Of a stretch of 64,000 nucleotides of DNA, positions 1 through 64,000 are shown piece after piece. The notes under the pieces were generated by a model. It saw nothing but the letters and a program-made list of their open reading frames with translations, was not told where the DNA came from and made no database searches. This DNA is from Narthecium ossifragum (Eukaryota > Streptophyta > Magnoliopsida > Dioscoreales > Nartheciaceae). The DNA lies in the NCBI GenBank assembly GCA_963920575.1, contig OY986973.1, forward strand, positions 8,071,601 to 8,135,600. The letters are read 5' to 3'. Both the position numbers and the translations under genes were made by a program. Each line of letters begins with the position of its first letter. The stretch's first letter is position 1.

Positions 1-168
1 TTCCTTTCCAAAAATGTAGTCGCTATCAAACCTTAAATGGGCAATATGCTTCCACAAGTCTCCCCATCTACTGGACAGAACACTCCTCCTAATTGCCTTA
101 TTAATTTCCAAGCATGAAAATATAGATGAGAGGATGTGATCCGGAAGTTCATCAATGTGACCATTGGC
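1..168 (-). CDS. F-box protein, exon 2 (partial, runs off the left edge)
   Basis: Read on the minus strand, these 56 codons are open and carry a clear F-box: LPDHILSSIFSCLE followed by AIRRSVLSSRWGDLW, the usual spacing in plant F-box/FBD/LRR proteins. Such proteins are substrate adaptors of SCF ubiquitin ligases: the F-box binds SKP1/ASK and a C-terminal LRR or FBD region, outside this window, picks the target. The exon starts after a CAG acceptor (complement of 169-171) in phase 0, which fits exon 1 at 5031-5090. A copia retrotransposon lies in the intron between them. The substrate and the rest of the protein cannot be seen. Confidence 0.8.
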
Positions 169-226
169 CTGGCAAGCAGCGTAAATCATCAGTATAGATT
201 CATACCAACAAACTGAGTGTTATGCA

Positions 227-466
227 TGTGAGAGATCCAACAGCTCTATGTTCTTTCATTACCAGCAGTATATAAAGAGTTACAATAGGATTTAAAATCC
301 TGAACAAATCACGAATCTACCTATACAGGATGATTTGCTATCCTCTGTACATGGTAACTAGATATGAGCTTACTATAGTAGAGGATTTGATATCCTCTGT
401 ACATGGTAGAGGAATTAAGGGAGACAACGTAGGTAAGGTAGCTGTCATTGTACAGAACAGCTCACA
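227..466 (-). repeat. 3' LTR of the copia element
   Basis: This 240-bp LTR matches 4754-4993 at every position compared. On the minus strand the purine tract GAGGGGGGA (467-475) lies directly upstream, where plus-strand DNA synthesis is primed. Confidence 0.95.
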
Positions 467-479
467 TCCCCCCTCAAGC

Positions 480-3400
480 TCAAGGAGGAGTTGCACGAAC
501 AAGGAGCTTGTCACGAAGAGTTATAAACCGAGCACTGGAAAGTGACTTGGTGAATATGTCTGCAATTTGATCATCACCCGGAATGTGAAGCAGACGGATT
601 GTACCATTGAGAACATGCTCACGGATGAAGTGAACATCAATATCAATGTGCTTGGTACGACTGTGGAAAACGGGATTCTTGGCCATATGAAGCGCACTCT
701 TGTTGTCACAATATAGTAATGGCGAAGAAGCTAAAGGAATCCGCAGCTTGCGAAGGAGATGTAGAAACCATAGGACTTCAGCAGTGGTAGAGGCAAGAGC
801 ACGATATTCCGCCTCAGAGCTGGAGCGAGACACGGTGGGTTGTTTCTTTGCTCCCCAAGAGATTAAATTTGACCCAAGAAAGATGGCATAGCCGGTGGTA
901 GATCGACGACTGTCCGGACAACCAGCCCAGTCTGCATCAGTGTAGGCTCGAATAGACAGATGCTGGCCGGCATGGAAGTGTAACCCATGTGTAATAGTGC
1001 CTTTGACGTAGCGAAAGATTCGCTTGACTGCCGCAAGGTGATCCAAGGTAGGATGTTGCATGAATAGACAAACATGATTAACCGCATAAGCTAGATCAGG
1101 GCGACTGAGGGTAAGATACTGAAGAGAACCCACCATTTGCCGATAAATTGTAGGGTCTGGAAGAGGAGTAGACCCATGAGCAGAGAGGTGAAGGCCAGCA
1201 GATAAAGGTGATTTAATGGGTTTGCATTCAGAGAGGCCAAATTTCTCAAGCATTTGAAGAGCATACCGTGCCTGAGAGAGCATGAGCGAGGATTTCTGGC
1301 GATGAACTTGCATACCCAAAAAAAAATGAAGAGGACCCATATCTTTCATTGCAAAAGCTTGGGAGAGGCGAGATACGAAGTTCTGAATAATAGAAGAATT
1401 ATTCCCAGTAAGGATCAAGTCATCAACATAGAGAAGAAGGAGAACCGTGTCGCGTCCTTGATGCCAGATAAAGAAGGAAGTATCATGGGGACTCCCTTCA
1501 AAGCCAAGTTGAGTAAGATAAGTGGTGAATTTGGTGTACCAGGCACGTGGAGCTTGTTTTAAACCATAGAGGGATTTATGCAGGCGACATACATAGCTCG
1601 GACGGGTTGCATCGACAAAACCAGGCGGCTGTTGAAGATAAACAGTCTCTTGGAGGTCCCCGTGAAGAAAGGCGTTCTTCACATCTAATTGACGAAGAGG
1701 CCAGCCAAGGGACACAGCAAGGGAAAGAACAAGACGAATCGTCCCAGGCTTAACAACAGGGCTGAATGTTTCATCATAGTCGAAACCAGGCCGTTGATTG
1801 TAGCCTTTAGCCACCAGGCGAGCCTTGAACCGTTCAATGGAGCCGTCAGCAGATAGTTTGAGTCGATAGACCCATTTGCAACCCACAACATTCATCGATG
1901 AGTTGAATGGTACCAATGTCCAAGTGTTGTTTTGGAGTAAGGCCTGGTGCTCCTCTTGCATTGCGATGACCCAGCGATGATCCTTGGTTGCCTCCTTATA
2001 GGTGTGAGGTTCAGATGGTAGAGAACTGGTGGCAGCCAAGAGAGCATGAGGAACAGGATGGCGAATGGCGCAGAGAACCTTAGGTCGGCGAGTGCCATCA
2101 CGAGAGCGTGTCACCATGGGATGACGACTCTGGTCGGTGTGAGGAGGAGCAGCAATGGCAGAGGATGGGGGCGCTGGAGTTGGATCCAATGCCCGCGGGC
2201 CATCAGATGTGGCTAGATCACGAGGCGGGTCATCAGTTTCCGCCAGATCGCGAGGTAGGTCGTCAGTGGCGGCCAGGTCGCGAGCTTGAGCGGCAGGAAA
2301 GGGGGTAGCCAGCACAGAGGACACCGACGGTGGGAGCAGAGCTTGCAGGGGCGTCGTCTCTGTGGAACCGGGGTTAGGATGCAGACGTGATAAAGAGGGA
2401 AGTTGACTCCGTGGAAATGCTCGAATCCGGAAAGCAGGGGAGGGTTTGGGTATAGACGCCCGGGGTGATGCAAAAGTCTCTTCATCAAAAGAGACATGAC
2501 GAGAAATATAGAGGCGTCCTGTTGCAGGATCAAGGCACCGATAGCCCTTGTGCTGGCCAGAGTAGCCAAGGAATAGACAACGAGCGCTTTTAAAGTCCAG
2601 CTTGCTTCTCCCAAAAGGTTGTAAGTAAGGGTAGCAGACACACCCGAATACTTTAAGATGAGAGTAGTCAGGTTTACTGCCAAACAAAACCTCAAAGGGA
2701 GTTCGACCAGAGAGAGGTTTGGAAGGGAGTCGGTTGATTAAGTACACGGCCGTAGAGAAAGCATATTGCCAGTATTCCTTTGAGAGATGAGCATGAGCAA
2801 GAAGAGTAAGCCCGGTTTCAACAACATGGCGATGCTTGCGTTCAGCGATTCCGTTTTGTTCCGGTGTCCCAGGGCAAGAGATAAGATGTGAGATACCCTC
2901 AGATGTAAAGAAGGTCTGTAGGGAGGAGTTAACAAACTCACCACCACCATCCGTTTGGATAATTTTGACACAAGCATTATGTTGGCGATGAATAAAATTG
3001 ATGAATGCGATGAAAATGTTAGCAACCTCAGATTTATGTCGAAGGGGAAAAATCCAGGTAAACCGGGAACATTCATCAACAATCAGTAAGTAATACCGAA
3101 AACCATCTACAGAGGCAACCGGAGAAGCACCCCAAACATCACTATGCAAAGTGTGAAAATTAGAAGTGGAATAGGATGTCCGTCGATTAAATGGGAGTTT
3201 GGAAGATTTTCCAAGTTTACAACTATTACAAAAGTCCATTTTTAAGGATGGAGATAAATGAAGAGAAGGAGCTAAGGTCCTGACAGCATCAAAAGATGGA
3301 TGGCCGAGGCGAGCATGCCAGAGATTTCCACCGGCCTTATTGTGCAGCAATCCAATTGGAGCGGGGAGAGCGTCTTTATGTGAAGAAACGCAGTAAAGAT

Positions 3401-4715
3401 CACCATGTCTAGGTCCGGCCAGTAGGGTCTTCCCGCTCTGCAGCGCCTTGACAACAAAACCCCAGGGATAAAAGATGAAACAACAGTGATTATCTTGGGT
3501 GAAACGCGAGACAGATAGTAAGTTCTTTTGCAATTGAGGGACAATAAGAACTTTCTCTAAGTGGAGAGAAGGTGATAGTGAAATGGAGCCAGTAGAGGAA
3601 ATGGGAAGACCAGTACCATTGCCGACCAAGACTTGATCAGAACCAGAGTAAGGGACCATACCTTCAGAAAAAGAAGCATCAGGGGTCATATGATGAGATG
3701 CCCCTGTGTCCGGGTACCATGCAGAATCATGCTGATCAGAAACATGGAGCGCAGTGAAGGCTTGAGCTGTATCAGATATGGAGGAAGAAGCCACACAGTT
3801 GTTGGCCTTGTGATTGGGATACCCACATTTGTAGCAATAAACAGAGGAGGCATCACCAGTGATCGGAGCAGCACGAGGACGACCACGCCGTGGAGCACCA
3901 CCACGACCACGACCAACCGGATGAGTGCCTCGCCCACGACCAGCGGTATTGTTGTGGCGACCAGGCACAAACCGACCACCACGACCATCACGACCACCAG
4001 AAAAATGCGCATCCGAGTGGGTAGTGAGAAGAGCAACATAGGACAAAGACTCTGTTTGATGACCCTTGAGACGGTGCTCAAAATCAGAAAGAGTAGCAGC
4101 AACCTCATCCAAAGATGGAAGAGGACGCGCAAGATGGATGGCGGCAACTACAGCGTCATAGGAGGAGGGCAGTCCGCCAAGAAGAAGAAAGATAAGATCA
4201 ACCTCATTCACGGGTTCATTTGCCAGAGAAAGAGTCCGAGAAATGGCCCGAGCATGATGAACATACTCGGTAATGGAGAGAGACCCCTTAGAGAGGTTGT
4301 GAAGGTCGCGTTTGACGCTCTGTACTCGGTTTCGAGTCACAGTGCCATAGAGGACTTCCAACGTGGTCCAAATCTCATGTGCAGAGGTACAATGGACAAC
4401 CTGAGGAAGAACATCATCAGAGAGGGAAGAGGCAACCCAAGCAAGCACCATTTGGTCCAACCGAAGCCAGGTTGAGACAGCTGGATCAAGATCGGAACCG
4501 GCAGGGCGCACTAAAGTCCCTTGCACAAGGCCAAGAAGACCATGACACCGAAGAACAGGAAGAACTTGCATCTTCCAGACTAAGTAGTTGGAGACCAGCA
4601 GTTTGGAGGAGATCTCTTGGGTAATGGCTTTGACAGCAGGAAGCGTCAAAGGAGGCGTCAAAGTGGGCTCGGGTGTAGGTGAAGACATAGTGGGGGATGG
4701 AGAAGAGGACGCCAT
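480..4715 (-). CDS. Ty1/copia Gag-Pol polyprotein, intact
   Basis: The 1411-residue ORF has domains in copia order. Gag covers about 1-290 and ends in an RGG-rich stretch and a CCHC zinc knuckle (C294, C297, H302, C307). The aspartic protease has DTGAS at 336-340. Integrase has an HHCC finger (H467, H472, C496, C499) and a DDE core (D526, D589, E625). Reverse transcriptase has YVDD at 1096-1099. RNase H follows with TDADWAG, SSSEAEYRA and CDNKSALHMA. All visible catalytic residues are present and no stop or frameshift is seen. The linker before RT holds three tandem repeats of an RDLAxTDD unit (about 811-838). The start is the first ATG after the primer site, and the stop lies 13 bp before the 3' LTR. 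Confidence 0.95.
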   Translation of the reverse strand: MASSSPSPTMSSPTPEPTLTPPLTLPAVKAITQEISSKLLVSNYLVWKMQVLPVLRCHGLLGLVQGTLVRPAGSDLDPAVSTWLRLDQMVLAWVASSLSDDVLPQVVHCTSAHEIWTTLEVLYGTVTRNRVQSVKRDLHNLSKGSLSITEYVHHARAISRTLSLANEPVNEVDLIFLLLGGLPSSYDAVVAAIHLARPLPSLDEVAATLSDFEHRLKGHQTESLSYVALLTTHSDAHFSGGRDGRGGRFVPGRHNNTAGRGRGTHPVGRGRGGAPRRGRPRAAPITGDASSVYCYKCGYPNHKANNCVASSSISDTAQAFTALHVSDQHDSAWYPDTGASHHMTPDASFSEGMVPYSGSDQVLVGNGTGLPISSTGSISLSPSLHLEKVLIVPQLQKNLLSVSRFTQDNHCCFIFYPWGFVVKALQSGKTLLAGPRHGDLYCVSSHKDALPAPIGLLHNKAGGNLWHARLGHPSFDAVRTLAPSLHLSPSLKMDFCNSCKLGKSSKLPFNRRTSYSTSNFHTLHSDVWGASPVASVDGFRYYLLIVDECSRFTWIFPLRHKSEVANIFIAFINFIHRQHNACVKIIQTDGGGEFVNSSLQTFFTSEGISHLISCPGTPEQNGIAERKHRHVVETGLTLLAHAHLSKEYWQYAFSTAVYLINRLPSKPLSGRTPFEVLFGSKPDYSHLKVFGCVCYPYLQPFGRSKLDFKSARCLFLGYSGQHKGYRCLDPATGRLYISRHVSFDEETFASPRASIPKPSPAFRIRAFPRSQLPSLSRLHPNPGSTETTPLQALLPPSVSSVLATPFPAAQARDLAATDDLPRDLAETDDPPRDLATSDGPRALDPTPAPPSSAIAAPPHTDQSRHPMVTRSRDGTRRPKVLCAIRHPVPHALLAATSSLPSEPHTYKEATKDHRWVIAMQEEHQALLQNNTWTLVPFNSSMNVVGCKWVYRLKLSADGSIERFKARLVAKGYNQRPGFDYDETFSPVVKPGTIRLVLSLAVSLGWPLRQLDVKNAFLHGDLQETVYLQQPPGFVDATRPSYVCRLHKSLYGLKQAPRAWYTKFTTYLTQLGFEGSPHDTSFFIWHQGRDTVLLLLYVDDLILTGNNSSIIQNFVSRLSQAFAMKDMGPLHFFLGMQVHRQKSSLMLSQARYALQMLEKFGLSECKPIKSPLSAGLHLSAHGSTPLPDPTIYRQMVGSLQYLTLSRPDLAYAVNHVCLFMQHPTLDHLAAVKRIFRYVKGTITHGLHFHAGQHLSIRAYTDADWAGCPDSRRSTTGYAIFLGSNLISWGAKKQPTVSRSSSEAEYRALASTTAEVLWFLHLLRKLRIPLASSPLLYCDNKSALHMAKNPVFHSRTKHIDIDVHFIREHVLNGTIRLLHIPGDDQIADIFTKSLSSARFITLRDKLLVRATPP

Positions 4716-4740
4716 TCAGCAGAAACAGAGGATCGTATAT

Positions 4741-4753
4741 GAGTCTGATACCA
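4741..4753 (-). promoter_or_regulatory. Primer binding site, tRNA-iMet
   Basis: The minus strand reads TGGTATCAGACTC directly after the LTR, complementary to the 3' end of plant initiator tRNA-Met (usual form TGGTATCAGAGC). It primes minus-strand cDNA synthesis. Confidence 0.85.
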
Positions 4754-4993
4754 TGTGAGAGATCCAACAGCTCTATGTTCTTTCATTACCAGCAGTATAT
4801 AAAGAGTTACAATAGGATTTAAAATCCTGAACAAATCACGAATCTACCTATACAGGATGATTTGCTATCCTCTGTACATGGTAACTAGATATGAGCTTAC
4901 TATAGTAGAGGATTTGATATCCTCTGTACATGGTAGAGGAATTAAGGGAGACAACGTAGGTAAGGTAGCTGTCATTGTACAGAACAGCTCACA
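4754..4993 (-). repeat. 5' LTR of the copia element
   Basis: This is the 240-bp promoter LTR. On the minus strand a TATA-like CTTTATATACTG lies around 4792-4803, placing transcription start in the last quarter of the LTR. Confidence 0.95.
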
Positions 4994-5030
4994 ATGCATA
5001 CTAGGTCTATTCGGAAATTGGAGGACATAC

Positions 5031-5090
5031 CTCAGGCGCTTGTGCGCTTTTACAGTTCAACGATCTCTTTTTTTTTTGCCATTGGGTCAT
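5031..5090 (-). CDS. F-box protein, exon 1 (start codon and 20 residues)
   Basis: ATG at 5090 (minus strand) opens a short basic exon of 20 codons (MTQWQKKKRSLNCKSAQAPE) that ends in GAG before a good GTATGT donor. The donor is phase 0, as is the acceptor at 169-171, so the spliced frame runs directly into the F-box. A short basic first exon ending near a Lys-Ser-Ala-Gln stretch is common in plant F-box/FBD genes. The join is inferred from splice signals and phase, without transcript evidence. Confidence 0.6.
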
Positions 5091-5792
5091 CCCCCCAACT
5101 GCTAATGGAGAAATGCGTACAAACAAGCACGATCTGGGCAGATAAATTTGTAAGCTGACATAAATTAGATTACTCAAACACTGAACGCATACACTGACAT
5201 GCACGAGAAATTAGATAAAGCGTGGCACAAACTCATGATAGACCGACATACACTGAAGGCATGATAATAAAATCTCAAGACAAGGAAACAACGAAGGTAG
5301 AAGTCACAAACTAGATTACTCGAACACCCATCCAAGAACAATTGTTTCATGGAGAGCTTTTTACGCAGTGGATCATGCACACCATACTAAAAACAAAGTA
5401 GCAGCTTTCCGGTGATTTATCTGTAGTTCAAAGTTGATAAGGTTACAAAGTCGAGAGGTCTAGGGAGATCAGAGAACTCGAAAGCAAGGGATAGAGATAT
5501 AATGACACAATCCCACAAACATAGGGATTCAAATCCTCTATTGAGCTCTTAAAAGTTATTTTTGCCCCGTACGTTGCTTCGAATCACGTCACGGGACAAA
5601 AAGGCGGGCAATTGTGTTACTCAAGAAAATATTCAAACGCCGGCTGGTATACATCCACCATATCAAGTGATCTACAATCGTCGATTCAAACACATAACAC
5701 CCATCTAGCGAGCTACAATCATAGTATATGCAACACCTTACGGACGCGACAGGTGGACGAACTGGCTATGAGATTAGTGGAACCATCACGTA
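5091..5792. other. Gene-free stretch upstream of the F-box gene
   Basis: About 700 bp of moderately AT-rich sequence with no convincing coding signal on either strand. By position it should contain the F-box gene promoter, but no TATA box could be assigned with confidence. The second copia element begins at 5798. Confidence 0.4.
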
Positions 5793-5931
5793 CAAGATGT
5801 TGGGAAATCCCTCCCCATGAGAGACGTCGATGAGAAGCGACGAGGACGTGTGGTGTTGGACAAACAAAACTGCAGAAAGACAAAGGATCGATCCTCTCAG
5901 TCCGGATCTCATGACAGAGAGCATGTTTGTG

Positions 5932-5967
5932 GATGATTGATCCTCTTCCTCAAGAGGATCGATCATC
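5932..5967 (+). repeat. Inverted repeat (16-bp arms) in the LTR
   Basis: Arms 5932-5947 and 5952-5967 are complementary except at one position and are separated by CCTC. The right arm contains GATCGATC. The second LTR has a shortened form at about 7882-7908. Confidence 0.8.
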
Positions 5968-6090
5968 GTCTGGGCGGTCAATTCTACGAAATGAAAGGAT
6001 CTATCCTTTCATTAAAGAAGATCGATCTTTTGCGGCATCCGGGCTAAAATCAAGGGTCCAGATTAATCCGAGTGTGGGTTAATTAGTGGA

Positions 6091-6100
6091 TATAAATAGG
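6091..6100 (+). promoter_or_regulatory. TATA box of the copia 2 LTR
   Basis: TATAAATAGG lies downstream of the palindrome cluster and is also present, as TATAAATAAGG, in the 3' LTR copy near 10004. Confidence 0.7.
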
Positions 6101-6420
6101 GTTGGGGTGTAACCCTAATTATGTGTGGTGTAACCCTAATTATGTGTGCTTGATATCAGAAACCATAGAGAGAGAGGTCTGGGGCGGCTTGATAGAAAGT
6201 TGGGCATTCTAGAGTGAATGTATATGGGATGGTTGAGAGAGATTTATATGTGAGAGTTGAGAGATCAAGTCTTGTAAATCTCCTACATATTGAAGTTTTC
6301 TCTCTTCCCGTGGTTTTTTCTTTGCGGTAATTTGCCGGAAGATTTTCCACGTTAAATTGTTGTCTCCTCCTTGTTCTATTGCTTTCATCTTGGTTTTATC
6401 CCCGCCGAATCCCTAACAAG

Positions 6421-6433
6421 TGGTATCAGAGCG
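6421..6433 (+). promoter_or_regulatory. Primer binding site, tRNA-iMet
   Basis: TGGTATCAGAGCG begins two bases after the LTR end at 6418, the standard position and sequence for a plant copia primer site. Confidence 0.85.
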
Positions 6434-6458
6434 AGGTTCATTGGTTCAACAGTTCGTG

Positions 6459-7172
6459 ATGGCGGGGAAGGCCTCAGCTTCTCGTTTCGAGGTTGAGCGA
6501 TACGATGGGAAAAGCAACTTCGGCTTGTGGCAGCAGCGGGTGAAGGATATCCTGGTGCAACATGGTCTCTACAAGGCCCTGAAGGGAAAGAAGCATGAGT
6601 CTAAGACGGCTGAAGACTGGGAGAAGATCGAGATGAAGGCAGTGAGCACCATCAGGATTTGCCTAGCTGATGAGGTCATACACAACGTCATCAATGAGGA
6701 CAAGGCTGCAGGGCTGTGGTCAAGGTTAGAGAGTTTGTTCATGACCAAATCTCTGATGAACAAGCTGTTCCTGAAACAACAGTTGTACTCCTTGAGAATG
6801 AAGGAAGGTTCAGATCTGATAAAGCACCTGAACACCTTCAATAGGATCATCACCCAGTTACTGAGCGTGGAGGTTACAGTGGATGATGAAGACAAGGCCC
6901 TCCTTCTTTTGGCGTCTCTTCTACCTTCCTACGAGCACATGGTGACTACATTACTCTATGGGAAGGAGTCCCTAGAGACAGAAGAAGTCACGGCGGCCTT
7001 GCTCTCCAATGCCTTGAGAAAGAGGTCAACAGATGAGCCTGTCTCAGAGGCACATGTGGTAGAGAGGAAGCGCTTGTATGGGAAGGATGACAAGATCAAA
7101 GGAAAGACAGTTACTTGCTACTACTATGGGAAGGAAGGCCACATCACGGCGATGCAGGAAGTACAAGGATGA
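6459..7172 (+). pseudogene. Copia Gag (Tnt1-94-like), damaged at the zinc knuckle
   Basis: ATG at 6459 opens a Gag-like frame with the typical start (SRFEVERYDGKSNFGLWQQRV), an LxxQLYSLRMKEGSDL-type core and the LLASLLPSYEHMVTTLLYG motif of the UBN2-type capsid domain. At the zinc knuckle the second Cys is Tyr (CYYYGKEGH), and a frameshift just after it ends the frame at 7172. The expected knuckle tail CRKYKDD is found in the frame that ends at 7270. No pol follows. The protein may still have bound RNA of related elements, but nothing here shows function. Confidence 0.8.
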
Positions 7173-7343
7173 TCTTGCTAATAGGAAGGTCAAGGAGGAT
7201 AATGAGAAAAGTAGCAACGTAGTGACACTCGACAGCGATATGTGTGTCATTACGGGGGAGCTTCCGTACTAGAGGTACGATAGGGGTTCCGATCAATCGA
7301 AGCGATCGGAAAGGCCGAGTCACGAAGTGCGTTGACTCGAATG

Positions 7344-7510
7344 TGTATGAAGGCCAAGTCATGTGGTATGATGGCTCGGATGGTGGCACGACAGAGTGAA
7401 GTCTGAGTCATGCGGTATGATGGCTCGAATGGTGGCACGACAGAGTGTATGAAGGTTGAGTCATGCGATATGATGGCTCGAATGGTGGCACGACAGAGTG
7501 TATGGAGATT
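7344..7510 (+). repeat. Three imperfect tandem repeats in the copia 2 interior
   Basis: A unit of roughly 50-60 bp containing TATGATGGCTCGAATGGTGG and CACGACAGAGTG occurs three times in a row with a few substitutions and one shortened copy. It lies between the gag remnant and the purine tract. Confidence 0.8.
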
Positions 7511-7917
7511 CGAGTCTTGATTGCGACATCGAGAGTTCGATGAGGTTGATGGAGTCTTCAAGAGTCATGAGGCGCAATGACTTGAAGAAGCGCTTCACAA
7601 GGAGAGTGCAATGTCTGAGCTAGTAAGAGCTCGACGGGGTTCTGGTCTCTCATGAGTCGGGAGGGGGAGCTTGTTGGGAAATCCCTCCCCATGAGAGACG
7701 TCGACAAGAAGCGACGAGGACGCGCGGTGTTGGACAAACAAAACTGCATGAAGACAAAGGATCGATCCTTTCCTCTCAGTCCGGATCTCTTGACAGAGAG
7801 TTGTGTTGGAAAGGATCGATCCTATACCCTATAAGGATCGATCCTCTCAGTCCGGATCTCATGACAGAGAGCATGTTTGTGGATGATCGAAAGAGGATCG
7901 ATCATCGTCGGGGTGGT

Positions 7918-9887
7918 TGTTCGTGGATAAAACGTCGATCTCGCGGGGACGAGATCTCTATTTTATTTCCGAGCAAATCATATTTTAATTTCATATCAAG
8001 AAATTGTTGGCACCACACCCCTGGATCTGCCGATCGCCAATTCGACAGATCCATCATTTACATCCCCGTAGGGAATACCTCCGATTCTAGATCCAATAAA
8101 ATAAACATTTCTTATAACAAAAGAAGAAGAAGAAAGAAAAAAAGAAGAAGAAAATAAGTGAGGTGAGGTATTAAACCGCCACCTTTATTGCCATCCATGC
8201 CATGTTATCACCAGGGGCTTCGAATCCGCTGGGTTTGGGAGCTTTGCTGTCCAAACGTTTGAGAGCGCCGTCCAGCAAGATATGACCTCCGTTTGTCGTG
8301 GGAGGAGCAGCTGCTGGGTTTGATGAAACTGGCTTGGAGATGAGAAGCCTAGAACCGGCTAGAACAGGGGAGCGCTGGTTGGAACGGAGGACGTGCGGCG
8401 AACGGCTGGAGCTTCCGTCGCGGGAACGATGATGGTGGCTGTCCCTCTTCAGAATGGGTTGATGTTCTTGCGCCGCGAGATCACCAAGGAGACGGAACGA
8501 ACGCCGGCTGGAACAGAGAACAAGAACAAAAACAGGGGAAGCTTGTCTTCAAAGCCGCAGGGAGAGAGAGAGCCTTGGCTCGATCTCCGTCGCTGGCGAG
8601 GAACTAAGCTAGAGCAACCTTGTTGAAGGTCCAAGCCGCAGGTGACGAGCAAGAGAGCGAAGGTTGAGCCGCAGGATCGACGAGCCTCCTACAACGTCGA
8701 CCCAGAGACGCGAGCGTCTCAATGGGTTCCGGCTGTGTGGGCTGGATCTACGTCGTCCGGTGATGCGCAACTTTGGAACATCACCAGAACCTCTTCGTCT
8801 TCAACCCTCTTCCTCAGTTTCCTCTTCAGCTTATCCTTCGATTTCTTCAACCAGCTTCTTCTTCAGCCAAGCCTCAATGCCTTCAGCCAAGACCAGCCTT
8901 ACAGCGTTCTTCCACCCAGCTTCGACCAACCCTTTCTCAAGGCCATACTCCTCTATTTATAGGCACGAGAGGCGTATGTCCTCACATAGAATGGGATCAT
9001 GGATCCCTTAATCAAGGGGTATTAATCACGTTAAGATGCTGATCAAGGTCCCTAATCAAAGGGATGCTGATTGCCTTGATGCTGATCCTTTTTATATAAG
9101 GATAGCTACCGTGCAGCCCAGCTGTGTTTTGCCATTGCTTTTATTATTTATTTATTTATTTTTATATGGTATGGGATGAGTGAGGCTGGTTTATATATAT
9201 ATTTTTCATATATATATATGGTATGGACGTGTATAAGGACGACCAACCATGCATCCCATGGAGATTTGCTGATTTTTTGTTTTGGCAGATTTTTCTTTTG
9301 AAGTTCGAAAATGATGTTCGAATTTCAAATTTACCATGATTTGAATATTTTTCTCATGTCCATTACTGTTTGAATATTTGTCCAACTTTAATAAATCATC
9401 TGTGAATATTTATTCCCGTACAGAATATTTATCTGAATTCTGAATATTTACAGGAATTTTACCAAAACATCCTCAGCGGTCCTATATGTTGGACCAAAAT
9501 ATTTTGGAGGGTGGAATGATCGGACTTCGGACAATTGCACCCTGAGGGTGTTAATTGCCCAAGATACCCATGGGGGCTAGCTGTTACAGTAAAATTACCA
9601 GAAGACCCCTGCGTTCATATGGCTTATTTAGGGTGCCGTCAAAGCCATGCAGGGTTGATGTACAATGTAATAGAAAGTCCAGGCCTGTATTTTTGGCTTA
9701 AATTCCTAATACGCCCTTGGGCGGGTGAAATTACCCAAATGCCCCTGGATGCCATCAAAATTAGGACAAGCATTTATCGGGCATTTTAAATATGTTTTGA
9801 GCTTGCTTGAGTCTATTTGATGTTGTTTTGGCTCAAACAAAACGTGGGTACTGCGATCTTTTGGTCTAGCCAAAATTGATGTCAACA
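7918..9887 (+). mobile_element. Solo LTR (1970 bp) nested in the copia 2 LTR
   Basis: The insert begins TGTTCGTGG and ends GTCAACA, and is flanked by GTGGT (7913-7917) and GCGGT (9888-9892), a 5-bp TSD with one mismatch. The 5' LTR of the host element lacks it, which fixes its borders. It has a TATA-like CTATTTATAGG near 8952-8962 and no retrotransposon ORF, as expected for an LTR left after recombination. The family is not represented elsewhere in this window. Confidence 0.75.
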
Positions 9888-9903
9888 GCGGTCAATTCTA
9901 CGG

Positions 9904-9927
9904 AATGAAAGGATCGATCCTTTCATT
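9904..9927 (+). repeat. 24-bp perfect palindrome in the copia 2 3' LTR
   Basis: Centred on GATCGATC, the sequence reads the same on both strands over 24 bases (core GAAAGGATCGATCCTTTC). The matching site of the 5' LTR keeps the arms but has one base changed in the centre. Confidence 0.9.
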
Positions 9928-10366
9928 AAAGAAGATCGATCCTTTGCGACATCCGGGCTAAAATCAAGGGTCCAGATTAATCCAAGTGTGGGTTAATTAG
10001 TGGATATAAATAAGGTTGGGATGTAACTCTAATTATGTGTGCTTGATATCAGAAACCCTAGAGAGAGAGAGGTCTGGGGAGCTTGATAGAAAGTTGGGCA
10101 TTCTAAAGTGAATGTATATGGGAGGGTTGAGAGAGATTTATATGTGAGAGTTGAGAGATAAAGTCTTGTAAATCTCCTACATATTGAAGTTTTCTCTCTT
10201 CCCGTGGTTTTTCCTTTGCGATAATTTACCGGAAGGTTTTCCACGTTAAACTGTTGTCTTCTCCTTGTTCTATTGCTTTCATCTTGGTTTCATCTCCGCC
10301 GAATCCCTAACACAAGACAACATAGAGAAAAGAATCGTCGACCAATGAAGACAATACGCACATTAA

Positions 10367-12172
10367 GGCCTCATTTGGTACGGGGGTTAGGAAAAGTGAG
10401 AATAAGGGATTTTGGGTAAGGAAAAGTGTGAATAAAGTAGTAATTATTACTTGGAATAAGAAAAAATAGAGTGGTAGTGATAAGTCACTAATTATTCATA
10501 ATTAAACCCCTTAAATTACCTTTGTTAGGCATAGAGTGGTTTTCTTTGATGTCATATTGCTTGATTTCAGGTTTAAATAGGTTTTGAGAAGAAATACAAG
10601 AGTTTCGGCTAAGAAGATGAATTTATTTAATAAAGACTGCTTCGTCGCCTGTTAGGAAAATATTCGCCAGATATTCTGTATAAGTCCAAATATTCTGAAA
10701 ATTTAGTACATGATAGAAGACTTCAAGATCTACAATGTTCATGTTGGACACTTTGCGAGATTCCTGATGGTATGATAGCAGAATTCAAGAATACATGAAG
10801 ATACATAAGCTGGAAAGCTGCACCGTCGATGCTGAAGAGAATATTCGCCAAATATTCTTCATTAATTCGAATATTCTGAAATTTTGGAAGATGAAAGAAG
10901 ACTTCCAGATCTAGAACTTTCCTGTTGAAGACTTTCTCAGATTCCGAACAGATTAGCTTCAGAATTGATTACAAATCGGAATTCCGAGTAGGAATTGAAG
11001 AATAAGGAAGCTGATGACGTGGTAGTTATTAACCTAGTCAAACTGGGAAGTCCGATCGATCGGTTTGAGTCCGATCGATCGCTCCGATGACGTCAGCAAC
11101 CCGGAATTTAGGGAAATTAGAGTTTAAGTCCAAATATAACTCCTAATTCCGGGGTTGAGGGTTTCTAATACATAAGAGGGTTATTCCAGCCGAAAATAAT
11201 CATCTTTTGGAGCACTTTTGGAGGAGAAGGTTAGGGTTTTGAAGACGGTGATCTTTCCACGGGGATCGACGGCTTCATCTTCTATACCTATGGCTGATTT
11301 CCAAGAGATGAGTGGCTAGTTTTCTTGTTCTTAGGAATACCATGAAACCCTAGTGTAACTTTTGATCTTTCTTAGTTGGATTTTTGTGAACTTCTCTAAG
11401 TATAATCTCATGAATATGATTTTAATGATTATAGAGTTGAAGGAACAGAGTTCCGTTGACGTATTATTAGTCCTACATGATGATTGTACTTGAGTGTAGA
11501 GATTCAAGAGATAGTTTGCATGTGGTTTGTGATTTACCTTTGAGATAATCTATGCTACGTGAAGATAAGTCATGCTAAGGTCATTAGGAGTAGAATAACT
11601 TAAGATAATGGTAGGACCGAAGATGATTTATGCCAAACAAAGATAGGTTATGCCGTAGGGAACATAAAACCTTCTTTTAGGGATTCGTGTGAGCTTGTAG
11701 CCATACGATCCATAATGCTTAGAGAAGTGATCAAGATGATAACTATGGAAGATTAAGGGTGAAACTAGGGTGAATTGTGTATTTCCTAAGACATCTTTTT
11801 CCATCTGATTAAAACCTTAATATTTTCCTTTGCTTTCTTAGATAATTTCAGTTAGATCAATCTATCATTGAAGTGTTTGGTTTAGATCAAGAGTTTTGAG
11901 AATCGATTTTGGTTTTCCTAGTAATTCCCTGTGGTTCGACTCCGGATTTCACCACTAGTCTACCTAGTAGTATTAGTGATTGAACAAGGATATAAATTTA
12001 AGATTTGATTGAGGTTAGCAACGTTTTAACGACGACGTTTGCGAGCGATCAGTTAGTGGTAAATAGAATATGAATAAATAGATTTTAGTTACTTGGAATA
12101 AGAAAATATGTTTGGGGATAAGTATAGAAATAAGGGGTTTATTCCCCTCTTATTCCCACACCAAACAGACCC
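10367..12172 (+). mobile_element. Tourist-like MITE split by a solo LTR
   Basis: Left end GGCCTCATTTGGT and right end ACCAAACAGACCC form imperfect terminal inverted repeats, flanked by TAA on both sides (10364-10366 and 12173-12175), the PIF/Harbinger target. The sub-terminal GAATAAG-rich sequence is also inverted. Without the nested LTR and its TSD the MITE is about 227 bp, a normal Tourist size, and it encodes nothing. Confidence 0.75.
10478..12051 (+). mobile_element. Solo LTR of gypsy family C (1574 bp) inside the MITE
   Basis: Runs from TGATAAGTCACTAATT to GCGAGCGATCA and matches the LTRs at 40247-41625 and 42030-43341. Flanks GGTAG (10473-10477) and GTTAG (12052-12056) are a 5-bp TSD with one mismatch. 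It contains CCGATCGATCGG-type palindromes near 11050-11085. Confidence 0.8.
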
Positions 12173-12175
12173 TAA

Positions 12176-13560
12176 ATGCTACTCTACGAGGTTTGCTAAC
12201 ACGCGAGCTATGCATTCATCAACCCAAACGTAACATTCATACACTCTTACCTCATGTCTTATCCTTTTGACATTTCACAGAACATCTCATAGTCCATGCA
12301 TATATCATAGGTATTTATCATTTAAACATATCAAGAATAAAGCATACAAGCACTTATCCTAACAGAGCCAAACCATGCATGATATCAATCAATGAACACA
12401 GGGTACACCTTCAACCCATTTAATCTAAACATTTCCAAAGGGCATTACTCCATTGGTTAATCGACAAATGAAGTAGAAACGGACACACAACCGGCCCGAG
12501 GCTTAAACATGATATAATAATACACAATCGAAATAATTAACATGAAATTATAAGAATTGAATAGGAGACGAAACAAAAGGCAATAAAGGATAACAATTTA
12601 ATATTAATTACTAGACAACAACAAAATTCATCTTAGAATTAAATCGAAGGTTCACATTGAAGCCAAACCATTATACATGATCAATTCAACATAAAGTAAA
12701 GGGATTTCAAAATTTATATGACAATATTCTCCTCTGTTTGGCTCCCGATCAGTCGGCATATTGCCCAATTGGTCAGAAGTCCGGAACCTGGAAACTCAAA
12801 CTCCCAGCCGCGTCCAACATTGCAAACATCACCCCGAACAATTCTCAGATTACGTGGACAAAACGGATAGAGCAAAACCGGCAAACCAAGCAAACTACAG
12901 TGAACAAACTGAACAAATCGAATAGAGCAAATCTAGCAAAACCACATATCTATTCTTCAAACTAGAACAACCCAAAGCCCCTGATCAACCCATACACATC
13001 CACATATGTATCTATTCTTCAAAATACATATATAGATATCACTTGACGAAGGCTACTGAAGTAGAAGCTATAAACACATCACGCAACCCAATCACTCGCA
13101 AACATCTCGAGCAATCCACAGAATATGGAAACCTGGTTCTCATCTCTAACGAAGGAAGCATCAAAGGGGAAGGAGACTAAGGATCATGCAAAATCAAAAC
13201 CCCGGCCTCGACCTCAGCCGAACTACCAACCGTCGGCTTCCTCAGTCGATCGGATGGTTGATGGGGCGCGACAAACCTTCGGGAAAAGAATCCAAACCAA
13301 ACACCAAAAGATTCACTGGAAATTGGGAATCTCAAGTATCCGGCCAACCAAGAACATGGGAAAGAAAAAAGGCACAGGGGAGGAAAATCTCATTCAAATC
13401 CAACAAGCCGGCGAAAGGGGAAGCAAAACTCATCAAAGATCCAGATAGAGAGGAAACATCATCTCAATTCAACAAGCCATCCAGATAGAGGGGAAACATC
13501 ATCTCAATTCAGCAAGCCATCGAAAGCCCCCAAAATTGATGGTTGACTAAGGGTTATGGT
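12176..13560. other. Gene-free stretch
   Basis: AT-rich sequence with short random ORFs only. Nothing was recognised except a 40-bp tandem duplication at 13441-13520. Confidence 0.4.
13441..13520 (+). repeat. 40-bp tandem duplication
   Basis: Units 13441-13480 and 13481-13520, each starting CCAGATAGAG, differ at only a few positions. Confidence 0.85.
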
Positions 13561-14560
13561 ACTTCATGGTTAAAAAAACTGTTCACATCTATGGTCGGCA
13601 TTTCATGCATATAAAGAGACTTTTCGAATCCAGGATTTCCAGGACGTTCATAACTGAAGCATCATGCACATATGTTAATCATTGCCCACAAAAGGTTTCA
13701 ATGAGTTTAAGGTCTACTACAGTGAGAAGCAAGCAATCATTGCTAGAATGATGTTAATTCTCCAATCAAAAGATACTTAATGAAACTTATACCATCCCCT
13801 CTGCTCCATGACTATCTTAGCATGGCACCAGATGATTATTGTTTCCCTATTTTTAGCATTGGAAACATAGCCGAATACAAGACCTAATTTCAATTTCCAA
13901 ATCATTATTATTTCTATCATCTATATAGCATTCACTTGCATTGGCTGAGTACCCATAGAGACTCAAACATCCAAGATTTAAAGAATTGTTTTCAGGGTAA
14001 AACATGTTACAGGCCATACATAGATCTAAGCATCCGTTACTTAGTGAGGATTTCACACGACTATGCCCTGTTCTTCACAGTAGAAAGGCCATAATAATAG
14101 CATATAACTGTTTATCCATGTCTTGCCCATTTTATGGTCGATGACATCATAAGGTCCAAATATTATACATACATCGCACTGGAATATGAAGCCTTAGAAT
14201 TGAGTTTTCTTCAATCAACAGATATCAGAAATAAAGCTAAATTTTTTTTCAGTATCCAAGTAAAGCACGAGCACTAGCTCATCTACAATCCAAACAAGCA
14301 ACGTTAAAAAATGTCAACAAGATCAAAACAAACAGATTAGTCATATCATGCTAGGCCAAGATTGAACTCATGTTATCTATTCATACACTCAAACAGCTCT
14401 GAAGTCAATTACTAGCTCTCAAAAGCCATGAATAACACAGAACATGGATGCTTCTCCTTTTTTTACCCTTGAATCACATTGGAATACATGAAGAACTGCT
14501 TCAATCTGCAAATGATAAGAGAACTTAAATATTACAAGTAGAAAAAAAAGTCATAGGCAA
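13561..14560. other. Non-coding stretch downstream of the RPL5 fragment
   Basis: AT-rich sequence in which no exon was recognised on either strand. The minus strand has an acceptor-like TTTGCAG near 14506 followed by about 40 unrecognised bases. Confidence 0.35.
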
Positions 14561-14566
14561 GAAGAC

Positions 14567-14683
14567 CTTAAGATATCCGAATACACGCTTGCCTGTTGTT
14601 GTCCTGACAAGGCCGACATCAAGGAGAGCACGGAAAGGCCTCCTGCTCTCTGCAGGTTCAACAGAGAAATCTTCACCAGTTGC
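14567..14683 (-). pseudogene. RPL5: Ribosomal protein L5 (uL18) exon fragment
   Basis: On the minus strand these 39 codons read [20 protein letters not shown] through [13 protein letters not shown], a near match to the middle of plant cytosolic RPL5, a 60S protein that binds 5S rRNA. The exon is bounded by CAG (complement of 14684-14686) and GTCTTC (complement of 14561-14566). A short piece of the preceding exon lies at 14766-14792. The next exon (GALDGGLDIPHS in the family) was not found, nor was the N-terminal half. With an intron retained this is a genomic fragment, not a retrocopy. It is probably a captured or decayed gene piece. Confidence 0.75.
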
Positions 14684-14765
14684 CTGTCCAAAGGATCACG
14701 AAACATGTTACCCTCCGACCATACCAGAAAAACAATGCGATACTAATGAAAGCTAGTAAGATTAC

Positions 14766-14792
14766 CTCCACATGTCCTTGATATTCTTCATG
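14766..14792 (-). pseudogene. RPL5: Ribosomal protein L5, end of the preceding exon
   Basis: The nine codons HEEYQGHVE match the RPL5 segment just before [10 protein letters not shown] and end at a GTAATC donor in the right phase. About 80 bp of intron separates them from 14683. Upstream, the family sequence LARRVLKM is not recognisable, so the fragment is truncated here. Confidence 0.6.
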
Positions 14793-14795
14793 CGC

Positions 14796-15799
14796 AAATA
14801 ATACCAGTCTTCACATATTTATCTCACCTACAATATGGTATAAGTAATTAGAAACAGCTGGGATTCTTTCCGGATTATCTCATGGCATTGTAATCAGCAA
14901 GGTAAAGCAAATGCATTCTCCAAAATTTACACAGTCTAAGTCCACCAGTGCACCAAGGTTAATGACAATGAGGATAGATAAGTAAATTATCACGCTTAGT
15001 GCTGCATATAAGTTAAAACTAAAAATATGCAGTGTTCCCAGCTTGAAGAAAAGCCAATGAAAAATAAAGAACACTCTGCATTCTCCACTCAAAGCTATTT
15101 GAATGTGAACATATATACCTTAAAGCAATAAGTTCACCATTTTGATTATTATCAAGGAAATAACAGCATTTGAAAAACAGTGGTAACTTGTAGAGAGCAA
15201 GCATAATGCCAAATTGCACTTAATAGCTAAATCTTCTTTTAACTACTACTCCAGTAAGGAGAATTAGCTATATAAGCTCCTTTGGAAAGGTCAGTATCTT
15301 CGCTTTTTAAAGGGAAGAGTATTATGGCCAGGATCTATGCTGCTCTGAATTTTCCATAAAAGAACAAAGTAATATAACCAAAAAAAATGCAAAGTCTATA
15401 TTTTTTAGCTCACACATAATATTACACTAAATGACTTCAGCAATAGAAGAACTTTGAAATGTAATATAAGGCGCTAGACCAGGAAGTTCCTGGCAGGAGT
15501 ACCAATGAACCGGATACAACATATAAATGCATTCTGGAAGATGCTATACTTGCTGAAGGGATCCAAAGATGGTGGAAAACCATAATATGTCAAAATGCCA
15601 GGGATATTGCAGCAAGCTGCTTTCTTTCGCAGTTATGTGACTACATTGGGCTGCATACGCATTCATGTGGCTATTCACGTGGATGTTTGTGTGAAACAAA
15701 TTCACCTATTAATCATAGTCTTACAGCTTTCACTCTAGTATTTTGCTCAAGAGGATATGACAATATAGTCTAAAGTTTGAAACTGATAAATAAGCACAC
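14796..15799. other. Non-coding stretch between gene fragments
   Basis: AT-rich with scattered stops in all frames. No domain or repeat was recognised. Confidence 0.35.
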
Positions 15800-15845
15800 C
15801 TGTACGAACAACAAGAGCTCCAAGTCCGGTAGGATTACCAAATAT
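15800..15845 (-). pseudogene. Molybdenum cofactor sulfurase (ABA3/MOCOS)-like exon fragment
   Basis: On the minus strand 46 bp read IFGNPTGLGALVVRT plus one base, between a TTTGTCTAG acceptor and a GTGTGC donor. This matches the conserved segment (usual form FGYPTGLGALLVR) of the NifS-like domain of MoCo sulfurase, which sulfurates the cofactor of aldehyde oxidase and xanthine dehydrogenase. A second splice-bounded segment at about 15911-15948 (minus) could be a neighbour exon but is weak. No other part of the gene was found. The match is short and the call moderate. Confidence 0.45.
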
Positions 15846-16337
15846 CTAGACAAAAAAAAAGATATCAGTAGAAAATAAGACAGCAAGAATCGCCATGCCC
15901 TCTTTAACCTGCATCAATGACAGCAAGAACCTTAATGCAACCTCAGCTGTAAAACAAGAACAGTTTCTACAATATCAAAGAACCAAAGCTCATTAAGTTG
16001 AACATGTAGGAGGTTCTCATGATATACTCCTCTATCCGCTTGCACTATATTCAAAACAACATGATACTGCATTTTATCTTATGTTGGCCGTTTTGTCACA
16101 TAACCAAGATTCTGTCCTACTATAAAAAGAATGGAAAATCAAGTAAATCTAGCCAGTTTGCTTTATCCACCGAGTCCCTAAAACAGAATAATCAAACAAA
16201 ATTATAAAGCTTGGAAAACAACAATAATTAGATGACAATCATACCTCTCAGCACAACTATTACAAATTATACCACTTGCTCTGACCTACATCTCAACTAT
16301 TACAAATTGTGTCTGATCTTCATAGATTTCTCCCTAA

Positions 16338-17694
16338 CGGCTCGTTTGGTTGCGCAAAAAGGTTGGGAATGGAATGGTCAATTCCCGTGTCAAATCACAT
16401 TCCATTGTTTGGTTGGCACTTAACGTCAGGAATGTAATGCTTCATTCCTGACAAGTTGGGAATAGCCCAATCCCATCTGATAGCTCGGACCGGCTCATTC
16501 CGTTCCGAACGATCGGGGGATTAGAAAATGTAATTACTAAACTACCCTTTGATCACTACCTCTCTCCCTCGTCTCCTCTCCCCTGGCTACCTCTCTCCCT
16601 CTTCTCCTCTTCTCCTCTTCTCCTCTCCTGCGGTTACCTCTCTCCCTCTTCTCCTATCCCTTGGCTATCTCTCTCTCTCTTCTCCTCTCCTCCCCTGTTT
16701 CTCTCCTCCTCCGGCTACCTCTCTCTCTCTTCTCCTCTCCTCCCCTGTTTCTCTCCTCCTCCGGCTACCTCTCTCCCTCTTCTCCTTCGGCTGCCTCTCT
16801 CCCTCTCCTCCTCTCCTCCTCTCCTCCCTTGTTTCTCTCCTCCTCCGGCTACCTCTCTCCCTCTTCTCCTCTCCTGCGGCTACCTCTCTCCCTCTTCTCC
16901 TCTCCCACGGCTACCTCTCTCTTCTCAGCCCGACCCTGTTTCTCTCATCCTCCGACGACCTCTCTCCCGCGCCCGAGCCTATTTCGCTCCTCCCCTGACG
17001 ACCTCTCTCCAACGCCCAAACCCATGTGCATGGTTAGCAACGGCCAAGCCGCTCGCTATTAACCCCTGTTTGGGATTAGGCCAGAGCTCTCTCCCTAGAA
17101 GAGAGAAGAGAGAGAGGAAGGGGCTTTGGGAGACCTCGAATGGGAGGAGGACGCCGGAGGAGAAGCAGATGGGAGGGATTCGTGGAAATCGATCGCCATT
17201 TCTTCAGTTTCTCAAGCATCGAATGTGATACTTCTTGTTCTTGATGAGCTTATATAGAATGCTTCCTCCAATATCTTCGCATCTTTGCATCGATCTTCTG
17301 TTTCGCGAGCATGCTATCTCACTCCTATCAAACTAAGTTCCAACTTTCAATCTCCTTATCGCTCATGTTGGGTGTTTGATGTTGTTGAAGGCTCCGGCTT
17401 TCCATCATTTGGAGCCGCCTTGATCCGATCAGTGACTTGAGTCTCACGAGCATTTGCATGCATCTCATTGTGTTCATGCATGTCTGGCTATTTTAGTCAT
17501 TTGTACTTCATTCCTATTCCATTCCCAGCTTCTGTTTGTATACCAAACACGATAATGCTTCACTCCTATTCCCAATCCTGATATCACAAAATCACTTTGG
17601 CAATAGCCCATTCCACTCTTCATTTCGGTTTTCATTCCATTCCATCTTCCAATCCCATTCTGTCCCCCATTCCTTGTGCGAACCAAACGTGCCG
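16338..17694 (+). mobile_element. PIF/Harbinger-type non-autonomous element (1357 bp)
   Basis: Ends CGGCTCGTTTGGTT and AACCAAACGTGCCG are inverted repeats with one mismatch, flanked by TAA on both sides (16335-16337 and 17695-17697). Sub-terminal GGAATGGAATG sequences are also inverted. The inside holds a CT-rich minisatellite and no transposase. Confidence 0.8.
16549..17000 (+). repeat. CT-rich minisatellite
   Basis: Irregular tandem units built from CTACCTCTCTCCCTCTTCTC with CTCCTCCCCTGTTTCTCTCC inserts. It stays open in two plus-strand frames only because CT-rich repeats lack stops. It lies wholly inside the Harbinger-type element. Confidence 0.85.
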
Positions 17695-17697
17695 TAA

Positions 17698-18521
17698 GTT
17701 CCGCAAACAAATAGGTTACATCTTACATGTAATACATAAACTTTACTTTTTTGTGTGCTTTTAAAGTGGAAATATAAAAACCCCTCCCGTGGAAGAGAAA
17801 CTAAAGAGTTCCTTAAGCATTACAAGATTATAGTTCCAATTATAAAACAGATTTCTTGTTCTCTTTCAATGGAAAATGAAACTCATACCTGCCTCAATAT
17901 GACGGCTTCTTTGGTCTTGTTTGTCCAAAAAGCATTTTTGCAGAAAAAACTCAGTTGCTGTGGAAAATTTGAGTAGGTCTTCAGTGGACGGCAAAAGATT
18001 CCATGAGCTGCGAAGAAAAAATTCCATGAACTGCAAAGAACAGAATTATCATATCCCTCAATAGACAGAAGAATATATGTCGACAACAATAAAGCTCAAT
18101 GCTACAGATTTGACTTATTATTTTCACTCTTCGTCTAGACCCTTCTTGATATTGGAGAAGAGGGTCATTGTTTCATGTTGCATGAGATTGACTAGTGGAA
18201 TCAGGAGGCAGGCCTTCTCTCCAACCCACTACTGGGCAGAATCAAAGAATATCGGCAAGCCCTCTCTTACCAAGCTTGCCTTGGCTGGAATTTAGTACCG
18301 ATTCAAAGAGCCATGCTAGGATAAAAACTGCTAAAGAAGAGCTCATCTAAAAGTTTCCAAAAGGCCGTACATGTAGTCTTGATTGCAAATGTGCAACCCG
18401 GTGTGTCTCACGCTGAATCTCTTCCTTGAAACTTTCTAATGCTTGTACTCAATCTCCTCCAGGCTCTATGACTTCCTGGCCCAAGAAACAGATTTCCTCG
18501 CCCGTGATTGTATCGAAAATG
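17698..18521. other. Gene-free stretch downstream of the PPR gene
   Basis: No coding signal was recognised. The part next to 18522 should hold the PPR 3' UTR, but no polyadenylation signal was assigned with confidence. Confidence 0.4.
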
Positions 18522-21125
18522 CTAACCTTGAGGCTGAGGTAAAAGTTGTCCTCTCTCAACTAAGTGTAGCATTAGCTTGCCTGCCTCATGTGTGCATCCC
18601 TCTAAGACCAGCCTACTGCTCACCTTCTCACACAATTTAACATCAGGAATCAAATTTCTGTAGAACATCCGGCAGGCCACTTTATATGACTGCAAAGGGA
18701 GACCTTTTTTCAGATAACAATCCATCAACATGTAGCATGTCTCGGCGTCAGTTCTTGATGATGTCCTTAATACCTTCCCAAGGATTTTGTATGCCTCATC
18801 AAGTCTTCCAAATCCACAAAGTTTCTCAATGACCTGGTTATATGCAGTTCTAAACTCCTGCCTTGCTAGGAATTTGTCCAGTAACTTGAGCAACTCCTCC
18901 ACTTTGCCCTTCTCACAGTATCTGTGAATAACTGTCCTATATGTAACAGGCGTAGGAACAATACCCCTCTTGAGCATCTTTTTAGCAAGTTCTGTTGCTT
19001 CTTCAAATCTTCCTTTCCTTCCCAATGCATCAATTACCACGGTGTAAGTTACAACATCTGGATGTCTATTACTCAAATACATATCATCCAACAAAGACAG
19101 CACAGACTCCAAATCACCCTGTTGACAAAATCCATGAATTATGGTGGTAAAGTTTACCACGTTAACAGCACAGCCCTTGCTTTGACACTCCTCCATGAAA
19201 TTCTTAGCTTCGGCTGCCTTCTGTTCCTTGCACAGTGCGTGAATGAGTAAATTAATCTCAGCAGTAGTCGGAAAGAAACCATTCCTTATCATCTGCATAA
19301 CCAATTCACAGGCCTCAGTCAATCTCCCTTCCCTACGAAGTCCATGAATGACAACACTGTATGTAATAGCGTTTGGAGTCCACCATTCCTGTTCGCTCTT
19401 ATTCAACATATCTCTCGCCTCTAATGAGCTCCCGATTCTACACATCCCATTTAACAAGGCAGTGTGAGTAACAGAATTAGGCTTGCAACCATGCCTATAC
19501 ATATGCTTCAACACCTTTCTCGCTTGATCTATCTTGCCTATCCGACAAAACCCGTTAATTACTGCAGTGTAAGTCACTACATCAGGGAGGATGCCCTTTG
19601 ACAGCATCTCGCTTACAATCTCTTTGGCCTCATCCATCCTTCCGTCCAGACAAAATGAATGCACAATCGCACTATAACCTACCTTATCAACTCGAAATCC
19701 TCTCTCTTCGGATTCCCTCAAAAACTGAAGAGCTTCATCTGCATGACCATTCTTCGAGAGCACATGTATAACACTATTATAGGTAACCTGATCAGGAATC
19801 AAATCAGAATCAGTTGTCATCTTCACCAGTAACTCTTTAACTTCTTGAATCCTATTCTCCTTACATAAGAAACTCATCACTGTGTAGTAGCTGATCTTGT
19901 CGGGTGGACAACCTTTGTATGGCATTTCCCCAATCATCTTCAATGCATCATTGACATGGTTCCTGTCACAGAATCCTTTGATCAAGCAATTGAATGTCAC
20001 CACATCAGGAGCAATCCCGACCCTTTGCATCCGGTCGAAGAACATTAAAGCCTTCTCCAACCGATTTGCCATGATAAGAACATGGATGGCCACGTTACAA
20101 ATGGACAATTCTGGGGCGCACCCATCTTTCTGCATCAAATTCAAGACTCTCATTGCACTCCGCAGCTTTCCAGCCCGACTATATGAAACCATCAAATGTG
20201 CAAAGTCTTCCACCCGCCGGCTAATCCCTCGGCGAATCATTAGCCTCATGATCCGCCGTGAAGACACACAAAGCTTGGTCTTGCTGAGCACTTCGAGCAT
20301 AGTATGGTAAGCCTCGGGTGGATGACGGTAGCGCCATTGGCGGTCACCCCAGTAGAAAAAGTTCACAGCCATACGCTCATCAGACTGCAAGCGGAGTACG
20401 GCGGACAGCTGTCGAGGATTGAGGGTTCTGAGCAAATGCCGGAGCTCCGCCTCGAGCTTTCGGTCCCAAGCATCGTGGAGGTCAATCAGCCTGCAAGTGT
20501 TTCTCACCATAGGGTGCCTGGATTCATCTTTTCGGTCATCTTCGGTGGCCAAAGCTTCTTCTTTTCTTGCAGGGGTTTTATCAAACAACTCGAGGACACC
20601 AAAATCATCGCCACCGTCGCAATTTTCTGCTTCCATTTCATTATCGGATTCCTCACTATCGCAAAAATGGCTACTTTCTCCAAACTGGGCGCCCAAGATT
20701 AGATTTTGATCGCCGTTATGTGCTCCATTATGAGCCGATGCCTTCCTCCCATTATTAATCCGTTGGGTTTGCTCTAAAAGACCTCTAAAACCACCAAAAG
20801 GCCCACTTCTCTCGGCCGCAATTTCAAGTTCTTCACGGGCATCTCCAAGAGTGCCCAAAGTAGCGTTGGGCTTAGGATCATCGGCAGATGAGAAAAAGAT
20901 GGGATTTTTTACCGAATAATGGCGAGCAATCGAATCAAAGCGTGGTTTAACAACGACCTCCACGCTTCTTGGATTGAGATACTTTCGAAATGGCGGGGAA
21001 GTCATCGACCTCGGAACCTTATTTAGGGTTTTATTCATCCTATTTGTGATCAACGGCAATTCAGGGAAGGGGAAGCTATACTCGTTGTCATTACCTCCGC
21101 AGTCCGCAGAGCCCGGGAGTTTCAT
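18522..21125 (-). CDS. P-class pentatricopeptide repeat (PPR) protein, 867 aa
   Basis: This single uninterrupted ORF is typical of intronless plant PPR genes. Residues about 270-830 form roughly 15 tandem 35-residue PPR motifs of the P type (recurring patterns such as PDVVTYTAVINGFCRIGKID). No E, DYW or SMR domain follows; it ends shortly after the last repeat (QLLPQPQG). P-class PPRs bind specific organelle RNAs and act in their processing, stability or translation. The long N-terminal part is acidic (about 160-215). The first Met gives an acidic start, while Met30 at 21038 begins a basic Ser/Arg stretch (MNKTLNKVPRSM) that looks like a mitochondrial presequence, so Met30 may be the true start. 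Target and exact orthologue are not identified. Confidence 0.93.
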   Translation of the reverse strand: MKLPGSADCGGNDNEYSFPFPELPLITNRMNKTLNKVPRSMTSPPFRKYLNPRSVEVVVKPRFDSIARHYSVKNPIFFSSADDPKPNATLGTLGDAREELEIAAERSGPFGGFRGLLEQTQRINNGRKASAHNGAHNGDQNLILGAQFGESSHFCDSEESDNEMEAENCDGGDDFGVLELFDKTPARKEEALATEDDRKDESRHPMVRNTCRLIDLHDAWDRKLEAELRHLLRTLNPRQLSAVLRLQSDERMAVNFFYWGDRQWRYRHPPEAYHTMLEVLSKTKLCVSSRRIMRLMIRRGISRRVEDFAHLMVSYSRAGKLRSAMRVLNLMQKDGCAPELSICNVAIHVLIMANRLEKALMFFDRMQRVGIAPDVVTFNCLIKGFCDRNHVNDALKMIGEMPYKGCPPDKISYYTVMSFLCKENRIQEVKELLVKMTTDSDLIPDQVTYNSVIHVLSKNGHADEALQFLRESEERGFRVDKVGYSAIVHSFCLDGRMDEAKEIVSEMLSKGILPDVVTYTAVINGFCRIGKIDQARKVLKHMYRHGCKPNSVTHTALLNGMCRIGSSLEARDMLNKSEQEWWTPNAITYSVVIHGLRREGRLTEACELVMQMIRNGFFPTTAEINLLIHALCKEQKAAEAKNFMEECQSKGCAVNVVNFTTIIHGFCQQGDLESVLSLLDDMYLSNRHPDVVTYTVVIDALGRKGRFEEATELAKKMLKRGIVPTPVTYRTVIHRYCEKGKVEELLKLLDKFLARQEFRTAYNQVIEKLCGFGRLDEAYKILGKVLRTSSRTDAETCYMLMDCYLKKGLPLQSYKVACRMFYRNLIPDVKLCEKVSSRLVLEGCTHEAGKLMLHLVERGQLLPQPQG

Positions 21126-22544
21126 TATACGATGCCAGAGTCTTGGGCTGATAAATTACGGATCCGTTTGGCTGTACATTGTGTTATTTTATAGATGTGA
21201 TTTATTTGTAAATTATGATGAGATGTGATGATGTAATGGTTTAAAATCTGTTTGACATGGCACGTTAATAACTGTGATAAAAAAGTGTGTTCATATAATT
21301 TATTATTTGGGTGTGCGTTTATTTTCAAATATACAGTGTAAAATACTAGTTTGTTATTTAGTCTCTGTGTTTATTACGCTGCGACCAATGTGCGGTCAAA
21401 TGGAAAAATCTATAAACTGCTTCGTGTTTGACGCAGTTTTGACATGGTCCCTACCAGTATGTTATTATTCTTAAATGAGATTTTTATGAATGTGACTGTG
21501 ATCAATTAAAAAAAATATATATTTTGACAACATGAACGCACGTCCAAAGTAACCCAAGGGATGGAAAAAGGATCAGATCCAATTCGCTTATATATGCTAG
21601 CCCAATTGTATGGCGCAATTGATACCAGTCGGTTTCGGGCAGTAAGCCTACAGATACGGGCCGGCTAGGATTAGGCCGAACAACAGATAAACTGCCACGG
21701 CGGCACAGGTTTTGGTTCGTAATTACTTTTGGCTCACCGTAGGGGTGTTTTAGTAAACTAATACTAAAGTCATTCGCTGATGTCAGCATGGACGAGGACT
21801 AGTTAATCCTGACAATACGATTAGGCCGGCACCGGGCGGGGATAGCGGCCCCCCGTGCGATCCACTCAAGCAAAAGACGATTAGTATAAACTAAAATTAA
21901 TTAGACTAACACATATATTATTATTATTATCTATTATATAACATCAGTTTTCATGACGTTTGATATGAAGTATAAAACTATATACGCGTGGTATGCACAT
22001 GTGACATAGGGTTGTAACCAAATAAAGAGAGAGAGGATAGGGGGCCATGGGGGCCCATCTACTGAGTCATATGCCACGTCATAACCAATCTCTGACGTGA
22101 CGCACTCGTGACGTAAGGTTGGTTATTATAGAAAGAAAGGGAGAGAGGGGGTAGCCGTGCCAGGTGGCACGGAGCCCACCTAGTCTGTTTATAAGATGTG
22201 ATTATTTCACGAGTTTGGCTCTTAAATATAATGATATTTATTGGAGCAATTTACATTGAAGAGTATAAACAAATTAATTTTATCAAAAGAGTGGTATGCG
22301 TTGTAAGATTAATTTCCAAAATCTCGTATATAAATATTAGAATATCATAATTAACTGAAATAAAACATAAATGTGTTGATCGCAATGGATGATCCCCAAA
22401 GAAACTGAAAAGTGCGCCTGCTCTCGATTGGGTAAGCCAGAAACAATATGAAGAGTGAAGAGAGGACATAACCTATTTATAGATATCCAGTGAGTTCTCT
22501 CATTAATGGCAAACACTGAATCCAATTAGAAGTGAAACTTTAGT
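21126..22544. other. Gene-free stretch upstream of the PPR gene
   Basis: Contains the presumed PPR promoter and AT-rich sequence with a (TTA)n run near 21916. A near-palindrome GTGCCAGGTGGCAC lies at about 22157-22170. No gene or classified repeat was recognised. Confidence 0.4.
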
Positions 22545-23432
22545 GGAACTAGAATTAGATCTAACCCGAGTTTAAGCCTATAAATAGTATACTTAGGGTT
22601 ATCAAAAGGAGGTTTTTGGAGGACTTTCAGGAGGACTTTTTCTGAAGCATCTGGAGGAGAGGAAGCTATGTTAGGGTTTTGTTTTCTTCGTCTTTCTTTT
22701 TTTATTTTTCCTTGAACACTTTTGTCGTCTTCATGATGAACATGAGTAGCTAGTTTCTTTTCTAAGGTATCGATATAGCCTAATAGAATCATTCTATGTT
22801 ATTGAATCATGGTTATTTAATCAATTTATATTTCTTTTTTCATTCATTATTATAACTGAAATCTTTAATACCATTATCTGACTAATAGAAGTATTATAGA
22901 TTGTTTTATGTGAGATTGGGCGAGGATTCATTCCCTAATCTTGCAGGGTCTATGAATGAATGAGTTTATGTCGAAGCCGGGTTCAATCTAAGACAATTCT
23001 TGGTTCATAATTGTTCTTTAGGGCTTAATGGATTCTTGGTTAACGATTTGTTATGGTTACATTAGCAAGGGTTAATTGAGGGTACTTGGTGAAGACTGCG
23101 GCCGAATGGATCATCATACCGGAAGAACGAACCCACCTTGGAATTAAACTGAGATTTTGTTGATTCAATGCATAAAATGAGGATGTTATGGTGAAATCGG
23201 AACCTTAGTGCTCATCCATAAGATTTCAATCGTTTTCTTATTTCGTTATTAGATCTTCTATTTTCGGTACTTATTATTTCTTACTTCACCTTCCTTATTT
23301 TCTTTACTTTCTGTTCTTCTTTAGCGTTTTACTTTAATAATCTTTACAAATCTGTGTGGGTACGATACTCGTCTTGCTGCTATACTGACCACACCGATTC
23401 GTATACTTACGAGATATAAAATTTATTCATCA
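22545..23432 (+). repeat. 5' LTR of A1, left-truncated
   Basis: Matches the second half of the LTR at 29686-31120, from about GATCTAACCCGAG to TTATTCATCA. A TATA-like CTATAAATAG lies near 22578. The first half, including the palindrome cassette, is missing. Confidence 0.75.
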
Positions 23433-23437
23433 AGTTT

Positions 23438-23458
23438 TTGGCGTCGTTGCCGGGGATT
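23438..23458 (+). promoter_or_regulatory. Primer binding site, tRNA-Asp type
   Basis: TTGGCGTCGTTGCCGGGGAT is one change from the usual Athila/Tat primer site TGGCGCCGTTGCCGGGGAT, complementary to tRNA-Asp. The same site is at about 46218-46237 in copy A2. Confidence 0.75.
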
Positions 23459-23511
23459 TGATTAGAGTTTATTAGTAGTGAATGCAATATTTCTGATCAC
23501 GGAAAGAAAAG

Positions 23512-24312
23512 TTGTTGCCCTTGGACAATAAAGTAGATCAAATTGGGAGTAAGAAGAGATCTAACAAAGACAGCCTGTCCACATCAGATCTAGAAGTTCA
23601 AGAGGAGGAACAAGAGACAATGGAGCTTAATAACAATGCACGTCATTTGGGGGAGTACGCAAGGCCTACTATTTCTACCTCACCTTCATGCATCGCGTTA
23701 CCAGAAGAGACTATGAATTATGAACTTAAAAATCTATATTTTTCTATGATTTTTGAATTTCATGGTTTACCTTCTAAAGATGCACTGACTTTTATGAAAG
23801 ATTATTATACTACTCTTCAGACTTTTCCTCTAGGTGGCATTACTGAAGATCAACTGAGGATGCGATATTTTCCTTATACCCTGAAGGATAAAGCTAAGAA
23901 ATGGCTAATGTCATTGCCTCCTGGATCACTAATTGGGATTCAATTTATAACAAGTTTGTCAGCAAATTTTATTCCCATTGCCATGACTATCAACTTGAGG
24001 AGGCAAATTCCAAATTTTCAGCAAGCTGATGGAGAACCATTTCATGAAGCATGGGATAGATTTAAAATGCTTTTGATGCAATGTCCCCATTATAATTACT
24101 CTCTAGAAAATCAGATGTAATATTTTTATGATGGATTAAATCTTTCTTGTCAGACTATGACAGATAATGCTGGAGGTGGAGCGATGTTCAAAAAGACACC
24201 ACCAGAGGCATATGAAATTTATGAGATGTTGGGATCCAACTCGCAACAGAGAGACACGTGGAATAAGGCGAGAGGCATCTATGAGCTGAACCAGAAGGAC
24301 GACATGGCTTGG
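23512..24312 (+). pseudogene. Gypsy Gag, N-terminal part (copy A1)
   Basis: Encodes the Athila-type capsid region (LPSKDALTFMKDYY, LKDKAKKWLMSLPPGSL, FHEAWDRFKMLLMQCPHYN). It is closed by TAA at 24118-24120 where copy A2 has CAA, then continues in the same frame until family D sequence cuts in at 24313. No ATG is obvious at the start. Confidence 0.75.
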
Positions 24313-26936
24313 TGATGAGAATGCAAAATGTCATATTTTTATCCCTCAATGCCTAATCTTCTATGCTTATTTGATACCTAAATATACTCATTGCTCTTAT
24401 ATTTTGATTTCGGATGCAATTGGAGACCTTAAGTGCGAAACGAAGCCAAATGGACAAATCTGGACAGTTTTGACAGCAGTTCGTAATCTTACGAAGAAGA
24501 TTGCAAAGAAGATGGGCCAGCTTCAAAGAATAATCTGTACCTACTCGGGAAGAATCAGATGAAGTTCTATATATTATTTTCATTCTCAATCCATGAGTCT
24601 GTTGTTTCTGAAAAACAAAAGAAAAAAGAAAGAAAGAAAAAGAAACAGAAAAGAAGAAGAAAAGAAGTGATGGAGGAAATTGTTTTTCATGTTCCAAAAT
24701 GTTCATAATTCCTCCTAATACTCCAAGAAAGGGGTATGTTTATGTATGATTTCTACAAATGTGGAAGTTTTTGCTAAAGTTTGTTCCCTGCTGCAATTAA
24801 AGAGTATTCCTTTAAACAATCTCTTTGTCAATGCAAGAATGTTACATGGTTTGAGTACTTTATAGCCAAATTGAAGAAGTTACTGAATTGAGTGATTGCT
24901 TATACATGTCTTCTTGATGCATTTTTGCTCCATTAGTTCCGTTGGCTTTTCAGCTACATTCTCAAATATTTCCCACCTTGATCCTTTGAAAGTCCTTATG
25001 ATCCGTGTTATGCATGTGATTCTAGTGGTGGAGAATGAGAACATATGCAAGCTTATGGTTTATCATTTTCATTGGAATGAATTTGAGTGAAACACATGCC
25101 CTTCAAACACATGAGAGCTGAGTGTTAATTTCCGTGAGGGTCTACTTATTGAGTTTCAAGTGGAAATGCTTACCGATTGATTTTAAGCTGTTCAAGAATG
25201 TTTGTTCAGGATATGTTATGAGTTTTGAAGAGCTTAGTTGTTCTTTGTTGATGGCATTGCAACCTTGATATTTTGAGTGAGTTGAATTTTAGTTTTGCCC
25301 GAGGACGAGCAAAGGTTAAGTGTGGGGGAATTTGATGAGAATACAAAATGTCATATTTTTATCCCTCAATGCCTAATCTTCTATGCTTATTTGATACCTA
25401 AATATACAAATTACTCTTATATGTTGATTTAGGATGCAATTGGAGACCTTAAGTGCGAAACGAAGCCGAATGGACAAATCTGGATAGTTTTGACATCAGT
25501 TCTTAATCTTACGAAGAAGATTGCAAAGAAGATGGGCTAGCTTCAAAGATTAATCTGTACCTACTTGAGAAGAACTAGATGAAGTTCTATATATGATTGA
25601 AAAGTTATGGAAATCTAGTTTTTGGAGAATTTTACGGTTCGTGATTTAGAGCTTCCTAGAGAACGTTATAGTGTTTTTACTACCACCAACGCGGAGCAGA
25701 ATAGCAGAAGAATTATGTAGAAAAGAAAAGATCAATCTTCTTTTCATAAAAGATCAATCCTTTATGCATGCAGAGATGAAAAAGACCCACGGTCGACCGT
25801 CGCATCGACTGTCAGCCTCTGTTCGAAATATACATTCTCAGGGTCGATGCGAAGATCGACCGTGAGCATAAACAAGAAGTCTGGAATAAAAGACTGATCT
25901 TCTTTACGTAAACGATCGATCTTAGTCGGGGCGCAACCAAAATATGGGAAGAAAAGATCGATCTTCTCCTATATAAAGATTGATCTTTGTTAACCGACTT
26001 TGCAAAATAAAGGGCTCAGATCTAATCCAAGGATGGGAAACTCTTGGACTATAAATAGGATTCTTTTTAGGGATTGAGGGAGACAAATCCTACATACTTT
26101 TCGGCTACTTTCTGCCTCTTGGATATTTCTAGAGCTCTTATTTCTTCTTTGCTAGAATGTTCTTGCTGGCCCTGTGTGGCTAAATCTTAATTCTTGGTCA
26201 AGGAAACTGAAACCTCGGAATCCATGAGCTGTGAGATCTAATCTGTTTGTATTATTCAATTTATACTTGGGTATTGAATGATTTTCTGTGATTATTTTCA
26301 TGATTGTATTGTCTAATTGCTAGGAGGCCTACTAGTTTATTATTCATTGTAATCTACTGTTAGGTTGGATATCAAATCCGTAATTGTTTGATCCATCTAA
26401 TCTGCGAAGCAACTAGGTTTTAATGATTTACTACGTTTCAGATATTGTTAGATCTTAAGAAGAATATTCGACTAAATTAAATGCAGCCGCTTGTGCTGAT
26501 GTTGTTTATCTTCATCGATTTCCCTATTCTTAAGGCTGCTAAAAGATTAAATCTACAACATTTGTCTTGGGTTGTTTAGTAGTTAGTGTTAGTTACATCG
26601 CTTGTTTCTAATTAACTATGATTGAGGAGAGATTCGAATTTAATTCAAAGGGTGAATATTCAAGATATGAATTGATATATACTTGCACCAATGACAAGTT
26701 ATAAAGAATCTGATAGTGGATGTTGACTTAGGTCAAGGTTTGTTCTCTTAATTAAATTCGATTCTTCAATTTAGATTACTTCTTATTTGTTTTTGTTATA
26801 TTCAGAACCCCCATCTTTGTTCACGAAGCACAAAACTAGATTAGACATTTCTCGTGGGATCGACTCATACTTGCACTACTACATTCATTTTAAAGAGTAT
26901 TGGTTTTATTTTTGATTGCTTATTGGGTTTAGGCAG
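24313..26936 (+). mobile_element. Deleted gypsy element, family D, inside A1
   Basis: A 262-bp LTR piece (24313-24574, from TGATGAGAATGC) is followed by about 760 bp of internal sequence without coding signal. A purine tract GTGGGGGAATT then precedes a nearly complete second LTR starting at 25333 and ending near 26936. Both LTR copies start alike. The right border is set by resumption of A1 gag (compare copy A2 near 47073) and is good to about 40 bp. No clean TSD is seen. All coding domains are lost. Confidence 0.7.
25333..26936 (+). repeat. 3' LTR of family D (about 1.6 kb)
   Basis: Contains an ACGGTCGACCGT palindrome at 25789-25800 and several AAGATCGATCTT-type motifs (25905-25995), followed by a TATA box TATAAATAGG at about 26050-26059. 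Confidence 0.65.
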
Positions 26937-28494
26937 ATTGCAACCCTCAATAAGAAGATGGACGCGATGATGTCCACTTAAGCAAAATCGGTTGAGGTTT
27001 GTTGAATTTGCAATATTGTTGGTCATGGTTTGATTCATGTCGTTCTGGTAATGAATTTGCTGAATATGTGCCAGAACAAGCTAATTTGATGAATGCTTAT
27101 AACCCGAGACCTAGATTTGACCCTTATGCTAATACTTACAATCCAGGTTCGAGGGAGCATCCGAATTTTTCATGGAAAATACCACTAATGCTAGTATGCC
27201 TTCTGCTAATCAGTCTAACCCACCTATTTAGTCATCTTTGGAAGCGACTATGTTAGCTTTTATGCAAAAAATAGACTCAAAGATGGAACGGTATGATTTG
27301 GCAATTGTTGAACATGAAGCAGCACTGAAGAATATGGCAGCTTTCATTGGGAAGTTGGAAGTTCAAGTAGGACAGCTTGCAGATGCTGTACGAGCCTATG
27401 TTCCAGGCAAATTTCCAAGCCAATCTGAGCAAGCCAACGCAATTACTGTTCTTCGTTCAGTTAAGATAATTGATGATAAGATTAATGTTGAAGTTATTGA
27501 TAAGTGTAGTGATGATAAAATCGAGAAAGTCGAGAGGGAGGAGCCCTTGAAAAGGCCACCGCTGGCCAAATCTTTTTCTGAGCATGAAAAGAGAGCAAGT
27601 TCATATCCTAAGGTTCAACACAACACTCCTCCACCATATGTAATGCCAGTTCCTTTTCCAGGCCGCCTGAAGAAAGCCAAAATTGATAAGTCATATTCTG
27701 AAATTTATGATATTCTATTTAAGGTTAATGTGAACTTACCATTGCTTGATGTGATTAGGAAAATATCAGCCTTTCCAAAGTTCTTCAAGGAACTAAGTAC
27801 TTATAAGCGTAAGGATGAACCTCATGAAAAGGTGATGGTCTCAGAAACGGCAAGCGCGGTGCTACAAAGGAAGCTTTCACCCAAGGTTAAGGATCCAGGG
27901 AGTTTTAACATTAGTATTATTGTTGGTGATACAAAAATTGGGGAGGCAATGCTTGACTTAGGAGCCAGTGTTAATTTGATGCCTTATTCTGTTTTCCGTC
28001 AGTTAGGTATGGGTGAATTAAAACCTACTACTATATCTCTACAACTTGCAGATCGTTTACTTAAGTATCCATTAGGCATTGTAGAAGACATCTTAGTACA
28101 AGCTGATAAGTTAATTATTCCTACTGATTTTGTCATATTGGATATGGATGATGCACCATTGAATGATAGAAATTTACCTATTTTGCTGGGACGTCCATTC
28201 ATGGCTACAACCAAGACTATGATTAATGTAAAGGGTGGTAAGCTTGGTATGATAGTTTTAGGTGAAACTGTTGAATTTAAAGTGTTTGTATCTATGTCCT
28301 ATCCTTCAAATTCTTTTGATTGTTTTTCAATAAATGTTGTAGATCCATTGGTGTTCTCTAATTTCAGGTTGGAGCAAGTGAAGACTACATTGAAAGCGGA
28401 TTTGACGATGGTGGAGGATGACTTGCACACTTATGAGAGAGCAAAGGAGGTCATGGCACCCCTTGAAGCATTACAACCATACAAACCTGGTTGA
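26937..28494 (+). pseudogene. Gypsy gag C-terminus and protease (copy A1)
   Basis: The first part is degraded: a TAA lies near 26980, and the zinc-knuckle region is damaged. From 27238 the frame is open for 418 codons and ends in an aspartic protease with the active site DLGASVNLMPYSVF and the downstream LPILLGRPFMAT motif. It stops at 28494, where copy A2 continues towards pol. The protease could fold, but no pol follows. Confidence 0.75.
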
Positions 28495-28543
28495 ATCTTA
28501 GGCCTTGCGAATACGTCTTTCCTAGACGTTAAATAAAGCGCTG

Positions 28544-28561
28544 GGTGGGAGGCAACCCACC
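28544..28561 (+). other. RNA hairpin in the A1 3' region
   Basis: GGTGGG / CCCACC with loop AGGCAA (motif GGGAGGCAACCCAC), preceded by AAATAAAGCGC. Similar GGAGGCAACCC stems occur in many plant Athila/Tat elements after the coding region. Element E has a decayed version near 37930-37955. Confidence 0.7.
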
Positions 28562-29129
28562 AAGGTAACCTGTTTTTAAGTTTCTGTTTTCAATTTTATG
28601 TTTTCTCTTTTGTTTTTCTTTTAGGTTTTCAACCACCCTGATGATCATTGACGAGATGTTTGCTTACTCTATCAGCTGGCCTCTTTCTTATTTAAACTAT
28701 CTTGTATCTCCTTTACATGGAATCTTTGGATTGCCACCTCCTACTTATGTTATTGCTTAGGATGCACACATTGAGTACAATGTTGATTTCAGGTTGAGGG
28801 GTGTAGGCATTCATGACCTTATTCATGCTACCTTTTGGGTTTAATAGTGTTAAACTATACATGAGCTGAAATATTTATGCTTATGATCATGTTGCTTTCA
28901 CAGGGATTGACCTATACATTGATTTCATGTGTGATAACCTGAAGGTAGAACATCGTGTGGTTCACACACGGACACCTTATGTGCAGTGGCAATTATACTC
29001 ACCAGAGGAATGAGCATGCTATTGTTAATATAGACCATGATTTCAACTTTAGCTAGTATGTTGAGTATTGCATGCAGAAAAAAAAAACAAAAGTTCTGGA
29101 GCTTGATCAAGCTGTGCCTAAATGACTAT

Positions 29130-29312
29130 TAAGTGATCTACTGAGTAACCGGGTGTTCTTGCCTCAGGAAGCGGGTAGCTCGCGTAAAAAGGTAGAACCT
29201 TTGATAGCTAAAAAAAACTATTAAGTGTTTTGCTAAGTAACCGGGTCTCTGCTCCTCAAGAAGCGGAGAGTGCTCGCGTAAAAAGGCAAAGTGTCTGATA
29301 GTTAAAAAAAAA
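29130..29312 (+). repeat. Tandem structured motif in the A1 3' UTR
   Basis: Two units share AGTAACCGGGT, a hairpin-forming stretch, GCTCGCGTAAAAAGG and TGATAG(C/T)TAAAAAAA. In unit 2 CTCTGC pairs with GCGGAG. Element E carries a diverged pair at 39950-40110. Confidence 0.75.
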
Positions 29313-29685
29313 AGCGAAAAAAAAGCAAAAAAAAACATGTTGTAGTTGAAATGCGAGGGTTGGATGATTGGTCCGGAAGATAGTGGTGTGTTTGGACTAA
29401 TGGTAAGTAGAAGTTGCTTCTGTATGTAACTTTTATTTGTCACGTCACATGTGTTCGTTTGGATGGTGATTAGCATGTTTGAAGTGTAGAAGTTAATTTC
29501 ATGTGTTGGTAGTATGTGTATGAGTATAAGAAGTTTTCGTGCCCTATACTATATAGAACACTATTGAGCTGATAAGCTAGAACTCTTATTATGCATGTTT
29601 ACAACCTTAGACCGTTGGTGTGCTTAATTATATTTTCATGCGCTTTGAATTGCTAGAGACTAGCAATAAGCTAGTTGGGGGGGTG

Positions 29686-31120
29686 TGATGAGCGCATGAA
29701 AGTGCACTCTGAACAGTCTTATAACCATCTCAATTGCTAGATTATCACCGTTAATCAACCTCTTTAGTGTTATTTTTACACTTATATGCTGTTTCGCAAA
29801 GATTGGTTGAAAAATGCAGGAAATTGAAATTAAAATGAGCAAAGACGCTGAAAAGATTACATGGGTCAAATTAGAAGATTAAACTGTACCTGCTCATTAA
29901 GAACAAGATGATGTGTCATATATAACTGGAAAGCTCTTGAACTCTAGTTTCTGGAGAATTTTACGGTTTGTGATTTCGAGTTTTCTAGAGAAAGCTACAG
30001 TATTTTTAGTACCAATGACGCAGTGCTGAATGAATAGTGACGGTCGACTGTCGCATCATCCGCGAGATTGACCATCACGCTCAAAATAATCACGGTTGAC
30101 CGTCGCATCAATCGCGAGATCAACCGTGAGCCTCTGTCAAGAAAAACACTTCTCAGGGTCGATGCGAAGATCGACCGCCGCTTTTCCAAATAAATTTGTA
30201 CAGTTGACGGTCGATCGCCAGATCACGTGCAAGCGTCTAACGGATCCGGATCTAACCCGAGTTTAATCCCATAAACAGGATACTTAGGGTTATCAAAAGA
30301 AGGTTTTTGGAGGACTTCCAGGAGGATTTTTTCTGAAGCATCTGGAGGAGAGGAAGCTACGTTAGGGTTTTGTTTTCTTCGTCTTTCTTTTTTTATTTTT
30401 CCTTGAACACTTTTGTCGTCTTCATGATGAACATGAGTAGCTAGTTTCTTTTCTAAGGTACCGATGTAGCCTAACGGAATCATTCTATGTTATTGAATCA
30501 TGGTTATTTAATCAGTTTATATTTCTTGTTTCATTCATTATTATAACTGAAATCTTAAATACCTTTATCTGGCCAATAGAAGTATTATAGATTGTTTTAT
30601 GTGAGATTGGGTGAGGGTTCATTCCCTAATCTTGCAGGATCTATGAATGAATTAGTTTATATCGAAGCCGGGTTCAAGCTAAGACAATTCTTGGTTAATA
30701 ATTGTTCTTCAAAGCTTAATGGATTCTTGGTTAACACTTTGTTATTGGTACATTAGCAAGGGTTAATTGAGGGTACTTGGTGAAGACCACAGCCGAGCGG
30801 ATCATCATACCGGAAGAACGAACCCTTAGAATTAAACTGAGATTTTGTTGATTCAATGCATAGAATGAGGATGTTATGGTGAAATCGAAACCTTAGTCTT
30901 CATCCATCAGATTTTCATGATTTTCTTATTTCGTTATTAGAAGATCTATTTTCGGTACTTATTATTTCTTACTTTACCTTCCTTATTTTCTTTACTTTTT
31001 GTTCTTCTTTAGCGTTTTACTCTAATAATCTTTACAAATCTTTGTGGGTACGATACTTGTCTTGCTGCTATACTGATCACACCGATTCGTATACTTGCAA
31101 GATATAAAATTTATTCATCG
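29686..31120 (+). repeat. 3' LTR of A1 (1435 bp)
   Basis: Starts TGATGAGCGCATG after the purine tract GGGGGGGTG (29677-29685) and ends at TTATTCATCG, one base off the expected CA. Its cassette at about 30035-30215 has GGTCGAC/GGTTGACC motifs, unlike the GATCGATC forms in the related LTRs at 43911 and 57265. Confidence 0.85.
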
Positions 31121-32400
31121 AGTGAGCAAATGCAGCATATGGCTTCACTAAACATGAGAGTAATCTTTATTCAAACACATATAATCTTGGTTGGCGAAAC
31201 CATCCCAGCTTTAGTTGGAGACTACCCCAATAGTCCGGTACTTTCCAAGGATAGAGTAGTTCCACGAGTGCCCCCAGGAATCAGTACCCATCTAGACCTG
31301 CTACAAATCCAAACCCAGGGTATTCTGTATTACATCAACAAACTGCACCTCCACAGGCACTTCTAGACTCGAATTTGAACACAATCATGAATGCACTTGC
31401 TGACATAAAAACTGACATGCATAACCAAAAAACTGACATGTATAACATGAAAATTGAACTAAGAAGTGAGATAACTTTGATAAGAAACAATGCTAATTCT
31501 CATTTGCAATTTATTTCCAAAATAGAGACACAACTAGGGCAATTGGCTAACACAGTGTCTAAAAGATAAAAAGGCCAACTACCAAGTCAACCTGTGACCA
31601 ACCCCAGAGGTCAACACTATATAGAAAGCCAAAACTTTGAAAGTGCCAAGGCTGTTGGAACCCTTAGAAGCTGCAAAACCATAGATAATGAAATAGGTGA
31701 ACACCTTAGGCCAGACGATCAATCGGTCGATAGACCGATCAATGAGCCAACCCGAGATGACGCTTATCTTCCACCTGATGATGAACCAACAGATTTTAGA
31801 GAACCTGGCACTGCCGAATACATTCCAAAAGTGCATTTTCCTGCAACCCTTAAGGATCGTTCTTCAACCTGGAAATCCCGAAAGACCGTCGAAGAAATCC
31901 TTGAGACCTTTAAACAAGTCAATATAAACATACCTTTGCTTAATGCCATCCGTTAGATCCCTTCTTATGCTAAATTCCTTAAGGATCTGTGTACCCATAA
32001 ACGCCAGGCTAAATCCAAAGTAACCAAAAAAAATTTTCTCACTGAGCATGTTAGTTCAATTCTGAAGCATGATACACCTCCCAAACTAAAAGATCCTGGT
32101 ACCCCCACCATACCCTATTGCATAGGGAACTATCATATAGATGGCGCGCTTCTTGATTTAGATGCGAGTGTAAACCTTATGCCCTATTATCTTTGTAAGG
32201 AATTTGGTATGAGAGAGCTTAAAGATACACCAGTAATTATGCAATTAGTTGATAGATCAATTAAGACTCCTAAAGGTATAGTAGAAGACGTTTTAGATAA
32301 GGTGGATAATTTTTTCTTTCATGTTGACTTTGTTGTCTTGGATATGGAGCCTGTTGTCCACTGTTAAAAAACCGTATCTATTATCTTAGGACGTCCCTTT
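31121..32400 (+). pseudogene. Element E gag C-terminus and protease
   Basis: Near 31165-31215 one frame reads TYNLGWRNHPSFSWR, the conserved Athila Gag tail. The protease follows, with DLDASVNLMPYYL near 32155-32190 where the family has DLGAS, a glycine-to-aspartate change in the active-site triad. A TAG near 31956 replaces a CAG expected from the family. Confidence 0.7.
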
Positions 32401-32733
32401 TTGGCCATTGCTAATGCCTGTATAAATTGTCGAACTGGTGTTATGGATGTTTCTTTTGGACATATGCATGTTAAGTTGAATATTTTTAAAACTGCATGTT
32501 TGCCCGAGCATGATGATGAATGTTATAATGTTGATACTTTGACTAAATGTATTGTTGATAAATTACATACCATGATTTCTGATGAATTATCTGATATTTT
32601 ACACGATTATGACTCTGATAATGATGATGATGTTATGTTAGAAATTGTACAATCGAAAGATGACATCATAACACACATCCCAAATGGCCGATCAATCGGT
32701 CAGGACACAGCGGAGATTGAAACTGTTTCTTAG

Positions 32734-33779
32734 ATGGTTGAACCCCCTCCACCGCTCTCTTCTACTCCTGCACTTTCTTCACTGGAAGCACCACCTGATT
32801 TAGAATTAAAACCACTGCCTAAAACACTAAAATATGTTTTTCTAGGATCAGATTCCTCTCTTCCCGTTATCATCTCTTCTTCACTTTCAAATGATCAGGA
32901 GAGTCAACTTATAGAGGTCCTGAAACAACATAGGAAATGCAACACCGCCTTAATCCTAATATGAAAGAGGTGGTGAAGAAAGAGGTAGTGAAACTTTTAA
33001 ATGCCGAAATTATTTACCCAATTTCTGATAGCCAGTGGGTCAGCCTTATACAAGTTGTTCCTAAGAAATCCGGCTTAACAGTTGTAGAAAATGAGAATGG
33101 TGATCAGATCCCAATGCGCCAGACCACGGGATGGCGTGTTTGCATTGATTATAGGAAATTAAATGCTTTGACTAGAAAAGATCACTTCCCACTTCCTTTC
33201 ATTGATCAAATCTTAGAAAGACTTTCTGGTCAAAGTTATTATTGTTTTCTAGATGTTTATTCAGAGTATAACCAAGCTGTAGTTGATTCTCAAGATCAAG
33301 AGAAGACTACTTTTACATGCTCTTTTGGTACTTTTGCTTATCGTAGAATGCCTTTTACATGCCTTTTGCGACTTTTCAAAGGTGTATGATGGTCATCTTC
33401 TTTGACATGATTGATAAATTCCTAGAAGTCTTCATGCATGATTTTTCTGTGTTTGGATGTTCTTTTGAGTCTTGTTTAGATAATTTTTCTAAAGTTCTAG
33501 ATAGATACATTGAAACTAATTTGGTTCTGAGTTGGGAAAATAGTCATTTTATGGTTCAGGAAGGAATTATTTTAGGCCACATCGTTTCTAAACGTAGAAT
33601 AGAGGTTGATAGGGCTAAAGTTGAGTTAATTGCCAAATTACCACCACCTTCATTTGTGCGTCAAATTCGTTCTTTTCTAGGTCATGCTGGATTCTACCGT
33701 CGATTTATTAAAGATTTTCCAAAATTTCACGGCCCTTATGTGAATTACTGGCCAAAGATGTTTCTTTTGTCTTCAATAA
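32734..33779 (+). pseudogene. Element E reverse transcriptase, N-terminal part
   Basis: RT motifs are clear ([32 protein letters not shown]-like stretch, FAYRRMPF), with a frameshift near 33355. The catalytic box reads FMHDFSVF where FMDDFSVF is expected, so the first catalytic aspartate is His. LGHIVSKRRIEVDRAKVE and FLGHAGFYRRFIKDF follow. The frame is then cut by a solo LTR at 33780. Confidence 0.8.
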
Positions 33780-36059
33780 TGTGAGGACCTGTCCCTCTAC
33801 TTCAGGGTCGACCGGCTGGGTCGGACCCGTGACTCGTTTGATTGTTTCGCGTCGAGCGCGCAATCCGGTGGATCGTATTGTTTCTTGAACCGCAAGGGCA
33901 ATTTGGTAAATTGCGCCTTGTCGGTTTGTGTTCACACCCGCGTGGTGCATACACAGCCTCTGATTGTTATTTGTGTTTGATTAGATTCTCATAGGCGTTC
34001 TCGATCGGAATATCGGAGCTCGATCGGAAGATCGAAGCTCGATCGAGAAGGATCAAGATGGGCGGTCGGATTGCGACACTGTAGCTGGTCGGATACTGTA
34101 GCCAGTCAGTTACTGTAGCTACTGTATAATACCCCCCTCTCTCTTCTCCATCTTCTCTTTTTCTCTCTGCTTCCCTTGTTTTTCCGGCGACCTTCTTCTT
34201 CTCCGTTCTCCCTCCTCCGGCCACCGTTTTGGACGTTCCAAAGCTCGTTGGATCCGTGGCGATGTGAGGAAGATCCCTGGTGTGCTTTGGAGCTTTGTTG
34301 GTGACTGGTTTGCTAGGAATCAACTGAGAAGTGCGTTTCCAGTAGGTTTCTACCTACGAGAGTTGTTTTTGGGTTTTCTCTAGATCTAGCCGGTAGATCT
34401 TAGTGTTCTTTGTATTTTTGGATGACTCTTGTTTAATATAATTTCTGGTCTAAGTTTCATAGGTTTTGGTTGAGATTTTAGTAGGATTTAAGCATGTTTA
34501 ATCTCGGATTTTCCGGTTTCTGTTGTTCTTGAAGAACAGCCGGTTTGCGGTGAGGTTTCCGATCCGTACATGCATGTTCTTGGGTTGTGATGAACATAAG
34601 AGTTGTAGAGCTTTAGCTCTACTCTCAGACACAACTTATGTCAGAATTTTCTGATTTTCCTACGATTTGGAATGAATTTCGTACGGGTGGGCTGTGTTGC
34701 AGCAAGTAATGGTAAGTTAGTTTGATTAGCGGTTTTGATTAGTGTTTTCCTGTTAATCCAGCCGTTGGATGTTTCCCGAATTTGGATATATTGATCCCGG
34801 CATGTTGGTCTACTGAAGTCTAAGTTAGATCTCAAATCCGACGTTGTTTCGACCTCGGATCGACGGGGTCAATTAGCCTCTAAGTAGAGGATTTTTTTTT
34901 TATTTAAATAATATTATTTGTTCGAAACATATAATATTATATTTTACTGTTCATCAGCGTTTTTGGGGTTGCTTCCTATTGCAGGAGTCCGCGGTTGATG
35001 GTCGTGGTACCGTCGTAATGCCGGGACCCGCTGCGGATCGGCTGGCAGCTGTTGGTAGTACCGCTGCAGCTATTCAGTTGGACTTATATGATGTTTTATC
35101 ATACTGTTGCATGCTTACCTCTTATCTGTGTATGTTCATAGCATGTATTCTCTGTTGTGCATTAGTTGCATGGTTAGGGCGTGGGTGATCTGTAGGTCGC
35201 CGTCCCGAGGCTGAAAGCTCGGATTTAGCCCTAGGACTCGGGTTGGGTAGTTTGGATCCGATTCAAATTGTGGTGTCTAGTCAAACTTGATGATAGGCTT
35301 AAATGACTGGTACACCTGTTGGTTGATGATTGTAGAGGTCGTGTCAGCCTCGAGTCGGATGCTGAGTTGTAGCCGGTGTCCTACTGTGTTGACCATTGAG
35401 TAGAGGGGTTGACTACTTACCGGTGCTATTTCTCGCCTGCAGTGTCGTTCCCTGCTTGTGGGCCATCAGTGTTAGTCCTGCTTACTGAGTGTGACATGAC
35501 ATGTGACCAGTTGTTCTGGAAGACCATGATCGTGGGCCTCAGGGACACGCGGTGGGGTTATGGGACCCCTGTATACATCCAAGTCTTACTTGAGGGCGAC
35601 ACTGTTGTGTTTCTCTCTTCCTTCTGTGTGTCGTAGTGTAGAACCCTACTGAGCTTTATCTCACTCCTACCTGGGTTGCGTTTTGCAGGTGCAGGCATTA
35701 GCTCCTCTTTGGTGGCCCCTACCGGGCAGTTGGTCGGCAGTGCGGCGGCGCCAGACGGAGTCTGAGAGGTGGTGATCTTTTACTGCTTTTAAACTCTTGG
35801 TTAGTTAGTCTCCTACGGGAGTATAAATGTTGTATTTGAATCTTCCCCTCTCCGATAATATGTATATTAAATTCACTTGGGTTTTGTAATATGTGGTTCG
35901 AGGTTTCTTTAATTATAGTTTTAAATTGAGGGTGCTTGTGTTGAATTGTTAGGGAGACCAATAGGTTAGAGGGAACCCTCGCCAATATTTTTCACGTTTC
36001 GTTAGGTTCCGGTTTGCGTCGCGCGGCCCGGTTGGGCTTTCGCGGGTCGGGGTGCGACA
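33780..36059 (+). mobile_element. Solo chromovirus LTR (family B, 2280 bp) in element E pol
   Basis: Runs from TGTGAGGACC to GGGTGCGACA and is flanked by AATAA on both sides (33775-33779 and 36060-36064). Sequence on the two sides joins the RT and RNase H regions in one local frame. It contains CTCGATCGGAAGATCG-type motifs near 34012-34050, then a TATA-like CTGTATAATA near 34120. Confidence 0.9.
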
Positions 36060-36064
36060 AATAA

Positions 36065-36971
36065 TACCTGTTTGACAGCTTTTAAAACTATCCGTGATTT
36101 ATTATCTGTCGCACCTATAGTTCATGCACCTGATTATTTTCTACCTTTTGAACTTATGTGCGATGCTTCTGATTCTGTCATAGGAGTTGTGTTATGACAG
36201 CGAGTAAAAAAAATCCCACATGTGATTTATTATGCTAGAAAGACCCTCTCCGAATCTCAATTGAATTATACCACTACTAAGAAGAAATTATTAGCCGTAA
36301 TATTTGCATTGGAAAAGTTCCGTCCCTACCTCCTAGGTTCCAAAATCCTTATCTATACAGATCATGCCGCTCTGCGATATCTTTTAACTAAAAAGAATAC
36401 CAAACCTAGACTGATTCGATGGATATTGCTTTTGCAAGAATTTGATCTAGAGATTAGGGATAAGAAAGGCTCAGAAGATGTAGTTGCTGATCAGTTGTCT
36501 CACCTTCCTTTGGAACATATTTTTGATAACACTCATGTTGATACGTCCTTTCCCGATGAGCATCTCTTTCAGGTGACTCGTCTTTCACAGCATTGGTATG
36601 CACATATAGTGAATTATCTTGTTTCAGACAAGCTTCCTGATTCATCGTCTAAAAATGCTAAAGATAGATTCTTTTCTCAGATTAAATATTATATTTGGGA
36701 AGACACTGAGTTATTTAAACATTGTTCTGATCAAGTCATTAGAAGATGTGTGCATGAGTCAGAAGTTCATGACATTCTCACTTTCTGTCATACACATGCA
36801 TGTGGTGGTCATTTTTCAGGAAAGAAAAACGTTGCAAAAGTTCTGGAAAGCGGATTCTATTGGCCTACAATTTTTAAGGATTCTTATAATTTTTGCCAAT
36901 ATCTTGCATTCGAAGTAAAAAAACTGGAAATATGTCTCGTAGGAATGAGTTGCCTCAAACTCCGATTTTAG
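36065..36971 (+). pseudogene. Element E RNase H and integrase zinc finger
   Basis: RNase H motifs [34 protein letters not shown] and [10 protein letters not shown] are visible, with a TGA near 36195 breaking the frame. An HHCC integrase finger follows ([11 protein letters not shown] with a decayed second Cys region near 36895). Confidence 0.75.
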
Positions 36972-37900
36972 TTGCTGATATTTTTTATATATGGGGTATC
37001 GATTTTATGGGACCCTTTCCACATTCCTTTTGTTTTCAGTATATTCTTGTCGCTGTTGACTATGTTTATAAATGGGTAGAAGCTATAGCAACCAAGTCGG
37101 ATGACCACAAAGTTGTGATTAAATTTCTTCAAAGTAACATCTTTTCTCGATTTGGCTGTCCATGTGCGATTATTAGCGATAGTGGTTCTCATTTTAATAA
37201 TTAAAATTTTGCTTCCATCCTTAGAAAGTATTCTATCACACATAAAGTAGCCACTCCCAATCATCCTCAGACTAGTGGTCACGTAGAACTTTCTAATAGG
37301 GAAATAAAGCACATATTAGAGAAGACCGTTCGTATTAATCGCACAAATTGGGCCACTAAGCTAGACGATGCACTTTGGACTTACAGGACAGCTTATAAAA
37401 CACATATTGGTATGTCCCCATATCGACTAGTTTTTGGTAAGCCTTGTCATTTACCTGTAGAATTAGAACATCGAGCTATGTAGGCTATTAAAAAGCTCAA
37501 TACTGATACCAATGTCGTCACAACATATAGGAAACTGAGTTTATGTGAACTTGAAGAAATTCACAACGAGGCATATTTGAATTCCAAAATTTATAAAGAT
37601 AAAACAAAGGCCTTCCATAATAAACACATTTCAAGGAGGTCTTTTGACGTCGAGCAGAAAGTTTGGCTTTTCAGTGCTAAATTGCGTCTTTTCTCAGGAA
37701 AATTACGTTCTAGATGGTCGGGGCCTTTTATTCTAAATAGAGTATTTCCACATGGCGCTATAGAAATTTGACATCCACACACGAATGAAATTTTCACTGT
37801 TAATGGGCATAAATTAAAACATTATGTGGAGGACATTGTTCACGGCGATGTGATTGAGTCCGTTGAACTGACGGGCCCAAGCTATCACTAACCTCCTATA
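36893..37900 (+). pseudogene. Element E integrase core and C-terminus
   Basis: [11 protein letters not shown] and [10 protein letters not shown] give the first two acidic residues of the DDE core. A TAA at 37202-37204 interrupts, then [19 protein letters not shown] continues to the third acidic residue. WSGPFILNRVFPHGAIEI near 37720-37770 is the family's C-terminal module. Confidence 0.75.
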
Positions 37901-38094
37901 GGGGCGTCTAGCAAACGACGTAAAATTACGCGCTTCCTGAGAGGCAATCCAATTTTATGAAATTTTTCCCCATAGCTTTTCAGATTTTTTTAATTTTTAG
38001 GAATTTTTTCCATGATTTTTCTGATTTATCTATAAGTTTTAGGAAATTTTCTATAAGAATAATAACAATTACTTGAAAATTGAAAATTCCCGGT

Positions 38095-38220
38095 TCACGG
38101 TCGACCGTTGCATCCACCGTGTGCCTCTGTCATGAGAAAGACTTCTCAGGGTCGATGCGACGATCGACTGTCGCCTTCTCAAACAAATCCTTTTGTCCAC
38201 CGTCGAATCGACCGCTAATG
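38095..38220 (+). repeat. LTR-type palindrome cassette inside element E
   Basis: Contains ACGGTCGACCGT-like motifs and a stretch (GCCTCTGTCATGAGAAAG, then TCTCAGGGTCGATGCG) closely matching the LTR cassettes of A1 (30135-30180) and D (25815-25860), but here downstream of pol and not in an LTR. Confidence 0.7.
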
Positions 38221-38655
38221 ATATTTTTTCTACTAGAGCGGATCTACCATCGGATTTCAATCTACTCCTACTTTTTTTCCTACTCTAACTCCAATTTTAG
38301 TCCATCCACTATTTAACTCCGCCCTTTCTTGACTTCCTATCTCATCCCTTGCGTTTCGATCTCTCTGTTGATCTACTTGCGTTCCTGCTCTGCTCCTTCG
38401 TCTGCTTCCTCTCAGCGACCAACCTGATCACCTCTTTCCTTCGTCTTCCATCCTTCCTCCTCCACCCTCTTCCACCTTTCCGACGTCAACCCCTCCTCTC
38501 TTCAAAATCTTCTCTTCCGACACCGGTGTGCTCCGCCTTTCCGTCCGAGTCCTCACTCTGTTCCTCTACTATGCCCTGCGACATGTTTTCGCTCAATTAT
38601 TCGCAGACACGCCTCGCGCCCCTCGTCAGGCCTAGCCAAATCACTAAATTTCGAT

Positions 38656-38973
38656 ATGTCTCGATCGAGCCAAGCCTCCTACTCTTCTGATGATAGTCCG
38701 CCCCACTCCCCGATGTCTGAATTCACACCTGGATCTCCACTGTCGCAGGCATCGTGGTTCTCCTCAGACGATGACTCCATGAGCACTGCCGATTCCCCGC
38801 CACCAACGGTCTTATGCTTTCCACCTAGAGTAATTTCTGAATCCGCTGCACCTGTTGATTCCTCTGATGCCTATCCCGCTGGTGTTGAGTTCTACGGGCC
38901 GTTACCTCCTGCGGATCTATTTGCCCGCATCATATATGACATTCAGCATGCTCCAAACCTTGATGATCCCTAG
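38656..38973 (+). CDS. Small Ser/Pro/Asp-rich ORF downstream of element E pol
   Basis: The 105-codon ORF starts MSRSSQASYSSDDSPPHSP and is rich in Ser, Pro and Asp, without membrane segments or recognised domains. Upstream lie the palindrome cassette (38095-38220), a TATA-like CTATTTAACTCC near 38310 and a CT-rich leader. Some Athila/Tat elements carry extra ORFs in this position; whether this is one, or a captured host piece, cannot be told. Its integrity amid decayed pol is notable but may be chance. Confidence 0.35.
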   Translation: MSRSSQASYSSDDSPPHSPMSEFTPGSPLSQASWFSSDDDSMSTADSPPPTVLCFPPRVISESAAPVDSSDAYPAGVEFYGPLPPADLFARIIYDIQHAPNLDDP

Positions 38974-39544
38974 GTATGTTTCCAGAGTCCCGGTAGTTCA
39001 ACACTCGTAGTGCCTCCACGTTCCTTGATTGATCCTGCTTCTTGATCCTGCTCTTTTAATGGAGATGCTAGTGTAGTGAGCTTTTATTTTTCCTTTTGGA
39101 TTATATTTTCTACTTTGACTCATATAGATGACTGATCATCAAAGTTTTATGCTCAATAAATACAAAGGATCTTCAAAGTTTTATACCTTTCAGCTTATCT
39201 TTTACTATATTTTTCATTCAAATATATTTGGTATTTTGGAAAGGTATTTTTATAGCAGGTGTTCCTTTGGAAATCATTACGGGGCGTATTATGCAAATCT
39301 TATATAGATCGATCATGGGGTTATTCTTAAGCCTTTATATATGTCTCTCTTATAACATGATGATTTTTATGATTTTATTCTTTTAGTATCTTCTAGAGAC
39401 ATTACTTTATTCAGTAGCGACGTTTTTGTTGTGTGGGCGATATGATGGTCTTAATGCGCGCAATGACTACACATAGCACGGTACTATGGTGATCTCTACT
39501 CTTTATTCCTTCCTTTATTTTTATGATTTAGTGTAATTGGGGAC

Positions 39545-40110
39545 AATTACATTTAAGTGTGGGGTAGATTCTAGGAATTTAATTCTTATTATTGTTTTTA
39601 GAAAATGAAATATTATATATTCCTTGAATTATGTCAAAAGAATAAAATTATGATATGATTTGACAAATATGCTTGTTTTATAAATTTATTTTATGAATTA
39701 TTCGGAGACTTGTATGTCATATAAGTGATAGTAAATTTTTGCTATGCATGACATTATTTCTATCCTTTAACACTTTTATCATGATTTAAGGATAGCTTGA
39801 CATATCCTAATGCACATGTTCACTTTCACATGTTTAAGAGTTGAGATTAGATTCTAAACATGATACTATGATAGATTTACAGTTTTATATCATGTCAAAG
39901 AAAATAAATGAACATATGCAATTATCTGAATATAAAAAAAGATGGATTTTCAACTTAGTAATCAGGCAGTGTGCCTAACCAGCATGGTGTTCGCATAAAA
40001 CAGCTGAAATTCTTGCAAAAAAATAAAGGGTTTCATACTTAGTAACCGGGAAAGGTGCCTAACAAGGTGTGTTGTTAGTGTAAAATAGTTGCAATTCCTG
40101 CAGAAAAAAA
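39545..40110 (+). repeat. 3' UTR structures of element E
   Basis: A TTAAGTGTGGGG tract near 39556 resembles a plant gypsy purine tract. At 39950-40110 two diverged units share ACTTAGTAA(C/T)C, TGCCTAAC and GTAAAA, a decayed version of the motif pair in A1 (29130-29312). Confidence 0.55.
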
Positions 40111-40246
40111 AAAGAAAATGAAAAATGAAAAAAAAATATAATAGATAATGCTATGTGATAAGTGCAAAATATGTGTTTGAATAGGATTGTGATCTTGAAT
40201 AGTTGAAGTGTTTATATATGATTGATACTCTGAAGCATGGGAACCC

Positions 40247-41625
40247 TGATAAATCACTAATTATTCCTAATTAAACCCCCTAAATTACCTTTGTTAGACC
40301 AAGAGCAGGTGTATTTGATATCCTATTATTTGATTTCAGGTTTAAGTAGGATTTGAGAAGAAATACAAGAAATTCGGCCAAAAATCACTAAATTCTGCAA
40401 AAAGATTGCCTCGTCGACTATTTGGAAATAAATCACCAGAATTCGACAAAACTCAACATATTCTGAAATTCTGGGAGATGAAAGAAGACTTCAAGAGCTA
40501 CAACTTTCATGTTGAATACTTTGTCATATTATCTATAGATTAACGCAAGTTTTGAAGCAAAGTTGGATCTATGAAAACTGAAATTTGATAAATGCTGAAA
40601 TTAATTAATGACATGGCAGTGAGGACCCAGTCAGACCGACTTGAGCGATGGATCGGATTTGAGTCCGATCGATCGCTCAGATGACGTCATCAACACGGAA
40701 TTTAGGAAAATTAGACTTTAAGTTCAATTATAACTCCTAATTCCAGGATTAAGAGTTTCCATTATATAAAGCGGTTGTTCCAGCCGAGTTTCTCATCTTT
40801 TTGATATCTTCGGAGAGGGAATTAAGGTGAAGACGATGAGGATGCGGATGGTGACAACTTCCTATTCCAAACCGATGGCGTCATGCAAAAGATGAGTTGT
40901 TAATTATTGTACTTAGGATTATTCATGAAACCCTAGCGTAGATTTCTATCTTCTTTGGTTTGAATCTTGTAATCTTCTCAAGACATGATCTTATGAATAT
41001 GCTTTTCAATGTTAATAGAGTTGAGGGAACAGAGTTCCTTGACATATTTTCAATCATACATGATTTCTGTGACTGATTGTAGAGATTCATATGATGGTTT
41101 TCATGCGATTTATGATTTGCTATTGAGATAGGTTATGCTATGCTAGAATAGGTTGTGCCAAGCCCATTAGGAGTAGAATAAAGTAAGGTAATTGTAGGAT
41201 CGAAGACAACCTATACCAAGAAAGAAAGGTTATGCCATTAGGAACATAAATCTTATTTTAGGGATTCATGTGAGCTTGTAGTTATATGATCCATAATGTT
41301 GAGAGAAGAGAATAAGAGGATAGCTACAGAAGATGAAAACTAAACTTAGGCGGATTGAGTAATTCCTAAGTCACTTATCCATTGATTGAAATTGATCAAC
41401 CTTTTATTTCTTTTCTTTATTAGTTTAGATAACTCCATTCTATCTTTGATTCTTTTCCTTAGTTTTAGGGTTTCGAGAATTGATTTTAATTTCCAATGTT
41501 TTCCTTGTGGATCGACTCCCGGCTTCACCGCCATCCTACCTAGTAGTGTAGTCATTGAATAAGGATTATAAATTTAATATTTGATTGAGTTTGCAACGTT
41601 TTAATGGCACGTTCGCGAGCGATCA
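40247..41625 (+). mobile_element. Solo LTR of family C (1379 bp) in element E
   Basis: Runs from TGATAAATCACT to GCGAGCGATCA with a perfect TSD AACCC (40242-40246 and 41626-41630). It carries GTCCGATCGATCGC near 40663-40676. It sits just upstream of the 3' LTR of its own family. Confidence 0.9.
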
Positions 41626-42029
41626 AACCCCATTCACATACAGGATTGTTAAAGTTATTTTTAATTACGATTAAATATGTTGAAGTGTTGAAAATATGTT
41701 ATGACATATTTTGACTTACTATATTTTTATATGACTATGAGTTGAAAGATTTATTTATGGATATTATTTTTATCTCATGCATTAGAGTTGATGAATATTG
41801 TCATTAATTTCTAATGACATATTTAAGGGGATGTATAGATGTTTGTGGGTATCATCCCTGAAAACTCTCAGGAAACTATAACTCCTCCACTGGGGTAACC
41901 CAGGGATTTAAAGGCTTGTTGCACATGCTAAGTACAATCGTGAGACCTACGAAAGTGGCTAGTTTGATTTATTGTTTTCATTTTATATTTTCTTTGCTCG
42001 AGTACTAGCAAAGTATAACTGGGGGGGTG

Positions 42030-43341
42030 TGATGAGTCACTAAATATTCATACTTAAACCCCTTAATTTACCTTTGTTAGCCCGAGAGTGTTGGTATTTG
42101 ATTGTTTGTTAGTTGCTTTCAAGTTTAATGAAGATTCAAGTTAGAAAATAATGAAAAAGACTAATATGTTGAAATTACGTCACTCCACTGTCAGTTTGGA
42201 AAGAATTCATCATAATCTCTAGATAAATTTTAAATTTTTGAAATTTGGAGGACTCTGAGAAGACATCCATATCTACAACTTTTATGTTGGACACTTTGCG
42301 AGATTCCTGACAGATTAATACCAGTTTTGAAGACTATGAAGGTAAACAGATGCTAAAAACTGGTCCGTCAACCTTCAGAAGAATATTCATCAAATATTCG
42401 AGATAAGTCCAACTATTATCAAATCTTTGGGATAAGACAGATAATGTCCGAATCTACAGCTTTTGTGTTGAGAAAATGTTTTGATTATGAATGGATTGGA
42501 CCCAGTTGCAACCGGAATAGACTGCCAGGAATTAATCCAGGGAATCCGAGCTGTAGTGGGTGTCCAACTTAGCTCAAAATCCTAATTCAGGAAAACACCT
42601 ATAAAAAGGTATTTGTTGGCCGAATATTAGAGGCTCCCATAAAGAGAAAAAAGAAAAATAGGGTTTTGAAGATTTCAAAGAGAAGATGGAGATATGGCGT
42701 GGATCCCAATCATTGTTCATCGAATCTATGGCTTCCATCTCTAAGATGAGTACCTAAATTTTGTACTAGGGATCTCATGAAGCTTTAGTGTAACGTTTCG
42801 GTATTTTTCTAGTTTGATACTTGTATTTGTTTCTAAACATGATATTATAGATATGTTTTTAATGACAATAGAGTTGAGAGGAACAGAGTTCCTTGACGTA
42901 CTTTTAGTCCTACCTGATTTCGATGATTGTTAGTAGAGATCTATAGGATAGTTTTCATGCGGTTTGTGACTACCGATGAGATATTTTATGCTTAGTGACG
43001 ATAGGCTATGCTAAGGTTACCCCGAGGACAATCTATGCTAATTGAAGATAAAATATTCCTTTGGAAAACACTCACCTTCTTTTAGGAATTCATGTAAGTT
43101 TAAGAAGTTATGAATCTATAATGTGTAGATAAGAAAACAAGAGGATAACTAGATAATACACGAAGTGAAACTAAAGTAAATTGAGTAATCCCTAGGTTTT
43201 TTTTTCTCATTAATATATTTCATCTCTTTAATTGCCTTCTTAATTAGTTTTAATTAATCAGTTTCCAAAATCCAAATCCATCCTTCTTTGCTTTAGGATT
43301 AGAGTCATGAGAGTTAATTCTGGTTTCTCCTTAGTAATCAA
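42030..43341 (+). repeat. 3' LTR of element E (family C), right-truncated
   Basis: Starts TGATGAGTCACT after the purine tract GGGGGGG (42021-42027) and is cut at 43341 by a chromovirus LTR. A TATA-like CCTATAAAAAGG is near 42598. No GATCGATC motif is seen where the other family C LTRs have it. Confidence 0.8.
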
Positions 43342-43910
43342 TGTGAGGACCTATCCCTCTACTCCTGGGTCTACCGTCTGGATTGGGCCCGTAGCTCATT
43401 GTGAACCGCAAGGACAGTTTGGTAAATTACGCATTTTCAGTTTGTTTCACACCCGCGTGTGCACACACTGACCGTGTTTGTATTAATGTTTGTTTAGAAC
43501 GGTTAGGTGGACCCGGGATTGAAAGATACGGGCTTGGGCTTGTGTTTTAGCCCAAGTCTAGCTTTCTGGGCAAAAGGGATCGATTTTCCCTTCCTAAGAA
43601 GATCGATCTTCCCTTCCTAAGAAGATCGATCTTTTAGCGCCAGAAAATTAAGTTGGTTCGTCATGAAGGATCGATCTCTTCTTGAGGAGAGATCGATCTC
43701 TCATAAGGCGGTTCGTCCGTCTATAGAGCGAACACGACCCCTTCGTTGATTCTTTTTTTTAAATCCGCCGTTCTTGAGCTGTGATCCGGCTGGATTTAAA
43801 AGAGATTGAGGACGATCCGAGGCTTAGCAGCTGGGATTGAAGCTGCTCTAGTCGCGGTATGGATTCTACCTACTTGCTTTTCCAGGTTTGTGAGTTTTGA
43901 GCTTGGATGT
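43342..43910 (+). repeat. Chromovirus LTR fragment (family B)
   Basis: Begins TGTGAGGACCTATCCCTC like the solo LTR at 33780 and stops where an A-type LTR starts at 43911. Contains several GATCGATC motifs, including a perfect 16-bp palindrome at 43687-43702 and a tandem CTTCCTAAGAAGATCGATCT unit near 43590-43635. Confidence 0.75.
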
Positions 43911-44451
43911 TGATGAATGCATGAAAGTGCACTCTGAATAGCCGTGTAACTAGCTTAATTATTGGATTTTGCATCCTTAATTAGTCTCTTTAGTACTATT
44001 TTTATCCTTATATATTGCTTTACAAAGTTATTTGGAATATGCAGGAAAGTGAAGCTAAAGAAGCAAAGATAGCTCATATTCAACATCAAATCTGTGCCTT
44101 CTTGGAACGAACTAGATGATGCCCCATACATTATTGGGAAGCTCTTGAAGTCTAGTTTCCCAGAGTTTTTACAGCTCATGATTTGGAGTTTTCTAGAGGA
44201 AGATATGCCAATTTTAGTACGAGTCAAGCAGGAGCAAGCAGTTACGGAACAAGAAGATCGATCGGATGCCAAAAGAGATTGATCCTCGTTTTGCCGCTCA
44301 TCCGGTAACAGAAAGTTGACAGAGGACCAATTACAAAAAGATTGATCTGAACCTCGGTGATCTAGAAGTGACCCAGTCTACGGAGAAAGAAGTTCGATCC
44401 TTTCCCGAAGAAGATCAATCTTAGTCGGGGCGGTCCAGTTACGAAAAATGA

Positions 44452-44483
44452 GTAAGTAAAGAAGATCGATCTTCTTTGCTTAC
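44452..44483 (+). repeat. 32-bp near-perfect palindrome in the A2 LTR
   Basis: Arms 44452-44467 and 44468-44483 are complementary at all but one position, centred on GATCGATC. Confidence 0.85.
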
Positions 44484-45224
44484 AAAGATCGATCTCTTTA
44501 CGGATGACCTGAAATGAACAGACCATATTTAATTCAAAGGCTAGGGTTTCTTACCCATATTTAAGGAGGTCGTCCAAAACAGACACCGGGGGGTTCTAGG
44601 GCACTTTTGGAGGAGACCACACGAAGATCTAGGGGTTTTCTTTCTTATCTTTCTTATGAATATTCTGGTTGTTTTTATGATGAGCATGAGTGGTGAATCC
44701 CTTCGCTAAGGGACCAATGTAGCCCTAACTGAATCATTCTATGTTATTGAATAATGCTTATTTAATCAGTTTATATTTCTTCTTTCATTCATTATTATAA
44801 TTGTGATCTTCATACTTTTACTTGGCCACTAGAACTATTGCAGATTGTTTTGTATGAGATTGGGTGAGGGTTCATTCCCTAATCTTGCAGGATCTATGAA
44901 TGCATGAGTTTAAGTCGAAACCGGGTTCAAACTAAGACAATTCTTGGTTCATAATTGTTCTTCAGAGCTTAATGAATTCTTGATTTACACTTAGTTATGG
45001 GTTCATTAGTTAGGGTTAATTGAGGGTACTTGGTGAAGACCGCGGCTGAACGGATCATCATACCGGAAGAACGAATCCTTGGAATTAAATTGAGATGTTA
45101 ATAATTCAATACATAGAATGAGGATTTTATGGTGAAATCGGCACCTTAGTCTCCGTCCATTATATTTCTATCATTTTCTTATTTTGTTATTAGATCTTTT
45201 ATTTTTAATACTTCATATTTCTTA

Positions 45225-46118
45225 ATGAATTCTTGATTTTGACTTGTTTTCAGTCAATTTTGACTGATTGGTTTTGCCAACTCATCTCTCCATCTCTAAT
45301 CTCACTTCACTCTCCCCTCCCTCTCTCTTCCGTGCTCTCTCTCTCTGTCTCTCCTCCCTCTCTCTTCATCGCCGGCCAACGTTAACACCGCACTTCCTGG
45401 GGATGCCGGCGACGTTCCCTGGCTTGAGTCCGGACATCCCGACGACGGGGGTTCGGGGTAGTCCTAGCGGTGGAGTTCAGGCTTCGCACGCCACTGTAGT
45501 AAGCCGCTGGCACGGCTCCTCCATTGGTCGCGTAGCTGATGCATGGCCTCAGGTACCCAATCACGGCGCCGCAACCATCATGCAGGCGATCATCACAGCG
45601 AAGAGAGCCTGAGCACGAGCCATTGCTACTGCTTCAATTAGTTCTGACCCTCTTGAACACTAGGAGATGTTCTAGCTAGTGGTGTTGCAGCAAGTGCTTG
45701 GCATGGTGGTCTTTAAATAGAGGAAGAAGGGGTACCGAGGTGGTTGGGCGATGGGTACATTAGTTGTAGGTTTTGCATGGAAGATCTCTCTCTCTACCTC
45801 TCTGTTTTCCTCATGAGACGACGGCCGGTGATCACGCCATAGCCATGGACGCCCATCGTCGAGTTCATCGCTAGTGACCAAGAGAGAGAGAGAGAGAGCA
45901 CGGAAGAGAGAGGAGGAGAGAGAGAAGAGAGATTAGAGATTAGAGATGATGATGAGGTGGCAAATGATCGGTTTGCCGTTTGAAAAGATGACGCCGTTAG
46001 ACGGTCGGATCAAAACGAAGCGGTTTTAATAGTATAGGTACTAAAAACGTAATTATAAAACTAGAGGTACTAAAGTGGTATATCCAAAATTTTACAGGTA
46101 CCAAAAGCGTAATTAAGT
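45225..46118 (-). mobile_element. Gene-carrying insertion in the A2 LTR
   Basis: About 890 bp absent from the other A-type LTRs replaces some 60 bp of LTR. It carries an nsLTP gene copy with its promoter on the minus strand. The right part (46020-46115) has repeated phrases GGTACTAAAA..CGTAATTA, seen in dispersed plant repeats. No terminal inverted repeat or TSD was found, so the carrier type is unknown. Confidence 0.6.
45366..45623 (-). pseudogene. Non-specific lipid transfer protein (nsLTP1) pseudogene
   Basis: On the minus strand ATG at 45623 opens a signal peptide (MARAQALFAVMIACMMVAAP). A shift of frame leads to YLRPCISYATNGGAVPAAYYSGV, the nsLTP1 core in which the diagnostic Cys-Cys pair is Tyr-Tyr. 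A further shift leads to GLKPGNVAGIPRKCGVN and a stop at 45366. nsLTPs are secreted eight-cysteine proteins that carry lipids in the cell wall. The signal/mature junction and a central segment with more cysteines are deleted, and no intact frame remains. A TATA-like TATTTAAAG (complement of about 45714-45722) and a leader lie upstream, so promoter and gene were carried together. Confidence 0.8.
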
Positions 46119-46256
46119 CTTTTTACAAATCTCTGTGGGTATGATACTCATCTTGCTGCTATATTGGTTCCATCGATTCGTATATTTGCGAGACATAAAA
46201 TTTATTCATCAAGTTTTTGACGCCGTTGCCGGGGATTTGATTAGAGTTTATTAGCA

Positions 46257-47585
46257 GTGAATGAAAAGTTGTTGCTTTTGGACGATAAAGTAGATCAAAT
46301 TGGGAGTAAGAACATATCTAACAAAGACAGCTTATGCACATCAGATCTAGGAGTTCAAGAGGAGGAACAAGAGACAATGGAGCTTAATAACAATGCACGT
46401 CCTCTGGGGGAGTACGCGAGACCTACAATTTCTACCACACCTTCGTGCATCGCGTTACCAGCAGAGGCTAGGAATTATGAACTTAAAAATCTACATTTTG
46501 TTATGCTTCCAGAATTTCATGGTTTACCTTCTGAAGATGCACTGATTTTTGTGAAAGATTATTATGCTACTATTTAGACTTTTCCTCTAGGTAGCATTAC
46601 TGAAGATCAACTGAGGATGGGATGTTTTCCTTATACTCTGAAGGATAAAGCTAAGAGATGGCTGATGTCAATGCCTTCTGAATCACTAACTAATTGGGAT
46701 TCAATTTATAACAAATTTGTTAGCAAATTTTATTCTCATGCCATGACTACCAACTTGAGGAGGCAAATTCGAAATTTTCAACAAGCTGATGGAGAACCAT
46801 TCCATGAAGCATGGGATAGATTTAAAATACTTTTGATGCAATGCCCGCATCATAATTACTCTTTAGAAAATCAAATACAATATTTTTATGATGGACTAAA
46901 TCTTTCTTGTCAGACTATGGCAGATAATGCTGCAGGTGGAGCAATGTTCAAAAAGACACCACTAGAGTCATACGAAATTTATGAGATGCTGGGATCCAAC
47001 TCGCAACAGAGGGACACAAGAAATAAGACAAGAGGCATCTATGAGCTTAACCAGAATGATGACATGGCAAGGTAGATCGCAGCCCTCAACAAGAAGATGG
47101 ACGCGATGAAGATGGATGCGATGATGTCCACACAAGCAAAATCGGTTGAGGTTTGTTCAATTTGCAATATTGTTGGCCATAGGTTTGATTCATGTCCTTC
47201 CGGTGATGAATTTCCTGGATATGTGCAAGAACAAGCTAATTTGATGTATTCCTATAACCCGAGACCTAGATTTGACCCTTATGCAAATACATACAATCAT
47301 GGTTGGAGGGAGCATCTGAATTTTTCATGGAATAATACTGCTAATGCTAGTATGCCTTTTGCTAATCAGTGTAATTCACCTGTTAAGTCATCTTTGGAAG
47401 CGACTATGTTAGCTTTTATGCAGAAAATAGACTCAAAGATGGAATGGCAAGATTCAGCAATTGTTCAACATGAAGCAGCACTGAAGAATATTTCAGCTTC
47501 CATTGGGAAGTTGGAAGTTCAAGTAGGACAGCTTACAGATGCTGTTCGAGCCAATATTTCCAGGCAAATTTCCAAGCCAATCTAA
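46257..47585 (+). pseudogene. Gypsy Gag (copy A2)
   Basis: The same frame runs through the capsid region (LPSEDALIFVKDYY, LKDKAKRWLMSMPSESL, FHEAWDRFKILLMQCPHHN) and a CCHC knuckle CSICNIVGHRFDSC near 47155. TAG codons at 46575-46577 and 47073-47075 stand where a CAG is found in copy A1. A one-base insertion near 47560 shifts the frame before protease. Confidence 0.8.
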
Positions 47586-48690
47586 GCAAGCCAACGCAGT
47601 TACTGTTCTTCGTTCAGATAAGACAATTGATAATAAAATTAATGCTGAAGTTACTGATGAGTGTAGTGATGATAAAATCAAGAAAGTCGAGAAGGAGGAT
47701 CCCTTGAAAAGGCCACCGCTAGCCAAATCTTTTTCTGAGCATGAAAAGAGAGGAAATTCATATCCTGAGGTTCATCACAACACTCCTCCACCATATGTGT
47801 CACCAGTTCCTTTTCCAGGCCGCCTGAAGAAAGCCAAAATTGATAGGTCATATTCAGAAATTTATGATATTCTATCTAAGGTTATTGTGAACTTACCATT
47901 GCTTGATGTGATTAGGAAAATGCCAGCCTTTCCAAAGTTCTTCAAGGAACTAAGTACTTATAAGCGTAAGTATGAACCTCATGAAAAGGTGATGGTTTCA
48001 GAAACGGTAAGTGTAGTACTACAAAGGAAGCTTCCACCCAAGCTTAAGGATTCAGGGAGTTTTAGCATTAGTATTACTGTTGGTGATACAAAAATAGGGG
48101 AGGCAATGCTTGATTTAGGAGCCGGTGTTAATTTGATACATTATTCTGTTTTCCTTCAGTTAGGTGTGGGTGAATTAAAACCTACTACAATGTCTCTATA
48201 ACTTGCAGATCGTTCAATTAAGTATCCATTAGGCATTGTAGAAGACATTTTAGTACAAGTTGATAAGTTAATTATCCCTTCTGATTTTTTGATATTCGAT
48301 ATGGATGATGCACCCTTGCATGATAGAAATTTACCGATTTTTCTTGGACGTCCATTTATGGCTACAACAAAGACTATGATTAATGTAGATGATGGCAAGC
48401 TAAGCATGACAGTTTTAAGTGAAACGGTTGAATTTAAAGTGTTTGATTCCATGTCATATCCCTCAAATTCTTTCGATTATTTCTCAATAGATGTATTAGA
48501 TTCAATGGTGTTTTCTAACTTCAGACAAGAGCAAGTTAAGACTGCATTGGAAGCGACATTGATGATGGAAGAGGATGACACGCACAACTATGATGGAGTA
48601 GAGGAGGTCACGGCAGCCCTTGAGGCATTGCAGCCATACCCCCCTTGGTGGATTTCGGTTAGACATGCTAGACACCTCTCATTCTAAAAT
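47586..48690 (+). pseudogene. Gypsy protease (copy A2)
   Basis: Continues in a shifted frame with DLGAGVNLIHYSVF (family DLGASVNLMPYSVF) and is closed by TAA at 48199-48201 where A1 has CAA. It resumes with LPIFLGRPFMAT and a linker to RT. Confidence 0.75.
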
Positions 48691-49326
48691 GGTTTCATCA
48701 ATAGTATCTCCACCAAAGCTTGAGTTAAAACCTCTTCCCAGTAATCTGAAATATGCATATCTTGGTGATAATGAAACCCTTCCTGTTATTATTGCTTCTG
48801 ACATTACTCCATTGGAAGAGGAAAACATATTGAGAGTTCTTAGGGAACATAAGACGGCAATAGGCTAGACAATTGCAGATATTAAAGGAGCAAGTCCTAC
48901 TGTGTGCATGCATCATATTATTCTTGAAGAGGACGCCAAGCCTATAAGGGATGCCTAGTGTCGCCTTAAATTACTTGATGTTGGTGTTATATATCCTATT
49001 TCTGATAGCAAATGGGTAAGTCCAGTTCATGTAGTCCCTAAGAAATCGGGAATAATAGTTGTGAATAATGAGGACAATGAGCTTATACCTACGAGGATGA
49101 CAACTTGATGGCGTGTCTGCATCGATTATGACAAGCTTAACCCTGCTACTAAAAAGGATCACTTTCCCTTACCTTTTATCGATCAAATACTTGAACGTTT
49201 AGCTGGTCACGTATTTTATTGTTTTCTTGATGGATTTTCAGGTTATAATGAAATAGCCATCGCCTATGAGGACCAAGAGAAGACTACATTCATCTGCCCA
49301 TTTGGAACATTTGCGTATAGACGGAT
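48691..49326 (+). pseudogene. Gypsy reverse transcriptase start (copy A2), cut by insertion
   Basis: LELKPLPSNLKYAYLGDNE, VSPVHVVPKKSG, WRVCIDYDKLNPATKKDHFP and FICPFGTFAYRRI are visible. TAG replaces a TGG near 48868 and a CAG near 48957, and TGA lies near 49107. The sequence ends at 49326 against a chromovirus LTR. Confidence 0.8.
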
Positions 49327-51695
49327 TGTCACACCCCGACCCAGAAAACCCATCTAGGATGAGGCGTGAGGGTTCCTATCACTATTCATCTCCAATTGGC
49401 GCGATACAAAGTGGAAAAGACAGATAAATTTAAACAATTTATATTTCAGAGGTGAAACAGAAATTCAATTCATATATATACATCAAGTTGTACCGATACA
49501 AAATTCATTATCAAACTCCTCCAACGGGAAGACTTTATACAATAATCCAAAATTCCTCGAAAGATGTTTATAATATACAAACTATCAAAAAGGTACAACA
49601 GACGTCCTCCAGCAACCTCAAACGCCTCTGGAAGTACACATGCCGCCAAACGCAGATCTCGCCGGCTCTACTGAAGAAGAACTTGCGCCTGCACCTGCAA
49701 ACGCAGCCCGGGTAGGAGTGAGCGATAAGCTCAGTAGAGTTCTACTCTACGGCACACAGAAAGGAGGAAAACAACAACAGTGTTATCTGTCCGCTCAAGT
49801 CTAACGGATGCCACGGGTCCCATAACCCTATCGATGTCCCAAGGGCTCATGTCATGAAACCTCTCTCCTGAATATGTTACCAGGAGGCCAAGGAACAGTA
49901 ACATGCAGGATCACCCTTACCCAAGCAGGAATACCATGCCTTGGGGAACCACGTCGGGAACGCATCGACAACCATCCTTAGTACTTAGCCTTAGGAAGAC
50001 AACACGACCTCTAAACCTCAAAACATTGATCAGAGTCAACAACAACACATCCTCGATAACAAGAGATTCAATTATAATCACGCCCTAATCCTCACTATCC
50101 AGCCACGGTCCTAAGGCTAGATCCGAGCTACCCGAGAGCCTCGGATCGGCGATCAACCCATCGTCCGCCTAACCTCATATGCCTCTAATGCATACAATGC
50201 ATGAACCTATACAAACATCTACCCTAGATGTCTCTATATGCCACAACATCAGTATAAGTTCAATAGATATACAGTAGCCCTCGGCACTCGCCTGCAAGAG
50301 GCTAAGGTTCCACAATTCCACATTAGCTAGCACTCATAGCTAGCTAATGGCTAGGCAACCAAAAGAGCATTAACTACTTATCAAACCAAGTATTAATTAC
50401 AGTTAAAACCACAATTCTCCCAAAGGGGATAAGCATGCAATTCAATCCTCCATTTCAATAGAAATCCTTGGAAAACTCCATGAAAACAACGTGCATGCTT
50501 CCAAACATGCTTAAGTATCTATCACAAACGAAAGCCGTTCAAAGAAACCCAGAAAATAGTGTTCAAGGGCTCATGGTCGATGCGACGGTTGACCGTGAGG
50601 CCACGGTCGATGTCACGGTCGACCGTGAGACCAAAGAGAGGAATAACACATGGGTGACGGTCGATCGGTACATCGACCCTGGGAAGCCAAAATGGAGACA
50701 GAGCCTGACGGTCGACCGTGAGGCAAAACGGAAAAAGAAAAGATCCCGCGGTTGATCCGAGCATCGACCCTGGGAGACCAAAAACCAGACAGAGCCTGAC
50801 GGTCGATGTGACGGTCAACCGTCAGGCCCAGAAAAAGCGTATCAACGCTTGACGGTCGATCCACCGATCGACCGTCGAGCCTAAGGCACAGTTTATCAGA
50901 ACAGTGCCGGAAATCCAATTTCTTGGATTTGAATGATCAAATCAAGTTGGAAGTTGATGAAACTTTGCAAGTATGCGTAATAGATTATGGTTAAGCTAAT
51001 GATACGAATAAAACACGACTTTGATGGTTAAATCTCAAACCTAGGTCTCAATGGCCAAAATTTGACAAAACGGCGATAATACAGAAATCGTCCGATAAAA
51101 TACGAAAACCAAGTTATAGAGCTACTCTACACAAGCCATAATACACATGCTACAAGTTACACAACATTTTTATGTATTTCTTCAGTGAAAGTACAAGAAA
51201 CCTATCCTAGGAGAATCCGATCACAGGATCGAGGTAGAAACACCTACTTGAGCAAGTAGGGCAGTTCCTCCACGCGTCCAACCAGTCAAACCGCCAAGAT
51301 CCACGTCTCGAAAGCCGCACTCCGAAACCCTAGCACAGCCGTAGGAGAGAGAGAGAGAAAGAAAATGACATGAGAAGAGAAAGAAAGAGAGAGAAAGGGA
51401 CAGGCCTTATATAGAGATCCGGACCGATCTCGGTCGTCCGATTCGATCTTTCCCGATCGAGCGCCGATCCTCCGATCGAACGCGGCCTTAAGATTCTAAT
51501 CAAACACATACATCAATCCAAGGCCGTGTGTGCAACGCGGGTGTGAAACCGATCACCAGGGGCATATTTACCAAAATGCCCTTGGGGCTAAAAACCACCA
51601 TACGATCGCCCGATCGTACCCGACGCGGAACCAAGCCAAAAGGAGAACGGCCTTCGACCCACGTAGTCGAGCCAGGTCGGAGGGACGGGCCCTCA
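49327..51695 (-). repeat. 3' LTR of the minus-strand chromovirus (about 2369 bp)
   Basis: Related to family B LTRs. Contains a cluster of GTCGAC palindromes at 50570-50880, including a perfect 16-bp one at 50613-50628, and a second cluster of CGATC motifs (51425-51490) next to a TATA-like CTATATAAGG (complement of about 51405-51414). Confidence 0.8.
50613..50628 (-). repeat. 16-bp perfect palindrome TCACGGTCGACCGTGA
   Basis: Perfect dyad in the chromovirus LTR. A 22-bp version with one mismatched pair lies at about 50704-50725. Confidence 0.9.
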
Positions 51696-51722
51696 ACCTT
51701 AAAAAGAATTTCGTCCCGAAAT

Positions 51723-53500
51723 TCAATAAGGATGAAGCAGGGGAAAAGAATCAACTAGGCCTACCTGCACAACCAAAGCTACAACTAGGGGCGCCAACGC
51801 CCACAATAAGGAACTACCTGCTGAGGTGAATAGTCGGGGAAACTCCCGACGCATGCGATCCTTTCGCTCCCAAGTCAGACTCTCTGCACTACCATGCCTC
51901 CATCTGACCATGACCAACGGTAACGATCTGCCTCTCAGCACCTGATCCCGTCTGTCCAAGATCTGCACTGGCTGCTCTATGTAGGTGGCGTCCCCCTCCA
52001 CCTCAATGTCATCGTGGCTGATAACGTGAGATGGATCTGGAATGTACTTCCTCAGCATCGATACACGGAAGGTGGGGTGGACTGCTGACATGTGCGGGGG
52101 TAGAGCCAACTGGTCGGTGACTGCTCCAACGTGTCTGACGATCTCAAAAGGGCCTGTGAACCTCGGTGCTAGCTTGCCTCTGCTACCAAACCTGATCGAT
52201 CCTCTGCGCGGAGACACCTTTAGTAGCACTCTTTCGCCAACTGCGAACTCTAGGGGTCGTCGCCTGCAATCTGCGTAGCTCTTCTGCCGACTCTGCGTTG
52301 TCAGAAACCTCTGCCTGATCTGAGCCAACCTCTCTGATGACTGTTTGATGACGTCCGGACCGGTAAGGGACGCCTCCCCAACTTCCATGCAACGCATAGG
52401 TGAGCTACACAGTCTGCCGTACAACGCCTCAAAGGGTGCAAAACCCAAACAGGCCTGAAAGCTGTTGTTGTAGGCAAACTCCACCAGAGTCACGTGCTGC
52501 TCCCAAGTACCTCCAGCGTCTAGCACACATGCTCTGAGCATGTCCTCCAAGGTCTGGATAGTCCGCTCCGACTGCCCGTCCGTCTGAGGGTGGAAAGCTG
52601 TGCTGAAAGTCAGTGCCGTCCCTAAGGAGTCCTGGAAGCTGCTCCAGAACCTGCCGGTGAATCTGGGATCTCTGTCTGACACTATCGACACTGGGATGTC
52701 GTGCAGTCGTACCACCTCGTCAATGTACCTCTGGCTCAGTCTGGCAACTGGATATGTCGTCCTCATGGGGAGGAAATGAGTCGCTTTGGTCAGTCGATCG
52801 ACGATGACCCAAATCGCATCATTCCCCCTCAGTGTCCTGGGTAGCCAGGTGACGAAGTCCATCGCTATATGTTCCCACTTCCACTCTAGCACTGGAAGTG
52901 GCTGTAGCAAACCTGGGGTCCGTCGGTGCTCTGCCTTCACCTTCTGACAGGTGAGGCATCTGGAAACAAACTCTGCCACTGACCTCTTCATCCCGCACCA
53001 CCAGAACTGTCGGGGTAGATCGTGGTACATCTTGGTGCTCCCGGGGTGAAAGGTGAAACAGGAGTGGTGGAACTCGTGAAGGATCTCCTCTCGTAGTGCA
53101 GGGTCTGCTGGAACTGCAACTCTGCCTCTAAAGATTAGACCGCTGTCTACCGACACTGTCCAGCCCTCAACTGCGTGCTCGATGCCGACCGTAGCACGGG
53201 TCTCCACGAGCTCTGGGTCTCCAGCCTATGCCTCGACCACTCTGGCCAAAAGAACTGGGATGCTGCAAACAGCATACAGGAAACCGCCTGCCGCCTGGTC
53301 CTCGAAGTCAAGCCCGAACTGACTAACTGTCTCTAGCAACTACCACTGTCGAGCTGACATCGCTACCAAGGTCACTCTGCTGTCTCTGGTCTACCTGCAG
53401 AGAGCGTCTGCTACGACGTTTGCCTTACCAGGGTGGTAATGCAACTCAAAGTCATAGTCCTCTAATAGCTCCATCCACCGCCGCTGCCTGAGGTTGAGGT
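51723..53500 (-). pseudogene. Chromovirus integrase with C-terminal chromodomain-like module
   Basis: The 494-codon ORF 53207-51723 has an HHCC finger (H44, H48, C84, C87), a DDE core (D117, D178, E214) and a C-terminal stretch from about 425 (YIEQPVQILDRRDQVLRGR, VMVRWRHGSAESLTWER) typical of the Tekay-type integrase-linked chromodomain, which guides insertion to heterochromatin. The domain looks intact, but the upstream polyprotein is broken, and the RNase H end is only partly readable between 53207 and 53505. Confidence 0.8.
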
Positions 53501-53504
53501 CACG

Positions 53505-55028
53505 CTAGGTAAACACGTGCCTCAAGCTCTTATGATCAGAGTACACCAGGAACCGCTCCCCATAGAGATAGTGCCGCCACGTCTTCAGAGCGAAGACAAC
53601 CGCTGCAAGCTCGAGATCATGGACTGGATAGTTCCTCTCATGGGTCTTCAGCTGCCTGGAACCGTTAGCCACCACATGTCCCTCCTGCATAAGCACACAG
53701 CCTAGACCCTCCCCACTGGCGTCGCAAAAGACACTGTAGCCGACGCCTCGCTCTGGAACTATCAGGAGCGGTGCACTCGTCAGCCTGGTCCTCAACTGGA
53801 TGAATGCCTGCTCGCAAGCCTTGTCCCAAACAAATGGGACCGGCTTCTGTGTCAACCTGGTCAGCGGCTCTGCAACCCTGGAGAAGTCCCGCATGAACCT
53901 CCTGTAGTAACCCGCCAAGCCGAGGAAGCTGCGGACCTCGTACACTGTCGTCGGTCTCTGCCACTGTAGTACTACCTCCACCTTGGTCGAATCAACTGAG
54001 ATGCCTGCCGCTGACACCACATACCACAGAAACTATACCTCAGAAAGCCAGAACTCACATTTGGAGGCTTTGGCGTACAGCCTATGCCCCCTCAACAACT
54101 GCAACACTGTCCTCAGATGCTGCTCGTGCTCCTTATCCGTGCGTGAGTAGACTAGGATGTCGTGAACGAATACCACCACGAATTGATCTAGGTACGGTTG
54201 GAAGACCCTTTGCATCATATCAATGAACGCCGCTGGTGCGTTCGTCCAGCCGAACGGCATCACCATGAACTCGTACAACCCGTACCTCGTACGGAAAGCC
54301 GTCTTCGGGATGTCACAATCCCGAATCCTCAGCTGATGGTAGCCGGTACGGAGATCGATCTTCGAAAAGACCGAAGAGCCTCGGAGCTGGTCAAACAAGT
54401 CATCGATCCTCGGCATCGGATGCTTGTTCTTCACCGTCACCCTGTTCAGCTTCCTGTAATCAATGCAAAGACGAAGCGTACCATCCTTCTTCTTTGCGAA
54501 CAACACAGGAGCTGCCCAAGGTGACGTGCTGGCACGGATAAAGCCTCTGCTGATCAACCCGTCCAATTGGACCCTCAGCTCCCTCTGCTCTGCCTGTGCC
54601 ATCCTGAAAGCTGGCGAAGAGATCGGCCCGATACCCGGTACAAGATCTATCTGGAAGTCTACAGCTCTGGAAGGAGGAAGGCATGGTAGCTCGTCTGGAA
54701 AGACATCAGCAAACTCACAAACTACTGCTGGCAAACTGCTCTCTCGACTGCCATCTGCAGCAAACAAGGAAAGGCGCGCTAGTAAAGCTGACAGCTGGCC
54801 CTCGCGCCTGGGAAAGCAACCACACATGAGGGAATTGGCCGACTGGAGATCCCCAAGCAAAACAAAACGAGCGCCGTCAGATGTCCAAGCAGTCACCCTG
54901 CGACGGCCACAGTCAATGACGGCTTGGTATGAAGTCAGCCAATCCATACCGAGAATCACGTCGAATCCGACCATGTCTAGCACCCGAAGGTCTAGAAAGA
55001 TACGGAGGCCACAACCTCCAACTCGCAA
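53505..55028 (-). pseudogene. Chromovirus reverse transcriptase and RNase H
   Basis: RT motifs are clear ([45 protein letters not shown]). The catalytic box is FVHDILVYS where FVDDILVYS is expected, so one catalytic Asp is His. A stop and shift near 54030 split RT from the section [21 protein letters not shown] and RNase H ([15 protein letters not shown]). Confidence 0.85.
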
Positions 55029-56575
55029 GAACGGCAGATCAGCTCAACACGAGCTCCCCCGCCGACGAGTGTGTCTAGGTGTAGTGTGGCTCCAAGTGGC
55101 TCAGTCTCTAGCCCTAGTGATGCCACACACTCTCTAGTTACAAAGGAATGAGACGCCCAAGAATCTATCAGAACATCTACAAATGAACTGAAAAGCTGAA
55201 AGGTACCTCTGAGAATAGGAGGGTCAAGTGGAGCTGGTGGAAGAGCTAAAGTCTGCTGGGGTGGCGGGTACTGGTAGGGCTGGAAAGGTGTATGAACTCG
55301 GTCTGGGTACTCGTGGTCTGGAACTGCGTAGACTCCCCCTCTGGGCCCGCCTCGACCTCCACCGCGACCTCTGCCTCTCCCGGCTCCTGGTCTCCACCAA
55401 CCTCCGCCTACTCCGCCACGAACGGACTGTGCCCTCAACGTCGAACAGTCTCGGCGAAAGTGCTCTGGCTGCTGGCACTCGAAGCACACGGGAGGTCCAA
55501 GCGCTAGCTGCTGGCTCTGGCCTCCTCCTCCAGACGTCTACCCTTAAGGCCCAGCCGTGAGAAGTGGCTGGCCTCCCTGCCTGGGCTGCTGCTGGTACTG
55601 GGGTGGGTGACGCTGGTATGGCTGCTGGTGTCATGAGTATCTCTGCTGCCTCCACGAACCTCTCTTGCCCTGAGCTGCTCTCTGTGGCTGTCCTCCGCCA
55701 CTGGTTCTCACAGACGACGCCGGCTGGATTGCCCTGGGCCCCGGCACCTGCAACTGAGCCTCAACTGCCAAGGCACAGTCCAGCACCTCTGCGTACATGC
55801 TAGCACGCTGAGCCGTGATCAGCCGCCTGAGTTCGGGCCTAAGCCCCCACTGGAACTGCTCAGCTCTGGCAAGAGGGTCCGCCGACACCGCCGCAGCAAA
55901 TCTGGCAAGTCTCGTGAACCTATCCGCGTACTGCACTATCGACTGAGTACCCTGAGAAAGGGTCGGGTACTCACGGACAAGGGTCGAGCACGCACTGCGG
56001 GGAAAGAACGCGCTGAGAAAAGACGAACGAAACACGGCACACGATGGGTCACTCCCGTCCCTAGCGGCCTGAACAGAGCGCCACCAGTACAAAGCGTCCC
56101 CGTCGAGCTAGAACGTGGCAAGTCTGACCCGAATCCGGTCATCCTGGACGAACAGAGTGTCAAGGACGCGACTGACTCCCTCCAGCCAGTTGTCCGCCAC
56201 CGCTGGGTCGCCTCCAGCACCACTGAACCTAGGCGGGTTCAGCCTCTGGAAGTCGACCACCGCTGTCACAACAGCACGCTGGTCGAGTGGAGGAGAGACC
56301 TCCTCGGCGCCAAAAGAAGCATCCTCCTCCATCACAACCTCAATCCTCGGCTCTGGCTCCGGTGCAGGTCCCCGGGGCAGGGCTGTGTTGGCCCCTAAGG
56401 CCCGTCGGACGGCGCGCTCGTCGCGTGCGCTACCACGACCCAAGACTGGACAGCTAGCTCGGCTCCCTGTCATCTGCACGTTTACCAGAGACGACAAGTG
56501 TCCACCCGTAAGAAACCAAAACACAACAGCAATCAATAAAGCAAAAGCATAACACACATGAGCACGAACAAGCAC
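54992..56575 (-). pseudogene. Chromovirus Gag and protease
   Basis: Gag pieces lie at 56575-56108 and 56092-55631, separated by a stop within the conserved F(Q/E)L(D/E)GDAL-type region, and are followed by a CCHC knuckle CFECQQPEHFRRDC near 55489. The protease site reads DSWASHSF where DSGASHSF is expected, a glycine-to-tryptophan change in the active site. Confidence 0.8.
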
Positions 56576-56677
56576 ACAGGGATGCTCTACTCCTAGAACT
56601 ATCCTAAGCCGCGCTCAAAACCTTAACCGCAAGCCTAATCCTATCCCTGGGACCTACATCCTGCTCTGATACCAAGT

Positions 56678-57264
56678 TGTCACACCCCGACCCAGAAAAC
56701 CCATCCAGGACGAGGCGTGAGGGTTCCTATCACTATTCATCTCCAACTCGCGCGATACAAAGCAAAAAAGACAGATAAATTTAAACAATTTATATTCCAG
56801 AGGTGAAACAGAAATTCAAGTCATATATATACATCAAGTTGTACCGATACAAAATTCTTTATCAAACTCCTCCAAGGGGAAGACTTTATACAATAATCCA
56901 AAATTCCTCGAAAGATGTTTATAATATACAAACTATAAAAAGGTACAACAGACGTCCTCCAGCAACCTCAAGCGCCTCTGGAAGTACTCGCACCGCCAAA
57001 CGCAGATTCCGCCGGCTCTACTGAAGAAGACCTGGCGCCTGCACCTGCAAACGCAGCCCGGGTAGGAGTGAGCGATAAGCTCATTAGGGTTCTACTCTAC
57101 GGTACACAGAAAGGAGGAAAACAACAACAGTGTTATCTCTCCGCTCAAGTCTAACGGATGCCACGGGTCCCATAACCCTATCGATGTCCCAAGGGCTCCT
57201 GTCATGAAACCTCTTTCCTGAATATGTTACCAGGAGGCCAAGGAACAGTAACATGCAGGATCAC
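56678..57264 (-). repeat. 5' LTR of the minus-strand chromovirus, truncated
   Basis: Matches 49327-49913 with scattered substitutions and stops at 57264, where an A-type LTR begins. About three quarters of the LTR is missing. Confidence 0.85.
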
Positions 57265-58844
57265 TGATGAATAAATTTTATATCTCGCAAGTATACGAAT
57301 CGGTGCAATCAGTATAGTAGCAAGACGAGTATCGTACCCACAGAGATTTGTAGAAATTATTAGAGTGAAACGCTAACAAACAGAAAAGAAAGAAAATAAG
57401 GAAGGTAAAATAAGAAATATGAAGTCTCGAAGATAGATGATCTAATAACGAAATAAGAAAACGATGATAATATGATGGATGAATACTAAGGTTCCGATTT
57501 CGCATTGAATCAATCAAGATCTCAGTTTAATTCCAAGGGCTCGTTCTTCCGGTATGATGATCCGTTCGGCCGCGGTCTTCACCAAGTACCCTCAATTAAC
57601 CCTAACTAATGAACCCATAACTAAGTGTTAATCAAGAATCTATTAAGCTCTGAAGAACAATTATGAACCAAGAATACTCTTAGCTTGAACCCGGCCTCGA
57701 CATAAACTCATTCATTCATAGATCCTGCAAGATTAGGGAATGAACCCTCGCCCAATCTCACATACAACAATCTATAATACTTCTATTGGCCAGATAAAGG
57801 TATTTAAGATCTCAGTTATAATAATGAATGAAACAAGGAAAATAAACTGATAAAATAATCATGATCCAATAACATAGAATGATTCAGTTAGGGCTACATC
57901 GGTACCTTAGAAAAGAAACTAGCCACTCATGTTCACCATGAGGGCAACAAAACTAATGGAGAAATAAAGAAGAAATAAGAAAAGAAAATCAAGCCTGGAA
58001 CCCTTCTCCTCGCCTCCAAACGCTGCCAAAAAGTCCTCCAAAAGTCCCCTTTTGATAACCCTAAGTATCCTATTTATAGGCCTAAACTCGGGTTAAATCA
58101 AAACCGTTGATTTAATTCACTGGAAACGTCCGATCGATCCTCCTCGGGATGTTGGATCGATCGGTCTCATTGAAATCTTCAACTTCTATTTACGCCCGAG
58201 TCCGATCGATGGACGGATCGATCGAACTCTACTCCTCTAAAAAGCGTACGTTCTGTCAACCTTTAATTCCCAAGTCCGATCGATCGGACTATGAGTGTTG
58301 GATCGATCGGTTGAGTAAAAATCAGCTGTTTTTGGCTTTTCCCGAGTCCGATCGATCGGACCATTGGTGTCGGATCGATCGGACCCCTTTGGAGGGATGG
58401 AGAGATCGATCGGACTTCGTTCAGCCAAAAAAAATAGGTTCTGTCACGTTTTTGCGTAGTCCGATCGATCGGCGGATCGCTCGGACTTCCAACTTATTTA
58501 CTGTGCTGCCATTCAGACTGCGCCATCGGTACTCAAAATTGCCGTAACTTCCTCTAGGAAACTCGGAATCACGAACCGTAAAATTCTCCAGAATCTAGAC
58601 TTCAAGAGCTTTCCAACCATATATGGCACATAATCTGATTCTTCATGAGCAGGTACAGATTAATCTTTAAAGTTGATCCATGCACTCTTTTCAGCTTCTT
58701 TTCTCCTTTTTCCTGCATTTTCCAAACAACTATGTGAAGCAACATATAGATATAAAAATAGGAATAAAGATGTTGATTAAAGATAATAATCTAGCAATTG
58801 AGATGGTTATAAGGCTATTTAGAGTGCACTTTCATGCACTCATC
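57265..58844 (-). mobile_element. A-type gypsy LTR in inverted orientation (solo or terminal)
   Basis: On the minus strand it runs from about GATGAGTGCATGAAAGTGC to TTTATTCATCA, i.e. a complete A-type LTR of about 1580 bp. Flanks (ATCAC on the left, TCCGTG/GTGTT on the right) do not form a TSD. The cassette at 58125-58490 is of the CCGATCGATCGG type, with a perfect 18-bp palindrome at 58273-58290. The TATA-like CCTATAAATAGG is at about 58069-58080. Confidence 0.8.
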
Positions 58845-60701
58845 CGTGTTCTTGCTGGATCTGAGCTCGTTTGAGGAAGATCTAAGGCCTAGCAGCTTGG
58901 ATTGAAGCTGCTCTTGCTTAGGTAGGGATTCCTCCCTACATCTTTTCGAGTTTTTGGGTTTTTCCGATTTGTGATATGTTCTTATGCTTAGATCTGTTAA
59001 TATACTTGTTGGTTTTCCGTGATTTCACCGGTTTTGGACTCGTGGGATCTTGATCTATCAGATCCCAGAGTTTTGAGAAGTTTGGATGTATTTTTCGGCG
59101 GTATTTCTCGCCGGAAGTACGCCGGAGAACCCATCCGGATCCATCTCTTTTGAGGAGAGATCGATCCCTTCTGAGGCGTCATGCCCAGCCCGAGCAGGAT
59201 CGATCCCTCGGCTGAAGAGAGATCGATCTTTGTCTTGGCTGAGATGACGGGTTCCACGTCACGAAGAAGATCGATCCCTCTGGAGGAGGAGATCAATCTC
59301 CTTCGGTTGACAGCGACGAGCTCTCTTAAGTATTAAGGAAATCGATCCCCTTGGGAACGGAGATCGATCCCTTAGTGGCTGAGAGGTGTTTTCAAGTGGA
59401 TTTTGCCGCGGGGCTTTGAATGATGGTTTTCTCTACTGTTTTATAACTGGTACATATGATTAAGCATGTTAGCCCTATAATAGGGCAGTGGTGAACCGGG
59501 GGAGTGATGACTCCAGGGATGTTTAGAATAAACGGGCGGGTAGCCCTACAGCTTTCCCTCGCCTTGCATGCCGACGTGCGCCGAGGGCTTTATCTGTTAT
59601 ATCTGTAAGCTGTTGTTTGCGGGGCTGCTTCCCGGTGCAGGTGTGTACAGGACTGCTGACAGTTGGTGGTGGTACCACTGTAGCAGTTCCTAGACCTTAT
59701 TTACATGTTCACCACCCCCGGCCCGCAGGGTGCCGTGCCCAGACCTTGTTATTTATGTCATCACATATTGCTGCATGCTTACATGTATTGTCCTGCGCAT
59801 GTTCATAGCATGCAATGTGTTGTGCATTAGTTGCATCTGTGTAGGGCGTTGCCTATCCGGGGCTTTCGGGTAGTCGGGATCTAGCTCTAGGACCGTTGCG
59901 GGTAGCTTGGTCCAGGTTTCGATTTGTAGTATTCAGTTATTTTCGATGATAGGGTTAGATGACCTGAATACATGTTGCTTGATGATTATAGAGGTTGTGT
60001 CGGCCTCGAGCCAGATGTTGTGGGTGCAACCGGTGTCGGTTCTTGTCCCATGGGGGCCGTCGGAGTGAGTCCAGCCCAAGCAGTGTCTGTTCCTGCCCGC
60101 AGTGGCGACCAGTGTGGGACCTGTTCGTTTGGGTGACCACAGCTGGAACCCTACGACACTAGGTGTATCCAGGATGAGCCCAGTCCTTTAGGGTGACCAT
60201 GGTTGGGTATGCCTAGGGACACCGGCAAAGGGTTATGGGACCCTTGCTGCACGCCCAAGTTTTTCTTGAGGGTGGCACTGTTGTGTTCCCTCCCTTGTGA
60301 GTGTCGTAGTGTAGTGCCTCTGTTGAGCTTAGTGCTCACTCCTACCCGGCTGTGTTTTACAGGTGCTAGCGCTAGCTCTTCTTCGGTCACCCCTACCGGG
60401 CCGGTGTTTGGTGATGTGGCGGCGTCTGGCAGTACTTGAGGAGCGGCAATCTATGTTTTTACCTTTTGTTATAGATAGTCTCCTACGGGAGTGATAAATA
60501 TATAATTTCCCTGTTTGAGGACTTGTATCTATTCTAGTTCAGTCTTTGGGTTTGTCATATTTGTATAATACAGGATGATTGTGAATTGTTAGGGTAACCA
60601 CTACGATTAGAGGAAAACCTCGCCAAAATTTCCGCAGTCGGTTAGGTTCCGCTTCGTGTCGCCCGGCCTAGTTGGGCCTACGCGGGTCGGGGCGCGACAA
60701 C
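58845..60701 (+). repeat. 5' LTR of the plus-strand chromovirus, left-truncated
   Basis: Resembles the right part of the family B LTR (33780-36059), ending GGGGCGCGACA. A run of GATCGATC motifs with symmetric flanks lies at 59150-59375. Confidence 0.8.
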
Positions 60702-60703
60702 TT

Positions 60704-60718
60704 GGTATCAGAGCATAG
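60704..60718 (+). promoter_or_regulatory. Primer binding site, tRNA-iMet
   Basis: TTGGTATCAGAGCAT lies two bases after the LTR end at 60701. Confidence 0.8.
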
Positions 60719-60901
60719 GCTATAGATCCCAGGATGTTAGGATCAGGTTCGGTTGAGATTGAGCGTGGAATGGGTTAGTTCTATGTCTAGAACATCCATG
60801 CATGCTCTCCTTGTGATGTGTTATGTCTTCCGCTTTATATTGTGTTGTTTGTTTTGCCGTTCTGACGAGTGAAAGCTCGATTGCTGTTGGTGATCGTGCA
60901 G

Positions 60902-61936
60902 ATGTCGGGAGCTCACGGCCGACCTCCGGATGCCGGTCGGGGTGGGGCACGACCTGGTCGACCCGCCCGACCGGACAGGATTGCTCCTGTCAGGGTGGTC
61001 CGGGCTAGACGGACTGTACCATCACCAGAGGCGGTTTCGGTCGAGCAGCCAGCGGTCTTCCTCACCGAGGAGGAGGCCCATGTTCCTGTCGATGGGCGGG
61101 CCTCGGTGGCTATCACGATGGCTTTCCAGCGGCTGAACCTGCCCAGGATCAGCGGTACGTCTGGAGATCCGACCGCGGCGGACGACTGGCTCGACAGAGT
61201 CTCACGCGTCCTGGATGCTCTCTTCGTCGAGGACAACCGGGTTCGGGTCACCCTCGCAGCGTTCCAGCTCGATGGAGACACTCTTGACTGGTGGCGCACC
61301 GCCCAGCACACCAGTGACGGAGAGGTGCCACTGTGGGAGGTGTTCAGGGCGATGTTCTTGGACATGCACTTCCCAGCGAGTGCACGTGACGCCCTGACCC
61401 GCGAGTACCAGTCCCTCTTGCAGGGTACTCGCTCAGTTCAGCAGTATGCCTCCAGGTTCACACACCTTGTTCGGTTTTCGGGGGCAGTTGCAGCAGATCA
61501 GACTGCCAGGGTGCGTCAGTTCGAGTGGGGACTTCGGCCAGAGATTCGGCGGTAGACGAGCTCACACTGCTTGCAGTCGTACTCAGCGATCCTGAACTGC
61601 ACCTTGTCAGTAGAGGCTCAGTTGCGGGACGACAGGTGCCGGGCAGTTCCACCAACACCCCTCACCAGTACGCAGCAGCGACCCCAGGGCAGAGGGGGGT
61701 TCGATAAGGGGCAGCCGTGGCGTCAGCGGCCCTTTCAGCAGCAGCCGCAGCGTGCACCGCGGTACCAGCAGCCATTACCGAGCCTACCAGCCCCGTTTCT
61801 ACTGACGGCCGGGCCATCTGGGCAGGCTTCGTCAGGGGGAGGCCAGGGACGGCAGCTTGGCGGCGCGTCACCCACTTGCTTCCACTGCGGGCAGCCGGGG
61901 CACTACCGTATAGACTGTCCTTCACGAGGAGCGTAG
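60902..61936 (+). pseudogene. Chromovirus Gag (plus-strand element)
   Basis: ATG at 60902 opens Gag with FQRLNLPRISGTSGDPTAAD, FQLDGDTLDWWRT and QQYASRFTHLVRF motifs. A single in-frame TAG at 61553-61555 interrupts it, and the same frame continues to a CCHC knuckle CFHCGQPGHYRIDC near 61880-61920 and a TAG at 61934-61936. The region between is rich in Gln and Pro. Confidence 0.8.
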
Positions 61937-62230
61937 AGCTCTATGCCCCAAGGCAGTAGAGGCGGAGGGTCCGGTGCCTGGCAGGGGAGCGGGAGTGGAC
62001 GCGGGCCGGGGCGTCCCAGAGGCAGAGGCGGCCAGCGGGGGTAGGTGTTTGCCCTCCCAGTTTGCGAGCGGCAGGACACCGTTCAACTGTATCAGCCGCC
62101 ACCACAGTACCAGCAGCCGTTACAGTGCCAGCAGCCGCAGCAGTACCAGTAGCTGTGGCAGTATCAGCAGGCAGCGGCAGAGCCATCCGTCCTCAGAGGT
62201 ATCTTTCAGCTTTCTAGTTCCTTAGTAGAT

Positions 62231-62677
62231 GTGCTGATAGATTCAGGGGCGTCTCACTCCTACATTGCTAGCATGTGTGTGGCATCGCTAGGGTTAGAGA
62301 CGAGTCGGCTAGAGGTGGCACAGTCTGTAGACTCACCGATCGGCGGGGCAATCAGGGTAGACCGGGTCTGCCGATCGTGTTCGTTGGAGGTTGGAGGCCT
62401 CCGGGTCTGTCTAGACCTGTGGGTACTAGACATGACCGGCTTTGACGTGATACTCGGTATGAACTGGTTGGGAGCATACCGGGCCGTCATCGACTGTGGT
62501 CGCCGGAGGGGGTTGCTTGGACACCCGACGGGACACGGTTTGTGTTGTTGGGGGATCGGTTCTTCGCCGATTCCTTTGCTTGTGGTGTTGGGAGGCGTGG
62601 CAGCGAGCTCTCAGCCTTGTTGGCCAGCCTGTCCCTGTCCGGTTCTGAGGGAGTGCAGCAGAGCAGTTTTCCCATGA
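62231..62677 (+). pseudogene. Chromovirus protease (plus-strand element)
   Basis: LIDSGASHSYIASMCVASLG keeps the intact DSGAS active site. [25 protein letters not shown] follows, the usual end of the chromovirus protease. The frame is the same as gag but closed by stops on both sides. Confidence 0.8.
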
Positions 62678-62699
62678 TCGTGTACGACTACACCGACGT

Positions 62700-64000
62700 G
62701 TTTTCCGAGGTGTTGCCAGGGCTTCCGCCGCCCAGTCAGGGTAGTACCATGTACCGCACCGATCTCCCTCCCAGCTTTCAGGATGGCACCAGCAGAGCAG
62801 AGTGAGTTGAGGACCCAGCTACACAAGCTTACTAGCAGAGGCTTCATCCGTCCCAGCATCTCTCCCTGGGGGGCGCCAGTGTTGTTCACAAAGAAGAAGG
62901 ATGGTACCCTTCAACTTTGCATAGACTACAGGCGGCTCAACAGGGTGACGGTGAAGAATAGGTATCCGATGCCGTGGATCGACGACCTGTTTGACCAGTT
63001 GCGAGGATCTTCAGTGTTCTCGAAGATCGACCTCCGCACCGGCTACCACCAGTTGAGGCTTCGGGATTGCGACATCCCAAAGACGGCATTCCGGACTCGG
63101 TACGGCCTGTATTCGTGGTGATGTCGTTTGGACAGACGAACGCACCAGCAGCATTCATGGATCTCATGCAGAGGATCTTCCCGCCTTTCCTAGACGAGTT
63201 CGTGGTGGTGTTCGTCGATGACATTCTCATCTACTCCCGGTCAGAGGCGGAGCACGAGCGACACTTGGCGACAGTGTTGCAGCTACTTAGGGAGCATCGG
63301 CTTTATCCCAAGGCTTCCAAGTGCGAGTTCTGGCTTGCACAGGTGGGGTTCCTTGGACACGTGGTGTCGGCAGCAGGGATCTCAGTCAACCCCGCCAAGG
63401 TCGAGGCAGTGGTACAGTGGCAAAGACCGAGGACAGTGTTCAAGGTCCGTAGTTTCCTGGGCTTGGCGGGGTACTACAGGCGGTTCGTGCGGGACTTCTC
63501 CAGAGTTGCCGGGCCGTTGACCAGACTGACACAGAAGGCCGTCCCGTTCGTGTGGGATGATGCTTGTGAGCGAGCCTTTGTAGAGCTGAGAACCAGGTTG
63601 ACCAGTGCACCGGTGCTGATCGTCCCCGAGTGAGGCATTGGTTACAGTGTCTACTGCGACGCCAGCGGTGAGGGTTTGGGGTGTGTCCTCATGCAGGAGG
63701 GCCACGCAGTTTCCAATGGTTCTCGCCAGCTGAAGAACCATGAGAGGAACTACCCGACCCATGACTTGGAGCTAGCAGCAGTGGTCTTCGCCCTGAAGAC
63801 CTGGCGGCACTACCTCTATGGCGAGAAGTTTTCTGTCTTCTCGGAGTATAAGAGTTTGAGGCACATTTTCAATCAATGTGACCTCAACCTGAGGCAGCGA
63901 CGCTGGATGGAGCTACTGGAGGACTACGACTTTGAGTTGCATTACCATCCTGGTAAGGCAAACGTCGTAGCAGACGCGCTGAGAAGACAGGTGAGAGACA
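62700..64000 (+). pseudogene. Chromovirus RT and RNase H (plus-strand element, runs off the right edge)
   Basis: RT begins with the [21 protein letters not shown] region and [21 protein letters not shown] small deletion near 63110 shifts the frame, after which [12 protein letters not shown] keeps both catalytic aspartates. A TGA at 63631-63633 breaks the frame before RNase H ([13 protein letters not shown]), and [17 protein letters not shown] is reached at the window end. Confidence 0.85.

Follow-up and report, generated by a model that had tools for sequence, protein, structure and literature searches.

Clusters of palindromes were found in several kinds of LTR retrotransposon within one 64-kb window of one plant genome (the window being the whole stretch of DNA analysed), mostly just upstream of the transcription start. 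Sites of the commoner core type, GATCGATC, are set in pairs 21-23 bp apart; the second core type is GGTCGACC. We consider it probable (roughly 60%) that the clusters are U3 enhancer cassettes, i.e., paired sites for a host dimeric factor that are replaceable and partly shared between lineages. The parts are listed in Table 1.

The core GATCGATC occurred 38 times in the window and TCGA-centred palindromes of at least 12 bp occurred 19 times, compared to means of 1.0 and 1.1, respectively (maximum of four for both), in 60 block-wise dinucleotide shuffles of the window. This excess rules out chance as the source of the clusters and agrees with the first-pass annotation, which had reported TCGA-centred palindromes in LTRs here. 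Other palindrome centres had no comparable excess, the runner-up being ATAT (five versus 1.4 expected). A total of 35 of the 38 GATCGATC sites lay within 2579 bp (2.6 kb) of LTR clusters, a density that is descriptive because the cluster limits were drawn round the sites. All five palindromes quoted in the annotation were present: AAAGGATCGATCCTTT at 7756-7771, AAGAAGATCGATCTTCTT inside 44458-44477, AGTCCGATCGATCGGACT at 58273-58290, GAGAGATCGATCTCTC at 43687-43702, and TCACGGTCGACCGTGA at 50613-50628. Four of the clusters it named (30035-30215, 34010-34060, 40640-40680, and 51425-51490) lack a perfect TCGA-centred palindrome of at least 12 bp, and it had missed a cluster at 7756-7903.

Table 1. 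Retrotransposon parts in the window and their palindromic sites (positions within the window)
Feature	Position	Strand	Details
F1 copia 5' LTR	5798..6418	+	Cores 5886, 5957, 6020; 1-mismatch cores 5935, 5998
F1 5' LTR TATA		+	TATAAATA 71 bp past start of last core
F1 PBS-like site	6421	+	TGGTATCAGAGC
F1 copia-type gag	6417-7172		PF14223
F1 flank			CAAGA beside 5' LTR, repeated after 3' LTR
F1 PPT-like tract	7662		AGGGGGAG, precedes first part of 3' LTR
F1 3' LTR, first part	7672..7917	+	Cores 7760, 7814, 7836, 7896
Gap between F1 3' LTR parts	7918-9887		~1.97 kb
F1 3' LTR, second part	9888..10312	+	24-bp palindrome 9904-9927; core 9934
F1 3' LTR second-part TATA		+	TATAAATA 71 bp past start of last core
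F2 LTR-like repeat	10478..12051	+	Cores 11054, 11073
F2 relatives	40247-41625; 42029-43017		Core 40667 in the former; no exact core in the latter
F3A, LTR-like insertion within F3 element	24313..26953	+	3' LTR from ~25335; cores 25914, 25956; 1-mismatch cores 25730, 25752, 25978; GGTCGACC unit 25788-25862
F3C, 3' LTR of F3 element	29686..31125	+	GGTCGACC-type cassette 30033-30224
F4a, chromovirus-like LTR start	33782..34140	+	CGATCG array 34002-34045, 19-bp spacing
F5, unassigned locus	38085..38240	+	GGTCGACC unit homologous to F3A, F3C, F4b-
F4c, chromovirus-like LTR part	43340..43900	+	Cores 43601, 43624, 43669, 43691; 1-mismatch core 43578
F3D, 5' LTR of F3 element	43911..45224	+	Ends ~46214 past interruption; cores 44256, 44464, 44487, plus 1-mismatch cores
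F4b-, chromovirus-like LTR	49326..51695	-	CGATCG array 51425-51490, TATATAA directly after
F4b- GGTCGACC array	50560-50900	-	~500-850 bp downstream of CGATCG array/TATATAA
F3G, F3 LTR	57261..58844	-	Nine exact cores; cassette 58121-58509
F3G TATA		-	TATAAATA 61 bp past start of last core
F4b+, chromovirus-like LTR	58871..60700	+	Cores 59159, 59198, 59221, 59269, 59362
F4b+ PBS-like site	60703		
E1 copia element	225..4993	-	Identical 242-bp LTRs without GATCGATC; internal negative control

The carriers comprise a copia element (F1), a gypsy-type lineage (F3), a chromovirus-like gypsy lineage (F4), and an unassigned LTR (F2). F1 belongs to Ty1/copia, with gag PF14223 (E 3e-33) between its LTRs and a PBS-like site; its internal part is only ~1.25 kb, and no pol was found among frames of at least 200 codons. 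F4 was assigned to Ty3/gypsy: in F4b- and F4b+, frames gave above-cut-off matches to PF03732, PF08284, PF00078, PF17921, and PF24626. Its integrase core PF00665 scored below cut-off (18.5 bits), as did chromodomain PF00385 (E 0.1, 13.0 bits, cut-off 25.1), which some of the listed homologues carry. For F3, gag PF03732 was above cut-off (E 3.8e-10), and an aspartyl protease (E 0.0022) and a PF00078-type reverse transcriptase in a frame of 82 codons that follows F3D (E 2.1e-4, 21.5 bits, cut-off 29.6) were below it. No copia-type domains were met in F3; within view, F3A itself lacked coding sequence, and no target-site duplication was found for it at the boundaries tried. Where the first-pass annotation had counted at least six LTR types from unrelated families, we found three lineages with some coding support and one unassigned LTR; its gypsy A, C, and D all belong to a single lineage (F3), so LTR-type diversity had been overstated. 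The copies do not make up a single recent family, and an origin of all of them in one family is contradicted by the coding domains, the self-comparison, and the flank and cassette comparisons. Rfam searched at gathering thresholds gave no match in the clusters; its two hits were in F3 internal regions.

Exact cores at most 70 bp apart formed 26 pairs, of which nine were spaced 22-23 bp against a mean of 0.8 under the null (0 of 20,000 simulations as high). When each LTR was given one vote, which discounts tandem duplication, with spans drawn round the sites, an exact pair at 21-23 bp was found in five of eight LTRs (p 0.0055). Allowing one mismatch raised this to eight of eight (p 0.0005), for which seven of eight is the safer figure because F2a counts via an overlapping register. 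A spacing of 19 bp was seen in F2a and in CGATCG variants. The motif CTGTCA (TGACAG on the other strand) was present in the spacers of five of six LTR groups (k-mer enrichment, eight occurrences versus 0.7 expected), and is a lead only since it was picked among many k-mers without correction.

The GATCGATC sites mostly end 60-100 bp before a TATA box. The earlier claim that the clusters often lie just upstream of a TATA box held for 11 of the 13 named clusters, in which a TATA-like sequence (exact or with one mismatch) follows 30-98 bp past the start of the last core, or just after the array at 51425-51490(-); this pattern was picked after the sequences had been viewed, and only six of the 11 have TATAAA or TATATAA. 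The claim failed for the other two, named as 50570-50880(-) and 59150-59375 (50560-50900(-) and 59130-59375 in our delimitation), which are downstream of the promoter region and count against the upstream-enhancer reading. In F4b+, the cores should sit in the transcribed part of the LTR.

Cores, arms, and intervening sequence were looked at pairwise in 19 pairs selected for 21-23 bp spacing. The core, of 8 bp, is nearly invariant and the arms vary, which fits sequence-specific recognition and not a hairpin with a TCGA loop. Paired changes in both arms, as proposed by the first-pass annotation, were supported between families (59 of 116 cells against 40.1 on average under permutation, p 0.0012); with right arms permuted within families there was no significant excess (mean 56.1, p 0.29). 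Of the roles that annotation listed as possible, we favour dimeric-factor sites in U3, and the arrays are best read as fast-turnover U3 enhancers. A single host DNA-binding factor would bind each core as a dimer, and two such dimers, two helical turns apart, would bind together and drive transcription. Lineages of this genome would each have adopted this factor. GATA- and GARP-type factors may be candidates for the GATC core.

Two F3 LTRs indicate how such cassettes may change. F3C and F3G are alike in the left flank (284 of 334 aligned bases identical, 85%) and in the right flank (749 of 828, 90%). Similarity between their cassettes was at chance (score 17.0; mean 16.8 in single-base shuffles, 234 of 500 as high), a dissimilarity that is partly by construction as the cassette limits were set where self-comparison matches end. 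At the level of these alignments, the cassette is shown to be replaceable as a block within otherwise conserved LTRs. Not all LTRs show such turnover: F4a and F4b- stay similar across the array (202 of 236 aligned bases).

Sharing between families was assessed by alignment scores. Between the F1 and F3A promoters, a stretch of ~60 bp reaching to the TATA box aligns with a score of 41.0 (2000 shuffles gave at most 24.0), and their whole U3 regions score 47.5 (maximum 26.0 among 400 other window segments); before the palindromes and after the promoter, no similarity above chance was found. The F1 promoter matches F3A only, the comparison being at chance for F3D (960 of 2000 shuffles as high), weak for F3C (71 of 2000), and exceeded or equalled by 4 of 2000 shuffles for F3G. 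The F1 spacer resembles F3D, not F3A (359 of 2000). The GGTCGACC unit aligns between F3A and F4b- (score 53.0, maximum 32.5 in 1000 shuffles) and between F3C and F5 (96.0, maximum 30.0 in 1000). As judged from these scores, modules common to copia F1 and F3A, and a GGTCGACC unit common to F3, F4, and F5, are shown. With cores masked, no shared flank was found for F1 versus F4c, F1 versus F4b+, or F3G versus F2a, so a single mode of origin cannot explain everything. The shared modules most likely arose through exchange between elements (recombination or template switching). Where flanks cannot be aligned, the common core and spacing would more likely reflect convergence. A bolder possibility, which we hold tentatively and think doubtful, is that different superfamilies in this one genome draw on a common pool of exchangeable paired-palindrome promoter cassettes, passed between copia and gypsy and substituting for each other in a fixed slot upstream of TATA; regulatory input would then evolve independently of the carrier element.

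An unlikely alternative to binding sites is RNA or cruciform structure, in which the U3 copy at the transcript 3' end forms hairpins that serve the element or are cut to host small RNAs. For 12 of 13 clusters, RNA was predicted to fold more strongly than dinucleotide shuffles (n = 60), with z from -3.0 to -8.4; among 40 random 250-nt windows, each with 20 shuffles, the mean z was -0.6 and 5% were below -3. These z-scores are partly circular because good folding is expected of any palindrome. The pairs 5935/5957 and 43669/43691 each form a single longer hairpin with a 4-nt loop, and maize Sirevirus small RNAs were reported on palindrome clusters (excerpts of PMC10760457 and PMC5311732). Against this, one cluster has no excess folding (z -0.15), and a site-centred hairpin would put the invariant TCGA in a loop free to vary and the variable arms in the stem.

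Somewhat less likely still is neutral tandem-repeat turnover, whereby one palindromic unit, captured or born once, spread between LTRs through gene conversion, unequal crossing over, and slippage with no binding function. Some arrays do contain plain tandem duplication (of pairs at 43578-43633), units of ~71-72 bp repeat within clusters, and the GGTCGACC units are homologous between lineages. However, the same core and pair spacing are seen even between lineages that fail to align in the intervening sequence, and just three of the 38 cores lie outside LTR clusters, two of these in the F4 interior. It is highly improbable that a single ancestral LTR, or one small element inserted in several LTRs, gave all clusters: the F1/F3A and F3/F4b-/F5 modules align, but outside the cores F1 versus F4c and F4b+, F3D versus F4c, and F3C versus F3G are at chance, and no insertion scar or target duplication was noticed round the cassettes on reading the sequences. 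Insertion preference for palindromes was also rejected as an explanation: as described in an excerpt of PMC6911290, it is weak, concerns 5-6 bp at target sites, and is a different phenomenon.

Should the paired U3 sites extend genome-wide, a palindrome-rich U3 would be a solution common to a number of retrotransposon lineages in a single host rather than a Sirevirus peculiarity, and the fixed pair geometry would point to one recognisable host factor. Cassette replacement in conserved LTRs is a direct handle on how mobile elements change regulation, and lets one ask whether copia and gypsy trade promoters.

The first-pass annotation knew of no described equivalent; the repeated motifs of Sireviruses are one. 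As excerpted from Bousios et al. 2010 (PMC2829016), these are palindromes clustered shortly upstream of TATA in LTRs, e.g., CGGTCGACCG in a Vitis element and ACAATCGATTGT in Tnd-1, forming boxes of ~10-20 bp; each element has at least eight copies, and the LTRs, which diverge strongly, hold them in their upper half. Within a Ty1/copia data set they were reported to be specific to Sireviruses, and 12 of 13 had a CGG-CCG signature. Our LTRs likewise carry several palindromic boxes each, followed by TATA-like sequence, and the GGTCGACC type has CGGTCGACCG as its core. Unlike the Sirevirus motifs, the GATCGATC boxes lack CGG-CCG, whereas the CGGTCGACCG core in the GGTCGACC arrays (F3, F4b-, F5) has it, and the carriers include two gypsy-type lineages. 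Sireviruses have several AGGGGGAG tracts and an AT/TG attachment site; F1 has one exact tract before its 3' LTR, and its junction is CT, not AT. The first-pass annotation was silent on 21-23 bp pairing, cassette replacement, and modules shared between families.

Other systems share single features. The maize Sirevirus palindrome region is a small-RNA hotspot (Bousios et al. 2016, as cited in excerpts of PMC10760457 and PMC5311732), similar to our clusters in being a palindrome-rich LTR cis-region that is highly variable in sequence and strongly folded by prediction; maize Ty3 elements, in contrast to the gypsy-type LTRs of our window, generally lack an obvious structure peak (PMC10760457, excerpt). 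ONSEN, a Ty1/copia group of Brassicaceae, has putative heat-shock-factor sites in its LTR that are tied to activation (PMC9780303, excerpt), and differs in its motif, in the carriers, which in that excerpt are copia families only, and in its known stimulus. In plants, chimeric LTRs and recombinant elements are known to arise through template switching and recombination; the exchange in the excerpts of PMC1950507 and PMC4079200 involves related elements and does not extend to a U3 module passing from copia to gypsy or back. Literature searches gave no earlier report of such cassettes outside Sireviruses; among the papers listed for GATCGATC, no title or abstract beginning concerned LTR motifs. 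Set against the Sirevirus motifs as excerpted, in passages silent on pairing, what is new here is the pairing at 21-23 bp, the F3C/F3G cassette replacement, and the modules swapped or shared across families.

The 8-bp palindrome GATCGATC, the core of the cassettes, was found 38 times in the window; in 60 block-wise dinucleotide shuffles it occurred 1.0 times on average and at most four times. TCGA-centred palindromes of at least 12 bp numbered 19, against 1.1 in shuffles, so the palindromes noticed in the first-pass annotation are a real excess. On the other 15 centres combined, 15 such palindromes were observed and ~15.5 in shuffles. Thirty-five of the cores lay inside 2579 bp of clusters, the limits of which we drew around the cores; the other three fell outside them (see table). 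The core was absent from a pentatricopeptide-repeat gene (best match Ensete, 65% identity over 95%) and from the LTRs and interior of E1, a second copia element. The gene's best match marks the window as plant DNA and may hint at a monocot that is not in Musaceae. The E1 LTR had no similarity to five cassette regions (scores 16-20). E1 has an uninterrupted 1411-residue frame and two identical 242-bp LTRs, and is therefore probably a recent insertion.

Coordinates of features in the window
Feature	Position	Strand
E1 (copia)	225-4993	minus
F1 5' LTR	5798-6418	
F1 3' LTR, in two parts	7672-7917 plus 9888-10312	
Sequence splitting F1 3' LTR	7918-9887	
TGACGTCA in F2 LTRs	11088-11095; 40682-40689	
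Compound tandem repeat	16553-16926	
Pentatricopeptide-repeat gene	18522-21155	minus
snoRNA R71 matches (RF00097)	23992-24097; 46752-46857	minus
Cores outside clusters	39307; 52194; 54353	
Homologous F4 LTR stretches adjoining F3 LTRs	43806-43898; 58871-58962	
F4 array	50560-50900	minus
F4 array	59130-59375	

Nested LTR retrotransposons make up much of the remaining window, and their families were delimited by window self-comparison and Pfam. F1 is a copia element by its copia-type gag (E 3e-33) and has a CAAGA repeat at its flanks; its 3' LTR is split within the palindrome region by ~1.97 kb in which LTR-like ends were not seen on reading. Self-comparison placed three gypsy LTRs previously listed as separate types (A, C and D) in one lineage, F3, together with one more LTR (F3G). 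F3 appears to be gypsy-type, judging by its gag (E 3.8e-10); protease and reverse transcriptase matches were below the cut-off. For F3A the assignment is based only on the U3, where 125 of 156 aligned bases match F3C; none of its own coding sequence is in view, and no target duplication was found. F4 is a gypsy lineage with reverse transcriptase, protease and integrase zinc-binding domains and a weak, below-cut-off chromodomain match (E 0.1). F2 is an LTR-like repeat with no coding evidence, and F5, an unassigned locus, holds one GGTCGACC unit, which carries a second core type.

Several other features of these elements were recorded. Two F2 LTRs have a TGACGTCA palindrome a few bases past the core, its only occurrences in the window. 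Two F3 LTRs adjoin homologous F4 LTR stretches at 13-27 bp; the two cases differ both in orientation and in the side of the stretch on which the F3 LTR lies. Plant snoRNA R71 matches (42.4 and 47.7 bits; gathering threshold 40) run antisense within two F3 copies, in each case in the gag region. The compound tandem repeat (370 bp) is rich in CCTCTCTC.

The cores are not scattered. A spacing of 22 or 23 bp was found in nine of the 26 exact core pairs within 70 bp; random placement gave 0.8, and none of 20,000 simulations reached nine. Because tandem duplication multiplies pairs, each of eight LTRs was also given one vote. An exact pair at 21-23 bp was present in five (p = 0.0055; exceptions the F1 5' LTR, F3A and F2a, the F2 copy with an exact core pair), and in all eight with one mismatch allowed (p = 0.0005), F2a via an overlapping register only. 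The exact F2a pair and CGATCG variants of F4a and F4b- are spaced at 19 bp. Clusters had been described as often upstream of TATA. This holds for F1, F3 and F2, where the last core starts 71 bp (both F1 LTRs), 72 bp (F3A), 61 bp (F3C), 69 bp (F3D), 61 bp (F3G) and 96-98 bp (F2) ahead of a TATA-like box, but not for two F4 arrays, which sit in the expected transcribed part of the LTR.

Arm pairing was scored over the first four positions beyond the core for 29 distinct arms from the 35 sites in clusters, the three sites outside being excluded. Paired cells numbered 59 of 116. Permuting right arms across all families gave 40.1 (p = 0.0012), and confining the permutation to single families gave 56.1 (p = 0.29). 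Each LTR group thus has its own arm consensus (AAAG/CTTT, AGTCC/GGACT, GAGA/TCTC), and the paired arm changes proposed in the first-pass annotation are upheld between families only. For 19 pairs selected by spacing, inner, outer and site-centred pairing were similar (43 to 46 of 76 cells) and each exceeded the level given by across-family permutation (p = 0.0001 to 0.0032), so no one level of symmetry is singled out. Among 21 one-mismatch cores in clusters, eight were GATTGATC or GATCAATC, the outcome that would be expected of methylated CpG loss.

The main rival explanation is that the palindromes act as folded RNA, and folding energies were indeed strong in 12 of 13 clusters. However, a core-centred hairpin would leave TCGA in its loop, though the core is near-invariant and the arms are variable. 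For this reason, a dimer that recognises the core as DNA would, on sequence grounds, fit better. Each core would be bound by one dimer, and a pair of cores separated by about two turns could accommodate two dimers on one face.

Cassettes can be replaced as blocks within a lineage. F3C and F3G share 284 of 334 aligned bases (85%) left of the cassette and 749 of 828 (90%) right of it, whereas their cassettes (192 bp of GGTCGACC type and 389 bp with nine cores, limits placed at the ends of self-comparison matches) scored 17.0, against a mean of 16.8 in single-base shuffles (234 of 500 equal or higher). The comparison of F3C and F3D cassettes likewise gave a score inside the null (66 of 500 as high). 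F3A and F3D were weakly above it against F3G (23.0; nine and 14 of 500), as common cores would predict. F4a and F4c keep 82 of 97 flanking bases, with arrays barely similar (18.0; 23 of 500). Contrary to turnover, F4a and F4b- are similar right through the array (202 of 236 aligned bases), and the GGTCGACC unit is common to F3A and F3C.

Modules are also shared across families. With cores masked, the promoters of F1 and F3A have ~60 bp in common, through TATAAATAGG inclusive (score 41.0; maximum 24.0 in 2000 shuffles). This F1 stretch scored 23.0 against F3G (4/2000 as high), 19.0 against F3C (71/2000) and 14.0 against F3D (960/2000). F1 and F3A were at chance level ahead of the palindromes (940/2000) and past the promoter (1039/2000); their whole-U3 score (47.5) exceeded all 400 other window segments tried (maximum 26.0). 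A 24-bp spacer is common to F1 and F3D (25.0; maximum 20.0 in 2000, spacer alone; 4/500 as high when the whole masked U3 was searched), and is not shared with F3A (359/2000). The GGTCGACC unit was alignable among F3A, F3C, F5 and the F4b- array, with all six comparisons beating 1000 shuffles. Masked F1/F4c, F1/F4b+, F3A/F4c, F3D/F4c and F3G/F2a showed no clear similarity (71 to 437 of 500 as high); therefore, their common core and spacing need convergence or an exchange too old to see. TGACAG, on either strand, recurs in inter-palindrome spacers of F1, F3A, F3D, F3G and F4b+ (eight observed, 0.7 expected; chosen among many k-mers and uncorrected).

The closest precedent comes from Bousios and colleagues, who, in the available portion of their article, describe palindromic repeated motifs, one being CGGTCGACCG, ahead of TATA in Sirevirus LTRs, and state for a Ty1/copia data set that these are absent in classic retrotransposons (PMC2829016). 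Later work, as far as the accessible text goes, tied maize palindromes to small RNAs (PMC10760457, PMC5311732) and found an obvious structure peak generally missing from maize Ty3 elements (PMC10760457). Relative to the Sirevirus motifs as described in those portions, palindromic motifs in LTRs upstream of TATA are alike; what differs here is the carriers, the GATCGATC core, its pairing, block replacement and sharing from family to family.
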